Assembly: GCA_017881585.1 (NCBI GenBank)
Contig: JADGQS010000013.1
Span: 1-38,767, forward strand
Origin: Gemmatimonadaceae bacterium
Lineage (GTDB): Bacteria > Gemmatimonadota > Gemmatimonadetes > Gemmatimonadales > Gemmatimonadaceae
Length of the DNA stretch: 38,767 bases
Direction: 5' to 3'
Shown here: positions 1-38,767 of the stretch, in pieces
How positions within the stretch are numbered: the stretch's first letter is position 1
Layout: every line of letters starts with the position of its first letter
Notes under the pieces: model-generated
Seen by the model: only the letters and a program-made list of their open reading frames with translations
What the model was told of the DNA's origin: nothing
Database searches by the model: none
Translations under genes and position numbers: made by a program

Positions 1-1
1 C

Positions 2-694
2 TCGGACAGCGCGTGGGCGAAGGCGGCGGAAACGGCGGCGCGCGCGACGCAGAGGTATCCGCGGCGCGCGGACTATTGGGTGCAGCGCGGGCAGATGGAG
101 TTGAGGGCGGGGCAGGTGAAGCAGGCGGTCGTCTCGCTCAGGCGCGCGCTCGAGATCGATCCCAAGATTCCCGGCGCGCGGATGCTGATCGTGTCGTCGC
201 TGGTCGACGCGAGTGAGTACGACAGCGCGATGGTCGCGATGCACGAGGCCTTGAAGGCCGGCGAAGACGCCGACAGGATCGGGCAGTTCGCGCTTGCGAT
301 CGGGAGCCGGTTGTTCAAGGTTGCGAACGAAGCTCAGCCCAAGACGATCCCGCCGTGGCAAAAGGTGCTGCCGTACGTAGCATACGCGGACACCGTGGCG
401 AAGGATCGCACCACGAAGAACACTGCCAAGTTCGAAATGGGAGTGAGTCATTACTACCTCGCCACGCTGACGTATCCGGACGTGGTCACCCAGAAGAGCT
501 GCGAAGGAGCCAAGCAGGTGCAGGACTACCTGATCGCGGCGTCGGGTGAGCTGCAATTCGGTGGCGCCACGAACCCTGCGGCCGTGAACCAATTGATGCC
601 TGCCATCCAGCAAATGCAAACGGCCGTGGAGCAGGCAGTGAAAGTGTTCTGCGCACCACCGAAGAAGCCGGAAGCGAAAGGCCAGAAGCCGTAA
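2..694 (+). CDS. TPR-repeat protein, 5' truncated
   Basis: The frame is open from the left edge, so the N-terminus lies outside the window; 230 residues are visible. The segment beginning YWVQRGQMELRAGQ and continuing through VSLRRALEIDPK has the spacing of small and large residues of tetratricopeptide repeats, followed by a second helix pair near SEYDSAMVAMHEALKAG. TPRs are protein-interaction scaffolds, and the partner cannot be told. The last residues (KKPEAKGQKP) are encoded by the start of a 7-bp-period repeat that continues past the stop codon, so this Lys/Pro-rich tail is probably repeat-derived rather than conserved. A strong terminator follows, which separates this gene from the dcw cluster. 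No signal peptide can be judged because the start is missing. Confidence 0.75.
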   Translation, partial: SDSAWAKAAETAARATQRYPRRADYWVQRGQMELRAGQVKQAVVSLRRALEIDPKIPGARMLIVSSLVDASEYDSAMVAMHEALKAGEDADRIGQFALAIGSRLFKVANEAQPKTIPPWQKVLPYVAYADTVAKDRTTKNTAKFEMGVSHYYLATLTYPDVVTQKSCEGAKQVQDYLIAASGELQFGGATNPAAVNQLMPAIQQMQTAVEQAVKVFCAPPKKPEAKGQKP

Positions 695-726
695 GCCGGA
701 AGCCGGAAGCCGGAGCCCGGAAGAAC
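664..726 (+). repeat. Heptad array, GAAGCCG type, across a stop codon
   Basis: Nine consecutive 7-bp units in a single register. The main unit is GAAGCCG, with variants GAAGCGA, AAGGCCA, TAAGCCG, GAGCCCG and GAAGAAC. The TAA of unit TAAGCCG (692-694) is the stop codon of the upstream TPR gene, so the first four units are coding and the rest are not. Confidence 0.8.
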
Positions 727-728
727 TG

Positions 729-765
729 CAAAGGCCCGCCGCTCAACACGAGCGGCGGGCCTTTG
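729..765 (+). terminator. Strong hairpin terminator
   Basis: A perfect 15-bp inverted repeat (729-743 with 751-765) with a 7-nt loop. The GC core is flanked by A-rich and T-rich ends (CAAAGG...CCTTTG), the form of a bidirectional intrinsic terminator. It lies 34 bp after the TPR stop codon and would isolate rsmH from upstream transcription. Confidence 0.8.
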
Positions 766-777
766 CCTATCAGTCCG

Positions 778-840
778 GTCCGTCGTCGGTCTTCGGTCGT
801 CGGTCTTCCATCTTCCATCTTCCATCTTCCATCTTCCATC
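778..840 (+). repeat. Heptad array upstream of rsmH
   Basis: Nine consecutive 7-bp units in one register. The first four are of the GTCGGTC type (GTCCGTC, GTCGGTC, TTCGGTC, GTCGGTC) and the last five are identical TTCCATC. The array ends 12 nt before the chosen rsmH start and leaves no Shine-Dalgarno-like purine stretch there. Confidence 0.85.
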
Positions 841-852
841 TATCTTTCCCTC

Positions 853-1848
<996 letters not shown>

Positions 1849-1849
1849 C

Positions 1850-2149
1850 GTGCGCGGCCGCTCGCTCGTCGCCCTTGTTCTCGTCGGTTTCGTCCTCGTG
1901 TCCACGGGCGTCATATGGAGGCGGAGCTTCGGCAACGCGCGCGCCCGCGAACAGCAGCGCCTCGAGCAGCAGCGAGGCGCACTGGAGGCGGAGCGCGCGA
2001 AGCTCGAAGGCGACATCCGCGACGCGTCGAGCCGCGCCACGCTCGCGAAAGTGGCCGAGGAACGTCTCAACATGCACATCCCGAGTGACAGCCTCGTGAT
2101 CTACCTGCAGCGCCCCGCGAAGAGACGGGCACCGCGTGATCCGCACTAG
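1850..2149 (+). CDS. ftsL: FtsL-like septum protein
   Basis: A 99-residue bitopic protein: short basic N-terminus, one transmembrane segment (about residues 5-23) and then a long charged coiled coil (AREQQRLEQQRGALEAERAKLEGDIRD) ending in a short tail. Sequence is poorly conserved, as is normal for FtsL, so the call rests on size, topology and position between rsmH and ftsI. FtsL with FtsQ and FtsB forms the complex that activates FtsW-FtsI at the septum. The GTG start lies 1 nt after the rsmH stop codon; the 3' end overlaps ftsI by 14 nt, suggesting translational coupling. Confidence 0.8.
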   Translation: MRGRSLVALVLVGFVLVSTGVIWRRSFGNARAREQQRLEQQRGALEAERAKLEGDIRDASSRATLAKVAEERLNMHIPSDSLVIYLQRPAKRRAPRDPH

Positions 2150-4145
2150 TCGCGTCGGGCTGGTGCACGCGGCGTTCGCGCTGTTCGGGGTGGTCCTCGT
2201 CGGGCGCGCGGCGCAGGTGCAGCTGTTCCAGACATCCATCTGGCGCACGAAAGCTCGCAACCAACAGATGGCCGCGTCGCCGCTTCCCGCGCCGCGCGGC
2301 ATGATCCTCGACGAGAGCGGCGCGATGCTCGTGGAGAGCCGCCAGCTCGTGCGGCTCAACGTCGCGCCGCGTGAGGTGGCGGGCGACAGCAAGAAAAATC
2401 CGTACGCCGCGCAGCGCCGGCTCGCGGCCCTCGCACGCACCCTCGCGCATGCGAGCGTCTCACCAGAGTGGGTGGCGCGCGCGACCGACACGATCCGCGT
2501 CTGGGTGACGATCCCCGGCCGATACCTGATGAGCGATGTCTCAACGGTCGTGGCGATGCGCGGCGTCCACTCGGAGCCTGTGCTCGAGCGCGTGCCGCCC
2601 GCGAACGACGGCCTGCGCCGCCTGGTCGGCCGCGTCGACGATGCCGGCGAACCGGTCGACGGGCTCGAGAAGGCGCTCGACCCGGTGCTGCGCGGCGAGT
2701 CGGGCCACACCGCCCTCCTCCGCGACGCCAAGGGTACGCGCTTCGACTCGCCCACGCTCAGTGCCGACAATGCAAAGCCGGGTCGCACGGTCGTGCTGAC
2801 CGTGAACCAGACGCTGCAGGATATCGCCGAAAAAGCACTCGGCGACGCCGTGCACCAGACGGGCGCGACGGGTGGGGATATAGTCATGCTCGACCCCAAT
2901 AGCGGAGAAGTGCGCGCGATGGCCAGCCGCCGCGCCGATCCGCTCTCGACGTCCGCGACCGCGCTCACCGAGCCGTACGAGCCGGGCTCCACGCTCAAGC
3001 CCTTCGTCGCCGCGCGTTTACTGGACTTGCACCGCGCCCGCGTGGACGAGGTGATGAACACCTACAACGGCATGTTCGAACTCAACGGCCGCAAGATCGT
3101 GGACGATCATCCCTCGCCGAGTTTCTCGCTGGCCGACGTGATCCGTTTTTCGAGCAACATCGGGATCGTGCAGTTCGCGATGCGTTTTTCGCCGCGCGAG
3201 CAGTACGAACTGCTGCGCGACGTGGGGTTCGGGTCGCCGTCCGGGCTGCCGTATCCCGCCGAGGAGAGCGGCCGCCTCCCCACGCCGCAGCGCTGGGACA
3301 AGCTGACGCCCGCCTCGCTCGCGATGGGCTACGCGCTGAACGTGACGCCGCTGCAGCTCGCGAATGCGTACGCCGCGATCGCGAACGGCGGCGAGCTGAT
3401 GCAGCCGGCGATCGTGAAGGAGATTCGCGGGACGGACGGCACCGTGCTCTATCGTCACCAGCGCACCGTCGTGCGCCGCGTGATGACGGAGGAGACGGCG
3501 CGCACGGTGCGCGGCCTGCTGCGCGGCGTGGTCGAAAGCGGCACCGGTGAATCCGCGAGTCTCGCGACGTTCGACGTCGCCGGAAAGACCGGTACCGCCA
3601 AGCGCACCGAGCATGGCAAATACGTGGCGGGGAAGTACACCGCGAGTTTCGTGGCCCTCTTTCCCGCGGACAATCCGCAGCTCGTGATCCTCATCAAGCT
3701 CGACAACCCGTCGTCGTCGATCTACGGCGGCAAGGCGGCGGCGCCGGTGCTGAAGACTGTGCTGCAGGCGGCGATCGCCGCGCGTGATGCGTCGCTCGAC
3801 CGCAGGAATCTCGCCGCGGTTCCGAAGCGCGTAAATGCGACGATGGCGCTGCCCGAAAGCGTCGTGAGCGCTGATTCGATCGTGCGCGTGACCGAATCCG
3901 GCAGCGTGCCCTACGTGTATCGCCTCGATTCGCCCAAGAAGCCGTCGACGGCTGCGATCGCGACGCGCGCGGTCCCCGACGTGCGCGGATTCCCGGTGCG
4001 GCGCGCGGTGTACGCGCTGCATCGCGCAGGGTTCCGTGTGTCGCTCGCGACCGCCGATGCGTCCGGCTCTGCGAGCACGACGGCGCCGCCGGCGGGAACG
4101 CTCGCGCCGTCCGGCACCACCGTGCGCCTCCTGCGCGCGCCGTGA
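2136..4145 (+). CDS. ftsI: Septal peptidoglycan transpeptidase FtsI (PBP class B) with one PASTA domain
   Basis: D,D-transpeptidase that crosslinks septal peptidoglycan, working with the FtsW glycosyltransferase encoded downstream. One N-terminal transmembrane helix (about 8-27) is followed by the dimerisation domain (RGMILDESGAMLVES) and the transpeptidase domain with S285-TLK (nucleophile), S339-SN and K484-TG. The C-terminus (from VPDVRG at 613) is a single PASTA domain of about 57 residues, a penicillin/muropeptide-binding fold found on some FtsI homologues but absent from E. coli FtsI. Between them lies a Ser/Asp-rich linker. The GTG start overlaps ftsL by 14 nt and the stop overlaps murE by 4 nt (GTGA), so the operon is translationally coupled. 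Confidence 0.95.
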   Translation: MIRTSRVGLVHAAFALFGVVLVGRAAQVQLFQTSIWRTKARNQQMAASPLPAPRGMILDESGAMLVESRQLVRLNVAPREVAGDSKKNPYAAQRRLAALARTLAHASVSPEWVARATDTIRVWVTIPGRYLMSDVSTVVAMRGVHSEPVLERVPPANDGLRRLVGRVDDAGEPVDGLEKALDPVLRGESGHTALLRDAKGTRFDSPTLSADNAKPGRTVVLTVNQTLQDIAEKALGDAVHQTGATGGDIVMLDPNSGEVRAMASRRADPLSTSATALTEPYEPGSTLKPFVAARLLDLHRARVDEVMNTYNGMFELNGRKIVDDHPSPSFSLADVIRFSSNIGIVQFAMRFSPREQYELLRDVGFGSPSGLPYPAEESGRLPTPQRWDKLTPASLAMGYALNVTPLQLANAYAAIANGGELMQPAIVKEIRGTDGTVLYRHQRTVVRRVMTEETARTVRGLLRGVVESGTGESASLATFDVAGKTGTAKRTEHGKYVAGKYTASFVALFPADNPQLVILIKLDNPSSSIYGGKAAAPVLKTVLQAAIAARDASLDRRNLAAVPKRVNATMALPESVVSADSIVRVTESGSVPYVYRLDSPKKPSTAAIATRAVPDVRGFPVRRAVYALHRAGFRVSLATADASGSASTTAPPAGTLAPSGTTVRLLRAP

Positions 4146-5635
4146 AGCCCGTTCGCCTCTCGGACATCGCGGACGCGCTCGCTCGAGCGGGACTCCTCGT
4201 GGCCACGACCGGCGCGCTCCCGGAGACGGTCAGCGCGATCTCCGACGACAGCCGCGCGCTCGGCGCCGGCGCGCTCTTCGTGGCGGTGCGCGGCTCGAGT
4301 CGCGATGGCCATGACTTCCTCGGCGCGGCAGCCGCCTCCGGGGCCGTCGCCGCCGTCCTGGAGGATCCGGCGCGGAGCGCGCTCCCCTCGATCGTCGTGC
4401 GCGACGGGCGGCGGGCCGCGGCCGTCGCGGCCGCCGCGTTCTACGGCGAGCCGGCGAGTGGAATGCGGTTCATCGGCGTCACGGGCACGAACGGAAAGAC
4501 CACGACGGTCGGGATGCTGCGCCACCTGTTCGACGAACCGGACTCGCGCAGCGCGAGCATCGGCACGCTCGGGACGCTGATCGGGAGCAAGGGTGAGCCG
4601 GTGAAGGGAAGCGGCGCATCGCTCACGACACCGGGGCCGATCGAGCTGCAGCGTACGCTGCGGGCGCTCGCGGATGCCGGCGTGCGAACGGTCGCGATCG
4701 AGGTCTCGTCGCATTCGTTGCACCAGCGGCGCGTGGAGGGCGTGCGGTTCGACGCTGCCGTCTTCACGAACCTCACGCGCGACCATCTCGACTATCACGG
4801 CACGATGGACGCGTACTTGGCGGCGAAGGCGTCGCTCGTGCCGCAGCTGAGCAATGATGGCGTTGCGGTAGTGAACGACGACGATCGTGCATGGGACGCG
4901 CTGCCCGTCGCGCCGCGCCGGGTGACGTTCGGCGTGACCAGCACTCGCGCAGACGTGCGCGCGGAACGGCTGGAATTCGATTCCGCCGGCAGTACGTGGC
5001 GCCTCACGACGAAGGATGCGTCGGCCGACGTGCACCTCTCACTCATGGGCGATTTCAACGTCGCCAACGCGCTTGGCGCCGCTGCGGCGGCATTCGCTCT
5101 TGGCATGGCCGTTCCGATCATCGCCCACCGCCTCGTCACGCAGCCCCAGGTGCCCGGCCGGCTCGAGATCGTCGGCGAGCGCCCGATGGTGCTTCGCGAC
5201 TACGCCCACACACCCGACGCGCTCGAACGCGCGCTCACCGCGCTGCGTCCATTTACGCCGGGCGCGCTGATCGTCGTGTTCGGCGCCGGCGGCGATCGCG
5301 ACCGCGGCAAGCGTCCGCTCATGGGGCAGGTGGCCGCTCGCCTGGCCGATCGCGTGATCATCACGAGCGACAACCCGCGCACGGAAGATCCGGAGCGCAT
5401 TCTCGACGACATCGCTGCGGCACTGACGCCCGGACACTTTGAACGCATCGAGGACCGCCGCGCGGCGATCGAATACGCGATCGCTACGGCGGATCCCGCG
5501 CTCGATGTCGTCCTGCTCGCGGGGAAGGGGCACGAGGACTACCAGGTGCGCGGCACCACGAAATATCCGTTTGACGAAAAGGAAATCGTCGGCGCGATCC
5601 TCGCGGCCGCACGCACGAAGGTGAACGCGCGATGA
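4142..5635 (+). CDS. murE: UDP-MurNAc-tripeptide synthetase MurE (meso-DAP type)
   Basis: Cytoplasmic ATP-dependent ligase that adds the third stem-peptide residue to UDP-MurNAc-L-Ala-D-Glu. Three Mur ligase domains are visible: an N-terminal UDP-binding domain (SDDSRALGAGALFVAVRG), the central ATPase with GTNGKT (115-120) and the EVSSHSLHQRRV segment, and the C-terminal domain. The motif DNPR (410-413) is the one that recognises meso-diaminopimelate, so the organism should have DAP-type peptidoglycan. Length 497 is typical. The GTG start overlaps the ftsI stop by 4 nt; murF follows after 4 nt. Confidence 0.96.
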   Translation: MKPVRLSDIADALARAGLLVATTGALPETVSAISDDSRALGAGALFVAVRGSSRDGHDFLGAAAASGAVAAVLEDPARSALPSIVVRDGRRAAAVAAAAFYGEPASGMRFIGVTGTNGKTTTVGMLRHLFDEPDSRSASIGTLGTLIGSKGEPVKGSGASLTTPGPIELQRTLRALADAGVRTVAIEVSSHSLHQRRVEGVRFDAAVFTNLTRDHLDYHGTMDAYLAAKASLVPQLSNDGVAVVNDDDRAWDALPVAPRRVTFGVTSTRADVRAERLEFDSAGSTWRLTTKDASADVHLSLMGDFNVANALGAAAAAFALGMAVPIIAHRLVTQPQVPGRLEIVGERPMVLRDYAHTPDALERALTALRPFTPGALIVVFGAGGDRDRGKRPLMGQVAARLADRVIITSDNPRTEDPERILDDIAAALTPGHFERIEDRRAAIEYAIATADPALDVVLLAGKGHEDYQVRGTTKYPFDEKEIVGAILAAARTKVNAR

Positions 5636-5639
5636 ACGC

Positions 5640-7019
5640 ATGAGCACGTTCTGGACGCTCGCGCGTGTCGCGCGTGCACTCGGCGGCGGTCCGAGCGACG
5701 ACCGCCCGATCCGCGCGGTGTGCACGGATACGCGCGCGATCGAGCGCGGCGACCTGTTCGTCGCGCTCAAGGGCGAGCATCACGATGCGCACCTGTTTCT
5801 CGCCGAGGCCGTGGCGAAGGGCGCGGCGGCCGTCATCGTGCACGATGGGGAACGGGCGAAGGGGCTCGGCGTCCCGGTGTACGTCGTGCCGGACACGCTG
5901 CACGCGCTCGGCGACCTTGGCCGCGCGCGGCGGCTTGCCTGGGGCGGGCCGCTGGTCGCCGTCGGGGGCTCGAACGGCAAGACGAGCACGAAGGAACTGA
6001 TCCGCGCCGCACTCGGTGCACGCCTCGACGTGCACGCGACGAAAGGGAACCTCAACAACCAGATCGGCGTGCCGCTCACGCTGCTCGCGATCCCCGACGG
6101 CGCAGACGTGGTGGTCGCCGAGCTCGGCACGAACGTTCCCGGCGAGATTGCCCTGCTGCGGCGGATCGTCGAGCCGTCCATCGCCGTGGTGACCACGGTG
6201 CAGGAAGAACATCTCGAGGGATTCGGCGATCTCGCGGGCGTAATGCGTGAGGAGGCCTCGCTGCTCGACGGCGTGGCGGTCGCGGTCGTTCCCTCGGACG
6301 AGCCCGCGCTCGTGTCGGAGTCGGTGCGCCGCGCGCGGCGCACGGTGACGGCCGGCGTCGGCAGCGGCGAGGTGATGGCAACGGCCATCACACTGGCCGC
6401 GGACGGCACCGGGACGGTCGTGGTCGATGGCGTGCATGTCCGCGTGCCGCTGCGCGGCCGGCACAACCTCAACAACGCGATGCTGGCGCTGGCGGTGGCG
6501 CGGGAATGCGGGGTGCGGATAGAGGACGCGGGTGCGGCGATCGCCGCAATGAATGTCTCGGCCGTGCCGTCCATGCGCTCCGCCGTCGAGCCGCTCGGCG
6601 AGGCGATGCTCATCAACGACGCGTACAACTCGAATCCGGGCTCGGCGCGCGCCGCGCTCGCGCTCCTCAAGCAAGTCGGCGCCGGTCGCCAGCGCGTCGC
6701 CGTGCTGGGGACGATGCGCGAGCTCGGCGCACACGCCGCGCGGGCGCACGCGGAGGTCGCCCGCGAGGCGCTGAGGTCGGGAGCCACGATCGTGGCCGGT
6801 ATCGGAGAATTCGCGGCGGCGCTGCAACAGGTCGCGCCGAACGACGATCGCGTGGTGACCGCGAACGACATCGACGATCTCTGGCCGAAGTTGCGGTCCC
6901 GCCTCGCCGCGGATGCCGTGATCCTGCTCAAGGCGTCACGCGGCGTGCGTCTCGAGCGTCTTCTGCCACACCTCACCGCGTGGGCGGCCGAAGACGTGTC
7001 TCCCTATCGAACGAGCTGA
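5640..7019 (+). CDS. murF: UDP-MurNAc-pentapeptide synthetase MurF
   Basis: Adds D-Ala-D-Ala to UDP-MurNAc-tripeptide. The N-terminal substrate domain carries CTDTRAIERGDLFVALKGE; the P-loop is GGSNGKTST (109-117, with Lys114), and the central domain has KGNLNNQIGVPLTLL and ELGTNVPGEI, all characteristic of MurF and not of MurD or MurE. The C-terminal domain has INDAYNSNPGSARAAL and VLGTMRELG. At 459 residues it is of normal length. The ATG at 5640 lies 4 nt after the murE stop. No Ddl gene, which would supply D-Ala-D-Ala, lies in this window. Confidence 0.95.
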   Translation: MSTFWTLARVARALGGGPSDDRPIRAVCTDTRAIERGDLFVALKGEHHDAHLFLAEAVAKGAAAVIVHDGERAKGLGVPVYVVPDTLHALGDLGRARRLAWGGPLVAVGGSNGKTSTKELIRAALGARLDVHATKGNLNNQIGVPLTLLAIPDGADVVVAELGTNVPGEIALLRRIVEPSIAVVTTVQEEHLEGFGDLAGVMREEASLLDGVAVAVVPSDEPALVSESVRRARRTVTAGVGSGEVMATAITLAADGTGTVVVDGVHVRVPLRGRHNLNNAMLALAVARECGVRIEDAGAAIAAMNVSAVPSMRSAVEPLGEAMLINDAYNSNPGSARAALALLKQVGAGRQRVAVLGTMRELGAHAARAHAEVAREALRSGATIVAGIGEFAAALQQVAPNDDRVVTANDIDDLWPKLRSRLAADAVILLKASRGVRLERLLPHLTAWAAEDVSPYRTS

Positions 7020-7028
7020 TCCGAGCAG

Positions 7029-8171
7029 ATGCTCTACTACTTCCTGTATCCGTTCCGCCAGCATTTTGGGCCGTTTCGCGTATTCGGCTACCTGTCGTTT
7101 CGCGCGGCCGGCGCCGCGGTGACGGCGCTGCTGGTCGCGTTCATCGTCGGTCCGATGATCGTGCGATGGCTCCAGCGCATGCAGATCCACCAGGTGGTGC
7201 GCGAGGGGACGCCGGATTCGCACGCGTCGAAAGGCACGACGCCGACGATGGGCGGATTCATCATACTCGCGGCCACGCTGGTGCCGACGCTGCTCTGGAT
7301 GCGCCTCGAAAACCGCTACGTGTGGCTCGCCCTCGCGGTGACGCTGCTGATGGGCGCGATCGGATTTCTCGACGACTTCCTCAAGCTGAAACAGAAGCGC
7401 GAGGGGCGGGAGAATCGCGGGCTCGTGGAGCGCTACAAGCTCGCCGGCCAGGTGACGATCGGCTTCGCGCTGGCCGTATATATCTGGAAGGCGCCGCTCA
7501 ATTCGCTGCCGGGTGCCTCCACCACGCTGCCGTTCCTCAAGTACATGCTGGTGGTTCCCGCGACGATCGGCGCGGCGTGGCTGTATGTGCCATTCGTGAC
7601 GTTCGTGATGACGGCCACCAGCAACGCCGTAAACCTGACGGACGGACTCGATGGGCTTGCCGCGGGCCTCATGGCGATCGCGATGGCGACCTTCGCGATT
7701 TTCGCCTACGCGATGGGCCGCACGGACGCGTCGTCGTACCTGCAGCTCTTCTATCTCCGCGACGCCGGCGAGCTGACCATATTCTGCACGGCCGTGTTCG
7801 GCGCGTCGGTTGGTTTTCTCTGGTACAACGCGCACCCGGCGCAGGTCTTCATGGGCGACACCGGCGCGCTCGCGCTCGGCGGCGCACTCGGCGCGGTCGC
7901 CATCCTGCTCAAGTCGGAGTTCCTGGTGGTGTTCGTCGGCGGGGTGTTCGTCGCGGAGACGACGTCGGTGCTGGTCCAGCGGCTGGTATTCAAGTACCGG
8001 CGCAGGCGGTACGGGCTCGCGTATGCGCAGCAGCATCGTGTCTTCCGGCGAGCGCCGCTGCACCACCACTTCGAGCTGAAGGGATGGCCGGAGACGCAGG
8101 TCGTCGTGCGATTCTGGATCCTGGGAATTCTCTGCGCGTTCGTGGCGCTCAGCACGCTCAAGCTTCGGTGA
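7029..8171 (+). CDS. mraY: Phospho-MurNAc-pentapeptide transferase MraY
   Basis: Integral membrane enzyme that transfers phospho-MurNAc-pentapeptide to undecaprenyl phosphate, making lipid I. About ten hydrophobic segments are visible over 380 residues. Hallmarks are TPTMGG (71-76), FLDDFLK with D115-D116, NAVNLTDGLDGLA, FMGDTGALALGG and the C-terminal HHHFELKGW with adjacent histidines. The GDTG segment is followed by Ala where many relatives have Ser, a mild change. The ATG start is 9 nt after the murF stop, and the stop overlaps the murD GTG start. Confidence 0.96.
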   Translation: MLYYFLYPFRQHFGPFRVFGYLSFRAAGAAVTALLVAFIVGPMIVRWLQRMQIHQVVREGTPDSHASKGTTPTMGGFIILAATLVPTLLWMRLENRYVWLALAVTLLMGAIGFLDDFLKLKQKREGRENRGLVERYKLAGQVTIGFALAVYIWKAPLNSLPGASTTLPFLKYMLVVPATIGAAWLYVPFVTFVMTATSNAVNLTDGLDGLAAGLMAIAMATFAIFAYAMGRTDASSYLQLFYLRDAGELTIFCTAVFGASVGFLWYNAHPAQVFMGDTGALALGGALGAVAILLKSEFLVVFVGGVFVAETTSVLVQRLVFKYRRRRYGLAYAQQHRVFRRAPLHHHFELKGWPETQVVVRFWILGILCAFVALSTLKLR

Positions 8172-9532
8172 TCCGCGAACTGATTCTTCGAGGAGAAGTC
8201 GCGGTCGTCGGACTCGGCCGCAGCGGCCAGTCCGTGTCGCGGTTGCTGCGCCGCGCGGGGGCACGCGTCTATGCGTCGGACGCCGCGGAGGCCGACCCGG
8301 GGATCGTGGCGCAACTGGCCGGCATCGGCGTCGATGCGGGCACCGGCGGCCACGATCTCGATCGGATCGCGGCCGCGGCCGTCGTCGTCTCCAGTCCGGG
8401 CGTGCCGCCCGATGCACCGCCGCTGGCACGCGCGCGAGAGCGGGCCGTGCCGATCGTGAGCGAGGTGGAAGTCGCACTCGCGTTTCTTCCAGCGGCGAAG
8501 TACATCGCCGTGACCGGAACCAACGGCAAGAGCACGGTGACCGCGCTGGTCGCTCACCTGCTGCGCGCGCTCGGGCTCGACGCCGTCGCGGCGGGGAACA
8601 TCGGCACGCCGCTATCGGACGTCGCGCTCAAGGTGACGCCGCCGGCGTGGATCGCGCTCGAGCTCTCGAGTTTTCAGCTGCACGACACTCCCAGTATCGA
8701 TCCCGAGGTCGGCGTGCTCACGAATCTCGAACCCGACCATCTCGACCGCTACAAGTCGCTGCAGGAATACTACGCGGACAAGATGCGGCTCTTCGCGAAC
8801 GCGGCGGACCGGTCGATCTGGGTGACGAACGAGGACGATGCCGAGGTCGAACGCCGCACGTCGAGGCTGCCGGGCACCCGGCATCGCTTCTCGATGCGCG
8901 ACGAGAGGGCCGACGCCGGGCCGTCCGCCACGGCGCTCACGTGGCAACTGCTCGGCTCCGACTTCGTCACGACCGCCGACATCCCGCTGCTCGGAAATCA
9001 CAACATCGCCAATACGCTCGCGTCCGCGCTCGCCGTGTCAGTGGCCGATGCCGCGCACCGCACCGCGGCCGCGCGGGAAAGGCTCGCGGAGGGCGTCCGG
9101 ACGTTCAAGGCGCTGCCGCATCGGCTCGAGGTCGTCGCGGACGTTGACGGCGTGCTCTGGATCGACGACTCCAAGGCGACCAACGTGAGTTCCGCGCGCG
9201 TCGCGATCGAGGCGATGACGCGGCCCACCGTCGTGCTCCTGGGCGGGAAGCACAAGAACGAGCCGTATACGGCGCTGCTCGATGGGCTCGCCAGGCATGC
9301 GTCGCTCGTTATCGCGTACGGCAATGCGGCGCCGGTGATCGAGGCCGATCTGGCGGGCCGCGTGCCGCTCGTGCGTCTCGGGTCGTCTTTTCATGATGTG
9401 ATCGCGTGCGCCAGGACCGCTGCCAGGCCCGGGGGTGCGGTGCTGCTTTCTCCGGCCTGCTCGAGCTACGACATGTTCACCAACTACGAAGAGCGGGGCG
9501 ACACCTTTCGCCGCCTCGCCACGATGCGATGA
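8168..9532 (+). CDS. murD: UDP-MurNAc-L-Ala:D-Glu ligase MurD
   Basis: Adds D-glutamate to UDP-MurNAc-L-Ala. A Rossmann-like N-terminal UDP domain (VAVVGLGRSGQS) is followed by the ATPase P-loop GTNGKST (117-123), the ELSSFQLH motif, NLEPDHLDRY, and a C-terminal domain with DDSKATNV and LLGGKHKNE. Length 454 is normal. A long open frame extends far upstream in the same phase, but the GTG at 8168 overlapping the mraY stop by 4 nt matches the family N-terminus and the spacing used throughout this operon. The stop overlaps the ftsW ATG. Confidence 0.95.
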   Translation: MIRELILRGEVAVVGLGRSGQSVSRLLRRAGARVYASDAAEADPGIVAQLAGIGVDAGTGGHDLDRIAAAAVVVSSPGVPPDAPPLARARERAVPIVSEVEVALAFLPAAKYIAVTGTNGKSTVTALVAHLLRALGLDAVAAGNIGTPLSDVALKVTPPAWIALELSSFQLHDTPSIDPEVGVLTNLEPDHLDRYKSLQEYYADKMRLFANAADRSIWVTNEDDAEVERRTSRLPGTRHRFSMRDERADAGPSATALTWQLLGSDFVTTADIPLLGNHNIANTLASALAVSVADAAHRTAAARERLAEGVRTFKALPHRLEVVADVDGVLWIDDSKATNVSSARVAIEAMTRPTVVLLGGKHKNEPYTALLDGLARHASLVIAYGNAAPVIEADLAGRVPLVRLGSSFHDVIACARTAARPGGAVLLSPACSSYDMFTNYEERGDTFRRLATMR

Positions 9533-10725
9533 CCGCGGCCGCCTTTTCGGTCGCGCAGGCGCACGAGCGCTGGAGGATGTCCATAGAGGCGCGGGCGCTC
9601 GTGGTGGTGACCGCCGTCCTCCTCGCGTTCGGCCTCGCGTCGCTCTACAGCGCGAGCGCGTTCGAGGCCGTGCGGGACAAGCTGCCGAGTTCGTACTTTC
9701 TCCTGAAGCAGGTCACCGGAGTCGGAGTGGGGATGGTCTTCTTCGCGATCGCGGCCAAGGCGGACGCCGAACTCTGGCGGAAGTTCGCGTGGGTCGTGAT
9801 GGGGATGGCCCTGTTCGCGATGCTGCTCACCGTATTGCCCTTCACCAAGAGCTTCGCGCCGCCGATCCTTGGCGCGCGCCGTTACCTGATGGGCGGCTCG
9901 GTGCAGCCGTCGGAGTTCGCGAAGCTCGCGGTGATCGTGTGGACCGCGATGCTCGTGGTGAAGAAGGCTGACCAGCTCAAGCGGCTGACCAAGGGCCTGC
10001 TCCCGATCCTCCTCGTCATCGGCGCGCTCGACGTGCTGGCGGCGCTCGAGCCCGACCTCTCGACGGTGCTCTTCTTCTCCCTGCAGATGGTGATCATCGT
10101 GTTCGCCGCCGGCGCGCGCATCGGACACTTCGTCTTCCTCGGCATCGTCTTCACGCCGATCCTGTGGGCCGAGACGCAGCGCCTGCAATATGTGATGGAA
10201 CGGCTCATGGGATTTTCGGAGATGGCCGGCGCGGCGCACGCGAAGGTCAACTATCAGCTCGTGCAGTCGCTCATTGCGGTCGGTTCGGGTGGGTGGTTCG
10301 GCGCGGGCTTCGGCGAGGGCCGCCAGCAGAACGGATTTCTGCCGCTCTCGTACGACGACTTCATCGGGAGCAGCATCGGCGAAGAGTGGGGGTTCGTGGG
10401 AATCGCCGCGCTGATCGCGCTCTACGCATTGTGGGGCTGGCTCGGGTTCAAGATCGCGAAGCAGGCGCGCACGCCGTTCCAGTCGCTCGTGGCGATCGGG
10501 ATCACCACGACGATGATCATCACGGCGTACCTGCACATCGGCGTCGTCATCGGGCTGCTACCGACGACCGGGCTGACACTGCCGTTCATCTCCTTTGGCC
10601 GCTCGAATCTCGTCCTCTCGATGCTGATGACGGGGATCCTCGTGAACATCGGGAGCGTGCGCGAGCGTGCGATCGCCGAACGCGCGACGGATCCAACGGG
10701 ATCGCTCATGGTGCCCTCGCGGTGA
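9529..10725 (+). CDS. ftsW: Septal peptidoglycan glycosyltransferase FtsW
   Basis: SEDS-family polymerase that builds septal glycan strands from lipid II and pairs with FtsI. About ten transmembrane segments; recognisable motifs are GLASLYSASAFEAV near the start, RRYLMGGSVQPSEFAKLA, ALEPDLSTVLFF, and a large extracellular loop with NYQLVQSLIAVGSGGWFG and GFLPLSYDDFIGS. The C-terminal signature reads LPTTGLTLPFISFGRSNLV; relatives usually have a SYGGS(S/T)-type ending, so Arg and Asn here are mild deviations. The ATG overlaps the murD stop by 4 nt (ATGA). Length 398. Confidence 0.93.
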   Translation: MTAAAFSVAQAHERWRMSIEARALVVVTAVLLAFGLASLYSASAFEAVRDKLPSSYFLLKQVTGVGVGMVFFAIAAKADAELWRKFAWVVMGMALFAMLLTVLPFTKSFAPPILGARRYLMGGSVQPSEFAKLAVIVWTAMLVVKKADQLKRLTKGLLPILLVIGALDVLAALEPDLSTVLFFSLQMVIIVFAAGARIGHFVFLGIVFTPILWAETQRLQYVMERLMGFSEMAGAAHAKVNYQLVQSLIAVGSGGWFGAGFGEGRQQNGFLPLSYDDFIGSSIGEEWGFVGIAALIALYALWGWLGFKIAKQARTPFQSLVAIGITTTMIITAYLHIGVVIGLLPTTGLTLPFISFGRSNLVLSMLMTGILVNIGSVRERAIAERATDPTGSLMVPSR

Positions 10726-11819
10726 ACGTCCTCTTCGCCGGTGGCGGCACCGGCGGACACTTGTATCCCGGGCTCGCGATCGCGAGGGCACTCGTTCGGC
10801 TCGATCGCTCGGTGACGCCCCACTTCGTGGGCGCGCGGCGCGGCATCGAACGCGACGTCCTGCCGAAGACGGAGTTTCCGCACACGCTGCTCGACCTGCA
10901 TCCACTCTATCGTCCGGCCGTCTGGAAGAACTGGCGCACGGTGCGCGGCGCGTTCTCCGCGTGGAGCGGGATGGGGAAGCTCGGCCGCGAGCTGAACCCT
11001 GCACTGGTCGTGGGCACGGGCGGCTACGCGAGCGGCGCCGCGCTCGCGTGGGCGTGGACGCACGGCGTGAAGGTCGCGCAGCACATCGGCGACAGTCATC
11101 CAGGCGCGACCGCGCGACTGTTCACGCGCATCTCGAGAGAAGCGTATCTCGGATTCCCCGAGGCGGAGCGGTGGCTGCCCCACACGGGCTGCCTGTTTCG
11201 CATCACCGGCAATCCGATCGAGCCGCCGCCGGACATTCGCCCCGACCCGGCGGCCGCGCGCGCCAAATGGGGATTCCCGCCGGGCGCGCGCGTGCTGCTC
11301 GTGTTCGGCGGAAGCCAGGGTGCCCGCGCGATGAACCACGTGGTCGCGGCGTGGGTCGACCAGGGCATTCCGGAATCGCTCTGCGTCATCTGGGCGACGG
11401 GAGCGGGGCAGTACGATGCGTTCCGCCAGTTCGACCGCGCGGATGTGCGCGTGGTGCCGTATCTCTCGCCGATCGCGGACGCGTACGCCGCCGCGGACAT
11501 GGCGTTCGTGCGCGGCGGGATGATGGGAACGTCGGAGCTGTGTGCATGGGGGGTGCCGATGATCATCTGCCCGCTGCCGACGGCGGCGATGGATCATCAG
11601 ACGTCCAACGCGCTCGCGCTCGAACGGGCGGGGGCGGCGGTTCACCTGGCGCAGACGCGACTCACGCGCGACACGCTGGATGCAACCGTGCGGTCGCTGC
11701 TCGGTGAACCGGCGAGAATGAAATCGCTGCGCGATCATGCGATCGCCCGTGCGCGGCCGAACGCGGCGAGGGAGATCGCGGGGCACATTCTCGCGCTGCT
11801 CGGCGGAGCGGCGAGATGA
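10722..11819 (+). CDS. murG: Lipid II synthase MurG
   Basis: GT28 glycosyltransferase that adds GlcNAc to lipid I at the inner face of the membrane. The N-terminal G-loop GGGTGGH (7-13), the second glycine motif VGTGGYASG, and the C-terminal UDP-GlcNAc domain with VFGGSQGARAMNH, VRGGMMGTSEL and a helix following ICPLPTAAMDHQ are all present. The family usually reads an acidic-and-glycine alpha/beta/alpha motif after FVRGG; here it is GMMGTSELCAWG. The GTG start overlaps the ftsW stop by 4 nt. The stop codon lies inside the left arm of a long palindromic region, and the chain of coupled genes ends here. Confidence 0.93.
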   Translation: MNVLFAGGGTGGHLYPGLAIARALVRLDRSVTPHFVGARRGIERDVLPKTEFPHTLLDLHPLYRPAVWKNWRTVRGAFSAWSGMGKLGRELNPALVVGTGGYASGAALAWAWTHGVKVAQHIGDSHPGATARLFTRISREAYLGFPEAERWLPHTGCLFRITGNPIEPPPDIRPDPAAARAKWGFPPGARVLLVFGGSQGARAMNHVVAAWVDQGIPESLCVIWATGAGQYDAFRQFDRADVRVVPYLSPIADAYAAADMAFVRGGMMGTSELCAWGVPMIICPLPTAAMDHQTSNALALERAGAAVHLAQTRLTRDTLDATVRSLLGEPARMKSLRDHAIARARPNAAREIAGHILALLGGAAR

Positions 11820-12074
11820 GAGATGAATGCGGGATGCGGGGTGGGCTGCGGGACTTTCCCGCAATTGCAGATTGCAGAAGAGGATTTCGGAATTCGGGGC
11901 AAGATGTGAGAAGAGAGTTTGAATGCGGGATGGGGAAACGGCGAACTCATCTCGAATCTCTCATTTATTCCCGGCCCCGGATTCATCTCGCCACTCCCCT
12001 CTTATCCGAATCCCGCATTCCTCATCTGCAACCTGCAATTGCGGGGAAGTCCCGCATCCCGTCTCATCGCTCAT
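11816..12074. repeat. Long imperfect palindrome between murG and murC
   Basis: Outer arms are about 70 nt each: 11816-11884 pairs with about 12011-12074, with an extra ~12 nt in the left arm. The best-matched core is 11850-11879 against 12022-12052 (GGGACTTTCCCGCAATTGCAG on the left). Inner parts also carry related inverted pieces such as GAATGCGGGAT and ATCCCGCATTC. Partial 7-bp periodicity is seen (ATTGCAG twice at 11864-11877). The palindrome begins on the murG stop codon and ends 11 nt before the murC start. An 86-codon frame inside it has no coding character. Confidence 0.75.
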
Positions 12075-12085
12075 AGCTTTCAGTC

Positions 12086-13468
12086 ATGCCCCTGATTGAT
12101 CAGTCCGATCCCCGCCCAGTCCACTTCATGGGCATCGCCGGCGCGGGCATGTGCGCGCTGGCCGAGCTGTGCCAGCGACGGGGCGTGAAGGTGACGGGTT
12201 GCGATCAGAATCCGAGTGGTGCGCCGGATCTCGCAGGTCTCGGCATCAACGTCAGCGCAGGCCACGGCGCCGCGCACGTCGACGGTCATCGTGCGCTCGT
12301 CGTGAGTTCGGCGATCCCGAAGGACCATCCCGAAATCACGCGCGCCAAATCGCTCGGCATTCCGGTCATCCGCAGAGCCGAAGCGCTCGCGGAAGCCACC
12401 GCCGGCGGAACGCTCGTCGCAATCGCCGGCACGCACGGCAAGTCGACCACCACCGTGATGACCACCGGGGTCCTCGCCGCCGCGGGCATCAATCCCACCG
12501 GCGTTGTCGGCGCGCGTGTGGCGTCGTGGAACGGAAACCTGAGCAGCGGCGGCAACGATGTCTTCGTCGTCGAAGCAGACGAATATGACCGGAGTTTTCT
12601 CGCGCTCGCACCGGACGTCGCCGTCGTCACGAACGTCGAGGCCGACCACCTCGACATCTATCGCGATCTCGACGACGTGCGCGGGGCCTTCAACCAATTC
12701 GTGCGCGGCGCGCGCTGGATCGTACTCTGCGCGGATCAGGCGAATTCGAACAATCTCCACACGCCGCCCACCGCGGAAGTCGTGCGCTACGGCATAGGCA
12801 GCATCGAGGCGCGGCTCGTTGCCCGCAAGATCGCGACGAGCGACGGGCGCACCTCCTTCGACGTGAAGTTCGACGGCAAGGCCAGCGGCCGGGTCACGAT
12901 CGGCGCGGTGGGCGAGCACAACGTCCTCAACGCGCTCGCGGCGCTCGGCGTCGGACTGTCGCGATTCGGCGTGACCGTCGAGCAGATGGCGCCGGGCCTC
13001 GCGAACTTCGTCGGCGCGGAGCGTCGGTTCCAGCGGATCGGCTCCGCGCGGGGCGTGAGCGTCGTGGACGACTACGCGCATCATCCCACGGAAATCCGGG
13101 CGACGCTTTCCGCCGCGCGCCTCGCGTTCCCGGGCCGGAGGATCGTCGTCGCGTTCCAGCCGCATCTCTTCTCTCGCACGCGCGACTTCGCGCCGGAGTT
13201 CGGCTTGGCGCTCGCGAAAGCGGATCAGCTGTTTCTGGCCGACATCTATCCCGCCCGCGAAAAGCCGATCCCGGGCGTCACGAGCCAGCTGATCGCCGAG
13301 AGCACCACCGTCGCCGGCCGCCGGCCCGCCTGGATGGGGGCGCGACCGGATCTCGCTCGGGCCCTCGCTGGATTCGTGAAGGACGGCGACCTTGTCCTGA
13401 CCGTCGGGGCGGGGGACATCACGAAGACGGGGCCCGAACTGCTCGCGCTCCTCGGCGCACGCGAATGA
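12086..13468 (+). CDS. murC: UDP-MurNAc:L-alanine ligase MurC
   Basis: Adds the first residue, L-alanine, to UDP-MurNAc. The N-terminus has HFMGIAGAGMCALAEL, the dinucleotide-like UDP-binding motif with the family's histidine; the P-loop is GTHGKST (115-121), where the His in place of Asn is typical of MurC. Further motifs are VVEADEYDRSFL, NVEADHLDIY, DDYAHHPTEI and AFQPHLFSRT. Length 460 is normal. The start codon follows a palindromic repeat directly, so this gene probably starts a separate transcript or relies on read-through. It overlaps ftsQ by 4 nt. No murB lies between murC and ftsQ, where many clusters carry it. Confidence 0.95.
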   Translation: MPLIDQSDPRPVHFMGIAGAGMCALAELCQRRGVKVTGCDQNPSGAPDLAGLGINVSAGHGAAHVDGHRALVVSSAIPKDHPEITRAKSLGIPVIRRAEALAEATAGGTLVAIAGTHGKSTTTVMTTGVLAAAGINPTGVVGARVASWNGNLSSGGNDVFVVEADEYDRSFLALAPDVAVVTNVEADHLDIYRDLDDVRGAFNQFVRGARWIVLCADQANSNNLHTPPTAEVVRYGIGSIEARLVARKIATSDGRTSFDVKFDGKASGRVTIGAVGEHNVLNALAALGVGLSRFGVTVEQMAPGLANFVGAERRFQRIGSARGVSVVDDYAHHPTEIRATLSAARLAFPGRRIVVAFQPHLFSRTRDFAPEFGLALAKADQLFLADIYPAREKPIPGVTSQLIAESTTVAGRRPAWMGARPDLARALAGFVKDGDLVLTVGAGDITKTGPELLALLGARE

Positions 13469-14208
13469 CCGACGAAGCGCCGCCCAATCCGCGCTCGCCG
13501 GCGATGAGAATGCTGCGCCGGACCGGTGCAGGTCTGGCCGTGCTGATCGTGGTCGCGGGCCCGTGGTGGGCCCCCCTAATACTTCGCCAGCTCGACTTCT
13601 TTCGCGTGAGGCGCGTGGAGATCGACGGCGCGCGTTACGTCAGCCCCGATGAGATCGTTTCGCGATTGAGGATAGACACCACGGCGTCGCTGTTCGACGA
13701 CGTGGGACCGTTGGAGAAGCGTGTGCGGCAGCATCCGTCCGTTCGCGACGTGCGCATCGAGCGGAAACTGCCGGGCACCCTGCTCGTGCGGATCACGGAA
13801 AACCTGCCCGTCGCGTTCGTTCAGGCGGCGTCGGGGCTCGTGGCGGTGGATGCGACCGGACGTTCTCTCCCGGTCGATCCGGCCACGGCTGACGTGGACC
13901 TTCCGGTGCTCGCCGTGCGCGACACGCTCTCGTTGCGCGTGCTCGGCGAGGTACGCGATCAGTTGCCGGCGCTCTTCGCACGCATCGGAGAAGTGCGGCG
14001 TCTTCCCCGCGGCGGTTCGTTTTATCTGCTGTTTCGCTTGACCGAATCACCGACCAATCTCGCGCACGACGTGCTCGCTTCGGGCGACGTCGGCGCGGAC
14101 CGTTTGTCAGACATCGTTCCCGTCGAGCAGGATCTGGCCCGTCGAAAGTTACGCGCCACCGAACTCGACTTGCGTTTCCGCGACCAGGTAATCGCCCGCT
14201 TGCCATGA
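13465..14208 (+). CDS. ftsQ: Cell division protein FtsQ
   Basis: Bitopic division protein that recruits FtsL/FtsB and regulates FtsW-FtsI. A proline-rich cytoplasmic N-terminus and one transmembrane segment (about 20-37) are followed by a POTRA domain (FFRVRRVEIDGARYVSPDEIVSRL, then VRQHPSVRDVRIERKLPGTLLVRITENLPVAF) and a beta domain. This order and the phrase family V-I-x-G...P..I...L are typical of FtsQ/DivIB. Length 247 is normal. Its ATG overlaps the murC stop (ATGA), and ftsA begins 7 nt after its stop. Confidence 0.9.
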   Translation: MTDEAPPNPRSPAMRMLRRTGAGLAVLIVVAGPWWAPLILRQLDFFRVRRVEIDGARYVSPDEIVSRLRIDTTASLFDDVGPLEKRVRQHPSVRDVRIERKLPGTLLVRITENLPVAFVQAASGLVAVDATGRSLPVDPATADVDLPVLAVRDTLSLRVLGEVRDQLPALFARIGEVRRLPRGGSFYLLFRLTESPTNLAHDVLASGDVGADRLSDIVPVEQDLARRKLRATELDLRFRDQVIARLP

Positions 14209-14215
14209 ACGTGCC

Positions 14216-15481
14216 ATGAATCTCGACCGACTCGTTGCCGGCCTCGACATAGGATCCGCGAAGACCACCGCCGTCATCGCGGAGGTCGTCGGCGATCTGC
14301 CGAAACATCCCACTGTCAACATCCTCGGCGTGGGACAGGCGCGCACCACCGGACTCCGCCGCGGCGTTGTCGCCGACATCGACGAAACGACCCGTTCCAT
14401 CACGAAGGCGCTGCAGGACGCCGAGCGCATGGCCGGCGCCAAGGTGCACACCGTGTACGCGGGCATCGCCGGCGAACACGTGCAGGCCATGACATCGAAG
14501 GGCATCGCGTCCGTGACGGGCTCCGAGATCTCCAAAGCCGACGTGGATCGCGCCAATTCCGTTGCGCGCGCGCAGGCCATCCCACAGGACCGCGAGCTCA
14601 TCCACGCGATCCCGCAGGAGTACACCGTCGACAAGAACATCGGCATTCGCGATCCGATCGGGATGATCGGCACGCGTCTCGAGACCGAGATGTACCTCGT
14701 GACGATCGGTATGTCGCCCGCGATGAACCTGCGGAAGGCGGTCGAGAAATCGGGCTACAAGGTTGGCGAACTCGTGCTCGAGCCTCTCGCCAGCGCGCTC
14801 AGCGTGCTCACCGAAGACGAGAAGGAGCTGGGCGTGTGTCTCGTGGAAATGGGCGCCGGCACCACGGACGTGGCCGTCTTTCACGAGGGGAAGATCCGGC
14901 ACCTCGGCACCGTGAACTACGGCGGCAACAACGTCACCAGCGACATCGTTCACGGGCTCGGCGTCACGCAGGCCGACGCCGAGCGCCTGAAGGAGGCCTA
15001 CGGCTGCGCCTACGAGCCGATGGTCGATCACAGCGAGATCATCAAGCTGCCGAGCACGGTGGCACAGGGCGACCGCCAGATCCCGAGAGAACTTCTCGCC
15101 CACATCATCCATCAACGCACCGCCGAGATCTTCGAGCTCGTGATGCGCGACGTCGATTCGGCGGGCTTCATGAAACGCCTGTCGGCCGGTGTGGTGGTTA
15201 CGGGCGGCGCGGCGGCCCAGCCGGGGATGGGCGAGCTGGCCAGCGAGGTGTTCGGTACGGGAGCGAGAGTGGGCGAGCCGGGCCAGTTCCTGGGCGGCTT
15301 GGCCGACTCGGTGCAGGCGCCGAGGTTCTCGACGGTAGTGGGCCTGGTTCAGTACGGTGCCCACCGCCTCGCCCTCGGCGGCGGCGGCGCGAAAGGGAAG
15401 CGCCTCTCCATGGCGACGGCCGCGCCGTCGATGGACAAACTGGCCCAGCGCTTCAAGACCTGGCTGCAGGATTTCTTCTAG
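14216..15481 (+). CDS. ftsA: Cell division protein FtsA
   Basis: Actin-like membrane tether for FtsZ. The N-terminal nucleotide-binding segment GLDIGSAKT (9-17), the 1C subdomain (VYAGIAGEHVQAM), the second phosphate motif LVEMGAGTTDVAVF, YGGNNVTSDI and the adenosine motif VVVTGGAAAQPGM are all present. The C-terminus (MDKLAQRFKTWLQDFF) is an amphipathic helix of the kind that binds the inner membrane. Length 421 is typical. The stop codon is followed 11 nt later by a palindromic repeat and then a terminator, so ftsZ is probably transcribed separately. Confidence 0.95.
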   Translation: MNLDRLVAGLDIGSAKTTAVIAEVVGDLPKHPTVNILGVGQARTTGLRRGVVADIDETTRSITKALQDAERMAGAKVHTVYAGIAGEHVQAMTSKGIASVTGSEISKADVDRANSVARAQAIPQDRELIHAIPQEYTVDKNIGIRDPIGMIGTRLETEMYLVTIGMSPAMNLRKAVEKSGYKVGELVLEPLASALSVLTEDEKELGVCLVEMGAGTTDVAVFHEGKIRHLGTVNYGGNNVTSDIVHGLGVTQADAERLKEAYGCAYEPMVDHSEIIKLPSTVAQGDRQIPRELLAHIIHQRTAEIFELVMRDVDSAGFMKRLSAGVVVTGGAAAQPGMGELASEVFGTGARVGEPGQFLGGLADSVQAPRFSTVVGLVQYGAHRLALGGGGAKGKRLSMATAAPSMDKLAQRFKTWLQDFF

Positions 15482-15492
15482 ACCGAAAAAAA

Positions 15493-15642
15493 AGCGTCAA
15501 CACGGATTTCACGGATCAACGGCCGGACAACTGCCGGATCAAGCACTTTTGGGGAACGGCAACTTCGAAGGGCGAGAGTAGTTCCCCCGAGGATTGATCC
15601 GCGATCATCAGGCAGTTCTCCGTGAAATCCGCGTCAACGCTG
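15493..15642. repeat. Palindromic CACGGAT-type element, copy 1
   Basis: Inverted arms 15493-15557 and 15581-15642 around a short centre. The outer part pairs CGTCAACACGGATTTCACGG with its near-complement at 15618-15638 (GTGAAATCCGCGTCAACG). The inner 7-bp stem is GGGGAAC with GTTCCCC. It shares a core of roughly 22 nt (GCGGATCAATC then GGGGGAACT, read on the minus strand) with the copy at 28811-28964. It carries no reading frame. Confidence 0.75.
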
Positions 15643-15668
15643 TAGAATCCAGCCATATCACATAGCTT

Positions 15669-15720
15669 ACGCGCGCGACCGGGAGTGGATAACCCCGCTC
15701 GTCAGCGCGCGTTCTTTTTT
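15669..15720 (+). terminator. Intrinsic terminator between ftsA and ftsZ
   Basis: Outer stem ACGCGCGC (15669-15676) with GCGCGCGT (15705-15712), inner stem GAGTGG with CCGCTC, followed by TTCTTTTTT. The hairpin plus T-run is the classic form of a rho-independent terminator. It implies that ftsZ needs its own promoter in the 100 bp that follow. Confidence 0.7.
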
Positions 15721-15744
15721 CAAAGCTGAATCGTCCTAACAACG

Positions 15745-15772
15745 TGGTGAGAAATCGCCACGCGCGTATATT
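15745..15772 (+). promoter_or_regulatory. Possible ftsZ promoter
   Basis: TATATT at 15767-15772 is the best -10-like hexamer in the short space between the terminator and ftsZ; the sequence 16 bp upstream (TGGTGA) is only a weak -35 match. Placement after a terminator is the main support. Confidence 0.35.
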
Positions 15773-15785
15773 TCCCGTCACGAAA

Positions 15786-15820
15786 CTTCCGGCTTCCGGC
15801 TTCTCACTTCCGGCTTCCCA
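15786..15820 (+). repeat. Heptad array touching the ftsZ start codon
   Basis: Five 7-bp units in one register: CTTCCGG three times, with CTTCTCA and CTTCCCA as variants. The last base of the last unit is the A of the ftsZ ATG. The leader therefore has no purine-rich ribosome binding site. The unit is the reverse complement of the GAAGCCG-type unit at 664-726, shifted in phase. Confidence 0.8.
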
Positions 15821-17013
15821 TGAGCATTTTCGAGTTCGAGGAAACGCCCGCTCAAAGCGCGAGAATGCGTGTAGTTGGAGTCGGCGGCGGCGGCGGGAAT
15901 GCAGTGAACCGCATGATCGAGGAAAGCCTCAGCGGCGTCGAGTTCATCTCCGTCAACACCGACGCGCAGGCCCTGCTGAACTCGAAGTCGGACATCAAGA
16001 TCCAGATCGGCAAGAAGCTCACTCGCGGCCTCGGCGCGGGCGCCCGTCCTGAAATCGGGCGCCAGGCGATCGAGGAGAATCGCGATGAAGTCTTGCGTGT
16101 GCTCGCCAACTGCGACCTCATCTTCGTGACCTGCGGCATGGGCGGCGGCACCGGCACCGGTGCGGCGCCCGTCATCTGCGAACTCGCGCGTGAAGCGGGC
16201 GCGCTGACCGTCGGCATCGTCACCAAGCCGTTCCTGTTCGAAGGCCGAAAGCGCATGCGTCAGGCCGACGAAGGAATCGCGGAGATGGCCAAGTACGTCG
16301 ACACGATGATCGTCGTCCCGAACGAGCGCCTGCTGGCGGTGGTCGGGAAGGGAATCCCGTTCCAGGACGCGCTCAAGAAGGCCGATGAAGTGCTGCTCCA
16401 TGCCACGAGCGGCATCTCCACGATCATCAGCGGCATCGGCATGATCAACGTGGACTTCGCCGACGTGCGCACCGTGATGAAAGATGGCGGCGCGGCACTC
16501 ATGGGCACCGGCATCGGCCGCGGTGACAACCGCGCGATGGAAGCGGCGCAGCAGGCGATCTCCAGCCCGCTCCTCGACAACGTCTCGATCTCGGGCGCCA
16601 CCGGCGTCCTGCTCAACGTGACCGGCGGACAGGATCTCTCAATCGGCGAAGTCACGGCGATCGCGGACATCATCCACGACGCGGCCGGCGATGACGCCGA
16701 AATTATTTTCGGCGCCGTACAGGAGCCCTCGATGCAGGGCGAGATTCGCGTCACGGTCGTCGCCACCGGCTTCGGCAAGGCGCTCTCGCACTCGACGCCC
16801 TCGCATTCGCGCATATCCACCGGCACGCCGGTGATTCCGATCGACGGTGCCCGTCCGCGACCGGTCATCGGCAGCGCGTATTTGGGCCACGGCGGCTCCG
16901 GCGGCGCAGCGCCTGCTCGGCGCGCGGCCCCGCAGCCCGCCCCCGAGCGTCGTCCGCAGGCCGACCTCGACGACCTCGAGATCCCGACGTTCATTCGGAG
17001 GCAGATGGATTGA
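15820..17013 (+). CDS. ftsZ: Cell division protein FtsZ
   Basis: Tubulin-like GTPase that forms the Z ring. Motifs in order: VVGVGGGGGNAVNRM near the N-terminus, ISVNTDAQAL, the tubulin signature GGGTGTG (108-114), the T7 synergy-loop region VDFADVRTVM, and DDAEIIFGAV. A glycine/proline-rich linker from about residue 325 leads to the conserved C-terminal peptide DLEIPTFIRR, which binds FtsA and other partners. Length 397 is typical. The ATG at 15820 is required by homology, although the leader consists of CTTCCGG repeats. A ribosome binding site GGAGG for the next gene lies within its last codons. Confidence 0.97.
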   Translation: MSIFEFEETPAQSARMRVVGVGGGGGNAVNRMIEESLSGVEFISVNTDAQALLNSKSDIKIQIGKKLTRGLGAGARPEIGRQAIEENRDEVLRVLANCDLIFVTCGMGGGTGTGAAPVICELAREAGALTVGIVTKPFLFEGRKRMRQADEGIAEMAKYVDTMIVVPNERLLAVVGKGIPFQDALKKADEVLLHATSGISTIISGIGMINVDFADVRTVMKDGGAALMGTGIGRGDNRAMEAAQQAISSPLLDNVSISGATGVLLNVTGGQDLSIGEVTAIADIIHDAAGDDAEIIFGAVQEPSMQGEIRVTVVATGFGKALSHSTPSHSRISTGTPVIPIDGARPRPVIGSAYLGHGGSGGAAPARRAAPQPAPERRPQADLDDLEIPTFIRRQMD

Positions 17014-18287
17014 AGGCGTCGCTCAATCGCGTCGCCCTCTGGGGAATAGGCGCGGCGGTGGCCCTTCTGGCTGCCGCCGCGCTTCGCGTCGGCCCCACGC
17101 TGCCACGCACCGTCGCCGGTGGGCCGCCGCCTCCCCCTGCAGGGGCGTGGGCCAGCGTGGATACGCTCGGGAAGGGCGAGTCGCTCGCCGCCGTCCTCGC
17201 TCGCGGTGGGCTCGGGGGCGACGATCAGACCGCCGCGATCCGTGCGGCCTCGGGCGTCGATCCCCGTAAGATTCCCGCCGGAATGGAAGTGCGATTCGCC
17301 GGCGACAGCACCAACGGCACGGACCCGCGTCCCAGCGATATCGCGCTTCTGCTCTCGGCCGATCGCACCGTGCACCTGCTGCGCACCGGCAGCGAATGGT
17401 CCTCGCGCGAGGAGCACACCTCATGGACGACGGACACGCTGGTCATGCACGGCGTGGTGCACTCGAACCTCTACGACGCCGTCAACGCGGGATCGGGTGA
17501 CCTGCTCTCCAAAGGCGCACGCGCCGAACTCGCCTGGACCATTGCCGACATCTTCGAGTACCGCATCGACATGAGCCGCGAACTGCAGGACGGCGACGCC
17601 GTGCGCGCCGTCTTCGAGCGCTCGCGCTCGCCTTCTGGTCTTGTCCGAATCGGCGCGATCCTCGCCACCGGGCTCGAGCGCAGCGGCGCCGAATTGCAGG
17701 CCATTCGCTTCGTGCCGCTGGGCGAGACGAAAGCCGAGTACTACGACCAAAACGGTCGTTCGCTGCGCGCGACGTTCCTCCGCGCGCCGCTCTCGTTCCG
17801 GCGGATCTCCAGCGTGTTCGGCATGCGTGAGCATCCGATCCTCGGCTCGTGGCGCTCGCACAAGGGCACCGACTACGCGGCGGCGAGCGGCACGCCCGTC
17901 CGATCCATCGGCAACGGGATCGTGGTGTTCGCCGGCACGCGCGGCGGCTACGGGAACAGCATCGACGTGCGCCATCCAAACGGGTTCGTCACGCGCTACG
18001 GACATCTGAGGGGATTCGCGTCCGGCGTGCGAACCGGCACGCGGGTGTCGATGGGCCAGACCATCGGTTATGTCGGCATGACGGGACTCGCGACGGGGCC
18101 CCACCTGCATTTCGAGGTGATCGTCGGTGGCGTGCAGCGCGATCCGCGCATGGCGCTCAAGTCGAACGCCGGCCCATCGCTGCCCTCCGGCGAGCTGGCG
18201 GCGTTCGATGCGGTCCGTCACGGCGCGCTGAGTCAATTGGACCAAGCGGCGGGGGTGGTCAGGGCGCCGGCGGTGCCTTCACACTGA
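17010..18287 (+). CDS. M23 (LytM-type) metallopeptidase, membrane anchored
   Basis: A 425-residue protein with an N-terminal signal-anchor (about 8-24), a proline-rich stretch, a LysM/OapA-like segment (LGKGESLAAVLARGGL) and a C-terminal M23 domain. Zinc ligands are present: H284 and D288 in SHKGTDYA, and H365-L-H367 in GPHLHFEV, so it should be an active endopeptidase on stem-peptide crosslinks, or an amidase activator if another site is altered. It starts with TTG overlapping the ftsZ stop by 4 nt, with GGAGG 8 nt upstream. This coupling to ftsZ suggests a role in splitting septal wall, as EnvC/NlpD/DipM-type factors do; that role is inference. Confidence 0.85.
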   Translation: MKASLNRVALWGIGAAVALLAAAALRVGPTLPRTVAGGPPPPPAGAWASVDTLGKGESLAAVLARGGLGGDDQTAAIRAASGVDPRKIPAGMEVRFAGDSTNGTDPRPSDIALLLSADRTVHLLRTGSEWSSREEHTSWTTDTLVMHGVVHSNLYDAVNAGSGDLLSKGARAELAWTIADIFEYRIDMSRELQDGDAVRAVFERSRSPSGLVRIGAILATGLERSGAELQAIRFVPLGETKAEYYDQNGRSLRATFLRAPLSFRRISSVFGMREHPILGSWRSHKGTDYAAASGTPVRSIGNGIVVFAGTRGGYGNSIDVRHPNGFVTRYGHLRGFASGVRTGTRVSMGQTIGYVGMTGLATGPHLHFEVIVGGVQRDPRMALKSNAGPSLPSGELAAFDAVRHGALSQLDQAAGVVRAPAVPSH

Positions 18288-18326
18288 GTGTAACCGACCA
18301 CCGCGTGCTGAGTGCTCGGTGATCGC
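18288..18326. other. Short spacer before the cassette
   Basis: 39 bp between the M23 peptidase stop and the left terminal repeat. It holds a weak hairpin (CACCG with CGGTG) without a T-run. No coding sequence or clear promoter is seen. On the other side, the 80 bp from 18881 to 18960 likewise show no gene. Confidence 0.4.
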
Positions 18327-18385
18327 AACAAAGGGGATGAGTTAACGGCCGTCGGTGGTTGGTGTTGAACCAACTGCGACGGGAC
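18327..18385 (+). repeat. Left terminal inverted repeat
   Basis: Begins AACAAAGGGGATGAGTTAAC and ends GCGACGGGAC. It contains the TAA stop and the last 12-14 codons of the minus-strand four-helix-bundle gene. Confidence 0.8.
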
Positions 18386-18743
18386 CGTCTTGTTCGCGGA
18401 GGCTCTTCAGTAGTCCGAACAGCATTCGGCGGATCTGGATCGTGTCCGCGAGTCGGGCTTCAACTTCAGCACGCCGGGCTAGGCTGGCGTCGCGGCAGAA
18501 GAGCAGGTGGTTTTCGAGCTCGGACGCCGACGCGATCGCGATTCCGAGAAATCGCGCAAACTCTTTTCTTGTCTCTTTGGCGGCCCCCTCGGCAATATTC
18601 GCCGAAATCGATGTCGCCGCGCGTCTCATCTGACTAATCAGCCCCGAGTTATCCTTCCGCGGAATTGAGGCGCTCAGCCGATGGGTATTGAGTGCGAGCG
18701 CATGTCCAAGCCGCCAAACCTCGAGTCGTTTGAAGTCTTGCAT
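18342..18743 (-). CDS. Four-helix-bundle protein (23S rRNA intervening-sequence family)
   Basis: 133 residues. The N-terminus MQDFKRLEVWRLGHALALN and the internal LISQMRRAATSISANIAEGAAKET, followed by EFARFLGIAIASASELENHLL, are the hallmarks of the four-helix-bundle family first seen in intervening sequences of bacterial 23S rRNA genes and related to the Avd accessory protein of diversity-generating retroelements. The biochemical function of stand-alone members is unknown; nucleic-acid binding is suspected for relatives. The ATG at 18743 matches the family start better than a TTG three codons upstream. The C-terminal stretch GSTPTTDGR is encoded by the left terminal repeat. The gene is opposite in strand to all neighbours and stands alone in its cassette. 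Confidence 0.88.
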   Translation of the reverse strand: MQDFKRLEVWRLGHALALNTHRLSASIPRKDNSGLISQMRRAATSISANIAEGAAKETRKEFARFLGIAIASASELENHLLFCRDASLARRAEVEARLADTIQIRRMLFGLLKSLREQDGPVAVGSTPTTDGR

Positions 18744-18821
18744 GGACGCCAAACCTATTACGTCGCATACAACCTTGTTTCATCGCTCGAACGCCGTGCG
18801 AATCAATTCCCCGCCAGACCT

Positions 18822-18880
18822 GTCCCGTCGCCGTTTGTTCGCTACCAACGACCGACACCTGTTAACTCATCCCCTTTGTT
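18822..18880 (-). repeat. Right terminal inverted repeat
   Basis: Reverse complement of the left repeat with about nine mismatches, all in its inner 39 bp. It lies upstream of the minus-strand gene and could hold its promoter. Confidence 0.8.
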
Positions 18881-18960
18881 CCGACACCTCAAAACCTAAA
18901 ACCGCAGTCTTCAGTTCTGGGCCCCCCGCGATTATGTGAGGAAGCACGTAGTTTTGTCTG

Positions 18961-20754
18961 ATGCTCATCTGGCTCCTCGCCATTGCCGCCGGATCGGCGC
19001 TCGCGTTCGTGCAGTACCGATTCGGCGGCGCGTCGCGCGCCACGGTGCCGCTCGCCCTGCGCGCGCTGGCGCTCACCATCGTCCTCGCGCTGCTCCTCGA
19101 CGCTCCCGGCGGCCCCTCCCGCCGCGTGCGGCCGTACGCGGCGCTCGACGCGTCCGTCAGCTGGATCTCCTCCGGCGACACCACGCTGTGGCGGCGCGCC
19201 GTTCGAAGCGCGGATTCGGTCGGAGCCGACACGCTGCTCCTGCTCGGCGACTCCGTCCGGGCCGGCACCGCTCCCAAGACGCCGGCCGATCGCGCCACGC
19301 GAGTCGCACCGCTCGTCGAACGCGCGCTCGGCTCCGGGCGTGCCGCCGTGTTCGTGACGGATGGCCGCGTGGACGATCCTGAGCGCCTCGCCGATCTGCC
19401 GTCCGGGTCACGCGTCGTCGCGCTCGAGGGCGAGTCGCGGCTCGATGCAGCGGTGGTCTCCGTGGACGGCCCCGCCGCCGCGGTGGCCGGCGACACGGTG
19501 GAGTTCAACGCGGTGATCGCGGCCGGTGGCGCTGGTTCGCATGCCGGCAGGATCGTGCTGATGCAGGGCGCCGTGACGCTCGTCGCGTCACCGGTCGATT
19601 CGCTCGCGTCGTACGCCGAGCGCACGGTGCGCCTTCGCACGCAGGTCGGCGGCGCACCCGGTCCGCGGCTGCTCAAGCTCGTCCTCGCGACGGACGGCGA
19701 TGCGCTCGCCGCCAACGACACGCTCAGTTTCGTGCTCGACGTCGCCCGCGGGGCGTCGGCCGTGTTCGCGTCCACGGCGCCGGACGAAGACGCGCGCTAC
19801 GCGCTCGACGTGCTGCGCGGCACGCTCGCCGTGCCGACGCGCGGGTATTTCCGCGTGGCGCCCGGACGGTGGGTGCAGGATGGCTCGCTCATCGTCGTCA
19901 GCGAAGAGGAGGTTCGCCGCAGCGTCGCCGAGGCGCCGCTCGCGGTGCTGCACGGCGATACTGCGATTTTCGGCGCGCCGCGCGAGTTCACCCGGGGCGC
20001 GCTGGCCCTGATCGCGCCGCCGGCGCAGAAGGGCGACGACTTCTACGCGGTCGGCGCGCCGCCGTCACCGTTGCTCCCCGCGCTCGGTGGGCTTCCGTGG
20101 GATTCGCTGCCGCCGGTGGAGCCCGGGGCGGCCCCGCGAGACGCCGAGTGGGTCGCGGTGACGTCTCGTCGCGCGCGCCGGATGGACGAACGGCCGCTGG
20201 TGTCCGGGAGCTCGAAGCCGCGCCGCGTGGTGGTGGTGAGCGTGGCGGGCCTCTGGCGCTGGAAGTTCCGCGGCGGCCGAAGCGCGGATGCGTTCACGGC
20301 GCTCTGGGGATCGATCTTCGACTGGCTCACGGGCGACGCCACCGACGCGCGCGCGGCGCACCCGGCAACGGCGTGGGTGCGCTCCGGCGAGCCGGTGCGC
20401 TGGCGTCGCGGCAGTGCGCGCGACTCCATGGCCATCGTGGTCATTCGCGCCAGTGAGGGGAAACGGGCCGACACGCTGCAGCTGCGATTCGCCGGTGAGA
20501 CCGGCGTGGCCGACACACCGCCGCTCGCCGCGGGCGTGTACGACACGCACACGGCAGGGGGCGATGGCCTGCTCGCCGTCAACGCGTCGGCTGAATGGCT
20601 CCCACGGCGGCCGATGGTTCACTCAGGTGCCGTGGGGTCGGCGCCGGCGGCGGATCGCGCGCCGCGTGCCCGCACGCTCTGGTGGCTGTACGCGATCGCG
20701 CTCGTCTGCCTCTGCACGGAGTGGGTCATGCGTCGCAAGGTCGGGCTGCGATGA
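18961..20754 (+). CDS. Large membrane protein of BatA/VWA-like layout, function unknown
   Basis: 597 residues, with two hydrophobic segments at the N-terminus (about 1-17 and 27-46) and one at the C-terminus (about 572-592, before a basic tail RRKVGLR). Between them lies a large soluble region with a segment resembling the Rossmann-like fold of VWA proteins (ALDASVSWISSG, AAVFVTDGRVDDPERL) and later beta-rich parts. The layout recalls BatA-type and glutamine-amidotransferase-like membrane proteins. The typical metal-binding MIDAS pattern DxSxS is imperfect (DASVS), so activity cannot be inferred. Its stop overlaps the ftsY ATG, suggesting co-expression. No family can be named with confidence. 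Confidence 0.7.
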   Translation: MLIWLLAIAAGSALAFVQYRFGGASRATVPLALRALALTIVLALLLDAPGGPSRRVRPYAALDASVSWISSGDTTLWRRAVRSADSVGADTLLLLGDSVRAGTAPKTPADRATRVAPLVERALGSGRAAVFVTDGRVDDPERLADLPSGSRVVALEGESRLDAAVVSVDGPAAAVAGDTVEFNAVIAAGGAGSHAGRIVLMQGAVTLVASPVDSLASYAERTVRLRTQVGGAPGPRLLKLVLATDGDALAANDTLSFVLDVARGASAVFASTAPDEDARYALDVLRGTLAVPTRGYFRVAPGRWVQDGSLIVVSEEEVRRSVAEAPLAVLHGDTAIFGAPREFTRGALALIAPPAQKGDDFYAVGAPPSPLLPALGGLPWDSLPPVEPGAAPRDAEWVAVTSRRARRMDERPLVSGSSKPRRVVVVSVAGLWRWKFRGGRSADAFTALWGSIFDWLTGDATDARAAHPATAWVRSGEPVRWRRGSARDSMAIVVIRASEGKRADTLQLRFAGETGVADTPPLAAGVYDTHTAGGDGLLAVNASAEWLPRRPMVHSGAVGSAPAADRAPRARTLWWLYAIALVCLCTEWVMRRKVGLR

Positions 20755-21686
20755 GCGCGACGAGCGGCCGCGGGTCCGTGACGGGGCCCAGGAAGAGTCT
20801 CTGGCAGCGCATCAAGGACGTCGCGCTCACCGACGTCACGGTCTTCGCGCGCGGCGGCGTGGACGCCGGCTCGCTCGAGCGGCTCGAGACGCTGCTGATC
20901 GAATCGGATTTCGGCGTTCGCGTGTCCGCGAGGCTGGTGGCGGACATGGAGCGGCTCGCGCGCAGGGGGGACATCAAGACGCGGGATGACTTCGAGGGCG
21001 CGCTCCGCGACGCCGTCGCGCACGCGCTGACGAGCGGAAACAGTGATCCGTCCCTCAGGCACGCCGACGCGGGGCCGACGGTGATACTCGTGCTCGGTGT
21101 GAACGGCGCGGGGAAGACGACGTTCATCGGCAAGCTCGCGACGCGCCTGAAGGGAGAGGGGAAGCGCGTGCTCGTCGCCGCCGGCGACACGTTTCGCGCG
21201 GGGGCGGTGGACCAGCTGCGCGTGTGGGCGGAACGCGCCGGCGTCGATTTCGTCTCCGGCTCGAGCGGCGGCGATCCGGCCGCGGTCGCGTTCAGCGCGA
21301 TTGACGCCGGTGTGACGCGCGGTGCCGATGTGATCATCATCGATACGGCCGGCCGGCTGCACACGAGCGATGATCTCATGGAAGAACTCCGCAAAGTTGC
21401 GCGCGTGATCGCGAAGCGCCTCCCCGGAGCGCCGCACGAGTCGTTGCTCGTCCTCGACGGCACGATCGGGCAGAACGCGATCGCGCAGGCGGCCGCGTTC
21501 GCCGCGTCGGTGCCGGTGACGGGCATCGTCGTCACGAAGCTCGACGGCACGTCGAAGGGTGGCGTGATCGTCGCCGTGCATGAGGCGCTGGATGTTCCCG
21601 TGAAGTTCGTCGGCGTGGGTGAGCAAGCCGCCGACCTGCGGTCATTCGATCCCGCGCAGTTCGCGAGAGAGCTCTTCGACCGGTGA
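20751..21686 (+). CDS. ftsY: Signal recognition particle receptor FtsY
   Basis: SRP-family GTPase that docks ribosome-nascent chain-SRP complexes at the membrane. The N domain (LWQRIKDVALTD through LETLLIESDFGVRVSARL) is followed by the G domain with GVNGAGKTTFIGKLA (Lys122), AAGDTFRAGAVDQL, DTAGRLHT, and TKLDGTSKGG, and a C-terminal FVGVGEQAADLRSFD. At 311 residues it lacks the long acidic A domain of E. coli FtsY, as do many bacterial homologues. A longer open frame exists upstream, but the ATG at 20751 overlapping the previous stop by 4 nt fits the family start. Confidence 0.95.
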   Translation: MSATSGRGSVTGPRKSLWQRIKDVALTDVTVFARGGVDAGSLERLETLLIESDFGVRVSARLVADMERLARRGDIKTRDDFEGALRDAVAHALTSGNSDPSLRHADAGPTVILVLGVNGAGKTTFIGKLATRLKGEGKRVLVAAGDTFRAGAVDQLRVWAERAGVDFVSGSSGGDPAAVAFSAIDAGVTRGADVIIIDTAGRLHTSDDLMEELRKVARVIAKRLPGAPHESLLVLDGTIGQNAIAQAAAFAASVPVTGIVVTKLDGTSKGGVIVAVHEALDVPVKFVGVGEQAADLRSFDPAQFARELFDR

Positions 21687-21705
21687 GGAGTGAGGTGACC
21701 GCAAA

Positions 21706-23805
21706 GTGACAGCCCAACGCGCGGCCCGCAGCGCGGGGCGATCGCTCGACACCGCGGTCACGTACCTCACCGGCGTCGGGCCCGCGCGCGCCGACGCGCT
21801 CCGGCGGCTCGGTATTTTCACGGCGCGCGACCTCTTCCTGCACATTCCGCATCGGTACGAGGACGCGAGCACGGTGTCCGCCATCGCGAAACTGCGTATC
21901 GGTGACGACGCCACGGTCATCGGCACCGTGATCTCGAAGGGCGTGATTCCCACGCGAAAGGGTCTTCGCGTGTTTCAGGCCGTGGTGCAGGACTCGAGCG
22001 GGCTCATCGAGGCATCGTGGCCGGGCCAGCCCTTCCTCGACCGCGCCATCAAGAAGGGCGACGTGCTGTTGCTCACCGGCCCGGTGCGCTTCTTCCACGG
22101 TCGCGTGCTGGCGCCGCGCGAGTTCGTGAACCTGGGGCCGGAGGACTCGGCAAACGGCACGAGCGGGGGTCGCGTGCTCTCCGTGTATCCGGCGACCGAG
22201 GGATTCTCGTTCAAGCAGCTGCGCGCACTGATCGACAAGCATCTCGATGAGTACCTGCCGCTGTTCAAGGAATACATCCCCACCGACATTCTGCATTCCG
22301 CATCCGTTCCGACTCTCCCGGACGCGCTGCGCGCCGTGCACCGTCCGCGCACCCTCGCCGAGGCGCATGCGGGCCGCGCGCGCCTCGCGTTCGAGGAACT
22401 GCTGTGCGTGCACATCCTGCAGCTGCGCGCCAAGACGCTCGCCCGCGAGACCCGCGCGGGAATCCGGTTCGTGAACAAGCGCATGTTGACCTCGAAACTG
22501 AAGTCGATCCTGCCGTTCGAGCTCACCGGCGCGCAGGTGCGCGCCACGCGCGAGATCGTGAAGGACATGACGAGCCCGCAACGCATGCACCGCCTGCTGC
22601 AGGGCGACGTGGGCAGCGGCAAGACGATCGTCGCCCTGTTCGCCGCGCTGCTCGCGGTCGAGAACGACTACCAGGCCGCGGTGATGGCGCCGACCGAACT
22701 GCTCGCCGAGCAGCACGCACGAACGTTCTCCTCACTCCTCGCCCCCCTCGGACTTTCTCCGCTGCTCGTCACCGGATCGCTCACGGCCCGCGAGCGAAAG
22801 GCCGCGGCGTCGCGGCTCGCGAGCAGCGAGCCGCTGATCGTCGTCGGCACGCACGCGCTCACGCAGGAGGGAACGCAGTTCGCGAGACTCGGCCTCGCTG
22901 TGGTGGACGAACAGCATCGGTTCGGCGTGGAGCAGCGCCTCGCGCTTGGCAAGAAGGGCGCGCGTCCCGACGTGCTGCTGATGAGCGCCACGCCGATTCC
23001 CCGGTCGCTCGCGCTCACGCTGTACGGCGACCTCGACGTGAGTGTGCTCGACGAGCGTCCGCCGGGCCGCCAGCCCGTGACGACGGCGAGGCGTCCGGAG
23101 AAGGCGCGTGCGAAGGTGTTCGACTTCATCGACGCGCAGGTCGCGAAAGGCCGTCAGGCGTACATCGTGCTGCCGCTGATCGATGAGAGCGACAAGATCG
23201 CACTCCGTGCCGCGACGAAGGAATACGAGGATCTGCGCACCGGTCGCTTTGCGCATCGTAGAGTGGCGCTCCTGCACGGCCGCCTCGACGCGGCCGCGAA
23301 GGACGATACCATGCGCCGATTCCGCGACGGCGAGATCGACATCCTCATCTCGACGACGGTGATCGAGGTCGGCATCGACGTCGCGAACGCGACCGTGATG
23401 CTCATCGAGCACCCCGAACGCTTCGGCCTCTCGCAGCTCCATCAGCTGCGCGGCCGCGTGGGCCGCGGCGCCGAGGAGAGCTTCTGCATCCTGCTCGGCG
23501 ACGTGAGCCCCGAGGTGGCCGAGCGTCTCGAGATCTTCGTGAGCACCGACGACGGCTTCCGGATCGCGGAGGCCGACCTGCAACTGCGGGGAATGGGCGA
23601 TCTGTTCGGCGAGCGGCAGAGCGGCGAGCCGACCTTTCGCGTGGCCGACCCGATTCGCGACCGCGAGCTGAGCGAGGTGGCGCGCGACGGCGCGGCGCGC
23701 TTGCTCGGGAGCGATCCCGGCCTGGCCAGCAAGGCCAACAAGCCGCTGCACGACGTGCTGCGCAAGCGTTACGGACGGGCGCTGGAGCTGTTTCGGGCCG
23801 GCTGA
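21706..23805 (+). CDS. recG: ATP-dependent DNA helicase RecG
   Basis: Superfamily 2 helicase that remodels stalled forks and branched DNA. The N-terminal wedge/OB domain covers about residues 15-170 (YLTGVGPARADALRRLGI, FLHIPHRYED), followed by motif I GDVGSGKT (Lys306), the motif II sequence DEQHRFG (401-407), SATPIPRSLALTLYGDLD, and C-terminal motifs with LHGRLD, TTVIEVGIDV and QLRGRVGRG. The TRG region QLRGMGDLFGERQSG is present. Length 699 is typical. The GTG start has a GAGG stretch upstream. No obvious coupling to ftsY beyond a 19-nt gap. Confidence 0.96.
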   Translation: MTAQRAARSAGRSLDTAVTYLTGVGPARADALRRLGIFTARDLFLHIPHRYEDASTVSAIAKLRIGDDATVIGTVISKGVIPTRKGLRVFQAVVQDSSGLIEASWPGQPFLDRAIKKGDVLLLTGPVRFFHGRVLAPREFVNLGPEDSANGTSGGRVLSVYPATEGFSFKQLRALIDKHLDEYLPLFKEYIPTDILHSASVPTLPDALRAVHRPRTLAEAHAGRARLAFEELLCVHILQLRAKTLARETRAGIRFVNKRMLTSKLKSILPFELTGAQVRATREIVKDMTSPQRMHRLLQGDVGSGKTIVALFAALLAVENDYQAAVMAPTELLAEQHARTFSSLLAPLGLSPLLVTGSLTARERKAAASRLASSEPLIVVGTHALTQEGTQFARLGLAVVDEQHRFGVEQRLALGKKGARPDVLLMSATPIPRSLALTLYGDLDVSVLDERPPGRQPVTTARRPEKARAKVFDFIDAQVAKGRQAYIVLPLIDESDKIALRAATKEYEDLRTGRFAHRRVALLHGRLDAAAKDDTMRRFRDGEIDILISTTVIEVGIDVANATVMLIEHPERFGLSQLHQLRGRVGRGAEESFCILLGDVSPEVAERLEIFVSTDDGFRIAEADLQLRGMGDLFGERQSGEPTFRVADPIRDRELSEVARDGAARLLGSDPGLASKANKPLHDVLRKRYGRALELFRAG

Positions 23806-23869
23806 GGGCGACCTTCGCGTCGCTCGTCGCTGTCTGTCCTTTGCACCCCACCAGCGAATCGCGCTATGC

Positions 23870-26062
23870 TTGAGGTCTCCTCTTTCCCATGGTATCGCGA
23901 TCTCCGAGCCCGACTCTCCATCCCGAACCCCGGATGGCCTGGAACGATTCGCCCCCGTCGGCGCCGCGCTCGTGGCGTTGGTCGTCCTGCTTGCCATTGG
24001 ATACGGCGTCGATCTCTGGACCCGGGCGCGGCTCGTCGAGCGCCAGCGCCAGGACATCCAGCTTCGGCTCGTCCCGTATGCGAACTCGATCTCGGTTGGA
24101 CTCAAGCGGCGGCTCGAGCGGCTGAACGGACTGAAGGGATTCGTCGAGAGCGCACATAGCATCGACGAGGTGAACCGCGAGTTCCCGGTCCTCGCGGCCG
24201 GACTGCTGCAGGGCGCGTCGGGAGTTCGTGCGCTCGTCCTCCTCAAGAAGGGCCGGGTGCGCTGGGTCTATCCGCTGGCGGGGAACGAAAAGGCGCTGGA
24301 TCTCGACCTCATCCATGACCCGCGCGCCGAGATCAGGGAGGACATGCGCCGGATGGAGCAAACCGATTCGGTCGTCATCACGGGCCCACTGACGCTCGCG
24401 CCGGGCGGGGTCGGGCTGATCGCACGTGAGCGGCTGCACACCGGCAATCCGTCGCTGCCCGATGCGGTGAGCGTGGTCGTCGACGTGGATTCGCTGCTCG
24501 CCGTCGCCGGGATGCTCAACGGCGTTCCGAGCCTGGATGTCGCCCTGCTCGACCGGAGCGGCGCACGAATGGGGTCATTGAGGGCGCCGGTGCCGCCCAA
24601 TCCCGTGCAGGTCAGCGTCGTGACGCCGGACGGACACTTCACGCTGGTGGCGTCGCCGATCGGCGGATGGAACGCGGCCGTCGCCGCCACGCTGCTGGCG
24701 GTTCGCGCCGCGGGCCTCACGATCGTTTTCCTCTTCGCGGGACTGATCTATCTCATCATCGAGCGGCAGTCCCGCCTCACCGCTGCCGTGGAAGAGCGGA
24801 CGCGGGAACTGCAGCTCGCCAACGCGGAGCTTGGCCGCGAAGTGCAGGTCCGGCTCGAGACCGAAGCGGCGCTGCGCCGGCAGGAGGAACAGCTTCTCCA
24901 CGCGCAGAAGATGGAGGCTGTGGGAACGCTCGCGGGCGGCATCGCGCACGACTTCAACAACGTCCTCACCGCGATCATCGGGTTCGGCGGCCTCGCGCTC
25001 GACCGCACGAACGATTTTGCGAAGGCGCGTGGCGAGAGCGAGGATATCGCCGCCATCCGGCTGGACGTGGAGGAGATCCTTCGCGCCTCCCAGCACGCCG
25101 CGGTCGTGACCAACCAGCTGCTCGCCTTCAGCCGAAAGCAGGTCGCCCGCCCCGAGGCGCTCGACGTGGGCAGCGTGGTGCGCGAAATCGAGGGACTGTT
25201 GCAGCGGCTGATCGGCGAGCGCGTGCGCCTCGAGACGAACATGGCCGCCGGCCTGCCGAACGTGTTCGTGGATCGCGGCCAGCTCACGCAGGTGCTCGTC
25301 AACCTCGCCGTCAACGCACGCGACGCGATGCCGGAGGGCGGCCTCATCTCGATCGGCGCGATCTGCAAGCACGTGCGCGCCGGCGGCTGGCGAGCGGCTC
25401 GCGGCGTGCCCGTGGGTGATTACGTCGAGATCAGGTTCGAGGACAACGGCCACGGCATGCCGCCGGACGTGCTCGCTCGCGTGTTCGAGCCATTCTTTAC
25501 GACGAAAGGGCTGGGGAAGGGCACCGGACTCGGACTTTCCACCGTGTACGGGATTGTCGGCCGGATCGGCGGACGCGTGCTCGTGGACAGCAAGGAGGGC
25601 AAGGGAACGGTGTTTCGCGTCCTGCTCCCGCAGCACCATGGCGAAGCCGCCGTCGTCGCTCCGCTCCCGGATCGGCCCGCGTCCGACACGCGGTCGGCGA
25701 CGATCCTGCTGGCGGAGGACGAGCCCGCCGTTCGAAAGCTCGCCACGCGCGTTCTCTCTCGTTTGGGATTTACCGTGCTCGTCGCCTCCTCGGGCGAGGA
25801 AGCCATCGCGCTGAGCGCCGCGCACGCGGGTCGAGTGGACCTCCTCCTCACCGACCTCGTCATGGGAGGCGTGAACGGACGGGTGACGGCCGAGCGCCTC
25901 CGGTCCCAGCGTCCCGGGCTCCGCGTGCTGTTCATGTCCGGGTACTCCGAAGAAACCGATAAGCTCGGCGACTTCGACGGGGGCCGCTCGACTCTCCTAT
26001 CGAAGCCCTTCACGCCCGACGTGCTGGCGCGCCGGGTTCGTGAGGAGCTGGACCGCGCCTGA
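23870..26062 (+). CDS. Hybrid sensor histidine kinase with receiver domain
   Basis: 730 residues. A transmembrane helix (about 31-46) is followed by a periplasmic sensor region of some 230 residues resembling CHASE-type domains, and a second transmembrane helix (about 277-300). Next come a coiled coil (RTRELQLANAELGREV), a HisKA domain with phosphoacceptor H360 in GGIAHDFNN, the ATPase domain (NLAVNARDAMPEGG, DNGHGMP, GLGLSTVYGIV), and a C-terminal receiver with phosphoacceptor D662 in LLTDLVMGG and the lysine in SKPF. The start is uncertain: TTG 23870 is the only start that keeps the first helix whole; downstream GTG 23972 would cut it. The signal sensed and the output partner are unknown. 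Confidence 0.9.
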   Translation: MRSPLSHGIAISEPDSPSRTPDGLERFAPVGAALVALVVLLAIGYGVDLWTRARLVERQRQDIQLRLVPYANSISVGLKRRLERLNGLKGFVESAHSIDEVNREFPVLAAGLLQGASGVRALVLLKKGRVRWVYPLAGNEKALDLDLIHDPRAEIREDMRRMEQTDSVVITGPLTLAPGGVGLIARERLHTGNPSLPDAVSVVVDVDSLLAVAGMLNGVPSLDVALLDRSGARMGSLRAPVPPNPVQVSVVTPDGHFTLVASPIGGWNAAVAATLLAVRAAGLTIVFLFAGLIYLIIERQSRLTAAVEERTRELQLANAELGREVQVRLETEAALRRQEEQLLHAQKMEAVGTLAGGIAHDFNNVLTAIIGFGGLALDRTNDFAKARGESEDIAAIRLDVEEILRASQHAAVVTNQLLAFSRKQVARPEALDVGSVVREIEGLLQRLIGERVRLETNMAAGLPNVFVDRGQLTQVLVNLAVNARDAMPEGGLISIGAICKHVRAGGWRAARGVPVGDYVEIRFEDNGHGMPPDVLARVFEPFFTTKGLGKGTGLGLSTVYGIVGRIGGRVLVDSKEGKGTVFRVLLPQHHGEAAVVAPLPDRPASDTRSATILLAEDEPAVRKLATRVLSRLGFTVLVASSGEEAIALSAAHAGRVDLLLTDLVMGGVNGRVTAERLRSQRPGLRVLFMSGYSEETDKLGDFDGGRSTLLSKPFTPDVLARRVREELDRA

Positions 26063-26081
26063 TTAGATTCTCCCCGTTCAC

Positions 26082-26116
26082 CGATCGCTGATCCCGTCCT
26101 CCGTCACCCGTCCGGA
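26082..26116 (+). repeat. Weak heptad periodicity before the sorbosone dehydrogenase-like gene
   Basis: Five degenerate 7-bp units in one register (CGATCGC, TGATCCC, GTCCTCC, GTCACCC, GTCCGGA) ending 3 nt before the ATG at 26120. The match between units is partial, so it may be chance. Confidence 0.35.
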
Positions 26117-26119
26117 CCG

Positions 26120-27421
26120 ATGCGCTCTTCCACTTCCCGTCGTGCCGTCTCGCTCGGTGTTGCCGTCGTTCTCCTCGTCGCCGCATCCGGTGCGGCGCGA
26201 ATGCGCTCGAGCGCCGTGCCCTGCAATCCCGACAACGGCAGCCTGACGCTGCCGCCCGGGTTCTGCGCGACGGTGTTCGCCGACAAGGTGGGCGCGCCCC
26301 GGCACATGGTGGTCGCGCCGAACGGCGATGTTCTCGTGATCGGCAACTCGTTCGCGACGAACGCCGAGGCCGGCGGCTCGCGCACGGGCGGCTCGCTCAT
26401 GCTGCTGCGCGACGCGAACGGCGACGGAAAGGCCGAACTCGTGAAGCGGCTCAAGCCGGGCAACGGCTCGGGCATCGCGCTCGCGAACGGCTATCTGTAT
26501 ACGTCGACGGGCCCGTCGATCGTGCGCTACAAGTACGCCACGGGTGACACTCTGCTCGGCGCCGCGGACACGATCGTCTCCGGCTTCGCGACGGGCGGGC
26601 ACACCGCGTACAACTTCGTGGTGATCGGGAGCACGATCTACATGAACGTCGGCTCGCGCACGAACGCGTGCCAGCCGGCCGAAGTCGACCGCAAGGGAAA
26701 GGCGCCGGGCGTCGATCCATGCGTGGAGCTCGAGTCACGCGGCGGCATCTGGACGTTCGACGCGAACAAGCCCGGGCAGCATCCGGCGGATGGAACGAGG
26801 TTTGCAACCGGCATGCGCAACTCCGTTTCGCTCACCGTGAACTCGCGCGACCACACGCTTTGGGCGACCATGCACGGCCGCGACCAGCTCAGCGACTGGG
26901 GCTTCAGCGAAGACTACAACGCCGAGAATCCCGGCGAGCAGGTCAACCACATTCTCAAGGGCGACGATTTCGGCTGGCCCTACTGCTACTTCTCGACTGA
27001 GGAGAAGAAGCTGGTGAACGGGCCCGAGTACGGCGGCGACGGCAAGCAGAACTCGCGCTGCACGGCGAAGAAACAGCCCGAGTACGTCTTTCCGGGCCAC
27101 TGGGCTCCGAACGACATGATGTTCTACTCCGGCTCGCAGTTCCCGCCGCGGTACAGGGACGGCGCGTTCATCGCGTTCCACGGTTCGTGGAATCGCGCAC
27201 CGAAGCCGCAGCAGGGATTCCGCGTGGTGTTCCTGCCGGTGAAGGGCGGGAAGACCGGGCCGTTCGAGGATTTCGCAATCGACTTCTCGAACGCCGGCGG
27301 CCCGGGAAAGGACGGCCGGCTGCATCGCCCGACCGGACTGGCACAGGGCGCCGACGGATCGCTGTACATCGCGGATGACGTCGGGGGAACGATCTACAAG
27401 ATCAGCTACAAGGGAAAATGA
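26120..27421 (+). CDS. Secreted sorbosone dehydrogenase-like beta-propeller protein
   Basis: 433 residues with an N-terminal signal sequence (basic start, hydrophobic core about 10-26). The mature part has the repeated beta-propeller pattern of PQQ-dependent sugar dehydrogenases of the sorbosone/glucose dehydrogenase type: LPPGFCATVFADKVGAPRHMVVAPNGDVLV, FATGMRNSVSLTVN, and HGSWNRAPKPQQGFRVVF with GLAQGADGSLYIADD near the C-terminus. Four cysteines in the exported region could form disulfides. Expected to oxidise an aldose or similar substrate in the periplasm if PQQ binds; the substrate is not readable from sequence. The 3' end is followed 5 nt later by a palindromic heptad array. Confidence 0.82.
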   Translation: MRSSTSRRAVSLGVAVVLLVAASGAARMRSSAVPCNPDNGSLTLPPGFCATVFADKVGAPRHMVVAPNGDVLVIGNSFATNAEAGGSRTGGSLMLLRDANGDGKAELVKRLKPGNGSGIALANGYLYTSTGPSIVRYKYATGDTLLGAADTIVSGFATGGHTAYNFVVIGSTIYMNVGSRTNACQPAEVDRKGKAPGVDPCVELESRGGIWTFDANKPGQHPADGTRFATGMRNSVSLTVNSRDHTLWATMHGRDQLSDWGFSEDYNAENPGEQVNHILKGDDFGWPYCYFSTEEKKLVNGPEYGGDGKQNSRCTAKKQPEYVFPGHWAPNDMMFYSGSQFPPRYRDGAFIAFHGSWNRAPKPQQGFRVVFLPVKGGKTGPFEDFAIDFSNAGGPGKDGRLHRPTGLAQGADGSLYIADDVGGTIYKISYKGK

Positions 27422-27426
27422 CCAGC

Positions 27427-27496
27427 GATGGAAGATGGAAGATCGAAGATGGACGATCCTCCATCTTCCATCTTCCATCTTCCATCTTCCATCGCA
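27427..27496. repeat. Palindromic heptad array before asnS
   Basis: Ten consecutive 7-bp units in one register. The left half is GATGGAA type (GATGGAA twice, GATCGAA, GATGGAC), the centre GATCCTC, and the right half CATCTTC four times then CATCGCA. The right half is the reverse complement of the left, giving a stem of up to 27 bp with one mismatch (27427-27453 with 27460-27486) and a 6-nt loop. It starts 5 nt after one stop codon and ends 13 nt before the asnS start. Confidence 0.85.
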
Positions 27497-27509
27497 TAGC
27501 ACTCGATCA

Positions 27510-28805
27510 ATGCACTCCGTCCGAATCAACGAACTCTCGAACCACGCCGGGACCTCCGTCACCGTCCGCGGCTGGGTGACCCACCTCCGTTCGTCCGGCA
27601 AGGTCGCGTTCATCGTGATGCGCGACGGCACCGGCATCCTGCAGACGGTGCTCGTGAAGAGCGCCGTCGCACCGGAGACGTGGGACCATTTCGCGCGGCT
27701 GACGCAGGAGACTTCACTCAGTGTCACGGGTGAGGTCCGCGCCGACGCCCGCGCGCCGGGCGGATACGAGCTCGGCATCGCCGACCTGTCGATCATCGGC
27801 GCGAGCCCGCTCGACTATCCGATCCAGCCGAAGGAGCACGGCATCGATTTTCTCCTCGACAACCGCACGTTCTGGCTGCGTTCGCCGCGGCAGGTCGCGA
27901 TCGCGCGCATTCGCAGCGAGCTCGAGCAGGCGACGCACGACTTCTACTATTCGCGCGGATTCCTCCGTGTCGACACGCCGATCCTCACGGCCGCGATCGG
28001 CGAGCGGAGCGGTCTGTTCTCGACGGAGTACTTCGACGAGGGCAACGCGTACCTCGCGCAGACCGGCCAGCTGTACGGCGAGGCCGCGGCGGCCGCGTTC
28101 GGCAAGATCTACACGTTCGGCCCGACGTTTCGCGCCGAGAAGTCGAAGACCCGCCGGCACCTCACCGAGTTCTGGATGATCGAGCCGGAGGTCGCGTTCA
28201 ACGACACGCACGACAACATGCGGTTGCAGGAGGACTACGTCTCGTTCCTCGTGCAGCGCGTCCTCGAGCGCCGCGGCGCGGAACTGAAGGAAGTTGAGCG
28301 CGACATCTCGAAGCTCGAGACCGTGAAGCCGCCCTTTCCGCGCATCGACTACACCGACGCGGTCGCCACGCTGCAGAAGAAGGGAAGCTCCGTGCAATGG
28401 GGCGAGGACTTGGGCGCCGAGGATGAAGCGCTCCTGGTCGAGGATTACGACCGGCCGATCTTCGTGATGAACTATCCGAAGGAGGCGAAGGCCTTCTACA
28501 TGAAAGAGAATCCCGACGATCCACGCACCGTGCTCTGCGACGACTGCCTCGCGCCCGAGGGATACGGCGAGATCATCGGCGGCTCACAGCGCGAGGACGA
28601 CTACGACAAGATCCTGCAGCGCCTGCGCGAGGAGAAACTGCCGGAAGACGCGTACGAGTGGTACCTCGCGCTCAGGAAGTACGGAACGTTCCCGCACTCG
28701 GGATTCGGGCTCGGGCTCGAGCGCACGGTCGCGTGGATTGTCGGCGCGCAGCACATCCGCGAGTGCATCGCGTTTCCGAGGATGATGCATAGGCTCAGGC
28801 CTTAA
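27510..28805 (+). CDS. asnS: Asparaginyl-tRNA synthetase
   Basis: Class IIb synthetase charging tRNA-Asn. An OB-fold anticodon-binding domain covers residues 17-100 (VTVRGWVTHLRSSGKVAFIVMRDG). Catalytic motif 1 lies near FLRVDTPILT, motif 2 is FRAEKSKTRRHLTEFWMIEPE (207-227), and motif 3 is GLGLERTVAWIVG near the C-terminus. FLLDNRTFWLRS and AYLAQTGQLYGEA are typical of AsnRS rather than AspRS. Length 431 is normal. The ATG at 27510 is the family start; an upstream extension would only translate the heptad repeat. It ends facing mazG, with a palindromic element between the two stops. Confidence 0.95.
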   Translation: MHSVRINELSNHAGTSVTVRGWVTHLRSSGKVAFIVMRDGTGILQTVLVKSAVAPETWDHFARLTQETSLSVTGEVRADARAPGGYELGIADLSIIGASPLDYPIQPKEHGIDFLLDNRTFWLRSPRQVAIARIRSELEQATHDFYYSRGFLRVDTPILTAAIGERSGLFSTEYFDEGNAYLAQTGQLYGEAAAAAFGKIYTFGPTFRAEKSKTRRHLTEFWMIEPEVAFNDTHDNMRLQEDYVSFLVQRVLERRGAELKEVERDISKLETVKPPFPRIDYTDAVATLQKKGSSVQWGEDLGAEDEALLVEDYDRPIFVMNYPKEAKAFYMKENPDDPRTVLCDDCLAPEGYGEIIGGSQREDDYDKILQRLREEKLPEDAYEWYLALRKYGTFPHSGFGLGLERTVAWIVGAQHIRECIAFPRMMHRLRP

Positions 28806-28810
28806 GAACC

Positions 28811-28964
28811 AACTGCCTTGCCACGGATTTACACGGATTTCAACGGCGATATCCGCGGATCAATCTTGGGGGAACTGCACTCGTTTCAGAGAGAGCAGTT
28901 CCCCCAATAGTCTTATCCGTGAATATCCGGCATTTGATCCGTGCGTTTCCGTGGTAAGGCAGTT
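28811..28964. repeat. Palindromic CACGGAT-type element, copy 2
   Basis: Ends are inverted: AACTGCCTT (28811-28819) with AAGGCAGTT (28956-28964), extended inwards by CCACGGA/TCCGTGG and CACGGAT/ATCCGTG. The centre is a perfect 13-bp hairpin (28866-28878 with 28895-28907, TTGGGGGAACTGC). It shares its inner core with the copy at 15493-15642. The left end lies 5 nt after the asnS stop, and the right part is coding for the last 16 or so residues of MazG. Confidence 0.8.
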
Positions 28965-29812
28965 GCCTTAACCTCGTCCCAAAACGAATCGAGAACGGCG
29001 AGCCCAGCGGTCTTCACGTTGATTCCGCGCTCGGTCGCGAGCTTCTCCACTCCTTCAAACCGCTCCTGAAACTTCGCATTCGCCTTGTCGAGCGCGAGCG
29101 AAGGATGCACGCCCGCCTTGCGGCACAGGTTCACGACCGAGAACAGGAGATCGCCGAGTTCGCCTTCGAGCCGCGCATGCCGCGGATCGCCCGACGGCAC
29201 GCCATGCGTGTCGAACTCGGCTCCGTTCGCGCCGATCTCGGCCTCGACCTCCGCCAGCTCTTCGCGCACTTTGTCGATCGGCCCCTTCACATCTGGCCAG
29301 TCGAATCCCACCCCCGCGGCGCGCTCCTGCAGCCGGTGCGCGCGGTGCAGGGAAGGAAGCCCCTGCGGAAGGCCGTCCGCGAGCGAACGGCGCGTCTTCG
29401 ACTTCATCTGCTCCCACGGCTCGCGATCGGACGCATCGCCGTAGAGCCATGGATGCCGCCGGGTCATCTTGCTCACGAGCGAGCCCGCGACGGAGCCGAC
29501 GTCGAACGTGCCGCGCTCCTCGGCGATGATGGAGTGAAAGAGCACCTGCAGCAGGACGTCACCGAGCTCGCTGCACATGGCCGCGTCGTCGCCGGAGCGG
29601 ATCGCGTCGTCGAGCTCGTGCATCTCTTCGTCGAGATACGGCCGCAGCGAGTCGTGCGTCTGGGCGCGGTCCCACGCATCGCGCGCGCGGAGATCGCGCA
29701 TGATCGCCAGCGCGTCGTCAAGAGACGCGGACTCCGCGTCGGCTTTCGGCTTCCGCGCTTCCGGCTTCCGCGCTTCCGGCTTCCGCGCTTTCGGCTTCTT
29801 TTTGTCTTGCAT
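28913..29812 (-). CDS. mazG: Nucleoside triphosphate pyrophosphohydrolase MazG
   Basis: 299 residues with two MazG domains. The first starts at LDDALAIMRDLRARDAWDRAQTHDSL, with the acidic metal-binding pattern in YLDEEMHELDDAI and SELGDVLLQVLFHS; the second carries REELAEVEAEIG and GELGDLLFSVVNL. It hydrolyses NTPs/dNTPs to monophosphates and can clear aberrant nucleotides. Both ends are repeat-derived. Residues 4-24 (RKPEA repeats) come from a 7+8-bp array, and the last 16 or so residues plus the TAA stop come from the palindromic element. The ATG at 29812 has GAGGAG 2 nt upstream, closer than usual; no in-frame start lies between the array and the conserved domain except Met38. Divergent from alr by 36 bp. 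Confidence 0.9.
   Translation of the reverse strand: MQDKKKPKARKPEARKPEARKPKADAESASLDDALAIMRDLRARDAWDRAQTHDSLRPYLDEEMHELDDAIRSGDDAAMCSELGDVLLQVLFHSIIAEERGTFDVGSVAGSLVSKMTRRHPWLYGDASDREPWEQMKSKTRRSLADGLPQGLPSLHRAHRLQERAAGVGFDWPDVKGPIDKVREELAEVEAEIGANGAEFDTHGVPSGDPRHARLEGELGDLLFSVVNLCRKAGVHPSLALDKANAKFQERFEGVEKLATERGINVKTAGLAVLDSFWDEVKATALPRKRTDQMPDIHG
29740..29798 (-). repeat. 7+8-bp repeat array coding the MazG N-terminus
   Basis: On the minus strand, GAAGCCG heptamers alternate with 8-mers of the GAAGCGCG type, giving a 15-bp (five-codon) period that encodes RKPEA twice plus degenerate flanking copies. The heptamer is the same as at 664-726. Confidence 0.8.
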
Positions 29813-29848
29813 CGCTCCTCGGCGCTGTCTAGCTTCTTCAGTCTGGGA

Positions 29849-30937
29849 ATGACCACGCAATCTACCGCCGACGAGAACACCACGCGCGCCTGGGTCGACA
29901 TCGATCTCGGCGCGCTGCTGCGCAATGGAGAGGCGCTCGCGAGGCATGCGCGCGTGCCGCTGCTGCCGATGGTGAAGGCGGACGGCTACGGACTCGGCGT
30001 CGTCCCCGTCATGCGCACGCTCTCGAAGCTCGATCCGTTCGGATTCGGCGTCGCGACCGTGACCGAGGGGCGCGAACTTCGCGCCGCCGGCGCGCTGAAG
30101 CCGGTGATCGTGTTCACGCCGCTGCTTCCCGCGGAGTCGCCGCTCCTGCGCGAATCGAACCTCGTTCCCACCCTCTCCTCCGCGAGCACGATTGCCGCGT
30201 GGATCGAGAGCGGCGGCGGGCCCTGGCACCTCGCCATCGACACGGGCGTGAGCCGCGCGGGCGTGCGCTGGGATTGCATCGGCGAGATCGGCGACGCGGT
30301 CCGACGCTCCCCACCCGATGGTGCGTTCACCCATTTCCACTCCGCCGAACTCGACGACGGATCGATGGAGCTGCAGGAGCAGCGTTTCCGCGACGCGATC
30401 GCGGCGCTGCCGGAGCGGCCGCCGATCCTCCACGCCGACAACAGCGCCGCGATCGTTCGGCGGTCGCCGTCACCGTGGAGTCTCGTGCGGCCGGGCGTCT
30501 TCCTCTACGGCGTCGGCAGCGGCGCGCGCGCCGCGCTGCAGCCCGAGCCGGTGGTTCACCTGCGCGCGCGCGTGGTCGAGCTGCGCGACCTCCGTGTGGA
30601 CGACAGCGTCGGCTACGACGCGACCTGGCGCGCGACGCGTCCCTCCCGCGTGGCGACGCTCGCCCTGGGGTACGCCGACGGCTACCGCCGCTCGCTGGGG
30701 AACAAGGCGGAAGCGCTCGTGAACGGTCGCCGCGTGCCGGTCATCGGCACCGTCATGATGGACATGACGGTGATCGACGTGACCGGCGTTCCGTGCGCCG
30801 TCGGCGACCGTGCAACGCTGTTCGGCGCCGACGGCGACGACCTGCTGACCGTCGAGTCCGTCGCGGCGCGCGCCGGCCTGTCGCCGTACGAGCTGCTCAC
30901 AGGACTTCGCCAGCGCATCGTGCGCATCGCCGCGTGA
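29849..30937 (+). CDS. alr: Alanine racemase
   Basis: PLP enzyme that makes D-alanine for peptidoglycan. The PLP lysine K46 lies in MVKADGYGLGV, and the second catalytic base Y256 in VGYDATWRA, followed by VATLALGYADGYRR and GTVMMDMTVID. Length 362 is normal. The ATG at 29849 is chosen by homology; a much longer open frame upstream on the same strand is antisense to mazG. It overlaps deoB by 4 nt and begins a run of closely spaced genes reaching the window edge. Confidence 0.94.
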   Translation: MTTQSTADENTTRAWVDIDLGALLRNGEALARHARVPLLPMVKADGYGLGVVPVMRTLSKLDPFGFGVATVTEGRELRAAGALKPVIVFTPLLPAESPLLRESNLVPTLSSASTIAAWIESGGGPWHLAIDTGVSRAGVRWDCIGEIGDAVRRSPPDGAFTHFHSAELDDGSMELQEQRFRDAIAALPERPPILHADNSAAIVRRSPSPWSLVRPGVFLYGVGSGARAALQPEPVVHLRARVVELRDLRVDDSVGYDATWRATRPSRVATLALGYADGYRRSLGNKAEALVNGRRVPVIGTVMMDMTVIDVTGVPCAVGDRATLFGADGDDLLTVESVAARAGLSPYELLTGLRQRIVRIAA

Positions 30938-32103
30938 CGTCGCGCCGGGCGGCGATCGTGGTGCTCGACGGCGTCGGCATCGGTGCGGCGTCGGACGCGG
31001 CCGCGTACGGCGACGTCGGCAGCAACACGCTCGGCAATGTTGCCCGGGCGGTGGGAGGGCTCTCGCTCCCGAACATGCAGCGGCTCGGTCTCGGCGGAGT
31101 CGCGTCGCTCGAAGGGATGCCGTTCGCACTGAAGCCCACGGGCGCGTTCGGCCTCATGGAGCCGGCCTCCGCAGGAAAGGACAGCACCACGGGTCATTGG
31201 GAGATCGCGGGATTGAAGCTCGAGGTTCCGTTTCCCACCTATCCCAACGGATTCCCGCAGTCGATCCTCGACGAGTTCGCCGCGCGGTCCGGCCGCGAGG
31301 TGATCTGCAACGAGGTCGGGAGCGGCACCGAGATGCTCGACCGGTGGGCGGAAGCACATACACGTACCGGTGCGTGGATCGTGTACACGTCCGCGGACTC
31401 CGTCTTTCAGGTGGCCGCTCACGAGAGCGTCGTTCCGCTCGCCGAGCTCTATGCGGCCTGCGAGACGGCTCGCGCGATGCTCGTGGCCCCGCACGACGTT
31501 TCGCGCGTCATCGCGCGTCCGTTCATGGGGACGCCAGGGTCGTGGACGCGCACGACGAACCGGCGCGATTTCTCGATCGCGCCGCCGGGAGAGACGCTGA
31601 TCGACGCGCTCGCCGCGGCCGGGATCGCCCGAACCGGGGTCGGGAAGGTGGATGACCTCTTCGCGCATCGGGGAATCGAAGGCGGCCATACGACCGGGAA
31701 CGCGGAGGGAATCGAGCGAATTCTCGACTGGATACGGTCCGGAAGTGGGTTCCTGTTCGGCAACCTTGTAGATTTCGACCAGTTATACGGGCACCGGAAC
31801 GACGTTCCGGGGTTCTATAAGGCGTTACGGGAGTTCGATGACGCCCTTCCGGCCATTACCGCCGCCCTCCACGAGGACGATCTGCTCTTCATTACCGCTG
31901 ACCACGGCAACGATCCGACTACGCCGTCGACCGATCATGCTCGCGAAAACGTTCCGCTGCTCGCGCTCGGACCGCACGTGCGGCCGGGCCCGATCGGGCG
32001 TCGCGCGTCCTTTGCCGATCTCGGCGCGACCGTCGCCGAATGGATGGGGCTCGGGTTTCGCGGCGCCGGCAAGTCCTTCCTGCCGCTGATGGTGATGCGG
32101 TGA
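30934..32103 (+). CDS. deoB: Phosphopentomutase DeoB
   Basis: Alkaline-phosphatase-superfamily mutase interconverting (deoxy)ribose 1- and 5-phosphate in nucleoside salvage. Motifs are VLDGVGIGA with a metal-binding Asp at residue 12, GKDSTTGHWE (81-90) with the phosphoacceptor Thr, NEVGSGTEML, HTTGNAEGIE, DFDQLYGHRND and ADHGNDPTTPSTDHARE with further metal ligands. Length 389 is normal. The GTG start overlaps the alr stop (GTGA), and the stop overlaps the cdd start. Grouping with cytidine deaminase makes a small nucleoside catabolism pair. Confidence 0.95.
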   Translation: MTSRRAAIVVLDGVGIGAASDAAAYGDVGSNTLGNVARAVGGLSLPNMQRLGLGGVASLEGMPFALKPTGAFGLMEPASAGKDSTTGHWEIAGLKLEVPFPTYPNGFPQSILDEFAARSGREVICNEVGSGTEMLDRWAEAHTRTGAWIVYTSADSVFQVAAHESVVPLAELYAACETARAMLVAPHDVSRVIARPFMGTPGSWTRTTNRRDFSIAPPGETLIDALAAAGIARTGVGKVDDLFAHRGIEGGHTTGNAEGIERILDWIRSGSGFLFGNLVDFDQLYGHRNDVPGFYKALREFDDALPAITAALHEDDLLFITADHGNDPTTPSTDHARENVPLLALGPHVRPGPIGRRASFADLGATVAEWMGLGFRGAGKSFLPLMVMR

Positions 32104-32519
32104 AGAGGAACGAGCTGTCACATGCGGCGGACGGGCTGCGCGAGGCCGCGGCAGCCGCGATGGCTCGCGCCTACGCCCCGTACTCTGATTTTCGCGTCGG
32201 CGCCGCGCTGCTCGCGGAAGACGGCACGGTGATCGTCGGCTGCAACGTCGAGAACTCGTCGTTCCCCTCGGGCAGCTGCGCCGAGCGCGGTGCGCTCGCC
32301 GCGGCCGTCGTGGCCGGACACCGGAACTTCACGCATCTGGCGATCGTGACCGACGCCGACGAACCCACGTCGCCGTGCGGCATGTGCCGCCAGGCGCTGA
32401 TGGAGTTCGCGCCGAACCTGCGGGTCGCGAGCTACACCACCTCGGGCGCGGAGGCGCGCTGGTCGCTCGCCGACCTGCTGCCGCATCCGTTCACGCCTCA
32501 GTCCCTGCATCATACATGA
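32100..32519 (+). CDS. cdd: Cytidine deaminase
   Basis: Zinc enzyme converting (deoxy)cytidine to (deoxy)uridine. The 139-residue protein has APYSDFRVGAALL, NVENSSFPSGSCAERGA with zinc ligand C60 and catalytic Glu62, and PCGMCRQ with zinc ligands C93 and C96. It is the small tetrameric type. The GTG start overlaps the deoB stop by 4 nt, and the stop overlaps the ATG of the next gene by 4 nt. With deoB it would feed pyrimidine nucleosides into salvage or central metabolism. Confidence 0.95.
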   Translation: MKRNELSHAADGLREAAAAAMARAYAPYSDFRVGAALLAEDGTVIVGCNVENSSFPSGSCAERGALAAAVVAGHRNFTHLAIVTDADEPTSPCGMCRQALMEFAPNLRVASYTTSGAEARWSLADLLPHPFTPQSLHHT

Positions 32520-33793
32520 ATCGTCGCCTTCTCCCCGTTCTCGCGGTGATGCTGGCTGCGGGAGCCGGTGCCTGTGCCGAGTCGCTCGATGGCGGAGCCG
32601 GCTGTCCGAAGCTGTGTCCGTTGCAGACGCTCACGGTGCTCGACACGACGATCACGCCGGTGCTCGTGTTCGACAGCACGTTCGTCGGATTTCCGGAGCT
32701 CGGCACCGAGCAGGAGCTGCTGCTCGCGACGCGCGGTGACACGCTCGAAGTTCGCGCCGTCATCCGCTTCGACACGATCACGACGTCGGTCACGCCGACG
32801 AACGACACGACGCGCGCGATCACGCAGGTGGACTCCGCATTCCTGCGCATCATTCTCGACACGGTGCGCGCGAGGATCCCGAACCAGATCCGGTTCGAGC
32901 TGTACGACGTGGACGACACGGTCGAGACCGACTCACTGTCGGCGCCCGTGAACGCCAGGTTCTCGCCGAATCGCCGCATCGGCGGGATCACGGTGGCGAG
33001 GGCGTTCCTCCCGGAGACGCTGAACGTTCCGGTCTCGGACTCCGCGGTCCTCTCGAAGATCAAGAACCGCGGGCGCATGCGCATCGGCCTGCGAGTTGAT
33101 GGCGACGGACCGGCATGGATCCGGGTCGGCTCGACGGTCGCTACGGCGGGCGCGGTGCTCATCTACAAGGGATCACCGGACACCACGGTGGCGAAGATCA
33201 GCGTGAGCCCGCTCTCCAATTACCCCGCCGCCGCCTTCGACGATGGCATTCGCTCGGGCCTGACCAACTACTCGATCGTCGCGAAGAACGCGATTCCGCA
33301 GTTCACGAACACGATGAACGTGGGCGGAAATCCGGGCCGGCGCGCGTATCTCCGATTCAACATTCCTTCGCACATCGTCGATTCCTCGACGATCGTGCGG
33401 GCGACCCTGATCCTGACCCAGCGGCCAATTCCGTACGGCGACCTGCGCGATACGATGACGATCCACGCCGAGGTGGTGCTCGCCGGCCCGCAGATCACCG
33501 ACCTCCGCCGGGCCTCGAACATCATCTCCGCCCCAGGGCTGGACGTGAGCGACTCGCTGCTGATCTCGCCGCGCGACTCCGGGCAGAAGACCCTTAATAT
33601 GTTCCTGCTTCTGCGCTCGTGGAGGACGCAGGACGTGCTGCTGTATCCGCCGCCGCGGGCGCTGGTGCTGCGCGCGTCGCCGGAGAACGTGCTGCCGTTC
33701 CAGGCGAGCTTCTTCAACAGCTCGAGCGCGCCTGCGCTGCGTCCGGCGATGAGAATCTCCTACGTACCGAGCATCACTTTCGGGGTGCCCTGA
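32516..33793 (+). CDS. Exported lipoprotein-like beta-rich protein, function unknown
   Basis: 425 residues with an N-terminal signal (MNRRLLPVLAVMLAAGAGAC). The Cys at 20 follows AGA, a relaxed lipobox, so lipid attachment is possible but not assured. The rest is rich in Thr, Ser, Ile and Val, with repeated RFDTIT/YLRFNIPSHIVDSSTIVRATLIL-like strands. The second half (RAYLRFNIP...) resembles the DNRLRE-type surface beta domains, which is a layout comparison only. Start chosen by the 4-nt overlap with cdd. It directly precedes a beta-barrel-like gene, and the two probably work together at the outer membrane. Confidence 0.7.
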   Translation: MNRRLLPVLAVMLAAGAGACAESLDGGAGCPKLCPLQTLTVLDTTITPVLVFDSTFVGFPELGTEQELLLATRGDTLEVRAVIRFDTITTSVTPTNDTTRAITQVDSAFLRIILDTVRARIPNQIRFELYDVDDTVETDSLSAPVNARFSPNRRIGGITVARAFLPETLNVPVSDSAVLSKIKNRGRMRIGLRVDGDGPAWIRVGSTVATAGAVLIYKGSPDTTVAKISVSPLSNYPAAAFDDGIRSGLTNYSIVAKNAIPQFTNTMNVGGNPGRRAYLRFNIPSHIVDSSTIVRATLILTQRPIPYGDLRDTMTIHAEVVLAGPQITDLRRASNIISAPGLDVSDSLLISPRDSGQKTLNMFLLLRSWRTQDVLLYPPPRALVLRASPENVLPFQASFFNSSSAPALRPAMRISYVPSITFGVP

Positions 33794-34935
33794 TGCGATT
33801 CCTCTCGCGTTTCGCCGTCGCCTCGGCGCTCTGTTTCGCCGCACCGGCGCTATACGCACAGGGCGCGCTCAGCCTTCAGGGATTCGGCTATCCGGGCGGC
33901 GAGATCAGCACGCGCGCGCTCGGAACCGGCGGATCGCTCGCTGACTTCGATGCCAACTCGCCGATCAATCCCGCCGCGCTGCTCGTGGGTTCGCGCGCGA
34001 CGGTGTACCTGCAGTACGACCCGGAGTTCCGGTGGGTCACCGGCACCGGCCTGAATACCAGCACGGTCACGGCGCGCTTTCCGCTCTTCCTCATCAGCGG
34101 GAAGATGGGACAGGCCCGGTTCAGCCTTTCGTACGCGAGCTTTCTCGACCGCACGTGGACGAACACGTACCAGGACACGCAGGTGGTCGGCACCCTGAGA
34201 GTGCCGTCCACGGTCACGGCGGTGAGTTCCGGCGGAATCTCCGACATCCGCGCCGCGATGAGCTGGACGTTCTCCAGCAGGCTGACGGTGGGCGCAGCGA
34301 TACACGTGTTCCCCGGGCAGAATCACATCGTGTTCGGCCGCGCGTTTCCGTCGGATTCGACGTCGTTCGGCGCATTCGCCCAGACGAGCACGTTCAACTA
34401 CAGCGGCTCCGCGGTTTCCTTCGGGCTGATCGCGACGCCGATCGACCATATCAATCTCGGCGTCTCCGGACGTTACGGGTTCTCCATGCACGTGCATGAG
34501 GGAGACTCCACGACGGTCGGCGACGCGAACGTTCCCAACCGCATCAGCTTTTCCGGCGCGTACGACGGGATCACTGGAACGATTCTCTCCGCGCGCTACG
34601 GCATCGAGAAGTGGAGCGCGATGCGCGGGCTCGGCAGTGCGGGGCTGAGTGTGTTCGACGCGACCGAATTCTCGGCGGGACTCGAGACCGGCGGCCCCAG
34701 GATCGGCGCCATCCCGATTGCCGTCCGCCTCGGATATCGCGCGCGGCAGCTGCCTTTCGGCGTCGGCGCGCAGCAGGTGAGCGAGACCGAGTTCACCGGT
34801 GGTGTCGGCATTCCGCTGTCGTCGGGACGCGCCGCGCTCGACCTGAGCATCGCGCACGCGCTGCGGAGCGCGAACGTCGGCCTTTCCGAGACCGGCTGGA
34901 TTTTCAGTCTCGGGATCGCCATCAAGCCGTACTGA
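33793..34935 (+). CDS. Putative outer-membrane beta-barrel protein
   Basis: 380 residues with a clear cleavable signal (MRFLSRFAVASALCFAAPALYAQ, cleavage after AYA-Q or near it). The rest is alternating hydrophobic and polar residues with many Gly, Thr and Tyr, and it ends in a strand with an aromatic C-terminus (IFSLGIAIKPY), as outer-membrane barrels do. GFGYPGGEISTRALGTGGSLADFDANSPINPAAL near the mature N-terminus recalls FadL/PorV-type barrels with a plug region. The ATG overlaps the previous stop by one base. The substrate, if any, is unknown. Confidence 0.7.
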   Translation: MRFLSRFAVASALCFAAPALYAQGALSLQGFGYPGGEISTRALGTGGSLADFDANSPINPAALLVGSRATVYLQYDPEFRWVTGTGLNTSTVTARFPLFLISGKMGQARFSLSYASFLDRTWTNTYQDTQVVGTLRVPSTVTAVSSGGISDIRAAMSWTFSSRLTVGAAIHVFPGQNHIVFGRAFPSDSTSFGAFAQTSTFNYSGSAVSFGLIATPIDHINLGVSGRYGFSMHVHEGDSTTVGDANVPNRISFSGAYDGITGTILSARYGIEKWSAMRGLGSAGLSVFDATEFSAGLETGGPRIGAIPIAVRLGYRARQLPFGVGAQQVSETEFTGGVGIPLSSGRAALDLSIAHALRSANVGLSETGWIFSLGIAIKPY

Positions 34936-34971
34936 GCACGAGGTTCTTTCTTGGGAGGAGCGGAGCCGCCT

Positions 34972-36183
34972 ATGGCCGCAGTTGCCGGGTCTCTGCCGCT
35001 GATCCTCGTCGCGGACGATGTGGAGGCGAACGTCGAGCTGCTCGTCGACCAGCTCGAGACGCTCGGATTCCACACGGTGGTGGCTCGCGACGGGCCGTCG
35101 GCGCTCGCGTCGTGTCTCGAGCGGCGTCCTGATCTCGTGATCCTCGACGTCTCGATGCCAGCCGGCGACCTTGGCGTGGCCGATCGCGGCGCGGGATTCG
35201 AGGTCTGCCGCCGCCTGAAGCGCGACGCGCGCACGGCGCGGATCCCGGTCATCTTCGTGACCGCGCTCGGCGACACGGCCGACCGCGTGAGGGCGATCGA
35301 GGCCGGCGGCGACGATTTCCTCACCAAGCCGCATCATCGTCTCGTCCTCAATGCGCGGGTGCGGGCGCTGCTCAAGCTCAAGGGCGCGACCGACGCGCTC
35401 GAGGAGGGCCTCAAGCGGCTGCGCGAGCTGCAGAAAGTGCGCGACGATCTCATGAAGATGATCGTGCACGATCTCAAGACGCCGCTCACGTCCGTGCTCG
35501 CGACGCTCGAGATGGCGCGCGATGGCGACTTCGGCGCGCTGACGCCGCCGCAGGCCCGCGCGCTCTCCGATGCGGAAGGGAAGGCCGAGGACCTGCTCGC
35601 GCTCATCGAGGACCTGCTCGAGGTCGCGCGCATCGAGGAGCAGACGATCACGCTGCAGCCGGAACCGATCGCGCCGGCGGCGCTGCTCGCCGAGATCGTG
35701 TACGACTGGGGGCTTCGCTTCAAGCAGGAGGGCGCGACGGCCACGGTGGACGTGGCCGACGACGCGCCCGTGTTCCGTGCCGACAAGGTGCTGCTCAAGC
35801 GCGTGCTCTCGAACCTGGTGCAGAACGCGCTGACGCACACGGCCGGCCCGGTGCATCTCGCGCTCGCGGCGCGCGCCGACGCCAATGGAATCCTGTTCAC
35901 CGTCGCGGACGACGGCCCGGGAATCCCCAGTGAGTACCAGGAAATCATCTTTCGGAAGTTCGAACGTGTGCGCGCGGCGAACGCGCCCCGCGTGCGCAGC
36001 TCCGGGCTCGGCCTCACCTTCTGCCGCCTCGCGGTCGAGTCGCACGGCGGGCGAATCTGGGTGAAGAGCGCGGAAGGCGAGGGGAGCACGTTCTATGTGC
36101 AGTTGCCGCTCACGCCGGCCGAGCCGCCTCGCGCGCTGAATCGGACCGGAGAGTACAGCGTGCCCGCGGCCGCCAGATCATGA
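34972..36183 (+). CDS. Receiver-histidine kinase fusion
   Basis: 403 soluble residues in the reverse of the usual hybrid order: an N-terminal receiver domain (1-133) and a C-terminal histidine kinase. The receiver has the acidic pair D15-D16, phosphoacceptor D59 in LVILDVSMP and K119 in LTKP. About nine extra residues (GDLGVADRG) stand between MP and GFEVCRRLK. The kinase has H166 in VHDLKTP, the N box NLVQNALTHT (281-290), DDGPGIP and SSGLGLTFC. No membrane segment, so it should act downstream of another signal. The ATG at 34972 is preceded by GGAGGAG; TTG 34951 is an alternative. Its stop overlaps mtaB. Confidence 0.88.
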   Translation: MAAVAGSLPLILVADDVEANVELLVDQLETLGFHTVVARDGPSALASCLERRPDLVILDVSMPAGDLGVADRGAGFEVCRRLKRDARTARIPVIFVTALGDTADRVRAIEAGGDDFLTKPHHRLVLNARVRALLKLKGATDALEEGLKRLRELQKVRDDLMKMIVHDLKTPLTSVLATLEMARDGDFGALTPPQARALSDAEGKAEDLLALIEDLLEVARIEEQTITLQPEPIAPAALLAEIVYDWGLRFKQEGATATVDVADDAPVFRADKVLLKRVLSNLVQNALTHTAGPVHLALAARADANGILFTVADDGPGIPSEYQEIIFRKFERVRAANAPRVRSSGLGLTFCRLAVESHGGRIWVKSAEGEGSTFYVQLPLTPAEPPRALNRTGEYSVPAAARS

Positions 36184-37415
36184 GAGCGTACCTGCGCACG
36201 TTCGGCTGCCGCGCGAACCAGTACGACACGGAAGCGGCGCGCGCGATGATCGAGGCGGCGGGCGGCGTGATCGTCGGATCGCCCGACGATGCGGATGTCG
36301 CGCTGTTCAACTCATGCGCGGTGACGTCGGCCGCCGAGGCGGATCTTCGGCAGGCGGTTCGCCGCGCGGCGAAGGACAATGCCGGCATCCGGTCCGTCGT
36401 GATCGGCTGCGCCTCGGCGCGCGACGACGGGACGATCGCCGCGCTGCCCGGCGTGAGCGATGTGATCGCGGGCGCGGACCTGTCCGCCCTCGCGATGGCG
36501 CTGGGGATCGACCCGTCGCTGGCACGGCTCCGTCCGACACTGCAAACGGGTTCGCGCGCGCTGCTCCGCATACAGGACGGGTGCGACGAACACTGCACTT
36601 TCTGCTCGACGACGCTCGCTCGCGGCGCCAATCGCTCCCGTCCGGTGGACGAGCTGGTGCGCGAGGCGGGCGCGCTCGCCTCCGAGCATCCGGAGATCGT
36701 GATCACCGGGGTTCATATCGGCTCCTACGGGACCGAGTGCGGCTCCTCGCTGGGTGTGCTGCTCGGGAGACTGGTGGACGAAGTGCCGCGCGTGCGGTTC
36801 CGGCTCAGCTCGGTGGAGGCGACGGAGGTCGATGCGGTCCTTGGCGAGCTGCTCACCTCCGATCCCGCGCGCGTGGCGCCGCACCTTCACGCGCCGCTGC
36901 AGTCGGGAAGCGATCGCGTCCTGAAGCGGATGGGGCGGCACTGGTACAGCGCTCGGGGCTACGCGAGAGCGGCGTGGGAGCTCGCCGGTCGTTCGTCCAC
37001 CTTCGCGCTCGGTGCGGACGTCATCACGGGGTTCCCCGGTGAGACCGATGACGATCATGCGGCGACGATGGCGATGGTGAGGGCGTTGCCGTTCACGTAT
37101 CTGCACGTGTTCCCATACTCGGCGAGGCCGGGGACGGCGGCGGAACGCCTGGATGCGCAGCTGCCGGCGGCGAGATCGAGAGATCGGGCCGCGGAACTGC
37201 GCGCGCTGGCGGACGAGAAGGCGGCGGCATATCGCGTGTCGCGGGTGGGCGGCACGGCGGATGTGGTTGTCGTCGGCGACGGCGTTCGGCGGGAGGGACT
37301 CACCGAGGACTATCTTGCGGTCGCGCTCGAAGATGGGTCGATGGCGCGGCGATCGAGGTTCGAGGGACGGCTCTCACTCGCTGCCGAAGGAAGGTTGATC
37401 GCGCGGGTAAACTGA
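36180..37415 (+). CDS. mtaB: tRNA (t6A37) methylthiotransferase MtaB
   Basis: Radical SAM enzyme converting t6A37 to ms2t6A in tRNAs. An N-terminal UPF0004 domain has three cysteines for the auxiliary cluster (C10 in FGCRANQYD, C46 in NSCAVT, C77 in GCASA). The radical SAM motif is CDEHCTFC (C135, C139, C142), and the TRAM-like tail is at the C-terminus. The phrase FGCRANQ and the NSCAVTS motif favour MtaB over MiaB and RimO. Length 411 is normal. The ATG overlaps the previous stop by 4 nt. The miaB paralogue follows 36 nt downstream. Confidence 0.92.
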   Translation: MRAYLRTFGCRANQYDTEAARAMIEAAGGVIVGSPDDADVALFNSCAVTSAAEADLRQAVRRAAKDNAGIRSVVIGCASARDDGTIAALPGVSDVIAGADLSALAMALGIDPSLARLRPTLQTGSRALLRIQDGCDEHCTFCSTTLARGANRSRPVDELVREAGALASEHPEIVITGVHIGSYGTECGSSLGVLLGRLVDEVPRVRFRLSSVEATEVDAVLGELLTSDPARVAPHLHAPLQSGSDRVLKRMGRHWYSARGYARAAWELAGRSSTFALGADVITGFPGETDDDHAATMAMVRALPFTYLHVFPYSARPGTAAERLDAQLPAARSRDRAAELRALADEKAAAYRVSRVGGTADVVVVGDGVRREGLTEDYLAVALEDGSMARRSRFEGRLSLAAEGRLIARVN

Positions 37416-37451
37416 TTACTCACCTCTCCCACTACTCGCACTCCGACTGAA

Positions 37452-38767
37452 TTGCCCACCATCTACATCGAAACCTACGGCTGCCAGATGAACGTGAGCG
37501 ATTCCGAGCTGATGCTCGGAAAGCTCACGGCCGAGGGATACGAGAGTGTGGACGGGCCCGAAGGCGCCGACGTCATCCTCGTGAACACGTGCGCCATCCG
37601 CGAGAACGCGGAGCAGCGCGTGATCGGGCGTCTGGGCGAGCTGCGCCGGTTCATGAAGAAGGACACGATCCTCGGCGTCACCGGCTGCATGGCGCAGCGG
37701 CTGGGGCCGAAGCTGCTCGAGTCCAACTCGCGCGTGTCGCTCGTCGTCGGGCCCGACGCGTATCGCGCCCTTCCGCACCTCATCGACGGCGCGCGCCGGG
37801 GGGAGCGGTTCACGGCCACCGACTTCGATCTCGAGGAACACTACGAAGATTTCCAGGCGCGCCGTTTCGAGGGTGTGAAGGCGTGGATTCCGGTGCAGCG
37901 CGGCTGCGACTACCGCTGCACGTACTGCATCGTGCCGTACACCCGCGGCCCGGAGCGCAGCCGCCAGCTCGCGGACGTCGTGCGCGAAACGCAGGAGGTC
38001 GTTGCGCAGGGGCTGACCGAGGTCGTCCTGCTCGGACAGACGGTGAACTCGTACACGGACGGCACGCACGATTTCGCGGACCTGCTGCGCGCGGTCGGAG
38101 CGGTTCCCGGCATCCGGCGCGTGAGGTACACGAGCCCGCATCCGAACGACTTCAGCGATCGCGTCATCGCCGCGATGGCCGAAACCGACACCGTGTGCGA
38201 GCACGTGCACCTGCCGATGCAGAGCGGATCGAGCCGCACGCTCAAGCGCATGCTGCGTCGCTACACGCGCGAGGAATACTTCGCGTGCGCGGCGCGCCTG
38301 CGCGCGGCGATCCCGGGGCTCGGACTCACCACCGATATCATCGTCGGATTCCCGGGCGAGACGGACGAGGAGTTCGACGAGACCATCACGGCGGCGCAGG
38401 AAATCGGCTTCGACGATGCATACATGTTCAAGTTCTCGATGCGCGACGGCACGCCGGCGACGCGTTTTCCCGCGGAGCTGCTGGTGCCCGACGACGTGAT
38501 CGATGCCCGTTTTGAAACGCTGAAGGCCACGGTGCGCGGCATCGCACGGGAACGGAACATGAAGCGGCTCGGCGAGCGCCGGGAGGTGCTGATCGAGAAG
38601 GAGGCGCGGAAGGGCGGGGATCTCCTCCAGGCGCGCTCGCGCGATTTCAAGACGGTCATCGTGCCGGGCGATCTCTCCATGATCGGGACGTACTGTACGG
38701 TGGAGCTCACGGGCACGACGGGCTCGACGTTCACGGGAACGCCGGTCCAGGAACGCGCGCCGCTGCC
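37452..38767 (+). CDS. miaB: tRNA-2-methylthio-N6-dimethylallyladenosine synthase MiaB, 3' truncated
   Basis: Radical SAM methylthiotransferase making ms2i6A37 in tRNA. ETYGCQMNVSDSE near the N-terminus is the MiaB signature; auxiliary-cluster cysteines are C11, C47 and C79, and the radical SAM motif is CDYRCTYC (C152, C156, C159). GQTVNSY and HLPMQSGSSRTLKRMLRRYTREEY are also typical. The frame runs to the right edge with about 438 residues read, so only the last part of the TRAM domain is missing. TTG at 37452 is chosen because it is the only start codon between the in-frame mtaB stop and the first cluster cysteine. Confidence 0.93.
   Translation, partial: MPTIYIETYGCQMNVSDSELMLGKLTAEGYESVDGPEGADVILVNTCAIRENAEQRVIGRLGELRRFMKKDTILGVTGCMAQRLGPKLLESNSRVSLVVGPDAYRALPHLIDGARRGERFTATDFDLEEHYEDFQARRFEGVKAWIPVQRGCDYRCTYCIVPYTRGPERSRQLADVVRETQEVVAQGLTEVVLLGQTVNSYTDGTHDFADLLRAVGAVPGIRRVRYTSPHPNDFSDRVIAAMAETDTVCEHVHLPMQSGSSRTLKRMLRRYTREEYFACAARLRAAIPGLGLTTDIIVGFPGETDEEFDETITAAQEIGFDDAYMFKFSMRDGTPATRFPAELLVPDDVIDARFETLKATVRGIARERNMKRLGERREVLIEKEARKGGDLLQARSRDFKTVIVPGDLSMIGTYCTVELTGTTGSTFTGTPVQERAPL

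What the first reader, a model, noticed from the sequence alone, without database searches (positions are those of the whole stretch)
664..29798. A family of exact 7-bp-period arrays with different heptamers at gene boundaries
At least five sites carry runs of 5-10 units in a strict 7-bp register: 664-726, 778-840, 15786-15820, 27427-27496 and, as a 7+8 form, 29740-29798. A coding array at 1258-1299 is weaker. The heptamers differ (GAAGCCG, TTCCATC, GTCGGTC, CTTCCGG, GACGACC) but on their purine strand nearly all begin GA. This recalls the heptanucleotide STRR repeats known from filamentous cyanobacteria, yet with variable unit sequence and a constant period. A constant period with a changing unit points to a shared amplification mechanism rather than a spreading sequence. 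Seven bases is not a multiple of the codon, so arrays inside genes are constrained.
Basis: partly seen in the sequence, partly recalled or inferred. Interest (0 to 1): 0.78.

Follow-up and report, generated by a model that had tools for sequence, protein, structure and literature searches.

The report
Seven-base repeat hairpins between genes
This bacterial genome carries many short hairpins at gene boundaries whose arms are built from seven-base repeats, and in a close relative some of the same hairpins sit at the same places but are written in a different seven-base word on both arms, so the period and shape seem to outlast the letters.

Summary
In 622 kb of this Gemmatimonadota genome, from contigs without the commonest array type, intergenic DNA has a sharp 7/14/21-bp periodicity. 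A tolerant detector finds 26 period-7 arrays against 0.3 expected; other periods give 0-5.

Corrections: GAAGCCG and CTTCCGG are one unit read from opposite strands; 27427-27496 is an inverted pair (33-nt arms); 29740-29798 is a 15-bp (7+8) coding repeat in MazG.

Many arrays form hairpins at gene junctions: matched heptamer arms, purine arm first. Nearly the same grammar is published for GGGAATC repeats of Xanthomonas, so the kind is known.

What I did not find in print: between two sister species (flanks 80-98% identical), 15 of 17 located sites keep an array but 6 of those 15 use another unit family. In four elements, including the window's asnS site, both arms changed together (GATGGAA to GCCGGAA). 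Other species of the genus carry other heptamers, and several sites are empty in relatives.

Best reading: slippage in 7-nt steps, copying between arms and homogenisation between sites, perhaps kept as junction hairpins. This mechanism is inferred. New variant of a known kind.

The parts
664..721 (+). imperfect GAAGCCG (GCCGGAA) array overlapping the stop codon of the upstream gene; purine strand is the sense strand
   Evidence: stop codon TAA 692-694
728..766 (+). GC-rich hairpin (17-nt perfect arms, 5-nt loop) between the two arrays; looks like an intrinsic terminator
   Evidence: terminator reading is by eye
778..841 (-). array upstream of rsmH: GACCGAM units, then GATGGAA units, in one 7-bp register (read on the minus strand)
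853..1848 (+). rsmH (mraW), 16S rRNA methyltransferase gene
   Evidence: Pfam PF01795, 5.5e-85
1257..1303 (+). weak period-7 array in a variable loop of RsmH
15786..15818 (-). short imperfect GCCGGAA array (CTTCCGG on +) ending next to the start codon of ftsZ (15820)
   Evidence: FtsZ by Pfam
27425..27495 (.). hairpin element: GATGGAA arm, 5-nt loop, TTCCATC arm, between a GSDH-family gene (ends 27421) and a class II tRNA synthetase gene read here as asnS (starts 27510)
   Evidence: fold -51.6 kcal/mol, z -11.5
29740..29798 (-). coding repeat, 15-bp period (7+8), encoding KPKAR/KPEAR at the N-terminus of MazG
28913..29812 (-). mazG, host of the coding repeat
   Evidence: Pfam PF03819, 1.8e-31

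Best explanation
The window samples a genome-wide set of arrays and hairpin elements at gene junctions, built from tandem heptamers. Shown: the period is 7; paired arms usually carry the same unit family; arm order is fixed; GGAA-type arrays near a stop codon have the purine strand as sense strand, those near a start codon the pyrimidine strand; several sites are empty in relatives; and between two sister species the unit family can change on both arms while site and shape stay. Inferred mechanism: (1) arrays grow and shrink by slipped-strand synthesis in 7-nt steps; (2) one arm is copied onto the other by fold-back template switching during replication, which keeps the arms complementary; (3) recombination between dispersed arrays homogenises the unit within a lineage, so that each lineage has its own heptamers and newer units displace older ones in layers. 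Inferred role: a junction hairpin that separates neighbouring genes or protects mRNA 3' ends.
For: Period 7/14/21 in intergenic DNA only. Same unit on both arms in 15 of 16 strict GAT/GCC pairs in G000 and 13 of 14 non-CCA pairs in G011; order fixed in all of these and, reversed, in 7 of 7 and 1 of 1 CCA pairs. Looser arms: same unit group in 37 of 58 pairs, shuffle mean 15.3, maximum 27 of 10,000 shuffles. Strand rule: 20 of 22 and 10 of 11 (p 1e-4 and 0.01). Site kept, unit changed: 6 of 15 G000/G011 sites. Both arms changed at four elements, 17-19 of 49-56 compared arm positions. Layers of units at rsmH: GACCGAR in G002 and G014, plus GATGGAA in G000, plus GCCGGAA in G011. Empty sites. MutS present, so loss of mismatch repair is not needed.
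Against: No step of the mechanism was observed; it is read from end states. In the four switched elements the loop changed too, which whole-cassette replacement explains at least as well as arm copying. I found no one-arm intermediate apart from rsmH, where only one of the two flanking arrays switched. Recombination between arrays was not tested. Not all arrays are paired or junctional: 27 of 112 lie in predicted genes and 9 of 95 divergent intergenic regions carry one. No transcript data.
Confidence: 0.5

Rival explanations
1. Cassette turnover: the elements are mobile or recombining palindromic cassettes. A GATGGAA cassette is lost or overwritten by a GCCGGAA cassette at a favoured junction site; the 7-bp period is an old property of the cassette family.
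For: Arms and loop change together in the four switched elements, while the unswitched L032:4283 element has an identical loop in both species. Sites can be empty. CCA-type elements have strongly conserved outer ends, GACCGATTACYCGC.
Against: GAT and GCC arms have weakly conserved outer ends (at most 0.7 bits for GAT; the GCC values up to 1.2 bits fall on the two bases next to the array). No Y1_Tnp domain in 18 of 18 genomes and RVT_1 only in G017. Other transposases were not searched. No loop conserved across the GAT/GCC pairs, although one loop (gtgcgc) recurs in two.
Confidence: 0.22
2. Selection on RNA structure: the elements are transcribed hairpins, and unit changes on one arm are followed by compensating changes on the other because the stem must pair.
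For: Very stable folds (-65 to -119 kcal/mol for elements with 45-nt flanks; z -11.5 for asnS without them). Arms match within elements. Elements lie next to stop codons with fixed strand.
Against: About eight paired double changes per element between species whose flanks are 90-97% identical is too many for independent compensation. Arrays occur between divergent genes (9 of 95, against 52 of 316 elsewhere; Fisher p 0.10). No T run follows the asnS hairpin. Single unpaired arrays exist.
Confidence: 0.15
3. Ordinary simple-sequence slippage without role: heptamers expand because 7 nt suits the polymerase (proposal of Mrazek et al. 2007, seen only in PMC4679880 and PMC4692102), and palindromes are a by-product.
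For: Period 7 with many units; known over-representation of heptamers in many bacteria.
Against: Slippage alone gives neither matched inverted arms nor a fixed arm order, nor joint change of both arms, nor the same unit at many sites.
Confidence: 0.1
4. G-quadruplex repeats, as proposed for GGGAATC repeats of Xanthomonas and Nostoc.
For: Same strand rule and convergent pairs in print (PMC4692102, abstract and section 10).
Against: The main units here (GATGGAA, GCCGGAA, GACCAAT) have no run of three G, yet follow such a grammar.
Confidence: 0.03

Closest known systems
GGGAATC/(GGGANTN)n repeats of Xanthomonas and GGGGA(C/T)T repeats of Nostoc (PMC4692102; abstract, sections 10, 14, 16 and passages read)
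   Same: Heptamer arrays, mostly intergenic, with variable unit number; G-rich strand sense after stop codons and antisense before start codons; many convergent inverted pairs; most sites shared between two related species (83%) with, in the authors' words, extensive length and sequence variation.
   Different: Units there have G runs and form quadruplexes in vitro; the units here have none. The passages I read do not describe a joint change of unit family on both arms.
TAACTGA repeats of marine Beggiatoaceae (PMC4679880; abstract and introduction read)
   Same: Intergenic heptamer direct repeats in many copies near start codons.
   Different: One unit, related heptamers rare, nearly all direct rather than inverted (169 sets of direct repeats, one indirect).
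Heptanucleotide elements of Geobacter metallireducens (PMC2700814; passages read)
   Same: Two heptamer families in one genome (GGGACCG four times at 49 places; MTYCTGA five times).
   Different: Fixed unit number; described as regulatory elements; no comparison of units between species in the passages seen.
Heptanucleotide long simple sequence repeats (Mrazek et al. 2007, not held; known from PMC4679880 and PMC4692102)
   Same: Heptanucleotides the commonest class; a 7-nt polymerase contact proposed as cause.
   Different: Hairpin pairing and unit change at fixed sites are not part of the account I saw.
REP/REPIN elements with RAYT transposase (recalled; listings only)
   Same: Dispersed intergenic palindromes.
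   Different: No Y1_Tnp domain in any of 18 genomes of the genus; GAT/GCC elements lack conserved ends.

Membership tests
Bacterial heptanucleotide simple sequence repeats | period 7 over-represented against other periods in intergenic DNA | tested here: met
Xanthomonas/Nostoc GGGAATC-type repeats | G-rich or purine strand sense after stop, antisense before start | tested here: met
   20 of 22 and 10 of 11 GGAA-type arrays
Xanthomonas/Nostoc GGGAATC-type repeats | convergent inverted pairs | tested here: met
   16 of 16 strict GAT/GCC pairs in G000, 14 of 14 non-CCA pairs in G011; CCA-type pairs have the opposite order
Xanthomonas/Nostoc GGGAATC-type repeats | G tracts of three or more able to form quadruplexes | tested here: not met
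   dominant units GATGGAA, GCCGGAA, GACCAAT have none
Xanthomonas/Nostoc GGGAATC-type repeats | preference for four units | not tested
   -
STRR of filamentous cyanobacteria | the published STRR unit sequences | not tested
   units only recalled; three Calothrix heptanucleotides mentioned in PMC4692102
REP/REPIN | RAYT (Y1_Tnp) gene in the genome | tested here: not met
   0 of 18 genomes, control found in 5 of 14
MITE-like cassette | conserved terminal sequences | tested here: inconclusive
   weak for GAT/GCC arms, strong for CCA arms
MITE-like cassette | target-site duplication at filled against empty sites | tested here: inconclusive
   asnS junction compared by eye: stop and start are separate in filled sites, so a short duplication cannot be told from selection for both codons
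Intrinsic terminator | stable hairpin followed by a T run | tested here: not met
   asnS element: stable hairpin but ATAGCACTCGATCA follows; other elements not scored
Known Rfam family | match above gathering score | tested here: not met
   no match in the window

The most novel reading that the evidence does not exclude
A dedicated, largely sequence-blind process measures 7 nt and rewrites both arms of dispersed junction hairpins, so that a lineage exchanges its heptamer 'word' at many sites while keeping site, period and pairing. In the asnS element the third unit of the left arm has a C at the same position in both species (GATCGAA in G000, GCCCGAA in G011), which would fit rewriting of two positions in every unit rather than replacement of the array; this is one case and may be chance.
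Probability: 0.15. Interest if true: 0.88.

Novelty: new variant of a known kind. Interest (0 to 1): 0.62.

Why it matters
Heptamer repeats recur in unrelated bacteria, and for the best-studied ones a function was not found (PMC4692102, section 16). Here a very similar grammar appears with units that lack the G runs of that model, and some orthologous elements change their unit on both arms. That separates what persists (7-nt period, site, pairing) from what does not (the letters) and makes the origin of the 7-nt period testable by comparing close strains.

Tried and rejected
Rejected or weakened. RAYT-driven REPs: no Y1_Tnp in 18 genomes. Reverse-transcriptase templating: RVT_1 in 1 of 18 genomes, G017, which has no GGAAG match. 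Loss of mismatch repair as a needed cause: MutS_I in 15 of 18, including G000, G002, G011 and G014; missing in G007, G010 and G016, of which G016 does carry a heptamer hairpin at one site. Plain terminators: see membership test. Rfam: no match.

A claim I dropped: I first read a 20-nt palindrome beyond the arrays in the G011 copy of the L121 element; the fold shows only about 7 bp beyond them.

Results against a neat picture. The sample first called unbiased avoids the 30 contigs with triple GGAAG matches; it is conservative, not random. Of 43 non-coding GGAA-type arrays with a neighbouring gene, 33 fall in the two distance classes quoted; the other 10 are 3 at 11-40 nt past a stop (2 sense), 5 farther from a stop (0 sense) and 2 more than 40 nt from a start (0 antisense). 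Arms of one element count separately there. The loose arm finder admits two-unit chance arms and has one GATCGAA pair in the opposite order (L040); the strict counts are quoted instead. G015, G006, G003 and G004 (100 kb each) show no clear 7 peak (z -0.8, 2.4, 0.6, 1.6), though G006 has 13 GTTMACS matches genome-wide. Pooled rsmH neighbourhoods of other Gemmatimonadota have z 5.0 at 7 but 9.1 at 6 and 6.4 at 8, so period 7 is not special there; exact runs there were 13 for period 7 in 7 of 62 loci, 7 for period 6 and 14 for period 9 (12 loci dropped by title). The P values only reject independent point changes at 10% divergence; repeat units do not change independently, and the automatic arm reading lost register in the right arm of the G011 copies of L049 and L119. 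Sites shared by G000 and G011 are over-counted, because 20 of 25 G011 stretches and 31 of 92 G000 stretches were fetched for their arrays. Some arrays in predicted genes may come from the home-made gene caller, the L119:4516 element among them. In one search one protein was given out of frame and repeated correctly.
Full report
Setting. The window is contig C115 of G000, a draft genome of 3,091,729 bases in 240 contigs. Most named relatives recovered with its RsmH protein are Gemmatimonadota MAGs. G011 matches the record 'fen_1231' by two contig lengths; a genus name Fen-1231 would be my inference from that title.

Is period 7 real? I took the first 20 kb or less of 60 contigs of G000 (622,036 bp). 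None of them is among the 30 contigs with a triple GGAAG match, so the sample is poor in the commonest array type. Exact repeats: period 7 gives 30 runs of at least 10 matched positions against 5.0 in shuffles; period 5 gives 2 against 4.7 and period 8 gives 1 against 2.0; periods 6, 9 and 12 are raised too (18 against 2.7, 16 against 3.0, 9 against 0.0), as codon structure would give. With a self-trained gene caller, autocorrelation in intergenic DNA peaks at 7, 14 and 21 (z 12.7, 8.3, 6.6; 14.4, 9.9, 8.3), while coding DNA shows multiples of 3. A mismatch-tolerant detector finds 45, 26 and 21 period-7 arrays at rising thresholds against 0.6, 0.3 and 0.0 in Markov controls; other periods from 4 to 13 give at most 7, 5 and 5, all for period 12. 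Eighteen of 203 intergenic regions of at least 60 bp carry an array.

Units. In 92 stretches of G000 (1,077,410 bases, 31 of the 92 fetched for GGAAG arrays) there are 112 arrays, 27 of them in predicted genes. Main units in one register: GATGGAA, GATCGAA, GCCGGAA, GACCGAA, GACCAAT/C, GACGGCA, GAGTGGG. Units mix inside single arrays without losing register, as at 778-841. Matches for three GGAAG units: 68 in G000, 60 in G011, 28 in G002, 5 in G014 and none in the other 14 genomes of the genus; 9 of 41 genomes searched have any match. Other members use other heptamers: GTTMACS in G005, G006, G008, G016 and G017; GTAGACN in G006, G008, G009 and G017; neither pattern occurs in G000, G002, G011 or G014. 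GACCRAY occurs in G000 (28), G011 (23) and G001 (1). Reversed-pattern controls are zero and at most one per genome.

Architecture. Many arrays come as inverted pairs. With strict unit matching, 16 of 16 GATGGAA/GCCGGAA pairs in G000 and 14 of 14 non-CCA pairs in G011 have the purine arm first, and 15 of 16 and 13 of 14 carry the same unit on both arms; CCA-type pairs are in the other order, 7 of 7 and 1 of 1; the G014 and G002 stretches held gave no pair. With looser arms the unit group matches in 37 of 58 pairs, against a shuffle mean of 15.3 and maximum of 27. GGAA-type arrays follow a strand rule: 20 of 22 within 10 nt of a stop codon are purine-sense and 10 of 11 within 40 nt of a start codon are antisense; the remaining 10 of 43 are listed under Tried and rejected. 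The asnS hairpin folds at -51.6 kcal/mol, z -11.5, none of 200 shuffles as good. CCA-type elements have conserved ends, GAT and GCC arms hardly.

Comparison between species. Of 51 elements in 25 G011 stretches (20 chosen for GGAAG arrays), 17 have both flanks in held G000 DNA (identity 80-98%). Fifteen have an array there and two do not; 6 of the 15 have another unit family. Four elements changed unit on both arms: asnS in the window, L121:2941, L049:14019 and L119:4516. Unit by unit, 17 to 19 of 49 to 56 compared arm positions differ; independent point changes at 10% divergence would give that with P of 5e-7 to 5e-6. Flanks are 90-97% identical for three of them, and the asnS downstream flank is 95%. 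The loops differ too, whereas the unswitched L032:4283 element has an identical loop. At rsmH, G002 and G014 have GACCGAR units only, G000 adds GATGGAA and G011 adds GCCGGAA in the same register or nearly so (one six-base unit in G011), which looks like layers; four more distant relatives (L131-L134) have no array. At asnS, G002, G016 and G015 have overlapping stop and start codons and no element; at the L049 site G002 and G014 are empty; at the L121 site G014 is empty, G009 has a plain GC-rich hairpin, G002 another palindrome, G008 a (GTAGACC)n hairpin and G016 heptamers of the GGTTAAC/CGTTCAC kind (read by eye). So in this genus the same junction can be empty, hold a plain hairpin, or hold heptamer hairpins with unrelated units.

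Coding arrays. Three GGAAGC-type arrays in predicted genes have a 15-bp period made of 7+8: mazG in the window, L038:4452 and L119:1595; three other period-15 runs found have other sequences, one of them intergenic. RsmH has a repeat-rich insert in one variable loop in G000, G002, G011, G014 and, longer, in L200.

Mechanism. Shown are period, pairing, order, strand rule, empty sites and joint unit change. Slippage in 7-nt steps, fold-back copying between arms and homogenisation between dispersed arrays are inferred; cassette replacement and selection for pairing remain open. No RAYT domain was found in the genus, RVT_1 only in G017, and MutS_I is present in the four GGAAG-bearing genomes.

Literature. 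PMC4692102 (abstract, sections 10, 14, 16, passages) reports the strand rule, convergent pairs, shared sites in 83% of cases and extensive length and sequence variation between two Xanthomonas species, shows quadruplex formation in vitro and states that a role in gene regulation was not found. PMC4679880 (abstract and introduction) reports TAACTGA repeats and summarises Mrazek et al. 2007, which is not held. PMC2700814 (passages) reports two heptamer families in Geobacter metallireducens. Passages of PMC4666352 and PMC4060949 had nothing on these elements. In ten searches of open-licence papers (seen as listings) I found no account of such elements in Gemmatimonadota or of a joint unit change on both arms.

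Verdict. The pattern is real and genome-wide. It belongs to a known kind, heptamer repeats at gene junctions; the joint change of unit on both arms at fixed sites is, as far as I could see, a new variant. The mechanism is a proposal.

Noticed in passing
window 28810-28965: Another palindromic element between the asnS-like gene and mazG: 29-nt arms, 83% complementary, around an inner 17-nt hairpin. A similar-looking palindrome stands at the L121 site in G002 (L294).
   Followed up: partly
L060:3014-3086, L055:11258-11344, L073:18444-18524 and others: CCA-type palindromic element with conserved ends (GGTAATCGGTC ... GACCGATTACYCGC), its arms also heptameric; the pattern was found in G000 and G011, once in G001, in no other genome of the genus.
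   Followed up: partly
L219 and L221 (G011 rsmH): rsmH of G011 is split over two contigs with 89% identity to the window in the first part and 99% in the second: recombination or an assembly mix.
   Followed up: no
window 841-848 and L129-L134, L172: A TATCTTTC-like motif stands a few bases upstream of the rsmH start in most of the relatives printed (TATATTTC in L129, absent in L137 and L138), like a -10 box with a very short leader (by eye); the heptamer array ends right against it.
   Followed up: no
L200:10001-11032: In another Gemmatimonadota MAG (titled Gemmatimonas sp. PR.004) the same RsmH loop is longer, with GGCRGAC-like units followed by a GTCCGCC run: an inverted arrangement inside a gene.
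   Followed up: partly
L219, L234, L241, L245, L252 (G011): Two-N scaffold gaps, several of them beside repeats, where G000 has 57-146 extra bases; probably assembly joins rather than deletions.
   Followed up: no
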